DNA of 64,000 nucleotides. Source: Litoditis marina. Taxonomy: Eukaryota; Nematoda; Chromadorea; Rhabditida; Rhabditidae. A program made the position numbers and the translations under genes. The stretch lies in NCBI GenBank assembly GCA_964036275.1, contig OZ038437.1, forward strand, positions 612,001-676,000. The letters are read 5' to 3'. The notes below the pieces were generated by a model. The model did no database searches and was not told the origin of the DNA. It was given only the letters and a program-made list of their open reading frames with translations. How positions within the stretch are numbered: the first letter of the stretch is position 1; every line of letters starts with the position of its first letter. Below are positions 1-64,000 of this stretch, piece after piece.

Positions 1-496
1 GAATATGAAGTATTCTATTCCTGACTTCCTTCGGGATTCTGGAGACCGGATGACGTCATTTTTGAAAAGTGCAAAGTTGACGTCACATATATTTTTAAAC
101 GATGGTAATATCTTAGAAAGGGTCAATTAACGGTGAAATTCAATCTGAGAGTGATGTATTCTGGGATTCTGGAGACCAGATGACGTCGATTATGAAAAGT
201 GCAAAGTTGACGTCACATATATTTTCAAATGCTGAAAATATCTTAATAATGGTATATTAACGACAAAACTTTATCTAAATATGACTTATTCTGGAAATCA
301 GAAGGCCAGATGACGTCAACTTTTAAAAAATTGACGTGAAATATGTTTTCGAATGCTGAAAGTTTCTTAAAAATCGTCAATTCACGATGAAACTTCATTC
401 AAACATGACGTATTCTGGGATTCTGAAGGGCAGAGGGCAGAAAGTCAGTTTTTAGAACTGCAATGTTGACGTCATATTTTTCTCAAATGATAGTAA
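1..496 (-). repeat. 130-bp minisatellite with TGACGTCA motifs (composite element copy 1)
   Basis: Degenerate tandem units of about 130 bp, each carrying one or two TGACGTCA palindromes separated by the spacer reading GTGCAAAGT. The same array occurs in the opposite orientation at 35.87-36.6 kb and 47.7-48.4 kb, next to the same palindrome. The array is cut by the left edge of the window. No coding potential seen. Confidence 0.85.
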
Positions 497-1435
497 GGCT
501 TCGTTCATACTTTTTGCAGTTGCAGCTAGATGCAGCGTAGATCTTGTCGAAAATATGCTTATTGATTTTTACGCCAATGCAGTCGACTGCAACTGCAAAA
601 ATACGCTGCAATTGTGTTGGTCATACTTTTTTAAGCAAGCTGCAGCGTTTTTTACGCTGAATTGAGCGTAATTTAAGCTGATTGCAGCGTAAATTGCAGT
701 ATTGACATGACCATACTGCACTGCAATGTAGTTGCTCTTTTAATGCATTTTTTATCGTTATTAATCTTTTTTCACTATTTTAGGCGTGCCATAATTAAAA
801 TCCAATATGTAGTAGCAGTTGACTAGGAGTTTATTAGTCTGAAAATAGATAAAAAATCCTGTTGGCACCGGGCGCTGGCGCCAAATTTGATAAAATATCA
901 GTTGTTGTCAATGAAATTGTGGTGAATTCTATATGTAACCGGGTTTTTTGGTAACCGTTTTTCCGGTTACTTCGATAATTAACCGGTCGGAAACCGAAAA
1001 TGAAAAACCGGTTACATGTTTTTCCAACGCAAAATGTGGTTTTCACCGTTTGTTTGTACGGTAACCGGATTTTAGTTGTAGGTTACCTACCGGTTACTTG
1101 TGAGGTAACCTGAAAAAAGAGTTACCAAATACCGGTTAGGTTGCCTAAAAAAAGGTTAGGTTACCTAAAAACTTGGTTAGTTGTAGAATTGGCCTGAAAT
1201 TGTTTCAAGTTAAAATGTTGAATACTCCAATTTGAAATATAGATTCACTATTTCCGAATTTAATTTTTGGATTATCTTGAATTGCGTTGGAAATTACGCT
1301 GGGTTGTTCATGCTTTTACGCTGCGTAAAATTGCAGCTGAATCTGACTGCAGCGGCAATTTGCAGCAACTGCAAAAATGTTGCAAAGCGACTGCAATTGC
1401 AGCCAGATGCAGCGTAAAAAAGTATGAACGTAGCC
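497..1435. mobile_element. 939-bp non-autonomous TIR element with TAA target duplication
   Basis: The ends are inverted: GGCTTCGTTCATACTTTTT on the left and the complement of GGCTACGTTCATACTTTTT on the right. TAA occurs at 494-496 and 1436-1438. The other two copies of the host repeat (35.8 and 47.7 kb) have one TAA and no insert, so the empty site can be read directly. The subterminal regions carry repeated CTGCAATTGCAG-like words, and the interior (930-1180) is an array of GGTAACC/ACCGGTTAC words. No transposase is present, so it is a MITE. The 3-bp TAA duplication fits PIF/Harbinger-like elements, but the family assignment is inference. Confidence 0.8.
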
Positions 1436-1529
1436 TAATACGTGGCAAGTGGTTCATTAAGAAAACAATTTTATCTGCACCGTACAGATCAAACCACATA
1501 CCTACGGCATGTATACAAAAAGAGAAAAA

Positions 1530-2027
1530 TTCATGAAAAAGTGGGGGCCCAACGACTGTGAGATTTGTCTTCTGCTGTGCGCCCCTTAGACAACTACTCT
1601 CAAACGGAGCAGCTACTGCTACAAAAACCGAAAAATACTCATGTATAACTGTTTATTACAAACATACAAAAGTCGTAAAATATTTTTTCAAACCTGTAAA
1701 CTAGAATCTACAAATCACAGATGTGCACTCAACGTAATCAGTTATAGAGTTTCTGGTTTTGTAGACAATGGTTTGCAGTTTTGGTTATTACTTAAACTCT
1801 GGGCATATTATTCAACAGTTGTTCTCTTTTTCGCAGCTGTGATTTGTAGATTCTAGTTTACAGGTTTGAAAAAATATTTTACGACTTTTGTATGTTTGTA
1901 ATAAACAGTTATACATGAGTATTTTTCGGTTTTTGTAGCAGTAGCTGCTCCGTTTGAGAGTAGTTGTCTAAGGGGCGCACAGCAGAAGACAAATCTCACA
2001 GTCGTTGGGCCCCCACTTTTTCATGAA
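1530..2027. mobile_element. 0.5-kb palindrome, composite element copy 1
   Basis: Long imperfect inverted repeat. The arms begin TTCATGAAAAAGTGGGGG and extend about 190 bp on each side of a central region of roughly 120 bp. Copies lie at 35217-35745 and 47051-47563. In all three, one side continues through a conserved spacer of roughly 100 bp into the TGACGTCA minisatellite. The other arm (2027 here) is the outer edge of the element. Confidence 0.85.
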
Positions 2028-2298
2028 TCTTCCTTACACGTTGATCTCGCTACGCGCCATATTTGACAAATTCCGACCAGAATGAAAGGGGTCAACCTAC
2101 AAAAACGGCAGATCAGTCCAACCTGTGTCACACTACAAACTGCACTAAACTACAAACTTTAAACACGTCAGATTAGACCTAATCGTTCCTGCTTATGTTC
2201 TCTTCCCCAGTGCCGTTCCCCTTTTGAGGTCTTATCATGTGTAAACAACAGTCGGCATTGTCAGTTCGGCAGTTCCATATTGATTTCACGACTTAGTC

Positions 2299-5290
2299 AT
2301 GAGCTCCAAGAACAGGTACGTTTGGCTTTGAATTCTAGAATTTTAGTTTGAATCTAGTAATAAAACCATGTAGGTCAAAATTGCATAGAGCATAGAACGG
2401 TTTGGAGCAAGCGTATTCATAAGATATCCGTGTTTTTTCTGAGTCATGAGCTCTAAAAACAGGTCCGTTTATTTCTACGTTTCGATGTTCAAGTTCGAAC
2501 CTAAGTAACACCTGAGATGAAATGTGATTTAAAACTTCATAGAAGCTTTGAGGCAGCGTGAACGTAACTCATCCAGGCACATGTTATACATGCTGAGAAA
2601 CAACGGAATGTTTTTATGTCACTCTCCATTTTTAGCCTCATTACTCTCATTACATCACGTCAATGAATAACTTGTACTTTTTTGAGAGCATACCTCCAAA
2701 AGCTTCATGATCAAGCTGTCTGCATGAGAAATGTGATGACTATGGCATTTCTTGAAACCGTCTGATTATAACTACGAAGAGTTTTTGTGATCTGAAATAC
2801 CTCTGAAATACCCTCATTTTCCTTCCCTGCATTTTGTTCTGTGCAGGATATTTCACCACTGAAAACACAGGATTTTCCAAAATATTGTTAATGTGCAACC
2901 TAAAAACAAATGCAGACTCCTGATCAAATACAGGCTAAATCAAAAATGATATTCAATCATGCATGACAGTGCTTCATCTACCGACCTAGAAGAAAATGGA
3001 GAATCTCAGAGTTCGTATGCTAAAAGATCCCGGCCCTTCATCACATCCTGCGTCGCTCGCTCTGCCTTACTATTTCTCGTCTCTCACATCCCGGCGGGAT
3101 GTAAGAGCAGAGAAATAGCGTATGTTTGAAGAGACGCAAGATGGATGAAGGTGCCGGGATCTTCTTGCACACACGTACTTACTCATATTTGAATCAGTGT
3201 CCTTGCAGTAGAACCCCGCGACCTCGTCCTCACTTCGATACATGGAACCTGCGGTCACCCACCTCGGGTTGCAGAATATTCCAGGCGGTCAGTTTTTATA
3301 CAGTAATAACACTTACAGCCTCATTTTGTGGAAAGCAGCACTTTTCGTTGTAGTAGGTTTTTTCGTGTATCAATCACATGCGAAACTTATAGGGCTCGTA
3401 TATACGGTGAATGTTGACTTGAACCGCTGTGTTCGATGTTTCATCCCGTTCTGGGTTCAAACTACAACAGAGATCCGGTCACTGCCTGAGGGCCTTTTTC
3501 ACTCCATACCTTTTGTCTGCTGCATCGATACATAGAGTATGATTGCGTGATACACGATCGATAATCATACCCTGCTCAGTGTGTCTGTCGCAGACTGAAA
3601 ATATATGAAGTGACCGATATTTGTGAGTTACAGATTGGAGCCATGGCTTCGCTCTTTTTGATCGGCTCCGTTGGTTCTCATTTCACCGCCACCTATGCAG
3701 CCCTCATGGTCTGCATCATGGGTTAGTTTAATGGTCCTATTCATGATATTCCCGGTCTTTTCCTCCCACTCTGCGTCTACCCAAACACACACTATTTCTC
3801 TGCGCTGGAATAGAGTGTTGCGTAACAGTTCGCAAAGCGAGAGACGCCGCAGTATAGGATCGAGACGTACTCACGATAAATAATGGTCACATTGTTCTGA
3901 ATTTTGAAAAAGAATTATTGAAATATATAGTGGTTACTGTTTGTGGATGCATCAGCGTTCTGTATGGTTCTCAACTGTAAAATTGTTCAACTGATATGAA
4001 CAGCTGACTTTCGAAAGAGCTCACGTGGAAAAAGTGGTAATCTATCGAACCTCAATTTGAGAGATTTGTCGTGCAATTTACGCTTGGGACTCACTGTGTT
4101 TTCTGTGTTCTCGACGTGATTCTCAATTTCTGATGTGTTTGAAGATGAAACTACACCTCAGATACAGTCACATTCATTATGAGGTGTTCGCGTAAATTTA
4201 GTTCTGATCCAAGTATTTCAACTATTTGTTTACTATTCGTTCTCTGTACCTAAACGGAACCGAGTGCATATAAAATATGATAAACTTTCATTTCAGCGTC
4301 TATTATTTCTCCGATATTAGTTTTGGCCTTCGCCTTCAATTTACAAGACACTACCACTCACTTTGACTGGATGATGTGGGTGAGCGGACTTTTAACATTT
4401 CGAACATTCCGAGAATCACACACAAGAGTTTGATATTACAGTAACCCGTCCAAAATATTGTACGGAAAACACGGAAGAGAGTAAGCTCCACAGTAATCGT
4501 CTCTATGTTTTTTACCTGGGTTTGCTCGTCTCGAAGCAAGACCATACTCCATACCGTGTAGACTGCTCTATCCCACTGTGTTTGTAGTTTCATTCAGTTA
4601 CTTCTCATTCATATCTCGTAAATTATGACTTGTTCCGAGATGAACTACAACAGAAATTTAATTCATATATCTTCACCTTTCAGTTTGTCATATTGTTGTA
4701 GGAACTCCTGTACACCGGTTCCTTCTCTTTTCTGTTTCTGATCAATTCGATCACCATGACCTACAGTAGTATTCGATGGGACCACACAATGTGGTATCTG
4801 GCAGCGGTGGGTATTTTCTAATGCTTCTAAGAAAGTGAACAATGGTTTTTACAAACCGTTCAACAAAGTTTATCACACACTACCGCCATTATTCTGTAAT
4901 CATTCCGAACCAGTTTTATTCTCAATTATCACGTTCTCATGTGAGAATTTGTCGAAAAAATACCATACATAAATATGGTGTGCTCGATACAAAAAGGAAC
5001 CAATTTTTCGATTCAGATACCTAACATTCTGTGAATTTGCATCAAAATAGGCGAATTTCGCCGATGCTGGTGGAAAGGGTCGTTTTTTTGGAGTATGTCC
5101 TCGATTTTTTCAGGTTGTCTGTGTCCTAGTGTTCTTTTCCTTCGTGATAGACACCTTCATCGCCGTTCGGTTACTCGTCCAGCACCCGGAGGCGAAACAC
5201 ACCGACGACCCCGTTCAGTCGAGGACACAGCCGGTTGTCACTGAGTTACAGTACCAGCAGCCGGTTGTCACCGAACTACAGTACCAGTGA
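2299..5290 (+). CDS. MARVEL-domain-like four-pass membrane protein, 6 exons, 182 aa
   Basis: Exons 2299-2315, 3209-3287, 3634-3721, 4297-4379, 4702-4806 and 5114-5290; all junctions are GT/AG and phases join without a break. The predicted protein has a short Pro/Arg-rich cytoplasmic N-terminus and four hydrophobic segments at about residues 29-47, 54-76, 90-110 and 120-146. Segments 3 and 4 resemble MARVEL helices (DWMMWELLYTGSFSFLFL and VVCVLVFFSFVIDTFIAVRL). The C-terminus ends in a tandem decapeptide, QPVVTELQYQ twice (163-182). MARVEL proteins work in membrane apposition and vesicle traffic; the role of this one is unknown. The start is the first ATG, whose 17-nt exon gives the only in-phase join I found. 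Intron 1 holds a palindromic MITE and a near-copy of exon 1. AATAAA follows at 5336. The MARVEL call is by pattern, not by search. Confidence 0.8.
2446..2462 (+). other. Duplicated copy of exon 1 of the MARVEL-like gene
   Basis: Seventeen bases that differ from exon 1 (2299-2315) only at silent positions, again followed by a GT (GTCCGT instead of GTACGT) and preceded by the same GAGTCATGAG-like context. It encodes the same residues MSSKN and ends in the same phase, so it could act as an alternative first exon. Similarity fades about 40 bp downstream, suggesting a tandem duplication of roughly 150 bp. Confidence 0.55.
3010..3179. mobile_element. 170-bp palindromic MITE, copy 1
   Basis: Inverted repeat with ends AGTTCGTATGCTAAAAGATC and GATCTTCTTGCACACACGTACT, and centre CATCCCGGCGGGATG. 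Four more copies are at 12345, 55574, 58838 and 61012. The left flank is CAG but the right flank is not, so this copy is probably older. It sits in intron 1 of the MARVEL-like gene. Confidence 0.8.
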
Positions 5291-6047
5291 AGGACTACAA
5301 ACTACATATAACACTGGACGTTCGGCAAAAGTATCAATAAAAAGTGTATTAACTACGTATCAAATTATTTTTTTATGACACTTTACTAAAACAGCTGGCT
5401 AAACAGGGTCATTTTAATTTTGTGGTAAACAAACCGATGTAACGATGTCTACCCCAATAGTTGTTGATTTGGTTACTTATCAGAAACATAGAATTCGAAA
5501 TTGAAAACAATCAATCAATTCGAAATTGTCCATCTACATAATACCACTGTCAATCAGTTGCAATATTCGTTACGAATGAATATATTTCCACGTTTTGAAT
5601 GCGAGTTACCAGTTTTTCAAAGGGGCAAAAAAGATTGTTTTCCTTAATATGATCAAAAGCCACAAACCGTACAAAAATGACGTTTTATTTTCACTGAAAA
5701 AACATGAACATTGACCACAAAATTTATATATCTATTCACAACCCCATAAAAGAGTCAATTTGTCAGTGATATCATACAGGTAAAACAACCACCACAGTAG
5801 AAAATTGGGTACTTTATATTTTTCTATTCAAACCTAAACGCCTACTCTAGTAAAACTATAATATCTACAAGTCATCTGAGACATCGTCAGTGAGCAATAC
5901 AATGACACAAACTTACACCTAAAATCGCTATAAATCTCTTCTCAAACCAATAACGGCAAAACATGCACCGGAAAATACGAATACCACAAACAATCACAGA
6001 CTAAATAGGCAATGAAATAATCCTAACATTTCTAAAAAAGGATACAT
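5291..6047. other. Gene-free convergent intergenic stretch
   Basis: Between the stop codons of the MARVEL-like gene and pyridoxal kinase. AT-rich, with no recognisable repeat or exon beyond the poly(A) signal at its left end. Confidence 0.6.
5336..5341 (+). terminator. AATAAA poly(A) signal
   Basis: AATAAA 46 bp after the TGA of the MARVEL-like gene, on its coding strand. Confidence 0.6.
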
Positions 6048-9000
6048 CTAAAGGGGCGTGGCCTCGATTATCGATCCAGGAATCAGAAGGTCTCGTCGCG
6101 ACTGGATCAGACGCAATTCGCACATGGCCTGCGAACTGCAGTTTGCCAGCTCTGAAAACAGGGCCACGTAATAAACCGAGAAGTTATTATAACTGTTCTG
6201 CCACACAACTCTAACCTTTGCTCAAACTACAGAGACTGCTGATTCTGCAAATGCTTTCGGCATAGAAATGCAATCAACACTGATGTGCTTCTTTCACACT
6301 TCTATAACTTTCTCCACTTTTCCGTACCACGAATAACCCTGGAGAAAAATATACGAAACCTGCCTCCATGCAAGCACCTTCATTACGATGCGTCATTACT
6401 GCCAGCTATTCTTTGTATTTTGACATTTATCAACAGCAATACAGTATACAGAAAACATAGGGTATATTGTACAATTGCCCCCCCCCCCCTCGAGCCAAAA
6501 TAGGTTGGAATCCGACCCGTAGTACAATCCCCACCCTCATTGGGGAGTGATTGTACAACGTCCTTCATTACTGCAGGTTAGGATTGAGTGGACAATTGTA
6601 CAATTTTCCCAAAACAAAAATCAAAAGTCCAACCTTGTGCATATTCGCTGGTGTTTTTTAATAGTCCCTGCAGACTTCCCAGGATCTTTCCAACTGCGCT
6701 GGCGACATCTCCACCTGACTCGGACAGCCAAACCAGCAACAGAGAGGCAAACACATCACCTGAAAAGCAAACCATATTTTACGGCTATTCAAGATACCCG
6801 ATAGATAGGTTCCAGGAACACACAGGTTTTTAAAAATAAAGATATGCCTAATATATATCGACTCGATTGTAAAAAGGCGCCGCAATCGTCTAAAAGTCGG
6901 TAAATAAATCGACTGAAGCAAATAGAATGTACTCATTCGGAGAATACGTAACATTATGTTGCACACAAACCAAAGCATGTTTATCACGCAAACTCCCTTT
7001 TCATGAAGGAGAGAGCAGATAAGGTCTGGCAAACCAAAAAAATTGAGGGGGAGTCGTTTTTGATACCAAACGGATGGAAAATTCCACGGTTTTTGAGAAC
7101 AAACTAGATCTTCGCTCAAAATTTGCATTTTACTTGTTGTAGATTGAGTTTTTGAAAAGGTCGTTATAGATATAAGCTGAAAGCCCGTACCTGTTCCCAC
7201 AAACTGTCCTCGTAGACGTGGGAAATTGAAGCGGTAACGAGACTTAACACCAGTAGAAGGGTCTGAAATCGAACATATAGAACTGGTTCCAACCAAACAC
7301 ATTTCATGTCGTGGAATGCTGGTTAGTTAGGTGTGACTATTCGACAAAAGGGAGGCCGTTTTCCCACTCAAATGGGTGAAACTTCGTGACTTTGCATGTA
7401 AATAGTCGAATTTTCATGATTTGGCAAAACAGGAGTTGGAGTCCGTGTTTTCCTTTTTTTTTGGATATTCAGACGAAATTGCTGGATGCAAGCTAAGATA
7501 CATACTATGGGAAATTTCTGACGTTTCGTGTGAGTATTCCATTCACTTCTAGTACAAATACCCCAAACAACCAACCGATAGTACTAGCAAAACACGCGAG
7601 CTGCTCTGCAGTCTGTGCCTCCTCCACCCCGCTGGTCACTACCACAGTTCGGACACCGCGACGGTGCATCTCGTCTATTCCACGCAGACAATCGGCCTCC
7701 GTCCGGATAACGGTACCCGTTAGCTCACTGAAAACGACACACATGAAATTCCGGTTAATTGACTGAAAAACACATGATAAACCGCCTAAACACAAGAGTT
7801 CCTGTTAATTCACTGAAGAAATAATAAATGATTCATCACATGGATGTGGTAGTCCACTGTCCAATTATAATTCTACCGTTTAAAACAGTTTTCAGTTCGC
7901 AATCGTGAAACAAACCTGAGCTTCAGACAACAATTCAAAATTAGTTTTCTCAGGGACATATTTCGTACCACGTCAGTGTAAATGATTTATTGACCAAATT
8001 ACGGTCACACCGTGTTTCGAGTGTCAGAAAGCGATAATTTTTCACAACTCACTACTATACTTTATCCAAAATAAACACTTGTTCCGAAATAAAGACAGGT
8101 CCATCTATCAGAAACAACTGACCCTAGTTCGAAAGCGTTCGGAGTTAGCACGTCTGCAAGCGGGATAATGACATCTCGGTAAACGGGCAGCAGCTCTTTC
8201 GGGGTGTACTGAAACCATTGTATGAATCATGGATAATCGCGCAAAATCTCATCACTCCCCCATCACTGCCTGCACAACTGATTGAAATGTCAAATTTTCT
8301 AATAGAATAACGGGTTCCTTCTTGTAGTGTCACACTTTAGTGGGGTGTGAAGTGGGATTGAAAAGCAACGGCAGGGTACCTGAACTGGTTACCGGCAAGG
8401 TAAGTAGGTCATTTCTACTAGGGATTAAAAAACTCTCCGCCGAAAATATGAACAAAAATATAAGAAAATCCACTCACATACTTGCCATTGTCTCCCATCA
8501 CCGGATCACAGACTAAAATAAGCCGTATTGATAACAAATTTGCTCAACCAATAAAATTTTAATGTTGCGCACGCACACGCTCCTGTGAGATTAATTCGTG
8601 GATGTCTTCCAAACCTACGAACTTTCTTTCATATTCACTTTACTTTGTAGATTGATTATTGGTCCTTTGCACTAAACTCCATTACCGCCACCGAAACCAA
8701 GCGTACATATAGTCGCATAACTTACAGAATAGTGTATTCTTGTTCTTCTCCTTCAAATCCTTCACGATATCGCCAATTTTCCTGAGAAAATCTACATTTC
8801 CGCAGTAGCCTGGAAACACAAAGATGATTGAAAGATTTGAAAGTGCGCAATAATCAACAACGGAAAAGGATTTTTGGCGTTCAAAACCTTTCAGTCGATA
8901 ACAAGTACAAGCGTCAGAATATGCCCGAACCCCTACACCAGTGCGCCGCAGGACTTTTATGATGAAGACTTCATATATCACCATTCACCTATGAGTATCA

Positions 9001-10531
9001 TTTGTTTAAGGAACAAATAATAATCCCGATTGACTGGCTCATACTTATAATAAAAGAGGAAACAACAGAAAAGGACCAAAAAGGTTATAGTGTTTTCAAT
9101 TGTTTATGTGAGACCGTACCTGTTAGAATATGCGAGTAGTTGTTGACGTTGTTCAGCTTGAGACCCTCGTACAACTCGCTCAGCTCGGTATCAGACAGCT
9201 TCTGTCCCTTCACGTGCTGATATCCTGAAAATTCAAATAATTACTAAAAACGCCACGCCAAGAAATAACATAACGAAAACGCTACCATAGGATTGCCTAT
9301 AATTATGCAAACAGAATACATAATGTTAGTTGAACAGTACTAGGAAAGTGATTATCGGAAAGGTAGCAAACAGAAACAACTCCGAACAACCAAGGAGCGT
9401 CAAAAGTTACAGAGGTAAACAATAAAGTGTAAGTGCTATACAGTTTGCGAACCAAGCTTCTCGAGATGTCAATCATGGCTATTGCTCGGAAAACACGTGA
9501 CTTTGATGCCCGACCACTTAACCCATTATTAACAAGTGAAAAACACTGATACTGAGTTCATAATACACGGTATGAACGCTAATAGGAAACAGCCCAACGT
9601 AAAAAATGGAAAAACCTAAAACCGTTTCGTACAGAATCCGCGTTGCGGTTATTGCGAATAGAGCACGATAACAGTAAAAATTTACATCAGTGATATGCAA
9701 ATCAAGGCTTATGTACATCGATTCTTGGCTGGCGCGCCAAGACCAGTGATCCATTTGATTTGTGCGGGCCAAACTGGCAGCGCGCCAATAGTGATGGTGA
9801 GCCAAAAAACCAGGTAAATGAAATCGCGGTTCGTTTGAAAAGCGTTCATACCGTGAATATGATAATGTGAACTATCTCATTTTACATGCGTTTAGAAAAA
9901 AAGCATGAAAATATATAAGTTTTCCAGGAATGGAACATATAAACTCAGTCTAACACAAACACGACAGGACACAGGCACACAGCACGGACAGAAAGCGTGA
10001 ACTGGTTGAAAACATAAAATTACTTGTCGGTAGGCTCAAGTATTCCACGTTACCCGCGTGGTTGCTGAACTGCACACTGTTGATGGAGTCCACCTCGAAA
10101 CCGTGCAGCTGAAATGGGAGAATAAGAAAACGAACTTACTTTCTATTCGGAAACTACAACAAACTATCCGCGATTTGTTTGTAAAGTGTTTTTGGTACTT
10201 AACAGTTAAGATTGTTAAGAACGACAGAGCACCAACAATCAAAACGTTCCTGAGGTTGGATCGCCTTTGAATAGAAACTACTCGTAAACGCTAGAAACGT
10301 TTACCAACGCAACAACGCATGAATGAACTTACCCATTCTTCATTTTTCTAGCCTAGGCCCTAAACACCTAATCTTTCTGGTATTTCAGAAGTGTTATTGA
10401 ATCAAGATATAACTAACTTGTAAGGGAAACACGGAGCACTTATTTCCCGCGTATCCATGTACAACGTGACTCTGAATGGACAGTACTCGCTGGTCTCGCA
10501 CTCGGTTGAGAGCCTCCTCACAAGACGTCAT
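6048..10531 (-). CDS. pdxk: Pyridoxal kinase, 10 exons, 310 aa, complete
   Basis: ATP-dependent phosphorylation of pyridoxal, pyridoxine and pyridoxamine (vitamin B6 salvage), cytosolic. Exons on the minus strand: 10531-10418, 10108-10054, 9224-9120, 8809-8726, 8512-8478, 8208-8123, 7727-7576, 7262-7191, 6759-6634 and 6151-6048. All phases join and the length matches the family (about 310 aa). Recognisable blocks: [15 protein letters not shown] near the N-terminus (substrate pocket), [57 protein letters not shown], and the ATP-site and catalytic GTGD at 233-236. The C-terminus is conserved ([12 protein letters not shown]). TTTCAG lies 2 nt before the ATG, a likely spliced-leader acceptor, which fixes the start. 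Introns carry only small repeats, including a C12 tract. Nothing suggests inactivation. Confidence 0.95.
6478..6489. repeat. C12 homopolymer in the last pdxk intron
   Basis: Twelve consecutive C residues, flanked by GTACAATT-containing words that recur inverted over the next 120 bp. Confidence 0.7.
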
Positions 10532-12344
10532 TCCTGAAATGACCAAATTTTATCAAAAAGAGAGGTTTCTCTTCCGTTTCATCAGAACTTTTCGAAAACA
10601 TATGATTCATGACATAACGGAACAAAGGCAACAATAGACGAATTTCAATAACAGCATTGTTTAGTTCGCAAAAAATGAAATAAGGGTTGAAAGAAAAATG
10701 TTGAAATCATGCAGATTCAATATATGCGGCGATAAGTGAAACTTTGATGCTAATTTCAGCATCAAAACGGGATATAGCAATAAAACTAATTTTGAAAAAA
10801 TCAAAATTGAGTAATTTCGTGCCGAACTACGGTTGATTCTGTTAAAAAACAACTGAGAGTTTCATCTACAAGTCTACTACCGTACTGTCCCAACCTGCTA
10901 ATAGTCACCAACGCACGTAATGTTTTCGCTTTAGGACTTTTTCAATATTATAAAAAATGTTTGTTGGTTAAATCCGTATTATCGCAAAGTTAAAACAGTT
11001 TTCTGTGATCTATTCAGTGATTTTACGAATATAAGTTTGACATTCTCACACACAGTAGGTTTGGTACTCCTCAGTTACGAAGGACAATCATTTAAGTGAG
11101 TTATGAGTGATAAAAGTAATAGTGCTCAGTCAGTTACTATTAATGCACAGACTCAGGAACAAACAAAAATGGAGTAGGACCCTTTTATGTCCAAATCTGG
11201 TCAGTTGTTTCGTACACATGAATTCAATGCCAACTGGCCGGGAGGATTAGGGAAATGCGCATTAGAAGAGCACTTCACACGAGAATCGCCCTCACAGACA
11301 TAATGATTAATCGTAGTGAGATAGATAAATTCTACTATGAAACAACATCAGTAGAATCCAAACGCGTTTACAAAGTAAACCTTCAATCGGTACAGTGAAG
11401 CTGGAGACTGATAGAGACCGAACACACTTTCTTTGTAGGAAATGAATGCTCTCTAGTGTTTTTGAAATATGAATAGCACAAGTGAAGTAGGGAAATGTAA
11501 TATTTCTATGATCAAGAATTGCGATAAATGTCATTGCCTTTATATCACATCTGTCAACAAGTGTGAAAGCAGTAGTTGCCACATCGAAGAAAAACGCATA
11601 TTCAACCAAAAGAAGTATAGGATTTGTCAAACCGTTGTGGACACCGTACCGGCTTGACCAAACATTCATGACAGCTCTTGAGAATGAAATCTTTGCCATC
11701 GCAAAGACCCGGTTACACAAAAGTACGCGGAAAACAGGAAAGTATTGAGAGACCATGGAAACTTTATAAAACGCGTTTCTCATTTCGCTGATGGTTTCAC
11801 CAAATTTCCACTGTGGCGAATACTTCGCTATGTGTACCCCTTCATACAAACCTCATCACAGTAAGTTTGGTCTGATTCAAGGCGTCAATTTTTGATATAA
11901 ACTTCCCTTATCGAATGATTTGCGGTGTCTCTAAGGTCTAATATCAATTAGTTATGTTATAGTCAACCATGCATATCAAGTGAAGCAAACAATGGACGTT
12001 TCGCAAAAATGAATAACACATCAATCATCAATCAATTGCCACCAAGTATGGAAACAATGATCAGAATGGACAATGTTGCATGATTGACAACAACGGCTCT
12101 TAATCATCAAATAGCGAAAATTCTACCAAATGTGTCATTTTCCCTTCATTTGCGCCAATCTTCGCGATTGGCCATCTAAATGAGCGAGAGAGTACAAAGA
12201 TCACAATGTCTTTTTTCTGGCCATGATCTGTGTTTTACTGAATCGTGTTCAAAGAACAACGGTTTGGAAAATAGAGAAATGCTTCAGTCAAAACGGCAAA
12301 GATTGCTTATAGTAAATTAGAGTTGCGAAACAAAACATGTCCAG
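10532..12344. other. Intergenic stretch, no gene recognised
   Basis: AT-rich. A fragment of the repeat family also seen at 32.7 and 42.6 kb lies at about 11617-11650. A 180-codon frame on the minus strand (11849-11307) crosses that repeat and has no domain-like or splice features. No exon could be supported. Confidence 0.5.
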
Positions 12345-12512
12345 AGTGCATACGAAAAAGATCCCGGCACCTTCATCCCATCCTGCGTCTCTCGCTCTGC
12401 CTTACTATTCCTCGTCTCTTACATCCCGGCGGGATGTAAGAGCAGAGAAATAGCGTACGTTAGAGGAGACGCAGGATGGGATGAGGGTGCCGGGATCTTC
12501 TAGCATGCGTAC
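12345..12512. mobile_element. 170-bp palindromic MITE, copy 2
   Basis: Same inverted repeat as copies at 3010, 55574, 58838 and 61012, centre CATCCCGGCGGGATG. Flanked by CAG on both sides (12342-12344 and 12513-12515), a 3-bp target duplication. Confidence 0.85.
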
Positions 12513-12683
12513 CAGAGCACCTCTCATACGAAGATTGGCCAGCCTGCCACAAACCTGTCGTAGTTTCGAGGGAAATCTGCCCAAAATAGTGCATTTTTGC
12601 GGCATTTCGTGTGATGATTGAAACTTCTACGTGGTAACAGCGAAGTGGCTGCACAATGGAGAGGTAGAATAAAACAAACAAAA

Positions 12684-15600
12684 TTACAACAGAAACTTTT
12701 CATTGTCAACTGAAACACACAAACACAAAACATTTAACAACATCAAGACGTTTCACACGAGATCACCATTTTGTTTTCATGAAAAATCTGTAAATAAACA
12801 TGCTGACATTAATTTTTTTTCGGATTCTCTCCTTCATTTAATTTTACGACCTTTCTGTTATTAGCTAGAAATCTGGAACTTGAGAGAAATCCGTTTTTTT
12901 ACGGCTCCTTTGAAAACTCTTCAAGTATCCCAGTTCCAAAATTGAAAAAAACTCTTAAGTATAAGGATCTTAAACTTTCAAATACATAAAACAGCAAAAA
13001 ATTTAACCTACCTGTTGTAGGCTGGGTGAGGGGAGCATGGGTAACACGGGGAACTTCGTTCGGTTCTGCTGTGTTTGTAGGTTGACCCCGCAGTATAGCA
13101 GTAACTGCAAAGCTGTGTTTTGCAACCGGAACAAACTATTTCAGAGAACGTGATAATGGAAAACGTGATAAAATGTTCTCTTTTTCGCTCGGTTTCGAGG
13201 CGTTGTTCATCATACATATCTCAGATCTTTGAAAAGTAGCTTCTTGTACTGATTCTGGTCAAGATTTAGGCGACCTTATAGTTTTATAAGTTTGGACTTG
13301 GTATTGAACAACCCACCTTCTTGAACATTCAGAGATTTTCTCAGAAACATTCCTATGGAGTTCGTGTGACTCTGCGGCTTCTTGCAGATATATCTTTTCG
13401 AGCGAAAATCACATCTCCGATTGGCTACAATTCCAATGTCGCCACCAAAGTAAATGTAGGTAGAACATCTCATCAGAGGGTCCGCTACGAACTGAATTCA
13501 TCCGGTTACCGTAATACGAATTTTCGCTGTGATCCCATTTCAGAATGTTCTTTTCACAAAACACATCATCAAATTTACTGTACGCTACATCATAGCATGT
13601 TCCCGAAATCCTATGAATTTCCTACCTTGCATTCATAGTTACGCCATAATCCTCGGTACAAGCCATAACTACCGTGTGTATTTGCATTGGGTTGTTTTCA
13701 AATGCAACCGGGTTGCATCTCAAATGCAACCAAATTTGTGTACAGTGAGATATTTTGGTTAAGTTATGTGGTTTTGGTTGCATTTGAGAGGCAACCCGGT
13801 TGCATTCGAATGCAACCAATACTTTTGTACACATGCAACCCGGTTGATTGTGTAATTGGCCTTTGCAATGCATTATTATGTGGCGGGACTAATTTGAAAA
13901 TTATGAGTGTATCGAGATCCAACAACTCAGACATTGTCACTTCCCCATAATGAAACCCACCTGCATGCAGTCGAGCCCCAGATCCCAGTTCGGCTGTCCG
14001 GGTGCCCACTCGTAGTATTGAGCACCGCTATTATCGATTGGAGTCCAGTTGTTATCGATTTTCTCGATTCCGATCCAAGGCTGGTTGTCCCACGTGGAAT
14101 TCACACCCGTTTTCGACAGTTCTTAATGAGTATAAGCTTATGGTTAGGCTTAAAGAAAAAAAGGGGTATACACATTAGTTGCCTTAGTGTATGCACAACC
14201 CAAAACAAAAGTAGCAATGAACTCTATATTTAAAATTATTCTCAGCTCCATTTTTCGCTATTTATTGTTTCAGTAGAGCTGACCGGGGGTCGTCAACGTT
14301 TGACCGTATGTTGCTATGTTGGAGCCCTACATAAGACGCGTTCAATAATTTGGAAGAATTTTATCGGACTGTTACTGGAATAAAATAAAATTCAACATTT
14401 ATTGAACCAACAATAAGGAAAAAGTTCACATACCGACCAGAAACTTGTTGTCTTCTGGAGTGGTTATTGATGTGAGGTGACTTCCATAAATTTCACATTC
14501 CCTTTCTGCCTCTGCTTGAGTTATCGGAGGGCCTTGGAAATGCTAAAACAATACATATTCTGTTTTCCCATTTTGAAAGCTTCCTACATCCTACATTTTG
14601 AAATGCTTATTTTATATCGATTTGTAAAGTTTTACCGTTTCAACTTTCCGGCTGATTGAGGTTAGGAATCACGCCACTGATGTATGTTAGCCCTACTAAT
14701 ACAGGACCACAATGAACACGGAAAATATAAGTTTCGGTGAAAATTCATCAAGACAAACAACTAGTTTGCCAAACATGTGAACCATTAATTAAGTACGGAG
14801 TCGTACAAGCATGAATCATTATGGCGCGTAACAGGGTCACAATACCCTTTTCATCATCTAAATTTTTATCCTTTCATTTCTCAAATCGGAGTGCAACATC
14901 CAACAATGTGGAAAGTCACGTGTTGAATCACGGATAAATCTATTCTATTCTATTCTATACAGTTGTAAAATAGTTGTAGATCATTGTAGGTGACTTCATT
15001 TTTTATTGTCATTGTAGGTGACTAAAAAATTTCCTACAACGATTAATCGCAAAGTTGAAAGGTACAGTAAAAGGTTTTGCTCACCGCAAAACGAATGCGG
15101 TACATCTGTATTTGTATCGCAGTGTTGTAGTTTGATCCCATCATATTTCAATAGAAATTTAAAATACGTGTCGTGCATGAACATGTCAATCAAACTACAA
15201 CGGAGAGAATGTAGTTTCACATAACTAACCTTGTAGCAATTGTTGTTGAACGGCGTCCAACCATCCTCACAAGGCAGTTGACCTACAAAACGATCATTTT
15301 ATTTGGATGATGTCATTTTGATCTTTGAAATAAACATAGTCGATGTACGTTGATCAATGCAACTGTATTTGTAGTTTTATCCCGCTGTTTTCTCGTCAAA
15401 ACTCGTTAATCATAGTGCTCAGCAAACCTACCGGTCAATGACGGTGCACCGACAGTCGGAGGGGTCCGACTTGTCGCGACAGAAATAGAAAATCACTCAT
15501 TTACTACTTTAAATTGACAATAAATGAAGTAGGATACACAATTTGAAGAAATTGTTGAATATCATCATGTAGAATGTGAAAATATGTAGGTATTACTGAA

Positions 15601-16103
15601 TTTATCCAATTTTGAGAAATTTACCAGTGAAAAGCAAATTTTCATAAAAAAGGTCGAAAACTGAGAAAAATAACCTATTGTCATGTTTATCGCGTTATAG
15701 TTGAAGATTACATTCAAAATAGTAGTAGAAATTATCTCCTTTTTCCGAAATGCACAAACTTTGTTCAGCGTTATCATATAAAACAAAATTTGAATAAAGT
15801 TTGCCGCCGTCGCGACAAGTCGGTCCTGATTCAGGATTTCCGACAGTCGGCGCGGTTTTCGACTGTTTTCGCGTTTTAGTCGGTTCCCGTCATTGACGCC
15901 AAAGTTACGGAGTGTGTATCGAGATCAAACTACAACGCATAAATTGTCACGCCCAGTATTCCTTTGCAGGCTGAAAATCGTTCATGTGAAAATCTACGAC
16001 TGGAATTGTGCAAGATATCGTCCTTTTTCCGCTGTGTCGTTACTACAAACGACTAACCTCTCACAAAGACCACAAATGGTATAAGGAGAATAAAAGTCCT
16101 CAT
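12684..16103 (-). CDS. clec: Secreted single-domain C-type lectin with Thr/Pro-rich tail (lectin A)
   Basis: Exons on the minus strand: 16103-16058, 15282-15230, 14542-14434, 14121-13962, 13468-13317 and 13104-13012, probably ending at 12709-12684; phases are consistent. Residues 1-16 are a signal peptide (MRTFILLIPFVVFVRG). The C-type lectin fold follows: CEDGWTPFNNNCYK, ITQAEAERECEIYGSHLTSI, WIGIEK, WAPGQPN (QPN in place of EPN), then RRCDFRSKRYICKK. Next come about 25 residues rich in Thr, Pro and Asn. TTTTTTTCAG lies 5 nt before the ATG, a likely trans-splice site. Less certain points: the acceptors at 14121 (AAG) and 13468 (GAG), and the last exon; an alternative terminal exon ending TAG lies near 12873. 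It is transcribed away from lectin B, with which it shares a 1.1-kb upstream region. The ligand is unknown. Confidence 0.8.
13680..13850. repeat. Array of TGCAACCCGGTTGCA palindromes
   Basis: At least five copies or half-copies of the self-complementary word (A)TGCAACCSGGTTGCA(T) within 170 bp, in an intron of lectin A. It has the same design as the other short-palindrome arrays in this window but a different word. Confidence 0.65.
15431..15900. mobile_element. 470-bp inverted-repeat element in lectin A intron 1
   Basis: Ends GGTCAATGACGG and CCCGTCATTGACG are inverted, and GACTTGTCGCGAC faces GTCGCGACAAGTC. CCGACAGTCGG words occur in both arms. The AT-rich interior has no coding potential. 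No clear target duplication. Confidence 0.6.
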
Positions 16104-16590
16104 CCAGACTGAAAAAAAACATGCTGTACATTCGCTCATTGGTGAAGTTGTTCATGTCTTTTAACGTTCACGTGACCATCTATTTCGAGCAATATTTTCT
16201 AAACATTAGAACAGAAAGCACAGAATGGATAAATTGTTGAAATTGTCAAATTCGAACGATGTAATTCTTCCCATCCTATTGTGTTTGTGGATATGTGGAG
16301 TCTTTGTTGTTTATAATCAATCTGTCCACTGAATTGTCAATTGTTGTGGTCTTCTCATTAAAAACATTCACATTGTATTGAAATCATCAGAAATCTATTT
16401 AGTGTGCAAATTTAATGTCAAAATCAGAGGAAAAGAGTGCTAAATAACGGTTTTCCCAAGAAAGAAAGTATTTGCTTAGATGTTTGATCCCTAATGGGGA
16501 ACATATACGCTCTCCATCTCTCTGCACAATAATTCCCTTTAATGGTGGTTTTTCTAGGGTTTTTCGGAGCGCTGGGCAGAATTTCATATC

Positions 16591-16648
16591 TTTCCTTTCC
16601 ATCCGCACACCTCCACATGATTGTGGAGGTGTACGGATGGTAAAGAAA
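16591..16648. repeat. Tight hairpin with 4-nt loop
   Basis: Arms of 27 bp, including CCATCCGCACACCTCCACA facing its complement with a single mismatch, around the loop TGAT. It could be a MITE remnant or a transcribed hairpin. Confidence 0.65.
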
Positions 16649-16734
16649 TGATACTAAATTCCAACTGTACGGATGGAACCTAACCAGAATGAAGAGCCAA
16701 TATGAAAGATCTGCCTACTCTCAGAACGATTGGC

Positions 16735-16885
16735 GCCAATTTTCTGCAATTGGCCAGCTACAAAAACGAAAGAGCATGCAGATCATAGACAGGGTTAGAC
16801 AATCTGCTTCTCTCTGACCTGCACACTCTCTCGTTGGGCCAATGGAAAAGTGGCTGGCCAATTGGCGGGGAATTGTCTGAGCTGT
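16735..16885. repeat. MITE-like repeat, copy 1 of 2
   Basis: Imperfect inverted repeat (GCCAATTTTCT...CAGCTAC ends facing GTGGCTGGCCAATTGGCGGG) with the interior phrase CTCTCTGACCTGCACACTCTC. A second copy with the same interior phrase is at 43395-43545. Confidence 0.55.
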
Positions 16886-17232
16886 AACATTTTCGCTTGT
16901 GCAACTGCAACATGTGGGGTGGTCAATTAGAACAATTTCGAAAACCGATCGAAAGTTGAGTATAGGTCAACTCTGGTCTCACGAGCTGCTGTGGTATTAT
17001 TTGCGTCCCTGATCAGTATTTTTCTTATCACTCGGCGAAGTCAGATTTTTCCAACTCACAAATGACGCGACTTGCGACCATTCCTGGTATTTTGATTTGG
17101 TTTCAATTTCAAACCATCAATATCAAAACCATTTCAAAATAATCAATAATAACTGCAACGCGTTCTATGATAATCCGTGCAAAATGCATCGCTAGCGCCG
17201 ATAAGAACTTCTAGATCATTTTCTTCCCAAAT

Positions 17233-20200
17233 ATGAAGTTGCTGGTTATCTTTCTAATCATCTCTGGTGTTTCAGCGAATGAGCCAATTTGTGATCGAAC
17301 AAGTCGTAAGTGAGTAGTTGATTATTATTAAGTCGAAAACCATTCGAACCTCTTGCTCAAGTGAACACAATCATTTGCTGAAACCGAAGACAAACGGTGT
17401 ACCGATTTTTCGTTTTGATTTCACGTTCGTATGGATCGTACATAAATTTCGCTGTTGGATCGCACAAAAGTAGAGAAAAGAACCATTATACACATAACAT
17501 CTATACTATCTCATGGTACATCATGCTCGTGTACATAATAAACATCTATACTACCTCATGTTTTGGTTCAAATGAGAAACCCAACATTAGCACCAATATA
17601 TGTTTGTTCTTCAGAACAAGTTCTATTTCTTAAATTGAACTCTCTCAGATGTTACCAGACCGTGAGTGACCTGGCCGATTTTTCTACGGCCGAATCCAAG
17701 TGCAGCTCACTATCGGGAAACCTCACGTCGGTCGAAAACGCCTTTGAAAATGCTTTTATAAACGGTAGGTAACCGAACAGTGGAAGAACATCGGAAATGG
17801 AGAGAATTATGAATGGCTGACGACCTCCTTAAAACTGCAGCTAACCAAGAAAAAAACAAAAACACAATAGTTGATCTTGCCTGTTTGATACCTGTATGAA
17901 AAATCAACAGTGAATGAGATGTACGCTCTCATAAAAAAGAATGAATGAAATATTTCTTCAATACGCATATTTTCTTTACAATCAACGCCGGCGTTAAACG
18001 CTGGCTTAGGCCGCTTTCATACTTTTTACGTCAGCGTTTAACGCCGGCGTTAATGTGATGAAAACATGTGCATCGATTTTTTTGGCGTTAACGCCGGCGT
18101 GAATCAATACGTATGTTCTCTGCATTCTTAACGCCGGCGTGGAACGCTGACGTGAAAAGTACGAATGCGGCCTTTCCTGTTTTTAGGTCTCGCCCATGCG
18201 TACTTTGGCCAGTCGCAGAGTAGTTTCTGGATCGGAGCCAATGATTTTAGCAACGCGTGGAACTGGGTGGATGGATCTGATTGGACATACACTAACTGGG
18301 CTAGTGGTAAGTGTGGATGAACTATCCCTTCAAACTTTTTATTCATGACTTAACATTTCTGAAAAAAAGACGTTTTAACAACTTTTCGTGTTCAATCGCG
18401 AATAAATATTCTATTCTATTCTATTCTATTCTATTCAACAACTAGGAAAAGGGGCATAGCTACGAGCAAAAAAGGAAAATGACACGTGATTGTTCTCACG
18501 CGTAATCAACATGAGGACAGTATGATGGTCTGTGCTTTAGTCTCACAGCGTTCCGAACTGTGACCTTTGTATCTTTGTACTGGTAAAAGCTGAAATATTT
18601 CCCTCCTCTCGCTTTACAAGGGTGCTCAAGTTGTAACAAACAGAGCCGAACAGAAACAAAGGGTACACAAATGGAATGGAGAGAGTCAGAATGGAAGCTG
18701 GTGCAGTTCCATTCTCGAGATATCACCTAAAGTAAGGGACGGAAATATTCATCTGCGATGAGGCTCGTAACAATATTTGTGCTTTTCTCTGTCGTAACCG
18801 GGCCGGATGTGAGAGCTGCAAACTATAGTTTCTCTGGACTCTTGTTGGGATGAAATGAAAGGTGGAACACTGTTAAGAGGGACTTTGGATCGTTTCTAAT
18901 TCAGGCCAAACCTAGGGTGACTTTGAAAACGAAAGTTCGAGCTGACCTAGTTTCAAACAATGACCCCTTTACTGCTGAAAACCTCACTTCCAGTTTTGTT
19001 GCATCTCCATCCAGGGAAAACCTGATTTTCAATAAATTTTGGTGGACAATAAAGTCGTCTCATGTATGATTCAGGTGAGCCATCCCAGACCACATGTGCG
19101 GCGGTTACGATGAATACTGGAAAATGGATGTGAGTGGGATTGGAGAAATCAAAGAAAGCGTGAAACTCGAAGAGTACTGAGACACTCAACCGCATAGTGT
19201 TTGAGAAATGACAAAAAATGGAAATAAAAAATAAGGAAGCATTGAAATTACAATGATTGTGGATAATAACTAGGATCACGCCATGAAAAATCGGAAAAGA
19301 ATACCGATATGCAACGCTATAAATTTCTTGGCTGTTAATATTGAGTAAATCGTGGTTTCGATACATATGGCTAGCCTGCGGAAACTATGTATTCTCCATA
19401 AACTAAACATTGCAGAACGTCTCAACCGAACGAGAAAAGGCCGTTCATTTGTGTTGTACCGCCTCCAAAAGTTGGTGAGTAATTCAACATGAGTTTAGTT
19501 ACGAACGGAAGTTCGTGTAAACAGTGAAATGCAAAATATAAAGATAATATGTGGTAGAAAACCACTTGGAACAGAACAAAAGACTTGGTTTTGGTTACTT
19601 TATATGCAAAATTACATGAAAACCCAAATTTAACCACGAAACCAGATAAAAACCCAAGAGAAACTAAAAAGAAACAACCACGAAGACCTAAAATTGCATC
19701 ATGACAATTGTAACCAGAGCCTTGCACCAAAGGTTTTGTGCGTGACGGCTTACTACGTACATGTTATTAACGCGACGTCAAAATACAATACTTGCCTATA
19801 ACCAACCATTCCTAACATCCCGGGGGGTCCGGTTGCCTGGTCCCCAGGCAGAGAAAAAGGTAAAAAGAATGGAAACAAAACGAAACGAATGCCTTACGGC
19901 CTCAACGAACCAAGGAAATAACGTGATACAAGTTTGCCTTATGGCGCCAAGGGAACACAATACACTATGCTTGAAAGCATCACGGAAATACAATACACGA
20001 AAACTATGCCCGGAAGCACCAAGGAAATCCAATACACGATAGCTATGCCCGAAGGCACCAAGAATAGCATACACGGAGAACTATATGCCCGAAGGCACCA
20101 CGGAAATATCATTACACGAAACCATGATAGCGATATCGATGAAACTGATCTGATGTCGGCGACCTTTCAAACCGGAGGGGACGCCTTTATAATGCCTCCT

Positions 20201-23200
20201 GAACCTCTCGAGACATGATGGTTATTGCGATATTCGTCGACGATCCTCATTGCAAACGATCTTGGTGTTGTCTGCTGTGCTTGCCCGTTGGCCATGAAAC
20301 CTGGTTGCTGTTGAGCAGGAGTGCCAACGACGTATCCTTGATATGGATTTTCCATCACATATTGCTGCTGTGGTTGCTGTTCTTGCCTCCAACCTCCGGC
20401 ATTACTAGTCTGTTGTAGCTTTCTACAATCCTTCTTCACGTGTCCTGGTTTCCCACAGTGAAAACACACCGGTTTTCCAGCCGGATCCACCCATCCTGTT
20501 TTCTGTACTGATCCAGCCTCGTTGCTGCCACCTCCTGACCTCATCGACATCTTTGTCCTCTCGAGTGTCAACGCCATCTCCTTCATTTCGTCGTACACGG
20601 TATCCGTCTCTGCAGTTTCCATCAACTGAGCTAGATGAAAAGAACCATCCCAATCTGCCAATTGTTTGTAAAGCATTTCCGCTCTCATGAAAGAAAGAGA
20701 CTCTGCTGAGCGACCAGGTTCCGCGCGTGATGACAGTTTCTCCAATTCGAGACAGAATTGGGCTACAGTTTGACCTTGACGTATTTCTAGTGTCCTTAGC
20801 CTTTCCACGGCTTTCAGTCTTGCCACCTTCTCAGTACCTTGCAGTCTAACTCTCATTGCCTCCACTAGGCCATCAAACGATCCACCTCGGTCTTGTTCTG
20901 ACAACGTTGCGTAATGTGCCTTTGCATTACCACTCAAAAGATCCTTCAGAAGCGGTTTGAGTTGTGTGTCATTCCAAGAACTTCTCGGATATCGAAGCAA
21001 AAAACTCTCCACAAACTCCTTCCATTTCTCTCCTTTCTCTCCACTGAACGGTTCCAGTTTTGGTACCGCTTGCGATTTCAATAATTGAACCAGTGCCTGT
21101 GTGATCCCATCTGGTTCATGATTCATGCTGTTTGTCTGTCTGTGTACTCTTGCTGTTCGAGCATCCCCACCACTACCTCGTCTCTGAATTATGTCCTGGC
21201 TCAGGAAATCCTCAATTGTACCATGTTCGGAAGGTGTTCGCGGTAGTGCTGTCCTTGGTGATCTTCTCTCACGTGAACCTTGTTGGTGGGGTAACTGTGG
21301 TAGGCTACCCTGTTCCCTAGCTGTATTGAGTTCCGCTCGCGTTTCTATCCAGTACTTCTCTTCCTCATCAATCTCCGTCGACAAGTCTCCATTCTCATGT
21401 AGCAGAATGTCCTCATCCGGTGAAATTCTTTGAGAATCATCGCTTTGGTCCATATTTCTGAAATCCTCGACTTCCTTCTCCAACTTTTCACACTCGCTCA
21501 CAATTTCTTCTTCCTCGCACTCGAAAGCATGGGTCAGAGAATCTAGTACTTCCTGTTTCACCTGCGCTACTTCCACTACTTCTTCTCGTTCACACTCCCA
21601 AATCTCACACAGTTCCCTCACTCTTGTTTTATCAGCCTTTGCTCTTTCCAATACTGTTCTGAGATCTTGCCCTGATTGTATGTTCAAGTATCTCAGTCCT
21701 TCTGCAAGTCCCTTCTCCACCAATCCTTTTCCTAGGTACCTTTTCAGACTACTGCGTAGAAATTGCATGGTTTCAGCCACTTGATCCTGAATAGGCTTCA
21801 TGATTGTATCCCTGACCTCTTCTTGAGTCAATTGTGATATAACGTTTTCCACTGTTGTCATTATTCTGGCAATAGATTGCTCAAACACGGCAAGATCTTT
21901 CGCTTGTAACATCACTCCTGTTGTGCCGTTCCTATGATTTGTACCAGTGTTACGTGTGAACAAACTCGATACTCCAGCACTGATAGGTTCTGATAGTCCA
22001 TCCGTCGGATTCACTTCACCTTGTGAATGTTGTGTCGCTTGGGACCCATTCACTGCCATTGTGTGATATCCTTGTGTATACAATACAATATCTAATGCAA
22101 TACAATGTACAATCTCCGAGCCTCGCCAAATAATCACCACCAAAAAAAATGGGCAGCACTTCTCCTAGGGAAAAGGCTATTGCCACTTTTTCAAGTGGTT
22201 GCTTACTCAGCGGAGGTCGGTGACAATACGTCGTGGGTAGAGCCTCTACCTAGTATTTCACAGTATAAATTGTTGTATAGAGGTAGTGTTCAAGGTACAC
22301 CCCAAGAACACTACGATGACGATGCAGCAGATTTAGCGTCCAAGGTACACCCCAAGGACACTAAACTGGCGATGTAGACGATGCAGCAGATTTAGCGTCC
22401 AAGGTACACCCCAAGGACACTAAACTGGTGATGTTGGCGGCGGACGAACAGGCCACGGCAATGACGATGGAATCAGCTGACGATAGTGCACTCCCAATCG
22501 AAACTTACTTGGTGAACCTGTTATTTTTGCCTATTGAGTGGTTCGGCCCCCAAGTTACGAACGGAAGTTCGTGTAAACAGTGAAATGCAAAATATAAAGA
22601 TAATATGTGGTAGAAAACCACTTGGAACAGAACAAAAGACTTGGTTTTGGTTACTTTATATGCAAAATTACATGAAAACCCAAATTTAACCACGAAACCA
22701 GATAAAAACCCAAGAGAAACTAAAAAGAAACAACCACGAAGACCTAAAATTGCATCATGACAATTGTAACCAGAGCCTTGCACCAAAGGTTTTGTGCGTG
22801 ACGGCTTACTACGTACATGTTATTAACGCGACGTCAAAATACAATACTTGCCTATAACCAACCATTCCTAACAGTTTGTATGAATAGGTTTGAGCATCCG
22901 GTTCCAGCGAAGTTTTTCAGGCAGCACAGGTTTAGAATGTGCTCTAAGAACTAACGGAAAAGACGAACGTGAAGCTAACATGGTACTGTGTCTCATCTCA
23001 ATGTTTTTGTAGCGTATTGTGAAACGGGCTGGCTCATCAACCACGCCACTCTGTCATGTTATAGGGTGAGTCTGGATAGAATTTATGCTTTATTTGAGTT
23101 ATTGGGTTTTGCGACTTTTCATTATTTTCATTATAGAAGAAGGAGTATGTCAATTTTGTGAAAGTGTTGGGATTTAGAAACTTAGAGTTGCGCAAAGCGT

Positions 23201-26200
23201 AAATTGACTACCTGTCAGAAATGAGCACGTCTAATTAGGTATCTTCAGCTTAGAACGACCGTTAAAGTCAAATGCAGAATTTTTTGATTTGCGTGAAAAC
23301 CCTACAAATTGAAAGTTAACTACCTTGGATGGGGAATTATTGACTTCAAGTTTCGCAATCGTAAATCGTCCTTTCACGGATGCAGCGAGCCCGTTTTCAA
23401 ACCGGAGTTTGAAATAAAAATTTTGAAAGGAAAATTATGTTCTCTCTCGAATTGTTGTTTCTTGAACGATTCTGAATGGAAACTACTCCATAAAACAGAT
23501 AACGTGTTCGGAGCGATACCTTGATTACTTCATTAATCAAATTGTCGATCGTGCAGTGTCTACAATGACTATTATACTGTTTTCAGTACAACGGATTTGT
23601 GAATTCCTTGAGCGGGGAGCAAAGGTGCGTCGACGATGAAGCCCATCTTACATCCATTCACTCTCTGGAAGAACAACAAATTATTGTCGGTGAGACAAAA
23701 TTGTCCTGTTGTACTTGGAAATACCCTTGAAAACACATTTGAACATCTCAATGACAATATTCCATTGACAAATTCAGTTTCGTGGTTGAAATGCTGGAAA
23801 TGTGTCATGGCTAGTTGAAATCGGTCTGGTGTTTTCGATATTTGCTGTAAAATATTTGCCAGTAGAAAAACGGTATTCCGAGTAATTGGTTGGATTCGGT
23901 TCTCAATATCCCTCCTAAACTATTGGCGCTCTGTTTTTCCACGAATTCAGTATAATCTCAGAAATTAGGTGTCTTCCGTACATTCCAACAGGAATGCATG
24001 CTCACAAGCAGTTCTCTTCCCCTTTCCTCAAAGAAGTCACTCGAATGTCACTGGATCAATGCCAAGAGAGCATTCGATGGTCCACCATGAGGTATTCTAT
24101 GAAAGAAAGGGACCAAGACCTCACAAGAAGCTGCTGCTACAAAGATCTGTGATATGTATGATGAACACCGTCTCGTAACGAAGCGAAGTGAATGAACACA
24201 TATATGAAAAATATGTACATTAAGTCACAGACTGCTCATCGTTCGAACGATTTGCGCACCATTGCGTTGAACCAACAGTTCACAAATTTAGCAGCCCGAT
24301 GTGGTTTGTACTATGGAATTCAGGGACGAGTCGCCAATTACCAAATATGATTCTTTCGCTTTTTAGCAATGCCCTTTCTGTCACAGAAAATATTTTTGCA
24401 AAAGTGAATTAGCTTGATAACGAGCCGAGAATGTATAATGGCGACAGTCAACAATTTCTTACATTCATTTGTCACTCTTCGGAATCGAACCCTTAACTTT
24501 CGGCTGCGGCGCTCACATCCTCTCGGCCATGCTGTTACGGGATAAAGCGCAGCTAACAGCTTAGTATTACGCAGCCAGAGCATGCAAAATAATGGTTGGA
24601 CTAAGTAATGATTGCAAATAAACTTTAATGATTCTATTGCGAATAAAATCCGAGATTGTTGAAGAAAATCTCACTGTTTTTGGGTTATATCACGATAGCA
24701 ATGAATTGTCTTCAAAATCTTATTTATTTTCCTTTGTTTCGTAACAGATGTACAATACCTTGAATAATATCAAATAGTACCTTTCTACTTAACTGTTAGT
24801 TTATAGTGGATGTATAGCTAAACAGCTGCTCCAATAAGTTCCAAACGCACTACACCGGCAGATCTCAAGTTCTAGACATAATTTGGGTGTGATGGGAAGT
24901 TTATGTAAACATTCCATCTCCCTCAAATTATGACATTTGCTATCAAGCATGGTTAGATCGAAACTCCCTTTTAATCGTGCCCCAACTAACCAGCTATCGA
25001 ATCACGCTACACTTAGAAGTGTTGATACAACAAGCACACAGTAGGTTTGGAACTGTTTATTGGAGAGTGATCGAGGTATTTATACCCATTTCCCAGACAG
25101 CGTGAAGCGTCTTCCAGAAGCGTAGACTGCACTCTTTGTTCTTCTTGACAGGATGGCTTGACTCGCTTCTTCTTCTTGTTCTCTCCTTTCTAGTCGTTCT
25201 CGGAATGAAAGCGGTCTGTGCCATAACACCTCCCCTATTGATGACTCATCAATACTACTAGGATCTCTGGCGCGGCGATGACCAAAATTGTTGATCGGAC
25301 CCGAGAACGGGTTGGCAGAGTTCTCCCTAGTGTTACGTCTCCACTCCCTTGCTTTGTTTGAGGAAGTGGAGTTCACATTGCTAGGTGTACCTCTCTGCAT
25401 ATGATCTTTTGTGAAGTTCGAGTTAGATCTACATCTCCCCTCAATCGTGTGAGCGAAGTTCAATGCTACTCTACATCTTCGTTGAATATGGATCAGGTGT
25501 GCAATCTGTGTGTACTTGTGAAACCTTCTACTGGAATGAAACCTTCTCCGGATCGGATATTCCCTCCCCTGGTTTTCATTCCTCGAATTGCACTTTTCAC
25601 GCTGCATTTCACGTGATTTTGAGTTCGTCAACGGTTTAACAGGTTCGTTTACGTCGTTGGTTGCCTGTTTACGGCGTGCAATTTCCACATCCACGGTTTT
25701 CATTTTCATCGAAATGCTATTAACGGTGGGGTTGTGGTGGTAGGTTTGCACCATATTGGCTGTGCCCAGCGATGTGCCCAGCGATGCAATCTCTTCGCAG
25801 CAATGATTGGTAGTTCATGCTTGGGACCGAATATTTTCACCAATGGTTGATGATCGGTCAGGAGGGTAAATTTCCTTCCATAGAGAAATTGATTGAATTT
25901 CTCAACGCCATATACAATGCCTAATGCCTCTTTCTCAATTTGAGCATAGTTTCGTTCCTCTTTTGTGAGTGAACGTGAGGCATAGGCGATGACTTTCTCT
26001 TTGCCATCGGCGTATTTGTGATAAATGACTGCTCCCAATCCATAATCGGAGGCATCAGTGGCCAATACGACTGGAGTTTGGGGGTCATAATGCGTCAAGA
26101 TATCGGTTTCCATCAACCTTTTCTTGATAGCATGGAACGCAGTTTGCTGTTCCTTCTCCCATTTGAATACTACTCCTTTTTTACGCAAACCATTCATCGG

Positions 26201-29200
26201 GGCTGCCAAGGTAGATAGATTCGGGATGAATTTGCCATAATATTGAACCATCCCCAAAAAGGATTCGATTTCCTTGAGGTTTTTCGGTTCTGGCATATTG
26301 ACCATGCCTTTCAGCTTCTCTTGCGAGGGTCTTATGCCATTGGCATCGACAACGTGTCCCAGAAAATCCATTTTTTCTGTTAGGAATTCACATTTTTCAC
26401 GTTTTAGTCGAAAACCTGCCTTATTAAGGCGGTCTAGCACTCGTCTGAGTCGATCGAGATGCGTGCGATCATCCGGCGCGGTGACCGTGATGTCGTCTAG
26501 GTATACGAAAACACCTTCTATACCTGCCAGCGTTGTTTCCATTATGCGTTGGAATATGGCTGGGGCAGAGGCTACACCAAATGGTACTCGTGTATACTCG
26601 AACATGCCTTTCAACGTATTGATAGTGGTGTATTTTCTCGACTCTTGGTCTAGTTCCACTTGCATGTATGCATCAGACAGATCCATCTTAGAGAACTTTG
26701 TCCCTCCATTTAGCATATGGAACAGATCGTCTGGAATGGGCAACGGGTATTGGTTGATATCCAATTGCTGGTTGACTGTTACTTTGTAGTCACCGCATAC
26801 CCTTATTTTGCCTCCGGGTTTAGGCACAACCACGAGAGGTGTTGCCCAGTCAGAGTGTTCTACTCTGACCAAGGTACCGTTTCGTACCATTTCATCGAGC
26901 TTTTCAATAACCTTCGGTCTGAGAGCGAACGGAATCGGTCTTGCCCGAAAAAATTTCGGGGTTGGCGTATCCTCTTTGAATTTGAGGTGTGCCTGGACCG
27001 TAGTACACTTTCCCAATTCTGGGTTGAAAAGTGCCTTGTTCTGCTCTAACATCTCGGTTAGCTCGGATTTGAGTGTCTGACGATCTAGCGTCTTGACCTC
27101 GAACACCGTGCGGTAGTGTGGACCACAATCGATGCCTAGTGAACGTATCAGGTCACGTCCACACAACGGATAACCACTATTCTGTCCTTCTAGAACATGA
27201 ATAGGTATGATGGCTTGGTTTCCGTTGAATTTGACTTTGACTTTTGACATTCCGGCGAAGCGGATAGGACTTTTATTATAAGCCATTGCCTGTGTTTTCA
27301 CTGGCAATAGGGTTGGTTTGCCAATTCCGACCCAAACGTCATAGTCAATTATTGAGATTGATGCGCCTGTATCTAGCTCACAGGGCACGGATTTACCGTT
27401 TATCTCAAGATCCAGCAGACAAGGCGGCTCATTTTTCACACTATTGATCAGTGTAGGGGAATTTTCCCTTGAGCTCTTATCCTTGTTAACGTTGGCTGGC
27501 AGACTGGTAGTCTGGCTCCTCTGTTTTGGATACAGATTGGAGGCTTTACAAGCCAATGTTTCAGACTTGTCAGGTTTCATCGAGACCTGGCCCTTACACA
27601 ATGATGTAGGGACTTCCTGAACCACTGGATTTGGTTCAGCAGATTCAATAAGAATCTGGCTCCTCGTTGCATATAGCGGTTGGGAGTCTTCACGAGTCAA
27701 TATTTCAGACTCGTCAGGCTCAATTACGGCCTGGCCCTTACTCTCATATAAAGATGTAGGGACTTTCTGAACCACTGAATTGGGTTCAGCAGATTCAATG
27801 AGAATCTGGCTCCTCGTTGCATTGAGCGGTTGGGAGTCTTTACGAGTCAATATTTCAGACTCGTCAGGCTCAATTAAGGCCTGGCCCTCACACTCATACG
27901 AAGATGTAGGGACTTTCTGAACCACTGAATTGGGTTCAGCAGATTCAATGCGAATCTGGCTCCTCGTTGCGTTGAGCGGTTGGGAGTCTTTACGAGTCAA
28001 TATTTCAGACTCGTCAGGCTCAATTAAGGCCTGGCCCTTACACTCATACGAAGATGTAGGGACTTTCTGAACCACTGGATTTGGTTCAGCAGATTCAATG
28101 AGAACCTGGCCCTTCAGACCGTTTTTACGCGGTTGAGGGACTTTCCGGGCCACCACATGAGACTCGGCAGACTTGAGAGTCTGGCTCCTGTTTCCTTTAG
28201 GAGGATCGGAGACTTTCCTATTGCCTTTTCTCGTCTTTCCGTTTTTACACGAATGCGAGCTTCGAGTCACGTTTTTGTGCTCGGCAGATTCAATCTGAAT
28301 CTGGCTCCTTTGCGCATGACAGGAGACTACTTCGGCATATGAGCGGGTTTGTAGAGAACCCTCGGACAAGGTCCGGCTCTGCATAGCATGCGGCACAGAG
28401 ACTTTGGCAAAAGGTCGGGTCGAAGAATTCGATCCCTCAGATTTAATTCCATGACAGTGTACCCTATTGGTAACTTGGTGGATGCGATTGCAAAAAACAT
28501 CCTCACTGTCGGAAAAATCTGGCTCGGCACAAGAATTTACGTGACGCGAGACTTTGGCCTGCTTTCTACAAGCTCTTGCCAAGTGGCCGGACTTGCGACA
28601 GTTGCCGCAGAACGCTCCTTCCTTGTGGAAGCAGCGCTCAGGTGAATGTCCTTTCATGCCACATACGGTACAATTAGTACCATGTCCATGCTTGGGTTTG
28701 TGGGAGTCATGCTTTTTTGTGGATTTGAATGACTTTGGTTCCCACTTGCCCTTGCTATGAACAGAGCGGTCTGACTTCTTAGCGAAAATTTTGCCGATTC
28801 CAGTAGGATGGCTACCTTCTTTGAGATGTGGCGCATTTTGGCCGACTCTCTCGAAAGCTTCCGCAATTTCTAAGGCTTGCTTAGAAGTCAGATCCTCTTT
28901 CTCAAGAAGTCTCTTCCTGGTTTCAAGGGAGGAAATTCCACCAATGAATACCAAGGTAACCTGAGCGTCCCGGTGGTCCTTGATGGCGCCGAAGTCACAG
29001 TCCTTGGCAGTCTTCTGGATGCTGGCGTAGAAGTCCTGCAGGGTCTGTCCACTGTTCTGGGCCATGGTCATCAGACGATAGCGCTCGGCGAGGACCAGTT
29101 TCTTTGGGGCAAAGTGCTTCTCCATAACGCTGTACAACTCTGTAATGGGTGTATCTTCGGGAGTACGACCTTGCAACAAAGACTCAAGGAGTTCATAATT

Positions 29201-32200
29201 TGAATCTCCTATTTCTTGAAGAAAGATGAGACGTTGGTCACTCTCTACAGTAACTTTTTGCAACGTCAAGAAGTTGGAAAATAAACGTAACCAGGTTTTC
29301 CAAGAGGATCCAGGGCGATATGCACCAGTGGCCGTATGCACCAATATTTTTTGGGAACGTTCCCATGGGAACGTGAAATAGCGTTCCCAAATGGGAACGT
29401 TCCCAGTGGGAACGCTTCCCGCCACTTTGTTATGCACGAAGCGATGGGAACGTTCCCATTGTTTTGGGAACGATTTGTTGGCGCATTTCTCGTGTATGAT
29501 GGCGCGAAACAGAAATATTCAAAAATTTAAAATTCCATACGAAGTATTTTCGTTATTTACGCGGGGTATGAAGATATTCAGTGTCAAATTTTCGGTAGAA
29601 AATATGTTTTATTGAAAGTTTGAGTTTTAAACCAAAAATTAAAGGTGGATGATTGATAATATAATTATATTCCTAGCAAGGTACGATTAGCAACGTTCGT
29701 TATTCAATACTTTGGTTCTTAGCGATTTTGACAATCGACTCCAAACTATACCCTTTTCCATTACCATGTTTTTTTCTTACATTTCTCTAACTAACTATAA
29801 CTTGTGAACTCTCTCTATTTCAGTAAACTCACACACTTTAGTAGTACACTGCTCTTCTAAACTATGTGGAATAAAACAACACGCATTATCTTCAACTAAG
29901 AATTAGGAAATGAAAGGGTGATGGGAGATTGTTGCGAATTGCAAGTCAATTTAATGTGCCCTTATTATACATTCATTTTACCCACATCATTGCGGGCAAG
30001 TCAAGCTACCACTGGGGGATATAAGAAGAAGGGTAAATCTAACATTGGGGGGGGGGCTTAAGTACAAACTTCACAAAAGTACAATTGCTGTGAAATAAAA
30101 GCTATAATCAGTCCATGAGGTATGTGTTATTGTTCTTAGAATGAAAGTTTGCGTGATGAAAAGCCTAAAAAGGGAGAAAAACATAAATTATTATCTTTGG
30201 GAAGCCAAAAATTGGATCGTTCCCCACCTCTACCCTTGGGAACGATAATCGTTCCCAGTGGGAACAAAAATGGCTTGGGAACGTTCCCAAAATATTGGTG
30301 CATACGGATTTTGGGGAACGTTCCCACTGGGAGCGATTTTGCGCTCCCGGGAACGAAAAAACGCTCCCGGGAGCGCAAAAAAATATTGGTGCATACGGCC
30401 ACAGGCGCTCGCCCCCGGTACACCGGAAGGTGAGTGGGAACAGAGCTCCTCGGGGATCCTGGCTGTTGGGTGTCATCCGTTACGACCATCGGTGCTCCAC
30501 AAGCGCTGTCTTCGAACAGCTAGCAGGAGTAGATCGGGTTGCAGACGACGATAGACCTTCCCTAGTGAGTACTATAAGCTGATCGCCACTTAGAAGTGTT
30601 GATACAACAAGCACACAGTAGGTTTGGAACTGTTTATTGGAGAGTGATCGAGGTATTTATACCCATTTCCCAGACAGCGTGAAGCGTCTTCCAGAAGCGT
30701 AGACTGCACTCTTTGTTCTTCTTGACAGGATGGCTTGACTCGCTTCTTCTTCTTGTTCTCTCCTTTCTAGTCGTTCTCGGAATGAAAGCGGTCTGTGCCA
30801 TAACAGCTACTTGGCAAGTCGCCGGCGACAGTTTCCAAATTTGTTCTCAAAATCACTTTTGAAGACGCACAAATCGCATCTCTTACTCTCGCACATGTTT
30901 ATACTTCACAACAAACTGGAATGAAATTCTTGGCGTCATCAAAGGCTTCCAAGTTCGGCGACTCGCCGGCGATATGAGGAACAAATCGAAAATGAGTGGC
31001 GACTCGCCGGCGACTAATTGGGTGCTCTCGATGGAACAATTTTTTCGGCTTCGGCGACTTGCCGGCGACCCCAGGAACCATGCGAAATGTTTGACGACTC
31101 GCCGGCGACTAATTGGGAGCTTTGGTTCTAGTGGCGACCGGCGACCTCGATGTGTCGCCGGCGACTAGCCGACGGTATCCCGGCGACCCCTCCGTCCCGC
31201 CGGCGAGTCGCGGCCGAAATCCAGAGTAGTACCACATCGTACCATTCATTACTAGACGAGGTTTCGCGACGGGCAAGCCAATCTGCGTATCATTGATCTC
31301 CACACTCTCGCGTCCAGTGCAAATGGTGGGCGAGCGCTCGCCCCATCTCTCGCAATCAAATCAAATCAAATCTGATCGAATTCGATCAATTCAGTCTTCT
31401 GGTGTCTTTCTTGGGACAATATAAACTACATCTCCTCCGAAGTAATTTCAGATTACAAAACAACGACCATTTCGCTCTCAAAGAAAGCTCAAACTTTGAT
31501 CGGTCTGCGAATGGAAAACCAGCAATGGAAATGGTCAGACGGGTCCACGGTTCGTTTCCTCTCAAAAATCACGTGAATTGGCGCGCCACAAAAATAACTG
31601 CGTTGCCTCACGTGAATCTAAAACCGCTCCAGTTTCTGAATCTCAGGCGTACTCGAAGTGAATTGAAAAGTCACGTAAAGTTAGCATTCCAACGAGTAAT
31701 ATTGCACTTTGTCATTGCACTTTTCGAGTTCTGCTGTATTCAACATGTTTCACGTGACTGTTCAATTGACTAACAGTCTATTCGTTTTTCAATTTCGGTT
31801 TTGTCAGTTTATGTAAATAAATAAATCAAATCAATCAATCATTAATCACAACTTGCAGGTAGACTACACTAACTGGGCAAGAAATGAACCAAATCCGAAC
31901 AACAGCGGCTGTGTAATAGTAAGTTATGGTGTTATTAGTAATGAAACCATCCTTTATCATACACTATCAGATTGTTGGAAATGTAGATTTGTTGAATTTA
32001 AGTCAAGTCCGGCGTGTTTTTTTTTCAGTAGAAAACCATGAACCTCTATGGATTCTCATATGTGCTCACTTTCTCAGTTGATATTTGTATGAATGAAGTA
32101 ATAAACGTCTGAAATAGTTGCCGTGAATATCAATATTTTAAAACGTATTCAAACGTTGTATGATCACCGAGTGGGATTGACAGTGCGTGACTGCTTACAA

Positions 32201-32419
32201 ATGTCTTTTAAAAGTGCTTGGAAATTGTGCTGAGCACTTATAGTTATTGCTATCATTTGTTTGTTGAAAGATTTCAATATTTTGCAGTTGTACCAAGACA
32301 ATGACTCCTCTCTAAATTACCCAGTGATTGGACAGTGGGCCACCATTGATTGCAATACTCAAATCAGGACGTCGGTGTGCAAGAAGCGTGTGAAGTATGG
32401 CACACCATTTTCCCCGTAA
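17233..32419 (+). CDS. clec: Secreted two-domain C-type lectin B, 10 exons, 290 aa, hosting two LTR retrotransposons
   Basis: Exons 17233-17309, 17649-17764, 18187-18306, 19075-19129, 19416-19474, 23013-23065, 23587-23689, 31452-31549, 31859-31918 and 32288-32419. Every phase joins and no stop interrupts the 873-bp reading frame. Residues 1-16 are a signal peptide (MKLLVIFLIISGVSA). Domain 1: KCYQTVSDLADFSTAESKC, FWIGAND, WNWVDGSDWTYTNWASGEPS, KRPFICVV. Domain 2 starts near residue 143: YCETGW, DDEAHLTSIHSLEEQ, IGLRMENQQWKWSDGS, then NEPN (236-239) and CNTQIRTSVCKK. The EPN motif of calcium-dependent mannose-type binding is present, but the usual WND is not. A gag-only LTR element fills intron 5 and a gypsy element fills the 7.8-kb intron 7. 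The phase agreement with lectins C and D makes this model firm; whether transcripts cross the insertions is unknown. Confidence 0.9.
18009..18172. mobile_element. 164-bp MITE built on AACGCCGGCGTT words
   Basis: Ends GGCCGCTTTCATACTTTTTACG and the near-complement of GGCCGCATTCGTACTTTTCACG face each other. Inside are repeats of the palindrome AACGCCGGCGTT, which also spills about 30 bp left of the element. The termini resemble those of the element at 497. The flanks TTA and TTT are not an exact duplication. In intron 2 of lectin B, 14 bp before an exon. Confidence 0.7.
19497..19817 (-). repeat. LTR (3' copy, element on minus strand)
   Basis: 321 bp, identical by eye to 22553-22873; flanked on the left by GTTT. 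Confidence 0.9.
19896..20125. repeat. Degenerate tandem repeat of about 40 bp in the element 3' region
   Basis: Five to six units around the phrases CCCGAAGGCACCAAGGAAAT and CAATACACGA, between the gag stop and the 3' LTR. Confidence 0.65.
20167..22059 (-). CDS. Retrotransposon gag-like protein with one CCHC zinc knuckle
   Basis: An uninterrupted frame runs from 22143 to 20167; I prefer the internal Met at 22059 (MAVNGSQATQHSQG) because the upstream part is hydrophobic and unlike the rest, giving about 630 aa. The first half is acidic and coiled-coil-like (runs of Glu around DSLTHAFECEEEEIVSECE). The middle resembles a retrotransposon gag core (EPFSGEKGEKWKEFVESFLL, RLKAVERLRTLEIRQGQTV). Near the C-terminus is a zinc knuckle, CFHCGKPGHVKKDC, followed by a Gln-rich tail. 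It would build the particle and bind element RNA. No protease or polymerase motif follows in any frame. The intact frame and identical LTRs suggest a young insertion. Confidence 0.85.
   Translation of the reverse strand: MAVNGSQATQHSQGEVNPTDGLSEPISAGVSSLFTRNTGTNHRNGTTGVMLQAKDLAVFEQSIARIMTTVENVISQLTQEEVRDTIMKPIQDQVAETMQFLRSSLKRYLGKGLVEKGLAEGLRYLNIQSGQDLRTVLERAKADKTRVRELCEIWECEREEVVEVAQVKQEVLDSLTHAFECEEEEIVSECEKLEKEVEDFRNMDQSDDSQRISPDEDILLHENGDLSTEIDEEEKYWIETRAELNTAREQGSLPQLPHQQGSRERRSPRTALPRTPSEHGTIEDFLSQDIIQRRGSGGDARTARVHRQTNSMNHEPDGITQALVQLLKSQAVPKLEPFSGEKGEKWKEFVESFLLRYPRSSWNDTQLKPLLKDLLSGNAKAHYATLSEQDRGGSFDGLVEAMRVRLQGTEKVARLKAVERLRTLEIRQGQTVAQFCLELEKLSSRAEPGRSAESLSFMRAEMLYKQLADWDGSFHLAQLMETAETDTVYDEMKEMALTLERTKMSMRSGGGSNEAGSVQKTGWVDPAGKPVCFHCGKPGHVKKDCRKLQQTSNAGGWRQEQQPQQQYVMENPYQGYVVGTPAQQQPGFMANGQAQQTTPRSFAMRIVDEYRNNHHVSRGSGGIIKASPPV
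22290..22440. repeat. About 60-bp tandem repeat in the element leader
   Basis: Three units containing GTCCAAGGTACACCCCAAGG and GATGCAGCAGATTTAGC, between the 5' LTR and the gag start on the minus strand. Confidence 0.7.
22553..22873 (-). repeat. LTR (5' copy, element on minus strand)
   Basis: 321 bp, identical by eye to 19497-19817; followed by GTTT, the other half of the 4-bp target duplication. Confidence 0.9.
24465..24545 (-). repeat. tRNA-like sequence, probable SINE head
   Basis: On the minus strand it shows ATGGCCGAGAGGATGTGAGC (D-arm and A-box-like) and GGGTTCGATTCC (B-box). The acceptor and anticodon stems do not pair well, so it is not called as a functional tRNA. Confidence 0.4.
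25010..25228 (-). repeat. Gypsy LTR, 3' copy
   Basis: 219 bp, identical by eye to 30587-30805. Ends in ATAACA on the plus strand (TGTTAT start on the element strand). Confidence 0.9.
25080..25754 (-). CDS. C-terminal frame of the gypsy element, function unknown
   Basis: A 224-residue open frame, rich in Arg, Asn and Ser, that starts inside the end of the polyprotein frame in another phase and runs into the 3' LTR. No integrase HHCC or DDE motif is visible. It may be the tail of the deleted integrase, a third small protein, or non-coding sequence left in frame by chance. Confidence 0.4.
   Translation of the reverse strand: MVQTYHHNPTVNSISMKMKTVDVEIARRKQATNDVNEPVKPLTNSKSREMQREKCNSRNENQGREYPIRRRFHSSRRFHKYTQIAHLIHIQRRCRVALNFAHTIEGRCRSNSNFTKDHMQRGTPSNVNSTSSNKAREWRRNTRENSANPFSGPINNFGHRRARDPSSIDESSIGEVLWHRPLSFRERLERREQEEEASQAILSRRTKSAVYASGRRFTLSGKWV
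25706..29328 (-). pseudogene. Gypsy gag-pol, N-terminus split by an insertion and integrase deleted
   Basis: The open frame runs 29437-25706 (1243 codons); the first 36 or so codons belong to the nested TIR element. Using residues of that frame: gag core to about 240; zinc knuckles CTVCGMKGHSPERC (256-269) and CGNCRKSGHLARAC (277-290); three and a half 50-residue repeats (about 447-616); protease LDTGAS (688-693); reverse transcriptase about 845-1030 with YLDD at 979-982; RNase H from about 1124 (TDAS) to 1220. The frame then leaves the family pattern at the duplicated junction near 25760-25785. The gag N-terminus continues at 30489-30405 beyond the insert. Not a functional polyprotein as it stands. 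Confidence 0.85.
27590..28100 (-). repeat. 150-bp in-frame tandem repeat in the gag-protease linker
   Basis: Three full copies and one partial copy of a 50-codon unit with phrases ESAEPNSVVQKVPTS and IEPDESEILTRKDSQPL. Units differ by a few substitutions and keep the frame. Confidence 0.9.
29329..30401. mobile_element. 1.07-kb TIR element nested in the gypsy gag, CAG target duplication
   Basis: Ends TGGCCGTATGCACCAATATT and its complement. CAG at 29326-29328 and 30402-30404. Both subterminal regions are arrays of GGGAACGTTCCC and half-sites, partly changed to CTCCCGGGAGCG on the right. No transposase. The gag coding segments on each side are in one frame if the insert and one CAG are disregarded, which fixes the borders. 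Confidence 0.85.
30405..30489 (-). pseudogene. Gag N-terminal fragment beyond the nested insertion
   Basis: Short frame on the minus strand starting with Met at 30489 and including THLPVYRGRAP, stopping at the TIR element border at 30404. It is the separated start of the gypsy gag. Confidence 0.7.
30587..30805 (-). repeat. Gypsy LTR, 5' copy
   Basis: 219 bp, identical by eye to 25010-25228. The inner junction reads TGGCGATCAG on the element strand, a possible primer site. Confidence 0.9.
30810..31215. repeat. Array of CGACTCGCCGGCGAC words
   Basis: At least seven GTCGCCGGCGAC or CGACTCGCCGGCGA words in 400 bp, directly beside the gypsy element. The left half of the original repeat may lie on the other side of the gypsy insertion, but no matching end was seen. 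Confidence 0.65.
31633..31772 (-). repeat. 130-bp dispersed repeat (CACGTGA-ended), copy 1
   Basis: Shares AAAGTCACGTAAAGTTAGCAT, TTGTCATTGCACTTTTCGAG and TTTCACGTGACTG order with copies at 42762, 43978, 52350 and 57090. Imperfect terminal inverted repeats around TCACGTGA. Confidence 0.6.
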
Positions 32420-32639
32420 ACATGTAGCGTGTACTTTTCCTGATTAATATTGTTGTAGCTCATGGTACTTTTCAAGATCAATTTTGCTGCAATTCATAGC
32501 AATCAATGAATATTCTCATCGATTTTTCACACTCGCATAGGTGATCATATTTTTGCCTATGTATCCGGGTGTTAATTGCAAGAGGGCACTGTAAACGTCC
32601 ACAGTTTTATCAATAATTCAAGACGATCATATAGTCGTC

Positions 32640-32818
32640 ATTTTTCCCATAAAGACAGCTGAGGGTTTCATTGATTGGGCGAGCGGTCGTTAATTACTTA
32701 CCAGCAGTTGAGAGAGTGTGTAGAGCAATGATACGCAGACTGGCTGGCCACTCGCCAAACATAGCCCCTCACAAAATCGATGGTACGGTGTTCACAACGG
32801 TTTGACAAATCCTATATA
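32640..32818 (-). repeat. 180-bp dispersed repeat, copy 1
   Basis: Near-complement of 42570-42756, with GGTACGGTGTTCACAACGGT and GACAGCTGAGGGTTTCATTG. Pieces of the same family lie at about 11617, 31225-31350 and 49330-49440. Located between the convergent lectins B and C. Confidence 0.65.
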
Positions 32819-33295
32819 TTCATTAGTTGTCAGTAGACTAGCAACGAGCGTCGATCCTCGTTACTCTACCGGAAACAAACGAATTTATCAGGTGAAGCTC
32901 TCTGCAACGACCACAACCGTGCCCTCGATGTAGAATTATTTGTAAATAGACATGTTGAAATTCACTTCACTCTTTCGTTGAGTTTTTAAAAACACTTTTT
33001 ATTCATAATTCAACACGCATTGCGTTTTTTTTGCATTATGTAAAGTCAGATTAATCCAACATCTTCGTAATAGCGTGAAGTTTGCTTTTGAGTTCTGAGA
33101 GTGCGATCCCTGATTACATAATATCCCAGTTTCCTTCTCGCACCAATGCAGTTGTACAATTATAAAAAGGAATGTTATGTGAAAGTGTAGTTATATTATG
33201 TTGATACCATCAAAACTTCTTCATGACAAGAAATATTTTTGTCTCATTTGAATATAACATGAATGAAATATAGTTTGTTGAAGTGCCATTTCTGG

Positions 33296-36200
33296 TCAGA
33301 TCATGGTGGCCGGCTTCTGGCAGACAGCAGCCCGCATTTTTGTCCAGCAGAAAGATGAAGTCCACTTATTTGTAGACGTAGGTTGTGCGGTTGAGGGGTC
33401 CGAGTACATCTGTAATAGTGACTTATGAATTGGTAAATACGAACGCAATAACATGAGAGGGAAGAACTGCAAACAATCTGCGTCTCTCTTATTCATACGC
33501 TCTCTGATTGAGGGTGAACCGTCGTTTCTGAGCCGACAAGTGAAATCCTGCAGGCGAGCAAGATAACTGTCTCTCTGATCTACAATCCCACTCAAACAAT
33601 TAACACAAATGTCTTGCGATCAAGCAGAACTGGAACAGGTGTCATTCGTTCTCTGCCATTTACCAGTGGCACACAACGAGTGAGAGCTGACAAGCTAAAA
33701 CGATTCCGTCACGAGGTAGATAGGGACTGATCAGCTGACAGATGCTAGTTCCGAGTTTGCGCTCGTACCGTTTCAACTTGTCACCGAAATCAGATCACAT
33801 TGGGCGATGGCGCCGTTTCGAGTTTGACCAATTTAACGGAATACGATCTAGCTTAATCTTTTCTGCGAGCTGCGAAATAGCTTGCGCTTTTTTCAACCGA
33901 TGTTGATCTAGCTGGGAGCTCTCACTGTTCAAAAGCTCACTGTTCAAACGTTTTCAGCAGATTACCCCCGAAAATTGAAAGTTCAAAGACGTTTTCAGCA
34001 GAGAGCCCCTGAGTTGTCTTTTTCAGGCTTTTCGTACACGTGTAAGCTTCCGCAGTTTGAAAATAAACGGATGAGCTCCAAAGAGATCAGTTTGGACAGA
34101 TTCACTTTTTTTGCCATGATTCCAATCTCAATCAAGCAGGTAAGAAACCTGTAAAAACTCCTTACTCACGTAGGAATTGCGTGAAATATAAAAATTTATA
34201 GATTTTTCAAACACTGAATTATCCAGGGAACCCCTTTCTCAGACAGCCCCACGGTAAATGTTATCAACCTTTTGTAATTGATGAATGGATAACAATAAAG
34301 TAACGAACGCATGAAATATGCACCACACCAACTTATTTCACTGTTTTTTTGTTAGCCCATCCGGTTTTCGGTCACCTGTGAATTTTGGTGGTGCCATTCG
34401 GCGTAATTTGTCCTAAGGCGAAAACGTTGCCCTTTTTCAGTTCAAACGGTAGTCTTTCATGATTTGCGAAAATGGTCGAATGAAAATTCAGTATTTTGCT
34501 GGAGTGTGTGGGAGGATGACGAGGACGAAATGTTTTTGATTGTCACCAATTGTGTTGATAAAAAAGACGACAGTTGGACAAAGTCTTACCAGAGCGCATG
34601 TGTTCAGACCTGGCGGGTCGAGTGGCATTCCAGGAATCCAGTTGGTGTAATCCAACTAAAAATGTGTGTGAAATAGTCTCAGATCAATATCTTGAGGACA
34701 GCCAAAATTTTTTTTTCATGTTTCTGATTTGCTTCGGGAGCTGAAAAAAGTTCCACAAAAAAACTTCAAAACTCAAATAACTTGAAATTTCCATAACTCG
34801 TGAATGCTTTCTTTCCCAGCTTCGAGTTTGCCTTTGCAGAAATAGGATGAAATGATAAAATTCGATAAACTTGCTTTTCAATGCTCGGAAAAGTCGAGAC
34901 ACGAAAAACTCGGAAATTTAAACTCGATTAACAACTCTTACACATTTCCTGAAACAACAGTGCTAGTAATTTGAAGTGGCTGAGCCTTCATAGTTTGACC
35001 CAAAGGCAAATTCGAATGAAAATGTCACGCATGGAAATCGAGCCACATAGCTTCCGATCAACCGCAACCACTAAAAACCTTCCGGCCATGAAGGAGGGCT
35101 GTAGCCACGAGATTGCGCTTCTCGTATCGATTATTGATTTTGAGGTAGAAACAACGGAATTAAATTGAAGCAATCAATCAATCAGAAAAAAGCCTGAGTA
35201 ACAAAGTAAATAACTATTCATGAAAAAGTGGGGGCCCAACGACTGTGAGATTTATCTTCTGCTTTGCGCCCCTTAGACAACTACTCTCAAATGGAGCAGC
35301 TACTACTACAAAAACCGAAAAATACTAATATACTCATGTATAACTGTTATATTACAAACATACAAAAGTCGTAAAATATTTTTTCAAACCTGTAAACTAA
35401 AATCTACAAGTCACAGCTGCGAAAGAGAGAACAACTGTTGAATAATATGACAAACGTTATAGCACCTAGAATTGAAGTAATGACAAAAATACCAACCATT
35501 GTGCACAACACCAGGAACTCTATAATTGACTACGTTGAGTTAACATCTGTGATTTGTAGATTCTAGTCTACAGGTTTGAGAAAATATTTTACGACTTTTG
35601 TATGTTTGTAATAAACAGTTATACATGAGTATATTAGTATTTTTCGGTTTTTGTAGCAGTAGCTGCTCCATTTGAGAGTAGTTGTCTAAGGGGCGCACAG
35701 CAGAAGACAAATCTCACAGTCGTTGTGGCCCCACTTTTTCATGAATTTTTCTCTTTTTGTAAACATGCCGTAGGTATGTGGTTTGATCTGTACGGTGCAG
35801 ATAAAATTGTTTTCTTAATGAACCACTTGCCAAGTATTACCATCGTTCGAGAAAAATATGACGTCAACGTTGCAGTTCTAAAAACTTACTTTATCTGCCC
35901 TTCAGAATCCCAGAATACGTCATGTTTGAAAGAAGTTTCATCGTGAATTGACCATTTTTAAGAAACTTTCAGCATTTGAAAACATATTTCACGTCAATTT
36001 TTTTAAAAGTTGACGTCATCTGGCCTTCTGATTTCCAGAATAAGTCATATTTAGATAAAGTTTTATCGTTAATATACCATTTTTAAGATATTTTCAGCAT
36101 TTGAAAATATATGTGACGTCAACTTTGCACTTTTCAAATCGACGTCATCTGGTCTCCAGAATCCCAGAATACGTCACTCCTAGATTGAGTTTCACCGTTA

Positions 36201-39200
36201 ATTGACCCTTTCTAAGATATTACCATCGTTTAAAAATATATGTGACGTCAACTTTGCACTTTTCAAAAATGACGTCATCTGGTCCCCAGAATCTCAGAAT
36301 ACGTCACTCTCAGATTGAGTTTCTCCGTTAATTGACCTTTTCTAAGATATTTTCAGCATTTGAAAATATATGTGACGTCAACTTTGCACTTTTCAAATCG
36401 ACGTCATCTGGTCTCCAGAATCCCAGAATACGTCACTCCTAGATTGAGTTTCACCGTTAATTGACCCTTTCTGAGATTGTACCATCATTTGAAAATATAT
36501 GTGACGTCAACTTTGCACTTTTCAAAAATGACGTCATCCGGTCTCCAGAATCCTGAAGGACGTCAGGAATAGAATACTTCATATTCAAATAAAAGTCACG
36601 ATGGCAACATATTTCAATTTTCGAGCAAATCGGTAATCGCGCGCAGCGCGAAGCGCTGCGTGTGAGTTGTGTTTGGTTTGGTCATTGCGCACCCGTTTTC
36701 AGCTTTCAAACCCCAAAAGTCTTCAAATAATACATTTTTTTCGGAATTCAAAGAAAGAGAGAGCTAGCCATCTATTAAATACATGTTGTGTGAAAAAATT
36801 AGGAAAATCGGTCAAGTTTGAAAAAAGTTGGTCTCGTGTCGTTATGAAAATTTCCGTTGTCCCTCGTCCCTCGTCCCTCGTCCCTCGTCCCTCGTCGCTC
36901 GTCCGATGTCCGCATAGAAAATTATTTTTTTAACTACTGGGCCGATTTGGCTAAAATTTGGCACAAATGTGTAAACCCCAAAATTAGCGCGGTCCCATAA
37001 GTTTGGTGATGTCACGTTATGTCTGACGCTTGGCGCTGGCGCCAGATGGCGCCAAGAGCTGGGAAATATGTGTTCCCATGAGTAAAAATGTTCGAAATTT
37101 CGCACAGAGGTCATATTAATGGGTTTAACCTATTTTTCATAACATGGTACTATGAACTTCAAATGGCGCCAAACCCGGGCGCCTATTGGCGCCAAATGAG
37201 AATGACGCTAGCGAAGAAGGTAACGACCGGATTCGTTCACAGAGGTCAGAACTATACATTTAGTTGACAAGCGGCTTGGGTAACTACGATTTTTCGACAC
37301 TTGGCGCCGAAAAGCCCGTTTATCCGCCAATTGGCGCCAAAATTGAAAAAATTGTTTCCGAACAAAAAATCGTCGGAAAGTGCGCTAATTGGTCAAAGTC
37401 GTTCGTTCCAGTTGTTTTTCATCAAGTGGAGTATAACATGCATGATTATTGGCGCCAAACGCTGGGGCCCGTTGGCGCCAAATCAGTAAATGCATGGTTT
37501 GTACTGTAATGACTCAGATTTTTCACAAAGCTCAGATTTGAATGAAATAGGCGAAAAAACTATGGGTTTTCACTAGTTTTGCCAACCACGCCAATTTTAG
37601 AGGTCAATTGACGCCAAAAATATTTTGAGAAAGCATGACACCGTTTGAGAAGTCGAGACTTCGCCCAGTTATCAAGAAGTTTTATAGTCACCATTTTTCA
37701 AATTTCATTCTGATTGCTCTGATCTACGAGTGATTTTACTAGTACAACTAGCAAAAAGATAACAATTAGTAAAAAGTGGGGGACCAGGAAGTGTGTGAGT
37801 TCTGTTCGGTTTCACCGTTTTTAGCAAAAAGTGAACAATACGAGGTATAGGAGTGTGCAACAAAAATAGAACGATACATAGGTTTGCACAACGGTTCACA
37901 AAAAACATTCATTACACAAATCCTGATTTTAGCGTGAGTGTAAGAGTGGTTTGACGTACGTACGTTATGAACCGTTGTGCAAACCTATGTATTGTTCTAT
38001 TTTTGTTGCACACACCTTACCTCGTATTGTTCACTTTTTGCTGAAAACGGTGAAACCGAACAGAACTCACACACTTCCTGGTCCCCCACTTTTTACTAAT
38101 TGTTACTCTAAGTTACAATACAGTTTGAGTTGTCGACCGGACAGAGAGAGTGAGAAAGCGTGCTAAATGGAGAGAATACTATTATATATCGCCCAAAAAT
38201 AATATTCAACAGATTTGTCACAATTGTCACGTAGTTTGTGTTTGTATATTGCTCGTCGTGCGACTGATATTGATTTGGCCCCAATGCAAGTTTGCTAATC
38301 AGACATCAACCTATGTATTCATTTCTCTTCATGTATGTTTTTTTCTCATTTAGCGCGCCTCGAGCGTATTAAATAAATAAATAAATAAAATAAAATCAAT
38401 ACCTATGAGTATAGCATACGCTGTGTGGACGAGAAAAAACTCGCGAAGATGCAAGCTTTCGAAAAATGTCTATAACTTTGACTAAAACAATTTTTTCGCA
38501 AATTTTTTTTGATCCGCCAGGGAATGAGTAGATCTTACATCCCTTACACAATTTGCAACGAAAACGGTTGAATAGAAACCCTTGAACTGGGAATTTGTCC
38601 TTGTCACGATTACACACTCCGAAAACGTCTATAACTTTGACAAAAATTTTTTTCCTAAGTTTTTTTTCGCTCCGCCAGGGTTTGAGTAGGTATCACATGT
38701 CTTCCACAAATTTCAACAAAATGTGTCAAGTAGAAACCCTTCACCCACCCACTCACTCACACACGACGGAAGTTGGCGCCCTTGATGAAGCGCATGAGGT
38801 CATAACTTGGCTCAAACTTAACCGATTTCGCTCAAATTTGAAACACGGTTAGGGACTAAGCTATAGAAAACAAATTCATTAATAAAAACTTTGTTCTGCA
38901 AATTTCAGCCTTTTTGAGGAGAAACTAAAAAAACGGAAGCGCTCATTAGCCGGACCAAAGACAAATCTCGCACAGCGCTTCGCGCTGCGCGCGATTTCAC
39001 AAAATTTATCTATCTCACAAAGCGCACTCTTTTGGTTTTCAATTGTTATTTTTGCACATCAAGCTCCCTTTGTTTTCTCCATCATCTAATTGTTTTTCTT
39101 CATTCATGTTTTCTGTTCTTCCCATTTTCTTTTCTTCTCCTACCGGTGAGCCATCCGTCCATTGCCATTTGTTATTTTCGTATGTGAGACCGATCCAAGT

Positions 39201-42200
39201 CATCTGATCCAGTTCCAAGAACTGCGCAACGTGTGTCATCGCTGCAATTAATCGGAAGATGACGAATGATACTATTGCTATTTAATACTATTTGGCCGGG
39301 TGGTCGACTGGCTGTGTGCGCGCTGGCACTCAATACACCATGGTTCGATCCCACTCGGCGCGGTATCTTCATGGCGGACCGCATGAGCTAGTAATAAAGC
39401 TCACCCATGCCTGATTTTTATTCTACGGACCCCACCCCTCCACGGATACTTCTATCTGATTACTGTCTCGGTTTTATTAGAATGAATAAAGTAATACAAG
39501 GCTAAACTAGTTGTCGTAAAAGATTATAATTATTATATATTGTTCAATGTTTCGGAGCGCAATAATGGCTCTCCAAGGCTAAGAAGCGATAAGGTGAATT
39601 GAACTCTGGTAACCTGTAATGTTGTTTTGAGAAACCACCTTTGGTTTAAACAACCCTAATTTCGAACGTTTGAAAAACCGAACAAAGTTGTCTAATACCA
39701 CGCGATTTCGGTTGACAACTGAAGTACAGTGATGTGAACAAGAATTAAAGTGCATTTTTCCCAATACTTGTGTACGGGTACTAACTTCCGACCAAGAGAT
39801 TATTTATCTCGTCATGGATAGATACCAGATGTCCTCCCATAGAAATACAACGGTTTTCAGCTTCTTCAAATGTCACATTGAAGACTGGCTGGAAAACAAA
39901 AACACTTGATTCGGTTCTCGCAACACAAGACAACCGCTTCACAATGAGGGCACGAGCCTTTTTCAGTTCGCATTGTTTTTTTAACAGTAAAACAAGAATA
40001 TTCATCACAACCTGAGAAAAAATTCAAAATATTTCAAGTGTTTGTATACTCCAACTTCAACCGCTACGCTGAGTCAGTGGTCCTGAAGCTCGTTAACAAC
40101 GTTTTCAAGATTGAACGCGATGTAAAGATGATGAATACAATCAAAACGCAGTGAAAAAACATGTTGGGTTCTGAAACAGAAGATTAGACACTCACCAAAT
40201 AACAAGCTGACGTTCCGAGGCGGACGGTCCAACCGTCAGAGCAAGTAGCTGAAAAACCAGAGTATAGAACGAATGAAAATGAACGAAAATAGGATACTCA
40301 GAACATAAAGAAGGAGGCAAAATCGTGGAACGAAAACAAATTAGAGCGACTGTTTCGGTGAGTTGAGTGTAGAGACCACCGATGTACCTGAAGCCTCACA
40401 AACATGTATTGATGTCTGAACATGTATTGGTGTCTTTTCACAGTAGTTTGAGAGAAATGTACAAAAAAGAGTTGGATAACTGTGATTTGCGTTACGTACC
40501 ATGATGCTGTGGGCAAAGTTGTATCTCGTTCTGTCAGTCTGTGAACGTTCTACTCGAAATAACCTGTTCCATTGTCAATTGCTTTCACAGATTTCACACC
40601 TTCATGAGACAACAATGTCACTTACGAGTGGTGCCGATAGTTGGTGGAACTTCGCAAATAGAAGGTTTTTCTTCATACGCCTGTGAACTGCTGGAAAAAT
40701 TCCAAAACACATCAAACCAATTCAACTGCGTACGATATGTACGACCGCCCATATCATTTTTATGATATGCCACTGAAAAACAGTATTGACTTCAAATGTT
40801 TCCTGACTGAGCTCCCAAAAACAATCGAACAAACCCGAAAACAAATGAAACTCACACCCATTGCCCAGTGGTTGTCTCTACAGAAGCACATGTCAACAAA
40901 GAAGGTTGGTCTGAAAACTAATCTAACACACACGGCAGTAGTGGTAAGGACAAGGAGGAGTATGTGGTGAGATCTACCCCAGCACCAGGCAAAATGTCGA
41001 ACAGCGACTACAAAAAAAGCAGAGAAAAAGACTCAAGGCCAGTTAGCTCGTCCGATTTCCTACTATTCTATTGTTTTATTCAATGAACGTTGTTCCCACT
41101 CGCCTTCCTTACTTTTCTTATAATGAGTTGTCGCGCTCAGAAGCACTGCACTGCAACGTCAAAACAGTTTTCAATTTCTCAAATCTTTCAAAAATTACAA
41201 TTAAAGTTTTGTAAATTCAATCATTCTTTTAATTGAAGTTTCAGGTTCATTTCAGGGGGAGTCAACCGTCTTTATTTAATGTTATAGTCGTCGCCAACGA
41301 GAAGGCGGGAGGGTACTGTGTATCTCACTTTCCGATGTGCACGCACACACGTCTTCAATTCCAAAGCTCACGGGTTATGTGCTCTAATAGCGCAGTGGTT
41401 AGCGCCCTGTAACGAATCTTTAGCTCGCAGGTTCGATTCCCGCGAGAGACCGAAATTAATGAATTTGGCACTCACTATATAAGACGACTAATTTCAAACT
41501 TTTCACAAAATTCGGATTTTTCACAGATTTACAAGACTTTCTGTGAAACAAATATACAGGCTACAATTTAAGACGAAAACCCGATTCAAAGCATTTCTTC
41601 AAATTTTCTATGAGGACAGCGTGTTTGGTACTCATAGAGAATAGCAATTGAAATTATCAATAAGAGACACTCATATGGAAAATTCGTATTGAAATTTTCC
41701 ATTATGAATAATTTCAATTGAAATTTTCCATTATGAATAATTTCAATTGAAATATTTCATAACCAGAATAATTATTCACAAATGTAGTTTCACCTTTAAC
41801 TATGAATAATTTCAATACGGAATATTCATAGTTTATATTAGCCAAGTATGTGAACAAAATATTCCGTGAATGGATTCGAACCTGCGACCTCAGTTTTGTA
41901 GTCCGACTCACTAGCCACTGCGCTATTGTGACACATTTCTTTGGAGAGATAGGAAGCTTCATATACCGGTCAATGCGGCATCAATTCCCCGGTATAACTA
42001 TGCGCAGTTGTCTTCCCTGATTTGTGCTCTCGTGGCGCAGTGGTAGAGTGCTCACTTAATAACCACAAGGCCGCAGGTTCGATTCCGGTGGTTACAAGTT
42101 TTGCTGCAATCCACTGATTACCATAGAAAATTTCAATTGGAATTCTCTATTATGGATATTTCCTATTGAAAATATCTATAGTAAAAATTTCAATTGAAAA

Positions 42201-44321
42201 TTTCAATGGTTCGAACAATGAATATTTCATATTGAAATTCTCTATATATTTCCAGATTTGGCCCGATTGCGTGAAATCTGCCAATATTGTTAGAATGGGG
42301 TACAATTTCACAGAAAATCGCGCAAAACATGAGAAATCCGATTTTTCTATTTACTTCACAGAAGAAGCTGTAAATCTGTGAAAAAGCCAGATTTTGTGAA
42401 AAGTTTGAAATTGGTCGTCTTATATGATTGGAGAATTTCCAAAAATCTTAGACACCAAACAGATTTGTCTGTTTTGCTCGGTTTGATTAAATGTCTACTG
42501 TGTTTTTTCAAATATCGGGTAAGTAATCATTAGCTTTTAAAATGTTCATTTCGATCAAAACATTTGCTACAATAGGATTTGTCAAACCGTCGTGGACACC
42601 GTACCATCGACTTTGTTAGGGGCGGGGTTTGGCGAGTGGCCAACCAGTCTGCGTATCATTGATCTGTACACTCTCTCGACCGCTGGCGAGTGATCAACGA
42701 CCGCTCGCCCAATCAATGAAACCCTCAGCTGTCTTTATGGGAAAAATGACTACTATACTGTTAGTCAATTGCAGATTCACGTGAAACATGTTAACACATC
42801 ATAACTCAGAAACGTGTGATAACAAAGTGCACGATGGCTCATTAAAATGCTAACTTCACGTGACTATTCACATGACTTCTAGTATATACTCACCGGTGGC
42901 CCAGTTGGTGTACGACCATTTCGCGTCATTAATCCATTGCCAATCGGTGTCGAAGAAGGCATTACCAAAGTGGTTGGCGCCCACCCAAAAACTGTTTGCG
43001 TTAGTCACCAGAAAGACAGATGAAGCGATATCTGACAGTATGTGGAACATTTTTGACTGGCTGGGCTGTGTGCCACTCCAATTCGTTCAAGGGGCTATCA
43101 TAATAATATTAATGATAATAATAATTCATTATGCATGTAGAACTACACGGTTGCAATACTCTGACTGTAAATTGTTGAACATATTGTCTATAAACGAGGG
43201 AAAAGTAAAAAAAGTATATAGTTCAGGTTATTCTTACTGGGACGCGGCAGCGTGCCAATGAAATAATTCCACGCTTTTTTTACCACTTTGGAGTCTAAAG
43301 GGAGACAAAAAACTCTGTTAGCGATAGTTCAGTTTCATAACAACACGTAGATAAGGTTTTTGAATACTTATGTTTTTTCCGAGACATACTCAGAAACATT
43401 GGGGCCAATTTTCTTTAGCAAGCTACAAAAGTGAGAGAGCACGCAGGTCAATGAGGCCGCAGACAGGCGAGACAGTCTGTGTCTCTCTGACCTGCACACT
43501 CTCTCACCGAGGCCACTACAAAAGTGGCTTGCTAAAGTTGTCTGAGTGGTCATCTGAAATTTGTGGCACGATGCCAAAGCCAACAAATTGAACTATACCG
43601 TTAAGAAACTTGTTCTCTTCTGCGTTTTCTATTGAAGTCAGATGGCCGAAAAATTTGTTACAATTGGATTCGGCTTTGGCGAAGCCAGTCAAGTTTCTCA
43701 TGAAGATGTAGCATCTGAAAGGTGTAGGTCACTACTCGTGCCACCTCAGTTGTCCAGACTGCTGGTTTGGTTTGCTTAAAAAATCGTTGAGCTCCGAATT
43801 GATCCTCTGAGGTAGCAAGCATTTTGACCTCATAATAAACATCTCAATGATCGTGTCAATTGGTTGATACTAAGCGAATCTATTTAATTTTCATTCTTTA
43901 GGTTTGTTGGATTTTGAAACAACATTAAATACTTTTTGTTTTCATCTAGCTTATGCGCAAATGGGTTCTTCAAACTGTATACTAGAAGTAAATTGAATAG
44001 TCATCTAAAGTCAGCATTCTAATGAAGCATCGTGCACGTTGTCGTGGCACGTTTCTGAGTTCTGCTGTGTTCACAATGTTTCTCGTGACTTTGCATTTGA
44101 CTAACAGTATAACAGTCACTGTAAAATGAAAACACATGCTAGATTGCTAATCACGACACAACGCTTGTAGGGCTTGATACACATCGGTATTATCAATCCT
44201 ACAGTACCCCTAACCTTTGCTAGTGTACACAACGTTTTTGTTCAACTTACTTGTTGTTATCTGGATTGCAAATTGTATGGGAATCTGCCATGACCTGCGC
44301 AAATAATATGAAAAACAGCAT
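33296..44321 (-). CDS. clec: Secreted two-domain C-type lectin C, 10 exons, 292 aa
   Basis: Exons on the minus strand: 44321-44251, 43714-43599, 43031-42894, 40910-40856, 40690-40626, 40248-40196, 39888-39786, 39241-39144, 34655-34590 and 33409-33296. Phases match lectin B exon by exon, and exons 2, 4, 6, 7 and 8 have identical lengths. Signal peptide MLFFILFAQVMA. Domain 1: LTGFAKAESNCNKFFGHLTS, FWVGANHFG, WSYTNWATDQPS, EKPSICEVPP. Domain 2: TCSDGWTVRLGTSACYL, FEEAENRCISMGGHLVSI, MTWIGLTYENNKWQWTDGS, LDYTNWIPGMP, MRAAVCQKP. The tripeptide after NW is GMP, so calcium-dependent sugar binding at that site looks lost. Intron 8 (4.5 kb) is filled by a composite element and a TIR element. A G21 tract lies 38 bp upstream of the ATG. 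Convergent with lectin B. Confidence 0.9.
35217..36630 (+). mobile_element. Composite palindrome plus TGACGTCA minisatellite, copy 2
   Basis: Palindrome 35217-35745, a spacer starting TTTTTCTCTTTTTGTAAACATG, then about five and a half 130-bp units to about 36600. Same order as copy 3 (47051) and the inverse of copy 1. In intron 8 of lectin C. Confidence 0.85.
36858..36903. repeat. CCCTCGT microsatellite
   Basis: About five tandem copies of the 7-bp unit CCCTCGT, with variant ends. Confidence 0.85.
37028..37630. repeat. Array of TTGGCGCCAA palindromes
   Basis: About nine TGGCGCCA or TTGGCGCCAAA words, roughly 20-150 bp apart, inside the 2.35-kb element. Confidence 0.75.
37758..38102. mobile_element. 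345-bp palindrome related to the composite element ends
   Basis: Arms begin AATTAGTAAAAAGTGGGGGACC and stay complementary for about 150 bp (including AACGGTGAAACCGAACAGAA). The terminal AAAAAGTGGGGGNCC is shared with the 0.5-kb palindromes at 1530, 35217 and 47051, so these are sister families. Confidence 0.75.
39295..39375 (+). repeat. tRNA-like sequence, probable SINE head
   Basis: GGCCGGGTGGTCGACTGGC (A-box region) and ATGGTTCGATCCCACT (B-box). Stems pair poorly, so not called as a tRNA gene. Confidence 0.35.
41380..41455 (+). repeat. tRNA-like sequence
   Basis: TAGCGCAGTGGTTAGCGCC and GCAGGTTCGATTCCCGCGAG form plausible D and T arms, but no 5-bp anticodon stem is clear. A SINE or tRNA pseudogene is likelier than a working gene. 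Confidence 0.4.
41865..41940 (-). repeat. tRNA-like sequence
   Basis: On the minus strand: ATAGCGCAGTGGCTAGTGAG and GTCGCAGGTTCGAATCCA. The anticodon region is CTACAAA but its stem mispairs. Confidence 0.4.
42025..42100 (+). repeat. tRNA-like sequence
   Basis: CGTGGCGCAGTGGTAGAGTG and GCCGCAGGTTCGATTCCGGT. With the two neighbours this makes three tRNA-like units within 720 bp in one intron of lectin C, separated by short words such as TTTCAATTGAAATTTTCC. Confidence 0.4.
42570..42756 (+). repeat. 180-bp dispersed repeat, copy 2
   Basis: Starts ATAGGATTTGTCAAACCGTC and ends with AAGACAGCTGAGG complement; near-complement of 32640-32818. Confidence 0.65.
42762..42889 (+). repeat. 130-bp dispersed repeat (CACGTGA-ended), copy 2
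   Basis: TTAGTCAATTGCAGATTCACGTGAAACATG at the left; TTCACGTGACTATTCACATG at the right. Ends 5 bp from the 5' splice site of lectin C exon 3. Confidence 0.65.
43395..43545. repeat. MITE-like repeat, copy 2 of 2
   Basis: Same arrangement and interior phrase (CTCTCTGACCTGCACACTCTC) as 16735-16885. In intron 2 of lectin C. Confidence 0.55.
43978..44112 (-). repeat. 130-bp dispersed repeat (CACGTGA-ended), copy 3
   Basis: Minus-strand copy with TTGTCGTGGCACGTTTCTGAGT; in intron 1 of lectin C. Confidence 0.55.
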
Positions 44322-44358
44322 TTTTTGCAAAAAAAGTATTCCACGAAGAATGTAATCT

Positions 44359-44379
44359 GGGGGGGGGGGGGGGGGGGGG
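44359..44379 (+). repeat. G21 homopolymer upstream of lectin C
   Basis: Twenty-one consecutive G residues starting 38 bp upstream of the lectin C ATG (the tract is C21 on the gene's strand). Such tracts can form quadruplexes and are unstable in worms lacking the DOG-1 helicase. Confidence 0.85.
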
Positions 44380-47050
44380 TTGGATGGCTTATGACTTGAT
44401 GAAAGATAACGTAATCCGCCAACAATGTGCTCAAACTGCCGCAAGGAAGCGAATGTATCACCTCAGGTTCACATATTCAAGTTGGAGATTGGGACGATTT
44501 TGGCCTCGGCGTGGCAATATTTCCCCCAAAGCCAGCCAATTCTCACCGATAGGGAGCTGATGTATCTCACGGAGGTGCCAGATGGCCGAATTGATCATCA
44601 CATGATGTCAACCGTCCATGTAGCAAAAACTGTCCGGCTCTGCTTTATGCCCTTCATGCACTATTTTCCATGAAACCGATATTAAATATGGCGTGCTGTT
44701 GTTCTATGTGGATCTTGATTAGATTTGTTATAGTCGAACTCGAAACTCGACTCGAAAAAAAAACTCGAAACTCGAAAACTTGAAATTTTGCAAAAGTTTG
44801 AAAACTCAAAAGGCGCTGCGCAGACTAGGTTTTGATCATAGGGTATTGCGAGGTTTGAAAAAGAGTCGATTAGAGTTTTAACCCGTTATTTAAAAACTGT
44901 TCTCCGATCTGAAAAAAGGCAGAGGTAAACAACACGAAATTCTACGCATGTTCCGATTTCATGAATTTTTTTTTCCCAAAGTGACCTCGTCTGTCAGGGT
45001 ACCCCTCGCGCGAAATCAACCTAGCGGGTTGTGTGTGCGTTTGGTGTGCATGATTGCGAGTTGCGTGTGCTGATCGGTGTTTGGCGTGTAGAGTTCCAAA
45101 CGCGCGGCAAATTCAAACTTCAACTAGGAATCATCACAGTTGAGTCAAAATAATTTCAATCTAATTAACTATGAATAGTAAACAATTCACAACTATGAAT
45201 CAATATTTGAAGCTGACTATATTCTAGCATATTTTCGTTTAAAAAATGGTAAATTAATACAAAATCCTTTCACTTTCACATATTCTGCGATATCTAAAAG
45301 CCATGCGTAATTTTGATTTTTTTATGTGGTATCTAAAAGCCATGCGTAAATACCTAGAATCTCCTCAACGAGAGTGGTTGCGAAACACAATTGAAAGAAT
45401 TGAAGTGAGGTAGATAATTTTTTTGGCTATTATTACCAATGGTAATAAGATGTTTAGAAACATGTTCCGTAAGTTATACGCCTGTATTTCCTATGTACCC
45501 AGAATCCTGTCTTGCTGTGGTGTTCGCTGTTACTTTGATTCTCATTTCATGGAGAAAACACTTTATTAAGGAAACAAACAATATAAAACAACTGAGATCG
45601 CAAAATAATAGTATGACACAAAAAACTTGATCGGGAATTGAGGGAAAGATGAAAGAAGAATTTGTAGATGTGCCCATCTTGTTATTGACAATTCTGAAAA
45701 GAAAACAGAGTTAAAGAGAGAAACAGCTGTTAATGATAACATTGATAACATCATGTTCAAAACTGGAGTTTGAATTAACACAATCAGTACATTTTTTTAT
45801 TGCATTTCACTCGTAGCAGTTTACTTTTAATTAATATATTTTGAGTATTTACAGGGCATGAAATTTCCGAAAGTGAATAGGTGAAGTTGAATTGGTGAAC
45901 TGGTATAATCGTGAACTGACAAACTCGGAACTTGAATCTCATAAGCGGATGAACTCAAACTCAGTAAACGTTCTAGTGTTGAACACAGAGCTCATCCACT
46001 AAACACTAATCTTTTTCTTTGATCTTTTGCTCTCAGGTTCGATTCCGGCAAGTGACAGAAATTGATAGATTTGGCACTCATTTTATCATTATCGTAAACA
46101 GCAGTGATTGAGTGATTAATACGAATCGAAAAATCATAGGTATCGCTAAGGTTGAGCTATCTTCCTGTTGTATTTGTAGTTTGATTTCGCTGCATTTCAA
46201 GCGTAATTGGCAAAATAGTCATGTGTGTGCAAATCAAACTACAACCCAGTTTGGATAGCCATCTGTTCAAAAATACACGAGTTTCTGAGATCTAATGAAC
46301 TCGTGAACATTATGATGGATTAATGTTAATGTTGGATCTCAAATTAATGTTATTGCTATTCTCCTAGTATCTCGAGAAAACATGGTAAACTGTCAGCAAT
46401 CCCAATTTTGTGTGATAAACTTATTCTGATGTGTCCTCCGTTGGAGAGAATCCCGATTGAAAAACACAGCAGAATTTTCAGAATTCAATATGCCACCGCT
46501 TCACTTGTGACGTTGATTATATCTCATATCAGATTTGTGTCAACAAAAATACAATACTGAATCATGGACCTTCCTTTGCAACTCACTTCTTGTATGACCT
46601 CCTGCCTTGCTTTAAAATCCTCCTCAACCGAGGTTTGCCGTGCAGGTCGATGGATGTATACTCCAATCGCACCTAGAAGTATACCTTCAGTTTGAGAATA
46701 GCTTTGGCTCATAGTCGGTTGACATAAAAATACACACATAACAAATATGGCACATTCAGAGCATTATTTTATCTTCATTTCTACGTTCTAACCAAGTCTC
46801 AGCGATCGATGTACATTGATCGTTCAAAGGGCTGCCCTGTTTTGATTGACTTTCTCCGAGAATAAAAAGTACACTGTTTACCCCAAAAGTAAGGTGAAGT
46901 GGACTCACTTTACTTAATGGACGTTATGTTCCCTAAAACTGACCAAGATTTAGTGGCATGATTCGAAAACATTAGATTATTACAGCCGAGTGAACTAGAT
47001 CAGTTATAATGTTTAATTAATATGTGAATAGTTGAAAAAATAAAGAAAAA
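44380..47050. other. Intergenic stretch, no gene recognised
   Basis: AT-rich upstream region of lectin C. An 82-codon plus-strand frame (44425-44673) and a minus-strand frame ending at a GTGAGT donor near 46588 were seen but neither joins to a second exon. A tRNA B-box-like word is at 46036. Confidence 0.4.
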
Positions 47051-48475
47051 TTCATGAAAAAGTGGGGGCCCAACGACTGTGAGATTTGTCTTCTGCTGTG
47101 CGCCCCTTAGACAACTACTCTCAAATGGAGCAGCTACTGCTACAAAAACCGAAAAATACTCATGTATAACTGTTAATTACAACCATACAAAAGTCGTAAA
47201 ATATTTTCTCAAACCTGTAAACTAGAATCTACAAGTCACAGCTGCGAAATAGAGAACAACTGTTGAATAATATGCCGAACGTTATAGCACCTAGAATTGA
47301 AGTAATGATCAAAAACACCAACCATTGTGCACAAAACCAGGAACTATATAATTAACTACATTGAGTTAACATCTGTGATTTGTAGATTCTAGTTTACAGG
47401 TTTTAGAAAATATTTTACGACTTTTGTATGGTTGTAATTAACAGTTATACATGAGTATTTTTCGGTTTTTGTAGCAGTAGCTGCTCCATTTGAGAGTAGT
47501 TGTCTAAGGGGCGCACAGCAGAAGACAAATCTCACAGTCGTTGGGCCCCCACTTTTTCATGAATTTTTCTCTTTTTGTATACATGCCGTAGGTATGTGGT
47601 TTGATCTGTACGGGTACGGTGCAGATAAAATTGTTTTCTTAATGAACCACTTGCCACGTATTACTATCATTTGAGAAAAATATGACGTCAACATTGCAGT
47701 TCTGAGAACTTACTTTCTGCCCTCTGCCCTTCAGAATCCCAGAATACGTCATGTTTGAATGAAGTATGAAGTTTCATCGTAAATTAACCATTTCTAAGAA
47801 ACTTTCAGCATTCGAAAACATGATTCACGTCAATTTTTTGAAAGTTGACGTCATCTGGCCTTCTGATTTCCAGAATAAGTCATATTTAGATAAAGTTTTG
47901 TCGTTAATATACCATTTTTAAGATATTTTCAGCATTTGAAAATATATGTGACGTCAACTTTGCACTTTTCAAAATCGACTCCATCTGGTCTCCAGAATCC
48001 CAGAATACATCACTCTCAGATTGAGTTTCACCGTTAATTGACCCTTTCTAAGATATTACCATCGTTTAAAAATATATGTGACGTCAACTTTGCACTTTTC
48101 AAAATCGACGTCATCTGGTCTCCAGAATCCCAGAATAAATCACTCTCAGATTGAGTTTCACCGTTAATTGACCCTTTCTAAGATATTACCATCGTTTAAA
48201 AATATATGTGACGTCAACTTTGCACTTTTCAAAAATGACGTCATCTGGTCTCCAGAATCTCAGAATACGTCACTTTCAGATTGAGTTTCTCCGTTAATTG
48301 ACCCTTTCTAAGATATTACCATCATTGGAAAATATATGTGACGTCAACTTTGCACTTTTCAAAAATGACGTCATCCGGTCTCCAGAATCCTGAAGGACGT
48401 CAGGAAAAGAATACTTCATACTCAAATAAAAGTCACGATGGCATCATATTTCAATTTTCGAGAAAATCGGTAATT
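47051..48475 (+). mobile_element. Composite palindrome plus TGACGTCA minisatellite, copy 3
   Basis: Palindrome 47051-47563, spacer, then 130-bp units to about 48430. It has no insert at the TAA site that is occupied in copy 1. The most complete copy in the window. Confidence 0.85.
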
Positions 48476-48970
48476 GTTACTCTAAGTTACAATACAGTTT
48501 GAGTTGTCGACCGGACAGAGAGAGTGAGAGAGCGTGCTAAATGGAGAGACGCAGACACTTTCCGAAAAATGTCTATAACTTTGATTAAAACAATTTTTTC
48601 TTAATTTTTTTTTGCTCCGCGAGTGTTTGAGTAGGTATCACATATCTTCCACAATTTTCAACGAAATCGGTTGAGTAGAAACACTTAAACTGGGTTTACT
48701 TTTCTTGTCACAAATCCACCCACCCACCCACCCACCCACACGCGACGGAAGTTGGCGCTCTTGATGAAGCGCATGAGGTCATAACTTGGCTCAAACTTAA
48801 CCGATTTCGCTGAAATTTGAAACACGGTTAGGGAATTGCTATAGAAAACATGTACATCAATAAAAACTTTGTTTTGCAATTTTCAGCCTTTTTGAGGAGA
48901 AACTAAAAAAACGGAAGCGCGCATTAGCCGGACCAAAGACAAATCTCGCACAGCGCTTCGCGCTGCGCGC
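48476..48970 (+). mobile_element. Partial copy of the right half of the 2.35-kb element
   Basis: Matches 38096-38990 with an internal deletion, from AATTGTTACTCTAAGTTAC to the CGCTTCGCGCTGCGCGCGAT end. Contains a CCCA microsatellite (48715-48738). It directly abuts composite copy 3, as in the 35-39 kb locus. Confidence 0.7.
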
Positions 48971-49822
48971 GATATCAAATTCTATTGAAAAATTCGAATG
49001 AGTTTGTTTGGCGCCCGATTCACGAGCAGCGAATCATGCACGCAGCACACACCAAACACAAACGCACACCCCAGTTGCAATAATCAACACTCCGTTTACC
49101 AAGTCTATTTCGCGCGGAGGGTGCATTGATACTCGTCCATGTGCTTGTCCGTGACCGTGTTGACGAGAAATGTTTGTGGAATTTTGGCGCCATAGTGCGC
49201 GGTAATTGTACCTGCCGCGTATGCTTGTTGGTTGATCACTTTTCAATATTTTCTTGTGAATTTTTCTTATGTACATAAAAACCTTTTCCAGTTTCTAGTA
49301 GTGAGAAAAGTGGAGTCTGTTGACTGTTCAGAGGCGAGTGAGTATGAAGATCAATGATACGCAGACTGAGTGGACTGGCCCCTCATTAAACCGATGGTAC
49401 GGTGTCCACAACCGTTTCATTTCACAAATCCCATTAAACAACGTCTACAAACAAAATTTCATCGGTTGCAAGTGGCATCTGAACAGTAGAAAACGAAATT
49501 AATTCATTTTATGTATCACTGAAGAAATAAAATGTAGGGACTATATTTTTATCTGAAATTGGTTCATAAATAATAATAACAAAGATTTATTGCTCATAGG
49601 ATATAGTTATAACAACGTAAATATTGTTATAGGATGTTATCATATACCTATTGCAAAACGGGTCCCTATAGGGTTGTGAGTTAAATGCACAATCATCTTA
49701 CAAGGGTCGCGGGGTCAAACTACATAATTGATAAACAGACTCAAACTACGAAAACCGAGTGGTCAATTGCAATAAAACCAGGTGTGAAAATTAAAGAGAA
49801 AATAGCTAGTAACAACAATATA

Positions 49823-50033
49823 CTAACGTTTAGAAAGTCGAGATCGAAGTTTCTCAAAATCTTTTTTCCCTTCGCGAATGGCATCACGTAACTCAAGAGC
49901 AGCTTGGAAAAGTGGGTCTACATTTGAATTCAGTACTGGAGATGGGAAAGAAGAACGAGATTGACTAGCAACAAGAGCAACAGGAGATGATCTTACTGTC
50001 TTGGTCCGAAATGAAGTTTTTGAAGTGTTCAAA
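49823..50033 (-). CDS. Possible terminal exon of an unidentified gene
   Basis: Behind an acceptor-like CTGACAG, an open frame of about 70 codons ends at TAG (49823-49825). The protein is Ser-rich, then ends in a charged helix (ELRDAIREGKKDFEKLRSRL), which looks more coding-like than the surrounding DNA. I found no upstream exon that joins in phase; the upstream DNA is AATTC simple repeat. Function unknown. It could be a gene fragment carried by a transposon. Confidence 0.3.
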
Positions 50034-50569
50034 CTGTCAGTTTTTGGTTATGTCCCATACAATCGGTCGGCATTGCTTGCAATTGAATTGAATTTATTTC
50101 TTGAAACCACACAAAGAATTGAAATTAATTTGGAATTTATTTCTCAAAACTATGAAGTATTTGAATTTGAAATGTTGATGCTTTTCAGGAATTGTTTGGC
50201 GTTGTAATTGATCTCCAGAATTGGTTAACCACTCTAATATCTACTAAAACATCCTGAATGTAGAATAGTGTATGAGCATAACGCTGTTGAAGCTATGAGC
50301 TTTTCGCTTCATCCAGGTTGTCAAGTTTGGTCCGTTTGTAGATCTTCCATGGCAACATCAGAAGTTGTTCAAAAGTTGAACGAACACGCAATGAGAATTT
50401 CCATTCTCAGCACTGCCGCAAAAATACAAATTGTTTGCGTTATCCCTAGATTCAAACACTATGGCCCGAAAAGCCGCTATAATTCAAAATTTGAACTATA
50501 ATTATAAACTATAATTATATAATCAACTATAATTAATAAATAAACTATAATTATATAATTATTGGAGTG

Positions 50570-51175
50570 GTTAACCAATTCCGAAAATCAATTCAATCCA
50601 ATTCCAATTCCAACCAATTCTATTCCAAAACTTCAATTCCAATTCTTTCATCATTTCAAAAAACCAATTCAATTCAATTCCAATTCCAATCAATACTTCA
50701 AAATCTCGAAATTTCAATTTCAATTCTTTTTTTTCAAAAACCAATTCAATTCAATTCCAATTCCGACCAATTTCGAGCAATTCTCGAAAACTTAATTCCA
50801 ATTTCAATTATTAAAGCATTTTTTCTGCAAAAATGTTCGTAAAACAGTTTTTACATTCGAACAAGATAGAGACAAGAAACTGTCATTTTCCACACGTTCA
50901 AAATTTCAATTCTGGATCAATTCCGGACCAATTCCAATTCTTTTCACCAATTCTGGAGAAAAACCAGTTCAATTCAATTCCATTTTTTTCTGGCTGTCAA
51001 AAACCAATTCAATTCAATTCCGATTTTCTCTTAACAAAACCAATTCAATTCAATTCAATTCAATTCTTAGGAATTGGTTTCACTCAAAAACCAATTCAAT
51101 TCAATTCTTTGGAATTGGTTTTCAATTCGTTTCATTTCCAATTCCAATTCCAATTCAATTCCTTAACCACCCTAA
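50570..51175. repeat. AATTC/CCAATT simple-sequence tract
   Basis: About 600 bp dominated by CAATTC, AATTCC and CCAATTCAATTC words. The open frames through it are artefacts of a repeat lacking stops. Confidence 0.85.
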
Positions 51176-51683
51176 TAGTTATAAACAACATGTCATTTTG
51201 CTAGAAGTTGTTAGTTTCTGCTCGAAAACGCCCGTGTCCTCGTCCGAGGCGAGGATTTTATTGAAATTAATTCTAGTATACGGCGTCGAGAGGGAAGTTC
51301 AGAAAAATCAGTCGTGATTTGATGAATATTGAATACTTTAATTTCACGAGTCTGGGAAAAACTAGAAAAGCACAGAAGAAAATTTAATGAACAAACAATT
51401 AATTTATTCATTCATCTTCATTAAATCAATAAATGCACTCGCTCATCAGAGAAAGATAAGAAACCTAGATAGAGACAATTACAGCCATATGATTTGTAGA
51501 TATTTGCAGTTGTCTGTACGCTGTGGTAACGAAAAGAATTAAAACAAGGACGAGAAAAGAATCCAAGAAATATTTGAACGCGAAACAAGATTTCTCATTA
51601 AAAGTCATAAATACAAATGTTTTAACTCATTGAAGTGTAACTACTGAACGTGGTTTTAATAACTGTAAACAATGCCTGATTTT

Positions 51684-54600
51684 TCAATGTTCGAAGTGCA
51701 TTTTCGATTCGTATTCAACCGGGCGTTTACAAAATGCACTGCGTACTCTAGTATTGCAATCAATACTTGCCCATTTACCAACAACCGGATAGTTGAGAGA
51801 AGGATCATTGTCGGCGTACAACTGAAAATAAATATGTTTTTGCTCGAGCTGCGCTGGTTTAATCGTGGACTTGAGCATGCCCGCAAGTGCGATCCTTCAG
51901 TCTCCGCCAATTTCTTCCCGAACTGACTCTTCCCAAACCAAAACAATCTTCGGCAGCCCAAGTTTGGTTCGGTTTTGGAACGAACCAGCTGGTTCGGGAA
52001 GAGTCAGTTTGGGAAGAAGTCATCTCAGTCTGCTAATATCTTGAGATCAGCGAAATACTGCCTAGAGTGTTCGAACAGTGATAAGCAACGCTGCTATCGT
52101 TATGCAATGAAGTGAACGAACTCTAGTTGGAAAGTAAATAGACTATTCAAGACGCTGCGATATGAACGTTCCATGTAAATATGTCTTCAGTTTCAGATTA
52201 ATGATCGCCCGTGATAGATACGTCGCACCAACGACTCTTGCGTTCATATTCGCGCGACCTTCGCGCGATACTCGCGAGAGTTAGAGTGAAGTCTCAAAAT
52301 ATCAATGATCTCAAAATTGTGCCATAAAAATTGAAGCGTCTTAATATACTGCTAGTCAATTGCACAGTCAGGCGAAACATGTTAAACACAGCAGAACTAG
52401 AAAACGTGCAATGACAAAGTGCACGATTCCTAATTGGAATGCTAGCTTTACGTGACTATTCATTTTAATTCTGGTATATATGAGTCAGTGTGGGAAATAC
52501 TATTCTCGTTCTAACCATGTCGTATGTGAATGTGGAATGATTATTGTTCGTTTCATTCCCACTGACACCTATTGACATTGTGCCAAGATTTTCGGATGAC
52601 TACATCTCAGAGCCGACATAAGTATTCTGAGGAATTTTTGTATTTTCGAGTTCTCAAGGAACTGAAAAACAGCTAAAAGGAATTTGAAGTTTTTTGGAAA
52701 ACTCCAAAGTGGTGAAAAATAGGCCGGAAAATTCATTGGCACTTTACCAAGTCTCAGTAGGAATGACCGGAACTATATTAAGCCTTGTGCTAAGAACGTG
52801 TTGGAATAGTTCGAAACGAGTACTTCTCTTTTAAATAGCGAAGGTGTAAGATGAAACATAATTTTTTCTTGTATTTTTTGTCATTTAGGGTGCTTTAGTA
52901 TTTAGAGTTTCACACACGCAAAATTTCACTCACCACTGCACAGTCCCCCGTCTCTAAGTTTGGTTGATTTAACGCCCAGTTGGAGTAGTTCATCTAAACA
53001 TTTCAACAGTCAGTTTATTCACACCACGATACCTGATTCAGGAACATTTAAAATTGTCTGCATTACCAGCTAAATAATCGAAAATTTCAAACATCTTCTC
53101 GGGAATGTTCACAATCTACAGTTTTTTGAGCAAACCACAAGAGATTCTGTTTTTTGCAATTGTGTTACAGATGGGTCACCAGTAACAAGTGGTATAAAAA
53201 GTAGAGTGCAGGTACTTTGTTCTTCATGGGCACAAGTACACTATTTCACATAGTTAATGGGACTCAGGCTCCAGCCAGCGGGGGTCTGGGGGGCACCCCC
53301 AGCTAGCGGGGCCCGCGGCTATTTCCTATCGTGGATCGATGTAATCAAATCTTTGGATCGCCTGTGCGTTTGATTAAAAGGACCGTTCCTCTTTAATTTG
53401 GTTGAGCTGATTAGTCGATACTGTTCACATTAAAAAACCAAAATCATTCGTATAGGTGTCAACTTCCTCGTTTTCGAAAATGCGGCGCGACCACGCGCAC
53501 GTACATACACCGCCGAGTTCACCTACGTACAAAATTTACACAATGTCCATAAAATTACAAAATCATTTTCGAAACATGGAAAATATTACAAATATGAAAT
53601 CTGTGCTTTTTTTGTTTGTTTCCTTTTTGTGAATTACCCACATTGCACATTATAGAGGTGCGGTCCCTTTAACAGAGTGGAAATGAGCAGCTCAACTTCC
53701 GCAAGGTACGAACATGAGAATACGTGTCTCACAAAACCCAAAAACTACTTTCTCACCATTACAGAAAACTCGCAACGAGCATCGGTATATTACACTATCC
53801 CACGTTCAAAAGCGATCGAGAAAGTGTGTGCGCATAAACTTTTACAAGGAAACTAGTTTTTGAGGTAAAAAAAATGTAAAATGAAGTTTGAACAAGCGGT
53901 TCAGTTCCGCTGTCAGTTCTTTGAGGATTCATGTGCCTTTGAATGAATATAAACCAACACTTATCTGGGTGAGATTGTAGTTAAATTCTGGCGTTTTTCA
54001 AAAAAAAAAAAAAACAACAACAATTTGAAACGTAAATTATCTACTTTAGATATACAACCTGAATGTAACTGATTGTATTTGAACCTGACATATCTACTTT
54101 AGACTTGCAACCTGAATAATGTAACAGACAGCCTCTCAGAGGACAGCCGTTGTCTTCCTAGAAGACTCTTTGCCTCCAACTTCTAGCGCCCTTTTGACGC
54201 CAACAACACTTTCACACAACACTCAGTGAGTCAGTGATACGGAAAAAAATTAAGCTTGTTTTTGTATTGTTATAACATAGAACCGCGCAGTGAACATCGA
54301 CAACTGTAGAAACCTATACTCTGTTTCACCAATCGATGTCCTTCTACAGTAATCCGTCTAATATTCGAGAGGCGTTTTCTAATTAATGATTCATTATCAT
54401 GGTTCGGAACTTCAACAGCTCGTAGTAGTCAACATGCAGAAGGCACTACAAAAATTGGAGAAAATCCAAACACACCAATTTCACCTCAAACATCCACCTG
54501 AAAGTTTGAGCAGATTACTGTAGAGGGTTATGAATGGGTGGAACAGACTATATTCTCACCTTTGAGCCGTCCGTCCACACCCAGTTTTTATCTTCGTTGT

Positions 54601-57600
54601 ATTGCAAACCAAGGTACACTTGTTGCTCAGGTGGTTGCGAAATCGTTGTTTTTTTGGAGTCTGAAATCAAAACAGTGTGCTAGACATGTTCAAATATTGT
54701 AATAGGTTAGAATAAACAAAAGTTACACAACATTACATCAAGTTTTGAAGAATGAGAATGCTAAAGAGAGTCTGGGAGAGAAAAAAACGAGCAAGAAAGA
54801 GAAAAAGGAGGGAGATGAAGTAACGAGATCTGTTGTGAATCGAAAACATCTTAAAATGTGATACCTGCAATAAAATTTGATTCCTCCAGAGAATGAACAG
54901 AGATCAAGTGTGCGGGAAATGAGAGTCCTATGCACGCTTCTTCTGCTTCTCGAAACGTATTATGTCCGCTGACGGACTAGAAAGAAACGCAATGGCACAA
55001 AATATAAAGGTGATGATTGTTTATTGCTTCCTACTGTGGTTTTATTTGCTGCCTCCTTCTCCTTTTCTCTTCTTCTTTCGTTTTTTCTCTATTTTTCTTT
55101 ATTTACCTCTCTTTCTTTTTTCTTTCAATTAAGAAACAAACATTTCTCTCAATAACGTTTATGACAGTGTCTTAGATCTTAGTTAATGAACTCACCGTAT
55201 AACAACTCGAGGTGTCGCGATTCATGATAGTGCTATCTGTACAATAGGCTGCAAACAAGTAGTGAGCTCGGAAACAAGACAAGTATATAATGCGTTCCAT
55301 ATTTCCACTGAGACCTGTTGGCATTGCGCCAAAATCCTCATTCTCGACTCGACCACATGTCGCCAACCACTAAGGCGTCGCCGCGCCGTTTCGTAGAATT
55401 TTGTAAGCACAATCAGCCGAATAAGTTATTTGAGCAGAATACGAGTAACGGACTGTAGACTACTTTTCTCTTATTCAGATACATGATTTACTTGTGTGTG
55501 GTGAACAAGCGGGTTCCGTGCTGTTGAAGGTACACCCGACTTAGTTTAACTCATGCTGTTGAAGGTACACCCGACTACGTATGCTATAAGATACCGGCCC
55601 CTTAATTCCATCCTGCGTCTCCTCAAACATACGCTATTTCTCTGTTCTTACCTCCCGCCGGGATGTGAGCGATGAGAAATAGTGAGGCAGAGCGAAAGAC
55701 GCAGAATGGGATGAAGATGCCGGGATCTTCTAGCGTATGTGCTCCGGTTAGATAACAGTTCGCCCACTCGGGTTGCCTTGTATTGGGTGCCATCTTGTTT
55801 AACTTACGAAGTTTGGGCGAAGGTACGATGCAGATTGAAGCCAGTTTTTCGTGCGAACGAGAGCTCCTGAACCTATGATCTTAGGAAGACATATGGTAAA
55901 ACTGTGATATACTGATTACTCTGTTGAATGTTTCACTCCGTTTCCCGTTTTGGCAGTTTAGTGAAACAGGAAGAGTTAGTGCAAGATCATTACTCACATC
56001 CAGGTCCCAGTGACCGTAGACACAGAAACACATGTATTCATCAAAGGTTCGCCTGAAAACCGCACCATGTAAGATATTGCTAAGTATTTAATTGATTCTT
56101 GATGGTTTGATCGTTGATGCGCGTTATCTGTCATCGGTAATCGATATCTAGGATCTCTTGTTCCGAAGAGAGAAAGGAGTTGAGTAGTGGTAATACTACA
56201 ATAGAATCCCTAGCTGGGAAAAGGATGTTGACTACGCGCTCTAAAGTAGACAACAGTCATGCCTTCCTAGTAGTCCGTCAAGGGATCACTTACCCAGCTA
56301 CAATAAAACAAGTTTCTACAATTCGACAACCAAAGAAAATCACAAAAACTAATAGAGAAAAATCCGAGATGTAAGAATAGATGTAATGAATGTAATATGT
56401 GTGTGGTTTATTTGTAGGACTGACCTATACATTTCAATCAGAAGTTTGAAACAAATATATTTGTAAACTGTATTTCAGGGGTTTACAATCTTTACCTGGA
56501 GCCCAGTTAGTATAAGACCACTCTGCTCCATCCACCCAACTCCAAGTATTTCTGGTAAAATGATTGGCTCCTATCCAAAAACTGGTTAGGTTCATTTCTT
56601 TTAAGTAGGCAGATGCGAGACCTGTGAATATGAACATATAGAATTTACATTTAAAACACTACAGCACATACGTGCATCGTTTCACGTGGAAAACAAACAA
56701 AAACACAGCAGGTGATAACAATACAAACTAGACAGGTACAACTCACGGTGAACGATAAACAGACATTTGGTTTTTGTCCTGTAGGCTATTCTGCCTTTCT
56801 CTGAAGCGGCGATTACGCAATTGATGAAAGAAGTATGAGCTGTTGATCTACTATAAGTACAAGGCGGCGTAGCAATCTCCACAGAAGTTTATGAGATCAC
56901 CTCATGAGCTATTATGAGCACAAGTTTCTCATGGAATTCTATTGATTGCTATGCTACAACATTAGAAGTTCACGAGTAGCTCATGGGGTATCTCATGAGA
57001 AACTCATATAAACTTCTCATGCGGTTAGGCGGTTTGCTACGCCGCAAGGCGAGAGTTGACAAGCGTCTCTAGCGAGTACTGCCATGAGCCATATACTGTA
57101 GAAGTCAGTTGAATAGTCACATTCTGATGAAGCGTCGTGCACTTTGTCATTGCACGTTTCTGAGTTCTGCTGCGTTTTACATGTTCAACGTGAGTGTGCA
57201 ATTGACCAATGGTATATAGATCGCGCTGCAGGAAACTTCAAGAGATGTGTAATTGTGAAGAAACTAACTGGTTCGTCTCGATCTCTCAATATAAAATGTT
57301 CACGTACCATTTAGAAACGAATTCTCGAATGCGTCTTCCATCGATGTCAGTTGTCCATAAAGCGAAATGCAATAAGATTCAGACTTCGCAAAACCAGCCA
57401 AGTTAGTCACAACTTGATAACATCTGGAATTCGAAAAAAAAACTTGTAGAATCGCGTATTTTATGAGCAGATGTCTAGGTTTTTTCAGAATCATTCCGAA
57501 TGAGCCGTTGACCTGGAAGAAGGTTTTTTCAGAGGAAATCGGTAGTTAGATGAACGCGTGACGTGTGTTCAAACCTAAGAAGAAATTCATACCACAAATT

Positions 57601-58083
57601 AATTTGCTGTTTTCGTTGAAGAAGTATGTGATAACACATCTATTCATCATCTCTTACTTGAGTACATCTCTTGTACTCAAGTAAGAGACGTACAGTAAGA
57701 GCACATTAGCCTAATCATACCATCATCCAAAAGTCCTAGTGACACAATTATATTTTGTTTAAATAAAATAACTTTGTATGTGATAACACCTTGATTCAAC
57801 TGCCTATCTTGGTTTTGCACAATACTTAGTTCTGTCAAGAGGAGCATATGACCAGCATCTCAGAAATATTACTGTTCTAACTAGATTAATAAAGTATTTT
57901 ATATCCAACTGGAACGTATAAAAAAACATTCGTACAGAGTTCCTCACTATCCATAAGTCTATTCACGTTCTAACATGAAAAGGTAGTAAGCTGTACTTAC
58001 TTTGTTCTTTGTTTATCGCATATAGTGGTTGGATTCTCCGTTATAACCTGTGCGATGATCACAATAAATATCAATAGAATCAT
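51684..58083 (-). CDS. clec: Secreted two-domain C-type lectin D, 10 exons, 300 aa
   Basis: Exons on the minus strand: 58083-58001, 57423-57308, 56621-56496, 56052-55998, 55866-55808, 55248-55196, 54976-54865, 54660-54560, 52993-52934 and 51821-51684; 903 bp with all phases joining. Signal peptide MILLIFIVIIAQVIT. Domain 1: CYQVVTNLAGFAKSESYC, FWIGANHFT, WSWVDGAEWSYTNWAPGEP, HEKLASICIVPSP. Domain 2: YCTDSTIMNRDTSSCYT, FREAEEACIGLSFPAHLISV, YLGLQYNEDKNWVWTDGSK, NYSNWALNQPN, CNTRVRSAFCKRP. The last exon is closely related to that of lectin B (LYADNDPSLNYPV against LYQDNDSSLNYPV). QPN replaces EPN in domain 2. Introns hold several MITEs. The 5' end is the first ATG that gives a signal peptide and the conserved phase. 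Confidence 0.9.
52350..52480 (+). repeat. 130-bp dispersed repeat (CACGTGA-ended), copy 4
   Basis: CTAGTCAATTGCACAGTCAGGCGAAACATG to TTTACGTGACTATTCATTTT; in the last intron of lectin D. Confidence 0.6.
53240..53900. repeat. Unclassified repeat-like segment
   Basis: Starts with a GC-rich inverted stretch (GGGGGTCTGGGGGGCACCCCC) unlike the local AT-rich DNA, then GGACCGTTCCTC near one side and AGGGACCGCACC-like sequence on the other. It looks like a transposon fragment, with no second copy in the window. In intron 8 of lectin D. Confidence 0.35.
55574..55743. mobile_element. 170-bp palindromic MITE, copy 3
   Basis: Same family as copy 1. CCG flanks both ends (55571-55573 and 55744-55746). 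In intron 5 of lectin D. Confidence 0.85.
56864..57045. mobile_element. 182-bp MITE built on CTCATGAG words
   Basis: Ends GCGGCGTAGCAA and TTGCTACGCCGC are exact complements. AAG flanks both sides (56861-56863 and 57046-57048). The interior is mostly CTCATGAG and TCTCATGAGAAACTCAT words. In intron 2 of lectin D. Confidence 0.8.
57090..57220 (-). repeat. 130-bp dispersed repeat (CACGTGA-ended), copy 5
   Basis: Minus-strand copy with CTTTGTCATTGCACGTTTCTG; directly follows the CTCATGAG MITE. Confidence 0.6.
57651..57687. repeat. Perfect 15-bp hairpin in lectin D intron 1
   Basis: CTCTTACTTGAGTAC and GTACTCAAGTAAGAG around a 7-nt loop. Confidence 0.7.
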
Positions 58084-58837
58084 CACACCGCATCAATAAT
58101 AAAATGTGATTTAATCTGGGCACAATAGCAAATTTTTCAAAAGATTAAGATAAGAGTTTGATAAGCTGCTATCAGAATATGGCACATAAATGTTTGAAAG
58201 CCATGAAATACAAAAAAAACGGAAAAATACATATTTTGCACAAAACAGAAGAGACTAATCTGCCCAGCGTTTCGCACGATGTGACCCAGTGTATCAAAAG
58301 TATAACAGTCAGACAGTGCGAATTAGTGAAAATTGCATTTAAAATCGACGTAAAAAAACGACATCTTAAAATTCTCCAAGTCCTATTTTTTTTGAAAACC
58401 AGCATTTTGTGATATGTATTATTCGTTTTCTCATTGAAATAAATGGGAGGTGATATGATGGTTCAAGTTTCGGCGTGTTTACCGTCTTCAGAGCTTAGAA
58501 AATCCATGAGTAACAAACTACGATAAATTCGATCCAATCTCGTCGGCATTCAACTCAAAAGTGTTCCAAATAGTGAGAGAAAGCATGACCGACTACAATC
58601 TAACAAATAAAATACACCTTATCCACCGGAGTGGTCCGAGGCAGCGAAAGAAGCAAGGGAGAATGTTGACCGAGAGTAAATGAAGCACCGTCAAAATGTG
58701 CATTCATTCAAAAAGGGCACGACTCAATATCGAACGTCTAATTCTTCTAATCTCAGGTACTTCTGTCAATCACGGTTGTTTTTGTCGTCGGGTACTTTTG
58801 TGGTTCACCCCAAATCTGGAAATTCGCTCGACGTCTG

Positions 58838-59007
58838 AGTACGTATGCTAGAAGGTCCCGGCACCTTCATCCCATCCTGCGTCTCCTCAAACATACGCTA
58901 TTTATCTGCTCTAACATCCTGACGGGATGTAAGAGACGAGAAATAATAAGGCAGAGCGAGAGACGCAGAATGGAATGAAGGGGCCGGGATCTTCTAGCAT
59001 ACGAACT
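58838..59007. mobile_element. 170-bp palindromic MITE, copy 4
   Basis: Same family; CTG flanks both ends (58835-58837 and 59008-59010). Confidence 0.85.
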
Positions 59008-59084
59008 CTGGTACTTATTTCATTCTCCCTCCAACACAGCCAGCTGAGTATTGAATAACATGGTGTGAATGACGACCAGCATTC

Positions 59085-60580
59085 ATAATAATAATAATAA
59101 TAATATAATAATAAACTTTATCAGTATAGTGATGGACAAACTAAGAATTACGAATTTAAACCAATTGAACTGATAATCGAGAAAACAAAGAAAAATAAAA
59201 ACAAGTACATACGCAAAGTTGCTGATATGTTGATACTCCTGAGACTCAGTGAGAAGATCTAGATGAAAAGGGTACCCAGGATTGATTGATGTTTAACCGG
59301 AAACCATAGCGATCAACGTACACGTCAGATACAATTGGGGCTAGATGAGGGGTCAATTGATAGCAACCATGGAAACTGCTGTAACAATCATGCATGGAAA
59401 CTCCACTTAGGTGCATGTTATACAACATGTCAACATTGTCATTTACACATTTCAAAGAAGCATCATCAAGGGCATCATGGAACGATGGAGGGTCGATAAT
59501 GGATGGTGTATCACACATAGGAGAAGGATCATCAGCTATTTGGATAACTTCAACAGGGACAGGACTTTGGATAGCAGGTTGATCATTAAAATGAACATGG
59601 GTTGTACGAGTAGATATAGAGTTTGGAGATGGAAATGCGGACACATGATTGGAAACGACATTTGTGGTTTGTTCAACTAACTCCATTTCAATTGGCAGAA
59701 TAGGATCGGCAGACGGTGTTGGTGTTGTAGTTTGGTCGGTGACCTCAGCTCGGGCGGCGTCTCGTTTCGATTGTCTGGCGAGGAATCCGGCCTTCCGCTG
59801 TTCCGGGGTCTCGAACTTCCGAACGTGAAAAGTTGACATAGAAGCATCATAAGTTGACATAGAAGCGTTTTTGATAATATAGAAAACTACGAATTTGTTT
59901 TACATATTCATATACTATGCAAAACTATAAATTTGTTTTACATATTCAATAACTACCACATATGCTACTCTTTTGATTGCCTACTGGCTAACAAAAGTGC
60001 ATTGTTTACATGAAAACAGCCCATCCCGACCTCATCCCGCCGGGATATAGCCCAACCCGGCCGGGATGCCTGTGCATACCGATTATCCCAACCCGGGACG
60101 GGCTCGGGTTACATCCCGGCGGGATCACGTCCCGCCGGGATGTAACCCGAGCCCGTCCCGGGTTGGGGATAGGGATGTTCATGCCGGCTCAGACTAGGGA
60201 TGTTCATGCCGGCTCAGTAGAAAGATCAATAAGACGAAGAAATGGAATACCATCTTTGATAGATACTTTGAGTGGACGAGGTAAACCATCTTGACGAGGC
60301 TTACCCAAACGGTGAAGAATGGAAATATTAGATGGAGAGACGGATACCAAATTGAAAACTGCATTCACCTTTTTTTTGTAGAAGAATCCTCTGGTAGGCC
60401 ATAAATAGTGAGACAGCAGCGACGATCATTGAAGTGGTGAAGTTGGGATTGAATAGTAGTGGGTAAGGATTGGGTCAGAGAGTCGAGTTTGTCGTTGAGT
60501 GTTTTGAGTTCACTCAATAAAGGGTGGAAAATGGGTTCGAAGTGGTACAATTTTTTGACGAGGCGATGGCATAGTAATCA
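59085..60580 (-). pseudogene. Decayed ORF1-type retroposon without reverse transcriptase
   Basis: Coding pieces on the minus strand run from an ATG near 60570 to 59246. A short helix (LSELKTLNDKLDSLTQSL) is followed by a fold resembling the RNA-binding domain of non-LTR ORF1 proteins (CCLTIYGLPED, then ILHRLGKPRQDGLPRPLKVS), and later by FETPEQRKAGFLARQSKRDA, which matches the usual TPEQR block. Two phase shifts lie in A-runs (about 60548-60553 and 60369-60376), and a motif-array insertion splits the frame near 60215. The last 204-codon frame is intact (59860-59246). The 3' end runs into an (ATT)n tract at 59085-59113, a common tail of such elements. No reverse transcriptase motif is seen. 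Confidence 0.6.
60010..60217. repeat. Array of CATCCCGGCGGGATG and CCCAACCCGGG words
   Basis: Overlapping palindromes in 150 bp, followed by a 26-bp direct duplication (AGGGATGTTCATGCCGGCTC). It interrupts the ORF1-type frame. The CCCGGCGGG core also forms the centre of the 170-bp MITE family. Confidence 0.7.
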
Positions 60581-60759
60581 ATCGAGAGGGGTCACCTCAC
60601 ACGACCGACACAAATGGTGGGAATGACGATTCAAACTCAAGACCTACTAAAAAACATTCACATTAGAATTAGAACGAATCCATGAAAATCCCATCTTCAT
60701 ATTCATATGGTAAAAGGTTGATTTCATTTCAATTTCTAGTAGTGACATCGTGCTAACAT

Positions 60760-63192
60760 CTATAGAATGTTGACTGGTTTCTTGCAAATGGCTGCTCTCA
60801 TTGGTTTTCCACAAGTGTAGTCTCCCCAATTGTTCCACATATTAGGGTCTCCATTTACATCATCAGAGTACATCTGGAAGTTTTATTTTTTTTTGTGATA
60901 AAAAACAAATAGAGTTTGTGTCTTCAAACATCCGGAAGAGAGGAAATCACGTTAATGGGTTGAAGGAAGCTTTTTTGGGCTCACTGGATCCCGCATCGTT
61001 GGACACATCAGAGTACGTATGCTAGAACATCCCGGCACGTTCATCCCATTCTGCGTCTCTCGACCTGCCTCACTATTTCGTCTCTCACATCCCGGCGGGA
61101 AGTGAAAGCAGAGAAATAGCGTACGTTTGAGGAGACGCAGGATGGGATGGAAGTGCCGGAATCTTCTAGCATACGTACTCAGTATCCACGACAGCAGTGT
61201 GCAACTTATCAAGAGTAACAAAAAAGGGTAACGCACAACTTACGAACCTATTATCCTAAGAACACGAGTGAGGACACGACACTCATAGACTTCTGAGCGA
61301 AGGAGATGCGTAAGTTCTATTTTGTACTCGAAAGAAGGTTTTTGAGATATCTCAGTGGCTACGACCGGTGTTCAGATCCGGTGTTCGACTTGGTGAGCCG
61401 CCATTGTTGGAAAAGTGTAATGAGGACTCATGACAGGACGTCTCATAAGTTTGAAGAGTTCGATTAACATTGCGATGTATTCAGTAGAAATTGTGTCATA
61501 CTAACTACGGCACAGTTATTGATCCCGTCGTTGTCCGGTTTGTTGACATACCACTTGTGAAAACCAAACTGGAATGTAGCTCAGTTTTACAACATTCGTT
61601 TCTCAAACAAGCTTGGAAATATTACCATAACAGACGTAACTCATAATTTCAACTGCTATACGTTGAACAAAACTAAATAAAAGCAGACAGGTTCGCAGGA
61701 AATTTTGAATTTGGCAAACTGTGGGCGAAAGTGTAAAATTGTGCGGTAGATTTTGTAGTTCTGCAATTACGCTAAGCAACTGAACGCTCACGACATTTTA
61801 GAACAGTTGGCGTCAGTCTGACCTGCACAACCTATGGTCAGAGTTGGTGGAAAGGTATAGTTCAGACCATTCCTACTGAGACTCCTACGGTAACCTTACA
61901 AACTTTCCGAAGGCTGTTGTGGAGCTGAAAATGAATCTCATGGAAAATGCTCTCGTATATTAACTCTACCGTAGAAGGAGAATGAGGTACTAAAATCCTC
62001 AACTTTTCCGATCAAAAGTAATTGAGGAAAACGGCTTGGAAATTTTGAAATCCTACTGTAGGAGTCTCAGTAGAAATGGAAAAGACTATAGTAGGCCAAT
62101 CGGCTGGCACTTGTTTGAATTTTTGTTAGACTAGTATTATTCCTACTAACCGCAGTTCCATCGGTCCATTGCCATTTTCCATCTCTTAGTTGGAGGCCAA
62201 TCCAGGTCTCCTCATTCATGTTACTCAGATAAAATCCGACGGAAGTCAAACCTGAAACTATTTGAATGAAGTCGAAATCAGAAATGACAGTACGGTACAG
62301 CTATATTTTGACACCCAGCTACCCACCAACGTTTTCTCTGAACAAATTTGTTACAAGCAATACATTTATAGCCGATATGGCAAGTCACGTGTTGAATGGC
62401 GAATAAATCTAGTATATGCGATTCTAACGTCCATCTCTGAAGTTAAAAACCGAGTTGTTTACCAAGGTTCGCCAAAAACCCAAGTTGTCAATCAAGGATC
62501 AGACTTTTTACCGAGAACTTGGTGCACAATTGGGCACCAATCTTTGATTTTACAACTTGATATCAACTAGTTTTTACTTTCAGAGATGTTTGATTGCTTC
62601 ATTCATCATTTACATGCAAGCGCGTAATTCGATAAGACGTAAACAACAGATGAAAAATCATGATGAAGAATGGGAAAACATGATGGAGACTATATTTTTA
62701 CAAACCGGATACGAAATAGTCTTCTGCCGAAGAGTGGATAGAGGTCAGATGTGCCCCCATAGCGACACAACTGGATTCTGCATCGTCAAAAGTTACTTGA
62801 TATATTGTCTGAAATCTTCGGATTGGAGTATAGGTGTCAAAGTTGTTTATTGTCTCCCTCTTTTGAATCACGAAAAACTATCTTTTTTTTCAATTTTGGT
62901 GATAATCCAGATGATAATTCCTGATTGATGCTATTGTCTATTACGAGTTGCGGAATCTTTCCCCTTTGGATGGTCGTGAACGTTTCAGGCCTTCTAATGA
63001 ATTTGAACCCATAAAGACTCTCACAGTAGCCAGATTCTTGAGCGTTTCTTAAGAAATACTCAGAACTTTGATCTCAAAACTTTGCTTGAAGTTTCGATCA
63101 AACCGTTGTAACCAATCGTGTTGAACAGTCACAACTAACCTTGTAACACGATTTTGTGTCCATATTCATAATCCACCCATCATCGCAGGACG
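60760..63192 (-). CDS. clec: Two-domain C-type lectin E, second domain only (5' part outside window)
   Basis: Exons 63192-63140, 62808-62706, 62251-62151, 61568-61506 and 60873-60760 on the minus strand correspond to exons 6-10 of lectins B-D. Phases are the same, and lengths of 53 and 103 bp equal theirs; the last exon (114 bp) equals that of lectin C. Domain 2: SCDDGWIMNMDTKSCYK, VTFDDAESSCVAMGAHLTSI, TWIGLQLRDGKWQWTDGTA, WYVNKPDNDGINNCAV, MRAAICKKPVNIL then stop. The tripeptide is KPD instead of EPN. Closest to lectin C by the last exon (MYSD... and MRAA(I/V)C). The signal peptide and domain 1 should lie beyond 64000; I found no exon 5 between 63193 and 64000. Confidence 0.85.
61012..61179. 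mobile_element. 170-bp palindromic MITE, copy 5
   Basis: Same family; CAG flanks both ends (61009-61011 and 61180-61182). In the last intron of lectin E. Confidence 0.85.
61856..62090. mobile_element. 235-bp MITE with CCTACTGAGACTCCTAC ends, copy 1
   Basis: Left arm TATAGTTCAGACCATTCCTACTGAGACTCCTAC faces a near-complement ending at 62090. The interior shares ACTTTCCGAAGGCTGTTGTG with copy 2. Confidence 0.75.
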
Positions 63193-63637
63193 CTAAAACA
63201 GTGAATTTCTCCGCGAACTTTAACCGGAACCAAAATAGGACCGTTTATTCTCGAACAATTCGGTTCGTACCAGAAGAAAACCCAATTTAGAACAACAAAG
63301 CTTAGATCGAACCATTTTGAACAAATAAATTGATTCTCGAGAGAAACGTTATGTTAATGTACCCCGAGATACCTGAACTAGCTTTCAAGTCCGATCTTCT
63401 TGCATCTCAGTGGTTTGAAGAGTTCCGACTAAGTTTGTGTTCTTTGATAGACATGATCCCCCAAAATATTTAGTCGCACTCGGGAAGATATTGCAAAGAC
63501 TACTACCACGCTGAGCATTTTTACAGAAACTGTTCCGACAGTGCCCTTTCATAGTGCGTGCCAAACTTATGAAATATCCGCCTCATATGTGATTCGAACC
63601 GGGCCCAAATTGGGAGGCGCGGAAGTTAATCACTTGT

Positions 63638-63867
63638 CTTTTTCATTCCAACTGAGACTCCTACAGTAGGATTTCGAAACTTCCGAGCCGTTTCGCTCAC
63701 TTACTTTTGATCGGAGAAAATGAGGATTTTCGTACCCCATTCTCCTTCTCAGGTACAGTTAATATACGAGAGTATTTTCCATAAACTTCATTTTAAGCTT
63801 CACAACAGCCTTCGGAAAGTTTGTAAGGTTACTGTAGAAGTCTCAGTAGGAATGGTGTGAACTATAC
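63638..63867. mobile_element. 230-bp MITE with CCTACTGAGACTCCTAC ends, copy 2
   Basis: Inverted relative to copy 1. A solo end of the same family lies near 52745 (TCTCAGTAGGAATGACCGGA). Confidence 0.75.
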
Positions 63868-64000
63868 CAACCAGGCTTACAGCAACGTTGTCCGCCAAAT
63901 CCATATATCTGTTCTTACACAGCACAACGTATGATATACAGTAAACCCCGCCTTTCGTTAAGCGACAACTACAGGCAGCAGAGGCCATTCGAGAGTAAGC

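Follow-up and report, generated by a model that had tools for sequence, protein, structure and literature searches.

Arrays of short motifs close to the ends of transposons, known as subterminal repeats (STRs), have been described for the CACTA (PMC2613891) and hAT (PMC10368747) superfamilies. The CACTA elements Spm/En, Tgm1, and Tgmt* combine conserved termini with divergent, palindrome-forming subterminal motifs and a fast-diverging DNA-binding protein, and the motif is described as varying between families within one species (PMC2613891). In the hAT element Hermes, one pair of STRs is quasi-palindromic, and two BED domains bind to it cooperatively (PMC10368747). Among PIF/Harbinger-type elements, one Medicago subfamily has subterminal repeat arrays that consist of 60-bp VNTRs (PMC4482050, PMC2213677), and zebrafish Harbinger3_DR has a subterminal motif of 9 bp that is recognised by an accessory Myb-like protein (as quoted in PMC9710019).

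Here, these systems are compared with the repeats E1 to E9 found in a 64-kb stretch of DNA from the nematode Litoditis marina (the window), in which a sequence-only reading had pointed out arrays of short self-complementary words and had known no name for such a class. The name is STRs: many short family-specific motifs near both ends and in both orientations are found in E4, E5, and E8. The word-array architecture is already published for CACTA and hAT elements, and the TNA- and CWG-flanked elements of the window are a variant extension of it. The likeness to CACTA elements (PMC2613891) lies in a conserved terminus and in many palindrome-forming subterminal copies, but their termini and superfamily are different; no terminus of E1, E3, E4, E5, E7, E8, or E9 begins with CACTA or CACTG, and CACTA/EnSpm was set aside. 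Hermes differs in its motif (AAGT), in its superfamily, and in that its sites are read by the transposase itself (PMC10368747). The TTA, TAA, and TGA flanks, the TIRs starting with GGC, and the MITE-like deletion derivatives are as described for PIF/Harbinger (TWA) and NuwaII (C|TNA|G) elements (PMC4482050, PMC2213677), and the CWG 3-bp flanks and short TIRs of E4, E8, E9, and probably E7 are shared with NuwaI, a group within the PHIS superfamily (PMC4482050). Unlike here, dense subterminal word arrays go unmentioned in the main text of that paper, where the term "subterminal" does not occur. The 60-bp tandem units of Medicago contrast with the 7-bp words of E1 and E3, and Harbinger3_DR presents one motif in one element, whereas the window presents many words, often in inverted pairs.

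Repeat families of the window

As judged from their ends and flanks, E1, E3, E4, E7, and E8 (Table 1) are non-autonomous TIR transposons flanked in the PIF/Harbinger manner by TNA or, like NuwaI elements, by CWG, E7 probably belonging with the NuwaI-like CWG elements. E5 is a TIR element whose duplications are 2 bp long and which is therefore not PIF/Harbinger; despite this, it has the same word-array design. Members of the hAT superfamily have 8-bp duplications. E2 and E6 are dispersed repeats of unsettled type, and the TGACGTCA arrays are minisatellites. The single shared design proposed earlier is partly borne out.

Table 1. Repeats and arrays located in the window
Feature	Position	Strand	Characteristics
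E1 TIR element	497..1435	+	ends GGCTTCGTTCATACTTTTT / GGCTACGTTCATACTTTTT; TAA duplication 494-496 and 1436-1438 (flanks rechecked)
E2 dispersed repeat	13690..13861		TGCAACC / GGTTGCA half-sites; ends set where matches stop
E3 164-bp MITE	18009..18172		TIR GGCCGCTTTCATACTTTTTACGTC; TTA left, TTT right in window copy
E4 1073-bp non-autonomous element	29329..30401		TIR TGGCCGTATGCACCAATATTTTTT; CAG duplication 29326-29328 and 30402-30404
E4 left subterminal array	29353..29472		GGGAACG / CGTTCCC half-sites, including 3 GGGAACGTTCCC
E4 right subterminal array	30218..30381		GGGAACG / CGTTCCC, including 2 GGGAACGTTCCC, and GCTCCCGGGAGC-type variants
E5 TIR element	24311..31226	-	CTMTGGAATTYGG; 2-bp duplication, TA in window copy; half-site CCGGCGA / TCGCCGG
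LTR retrotransposon inside E5	25010..30808	-	LTRs ~25010-25231 and 30587-30808; GCTAC on both sides
E6, part of larger dispersed repeat	36638..37759		TTGGCGCCAA / TGGCGCCA words at 37037-37480
TGACGTCA minisatellite	35859..36553 (also 33-474, 47683-48390)		~130-bp period, Tandem Repeats Finder
E7 182-bp MITE	56864..57045		TIR GCGGCGTAGCAA; AAG on both sides in window copy
E8, truncated copy of 730-bp element	59867..60214		TIR AGGCSGTATGCATGAA; half-site CATCCCG at both ends (full element)
E9 168-bp MITE	61012..61179		TIR AGTACGTATGCTAGAA; CAG duplication
Further E9 copies	58838-59007, 55576-55743, ~12345-12513, 3010-3179		last two with exact CATCCCGGCGGGATG

Both marks of PIF/Harbinger elements, a 3-bp TNA duplication and a TIR beginning with G or A, are found in E1 and E3 (GGCTTCG... 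and GGCCGCT...). E1 gave 3030 first-look candidates genome-wide, the best among the 40 scored reaching 96% and full length; the TNA is identical on both sides in 15 of 16 copies, and the repeat in which it lies has two sister copies (35.8 and 47.7 kb) without the element, which provide an empty site. Its half-site CAGCGTA lies near both ends (seven in the consensus), and its GGTAACC / CCGGTTA array is central, not subterminal. For E3, 312 candidates were obtained (40 scored), with identical TTA/TAA flanks in 9 of 12, and the consensus holds seven AACGCCG half-sites. One more AACGCCGGCGTT stands at 17984, outside the element. Judged by eye, intron ends of the form TTTTCAG and, near 18.2 kb, a reading that resembles a C-type lectin pointed to a nematode-like animal. 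The termini of E1 and E3 are identical at 16 of 19 bases, yet the two have no word in common.

E4 is represented by 196 candidates (40 scored), and its 24-bp TIR occurs exactly at 35 forward and 39 reverse places (none for the reversed-pattern control). Its CWG flanks are identical in 12 of 16 copies, a count that takes in two short derivatives and two relatives with other words, and differ in the other four. The right array holds an internal partial copy of the TIR (30293-30310; consensus position 960, 17 of 19 bases). Short derivatives (300 and 130 bp) are without the interior but retain the TIR, the words, and a CTG duplication. The same 24-bp terminus, exact at one end, is also found on elements of 98 and 137 bp that carry GGGAGC and no GGGAACG, and E4 and E8 have GGCCGTATGCA in common but different words.

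In the search for an autonomous E4, nine of the 12 TIR places that have no exact partner TIR nearby and are not among the scored copies were examined in part (1.0-1.3 kb each). Two proved to be short derivatives (L085, L086), three variants (L087, L089, L093), and two elements with a variant word (L091, L092); L088 and L090 share the sequence before the TIR and are therefore counted once, as a larger repeat seen twice, with no GGGAACG in the stretch examined. Ten frames from L085, L086, L088, L089, L091, and L092 gave no Pfam match, and an apparent 13-kb TIR pair on C19 proved to be a single copy of E4 into which other DNA has been inserted. No transposase or Myb-like gene was found among the 20 frames examined out of the window's 191 of at least 70 aa: 18 had no match, one matched a zinc knuckle, and one a reverse transcriptase/RNase H. 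An Rfam search of the window gave no match.

The CWG 3-bp duplication of the NuwaI group is found in E4, E8, and E9. In E7 (2391 candidates, 40 scored), 11 of 12 copies are flanked left and right by CWG; the two flanks are identical in 5 of these 11 and often differ in the middle base. One further, older copy (L056, 77% identity) has CAG on both sides. The 3-bp duplications reported earlier for several loci are present in E1, E3, E4, and E8, and are often unequal in E7. The E7 consensus contains five CTCATGAG palindromes and one single CTCATGA half-site. E8 yielded 72 candidates (40 scored; full-length copies include L063 and L064), with identical CWG flanks in 4 of 6 copies, and in the window copy its right end and CAG flank are present twice, as a 25-bp tandem duplication (60170-60217). 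E9 has CAG/CAG flanks in two of its five window copies, less clear flanks in the other three, and CTG/CTG in one L036 copy; its half-site CATCCCG is that of E8, and the termini of the two are different.

The window copy of E5 (213 candidates, 40 scored) is partly degraded and split by an LTR retrotransposon, which we take to be Ty3-like from its domain order, and copy L074 matches both window pieces flanking the insertion. The two LTRs are 99.55% identical over 222 bp, and the retrotransposon itself contains E4. The length of the E5 array varies, copy L083 having extra units. Among 865 candidates for E2 (40 scored), the longest matches besides the window run from about query position 108-112 to 281-287, and many are inner parts; nearly all of the 40 scored among 587 candidates for E6 span the whole 811-bp query, and one extra TTGGCGCCAA lies at 16730, outside its array. 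The word TGACGTCA, which occurs 19416 times genome-wide against 3773 for the reversed control, had been counted as a ninth example of the same design. Plain tandem repetition had been named as evidence against that design; the TGACGTCA arrays are plain 130-bp minisatellites, and the example therefore falls away. A plain tandem repeat was also considered for the arrays of E3, E4, E5, and E7 and rejected, as Tandem Repeats Finder gives short pieces at most or none.

Words, half-sites, and their distribution

Palindrome clustering in the window is real, but it comprises several different kinds of thing. In a comparison with 60 dinucleotide shuffles per setting, made within 500-bp blocks, a 10-bp palindrome repeated at least three times within 600 bp was found at six places versus 0.00, which bears out the expectation that palindrome density at these loci exceeds that of shuffled sequence. 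Four of the six are loci of the earlier reading, and the other two are AT-rich repeats (41.7 and 50.5 kb). One 8-bp palindrome at least four times in 600 bp was found at seven places (shuffle mean 0.05), including the three TGACGTCA minisatellites and one AT-rich place, and a 12-bp palindrome at least twice in 600 bp at five places (0.00 in shuffles). Seven of the nine words originally listed are present as written near the places given for them, one as its reverse complement. GGTAACCGGTTAC, placed at 930, has no occurrence, only half-sites such as GGTAACC, GGTTACC, and CCGGTTA being found (~930-1165); CATCCCGGCGGGATG, placed at 60010, is represented there by imperfect versions and is exact at 3087 and 12422, in the MITE family E9. 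Nor are spacing and palindromy constant: what recurs is a half-site of 7 bp, often in inverted pairs, with irregular spacing and many half-sites single.

The consensuses of six families (E1, E3, E4, E5, E7, and E8) were each compared with 200 shuffles. Only E4 (8; maximum 6) and E5 (12; maximum 6) have more perfect palindromes of at least 10 bp than any of their shuffles, the numbers in E1, E3, E7, and E8 (4, 3, 2, and 4) being inside the shuffled range. The commonest 7-mer is above all shuffles in E3 (7; maximum 6), E4 (19; 14), E5 (18; 7), E7 (11; 4), and E8 (12; 8), and not in E1 (8; 13). Half-sites are restricted to both ends in the three longer elements E4, E5, and E8. The 19 of E4 lie at 25-144 and 887-1024 of a 1070-bp consensus, all at most 184 bp from an end; the 18 of E5 at 33-431 and 1189-1271 of a 1291-bp consensus, in which about 40 bp are missing from the tip of one end; and the 12 of E8 at 27-139 and 595-690 of a 730-bp consensus. 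In E3 and E7 the words are spread throughout, because these elements are only 164-182 bp long.

The arrays are mostly inherited with the element: compared copies at different places carry nearly the same array, with a mean column agreement of about 0.98 in E1, E4, and E8 and 0.92 in E5, in a sample biased towards the copies nearest the query. Conservation, examined as a sign of selection, does not clearly favour the words over the remainder of the element. Their divergence is lower than outside in E4 (0.0075 versus 0.0202; 156 of 1069 shifted masks as low), E3 (0.0185 versus 0.0280; 28 of 163), and E8 (0.0179 versus 0.0243; 246 of 729), and higher in E1 (0.0208 versus 0.0187), E7 (0.0213 versus 0.0196), and E5 (0.149 versus 0.071). 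A de novo TIR scan of DNA from selected loci gave 48 pairs (14 clusters) flanked by TNA/CWG and 13 (6 clusters) with control flanks, a contrast too strongly biased by the selection of loci to be generalised.

Probable recognition of the words

We think it likely that the words represent STRs of non-autonomous transposons of the cut-and-paste kind, mostly PIF/Harbinger (PHIS), and that each family's own DNA-binding protein reads them. The protein of the matching autonomous element, most likely of the Myb-like/SANT type, would bind the 7-bp half-site of its family, with inverted pairs taking a dimer; several bound molecules would unite both ends and recruit the transposase, whose cut would fall at the terminus, the shared and more conserved part, and at the 3-bp flank. 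The word would drift with its binding protein and the terminus would be held by the transposase, which would account for near-identical termini with different words. In favour of this reading are the fixed ends and 3-bp flanks of the copies, the empty site of E1, the restriction of half-sites to both ends of E4, E5, and E8, their retention in the short E4 derivatives, the separability of word and terminus, and the precedents of Harbinger3_DR, CACTA elements, and Hermes. Weighing against it are the lack of a transposase or Myb-like gene among the frames examined, word conservation that does not clearly exceed that of the remainder, the central array of E1, palindrome numbers inside the shuffled range in E1, E3, E7, and E8, the like design of E5 despite its 2-bp duplications, and the unequal flanks of four of 16 E4 copies. 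Of the earlier proposals, the one in which a family-specific dimer site is read by the transposase of that family fares better: it agrees with words lying in TIR elements with duplications, with their subterminal position in E4, E5, and E8, and with similar termini bearing different words, but its reader would more probably be an accessory Myb-like protein and its unit is a half-site.

The words could instead be dimer sites of host transcription factors, carried for expression or by chance and spread with the elements, which we regard as unlikely. We take TTGGCGCC and TGACGTCA to resemble E2F and CREB/ATF sites, and GGTAAC...GTTACC to resemble the RFX X-box, a likeness that speaks for such an origin, as does the precedent of MITEs that amplify E2F sites in Brassicaceae (PMC12595863). 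However, one host factor predicts one word, whereas the word varies by family; moreover, the sites of E4, E5, and E8 are confined to both ends, and non-coding derivatives of 130-300 bp keep them. Quite unlikely, too, is that the words have no binding partner and are by-products of repeated duplication and inversion of transposon ends, through aberrant transposition or template switching, followed by drift. Such events are suggested by the internal partial TIR of E4, the tandem duplication of the E8 end with its flank, the variable array length of E5, and the lack of generally higher conservation in word columns, but they predict long regular units rather than 7-bp half-sites irregularly spaced with other sequence between, and the shortest derivatives retain half-sites.

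Very improbable, finally, is that the arrays act as DNA structure, their palindromes extruding hairpins that are cut or copied. The excess of perfect palindromes in E4 and E5 is consistent with this, but many half-sites are unpaired singles, and the array layout is nearly constant among compared copies of E1 and E4, which therefore give no sign of per-locus growth. Hairpin-templated growth, as formerly suggested, thus finds no support in arrays that differ so little between copies, those of E5 being more variable; such array growth as can be seen resembles the duplication of element ends.

If the words are read by family-specific proteins, a more tentative extension is that two modules evolve separately in the Harbinger/Nuwa-type transposons of this genome, the terminus with its 3-bp target following the transposase and the word array a fast-diverging Myb-like protein, so that one word might be exchanged for, or re-coded into, another while the terminus stays the same. 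Such word changes could give rise to new families, which would escape cross-mobilisation or repression by rival copies, and the unmatched CAG/CTG flanks of E7 could be the donor's 3-nt overhang carried to the new site.

Significance for PIF/Harbinger elements

Puzzling genomic palindromes thus become predicted binding sites of transposon proteins, and the words supply recognition sequences that can be tested for proteins with targets otherwise difficult to foresee. The unmatched CWG flanks of E7 are relevant to the superfamily's cleavage chemistry. For PIF/Harbinger elements it is an open point what pairs a MITE with its transposase and its DNA-binding protein, and since one terminus occurs with different words in several families, this genome provides a natural test of that pairing.

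Copies, flanks and class of the elements

The sequence-only reading had reported at least eight loci, each with its own repeated palindrome, and had proposed a single mechanism behind all of them; the observation is sound in outline. Places where the same 10-bp palindrome recurs at least three times per 600 bp number six in the window versus none in 60 dinucleotide shuffles, and four of the six coincide with loci of that reading. The clustering goes far beyond the shuffles. Two of the nine words are absent, as written, from the places assigned to them. Among family consensuses, perfect palindromes surpass every shuffle in E4 and E5 only. The genome comprises 261.8 Mb in 522 contigs, and its size and elements point to a eukaryote. 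When it was searched with each locus, most loci yielded many sharp-ended copies. In the E2 search, 19 of the 40 scored places lie inside about 370 kb of one contig (C1:15.31-15.68 Mb), on one strand throughout and often 10-15 kb apart; this cluster is a local amplification.

Repeat families and related features of the window, with consensus half-sites and genome searches (a first-look candidate is an unconfirmed match, and each scored count is a minimum)
Feature	Half-sites in consensus	Placement or remark	First-look candidates	Scored	Window coordinates
E1	CAGCGTA x7; GGTAACC / CCGGTTA	near both ends; in centre	3030	40	
E2			865	40	
E3	AACGCCG x7	164-bp element	312	40	
E4	CGTTCCC x19	<=144 bp from left end or <=184 bp from right end, 1070-bp element	196	40	
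E5	CCGGCGA x18	close to both ends	213	40	
E6		ends not reached	587	40	
E7	CTCATGA, 11 matches	179-bp element	2391	40	
E8	CATCCCG x12	both ends	72	40	
E9					3010-3179, 12345-12513, 55576-55743, 58838-59007, 61012-61179
Composite repeat		interrupted by insertions; end hairpin GCGCAGCGCGAAGCGCTG			35203-38999
Composite repeat		end hairpin GCGCAGCGCGAAGCGCTG			47037-48977
Composite repeat		reversed; interrupted by insertions			1-2035
Three-level nest		E4, LTR element, E5			24311-31226
Duplicated E8 end		25-bp unit			60170-60217

Three-base flanks accompany several families. Those of E1 are TAA, TTA or TGA, identical on both sides in 15 of 16 copies read, and those of E3 are TTA or TAA (identical in 9 of 12). 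CTG or CAG flanks E4 (identical in 12 of 16 copies, including two short derivatives and two relatives with other words) and E8 (4 of 6). Both sister copies of the repeat that hosts E1 provide an empty site, lacking E1 and carrying a single TAA at the junction. According to one published account, 3-bp TNA or CWG flanks and short TIRs are hallmarks of PIF/Harbinger, NuwaII and NuwaI elements (PMC4482050). Most of the loci represent the ends of MITEs of PIF/Harbinger type that carry arrays of subterminal repeats; E2 and E6 are classed here only as dispersed repeats. E5 belongs to another superfamily; its 2-bp flanks agree by eye in 9 of 12 copies, the window copy counted, and are TA in five of those nine. 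The nest in the window consists of E4 inside a young LTR element (5-bp GCTAC flanks), itself inside a split E5; since the LTRs are 99.55% identical, this E4 was probably inserted recently.

Tandem Repeats Finder resolved the TGACGTCA arrays as 130-bp minisatellites; the other arrays are non-tandem, and a reading as plain tandem repeats applies to the former alone. Each of the three minisatellites lies within a copy of the same dispersed composite repeat, possibly Helitron-like, which also contains a near-perfect foldback (about 510-540 bp).

Half-site arrays and their separation from the termini

In the family consensuses, the unit of the arrays is a 7-bp half-site; the palindromes are half-sites in inverted pairs, and unpaired half-sites are common. 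E4 copies shortened by internal deletion to 300 and 130 bp retain the TIR, the CTG duplication and the words. Two other loci contain the GGTAACC module from the centre of E1 without the rest of E1 (L070, 2767-2976, 88% identity; L013, 2476-2714, 66%), so this module is probably an older element, with a word of its own, nested in E1. Conservation of the word columns does not consistently exceed that of the remainder, and it falls slightly to clearly below it in E1, E5 and E7. One E8 end and its CAG flank are duplicated in tandem, which hints at how the duplication of arrays or ends may begin. E9, a further MITE family of 168 bp, has five window copies, two with CAG duplications; the exact CATCCCGGCGGGATG is present in two of the five.

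Architecture, marks of mobility and the separability of word and terminus are all observed in these elements. E1 and E3 are identical at 16 of 19 terminal bases and have no common word; E4 and E8 have GGCCGTATGCA and CWG flanks in common, and their words differ; E8 and E9 have a half-site in common, and their termini differ. The exact 24-bp E4 terminus occurs at 35 forward and 39 reverse places in the genome (0 for the reversed-pattern control). Two short elements, L091 (98 bp) and L092 (137 bp), flanked by CTG and CAG duplications, carry it at one end and differ from it by one base at the other. They contain GGGAGC and lack GGGAACG; because E4 has GGGAGC too, the difference is one of emphasis, and the word as such is not new.

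Unmatched flanks of E7

CWG stands on both sides of E7 in 11 of the 12 copies read (L033-L044), and six of these 11, a small sample, combine CAG on one flank with CTG on the opposite flank, in a family whose divergence is only about 2% per column. One older copy beyond the 12 (L056) has CAG on both sides. Flanks unlike in the middle base only are much rarer in E8 (1/6), E4 (2/16), E1 (1/16) and E3 (0/12). In the published mPing model, staggered cuts leave 5' overhangs consisting of the duplication (PMC4561436), and an element excised in this way would carry the donor's three bases. These could join the new site and produce a mismatch in the middle base, and the CAG/CTG flanks of E7 suggest such a carry-over at transposition.

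A predicted role for the arrays

PIF/Harbinger elements are described as requiring two proteins, a Myb-like one in addition to the DDE transposase (PMC2836001, PMC9710019); in zebrafish Harbinger3_DR the Myb-like protein recognizes a 9-bp subterminal motif (PMC9710019). The termini of CACTA elements are reported to be conserved, each family having its own subterminal motifs that form palindromes, and the proteins that bind these motifs to be poorly conserved (PMC2613891); in Hermes a quasi-palindromic pair of subterminal repeats is bound cooperatively by two BED domains (PMC10368747). The arrays of the window match the role of the subterminal motifs in these three systems. A comparison of 30 reading frames with Pfam (20 from the window, 10 beside E4-type termini) returned no transposase. 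We infer protein binding to the words, the identity of the binding protein and the co-evolution of word and protein. The arrays are most likely subterminal sites for a transposon DNA-binding protein. Such subterminal repeat architecture is already known; here it occurs in elements flanked by TNA or CWG, in which word and terminus are separated with unusual clarity.
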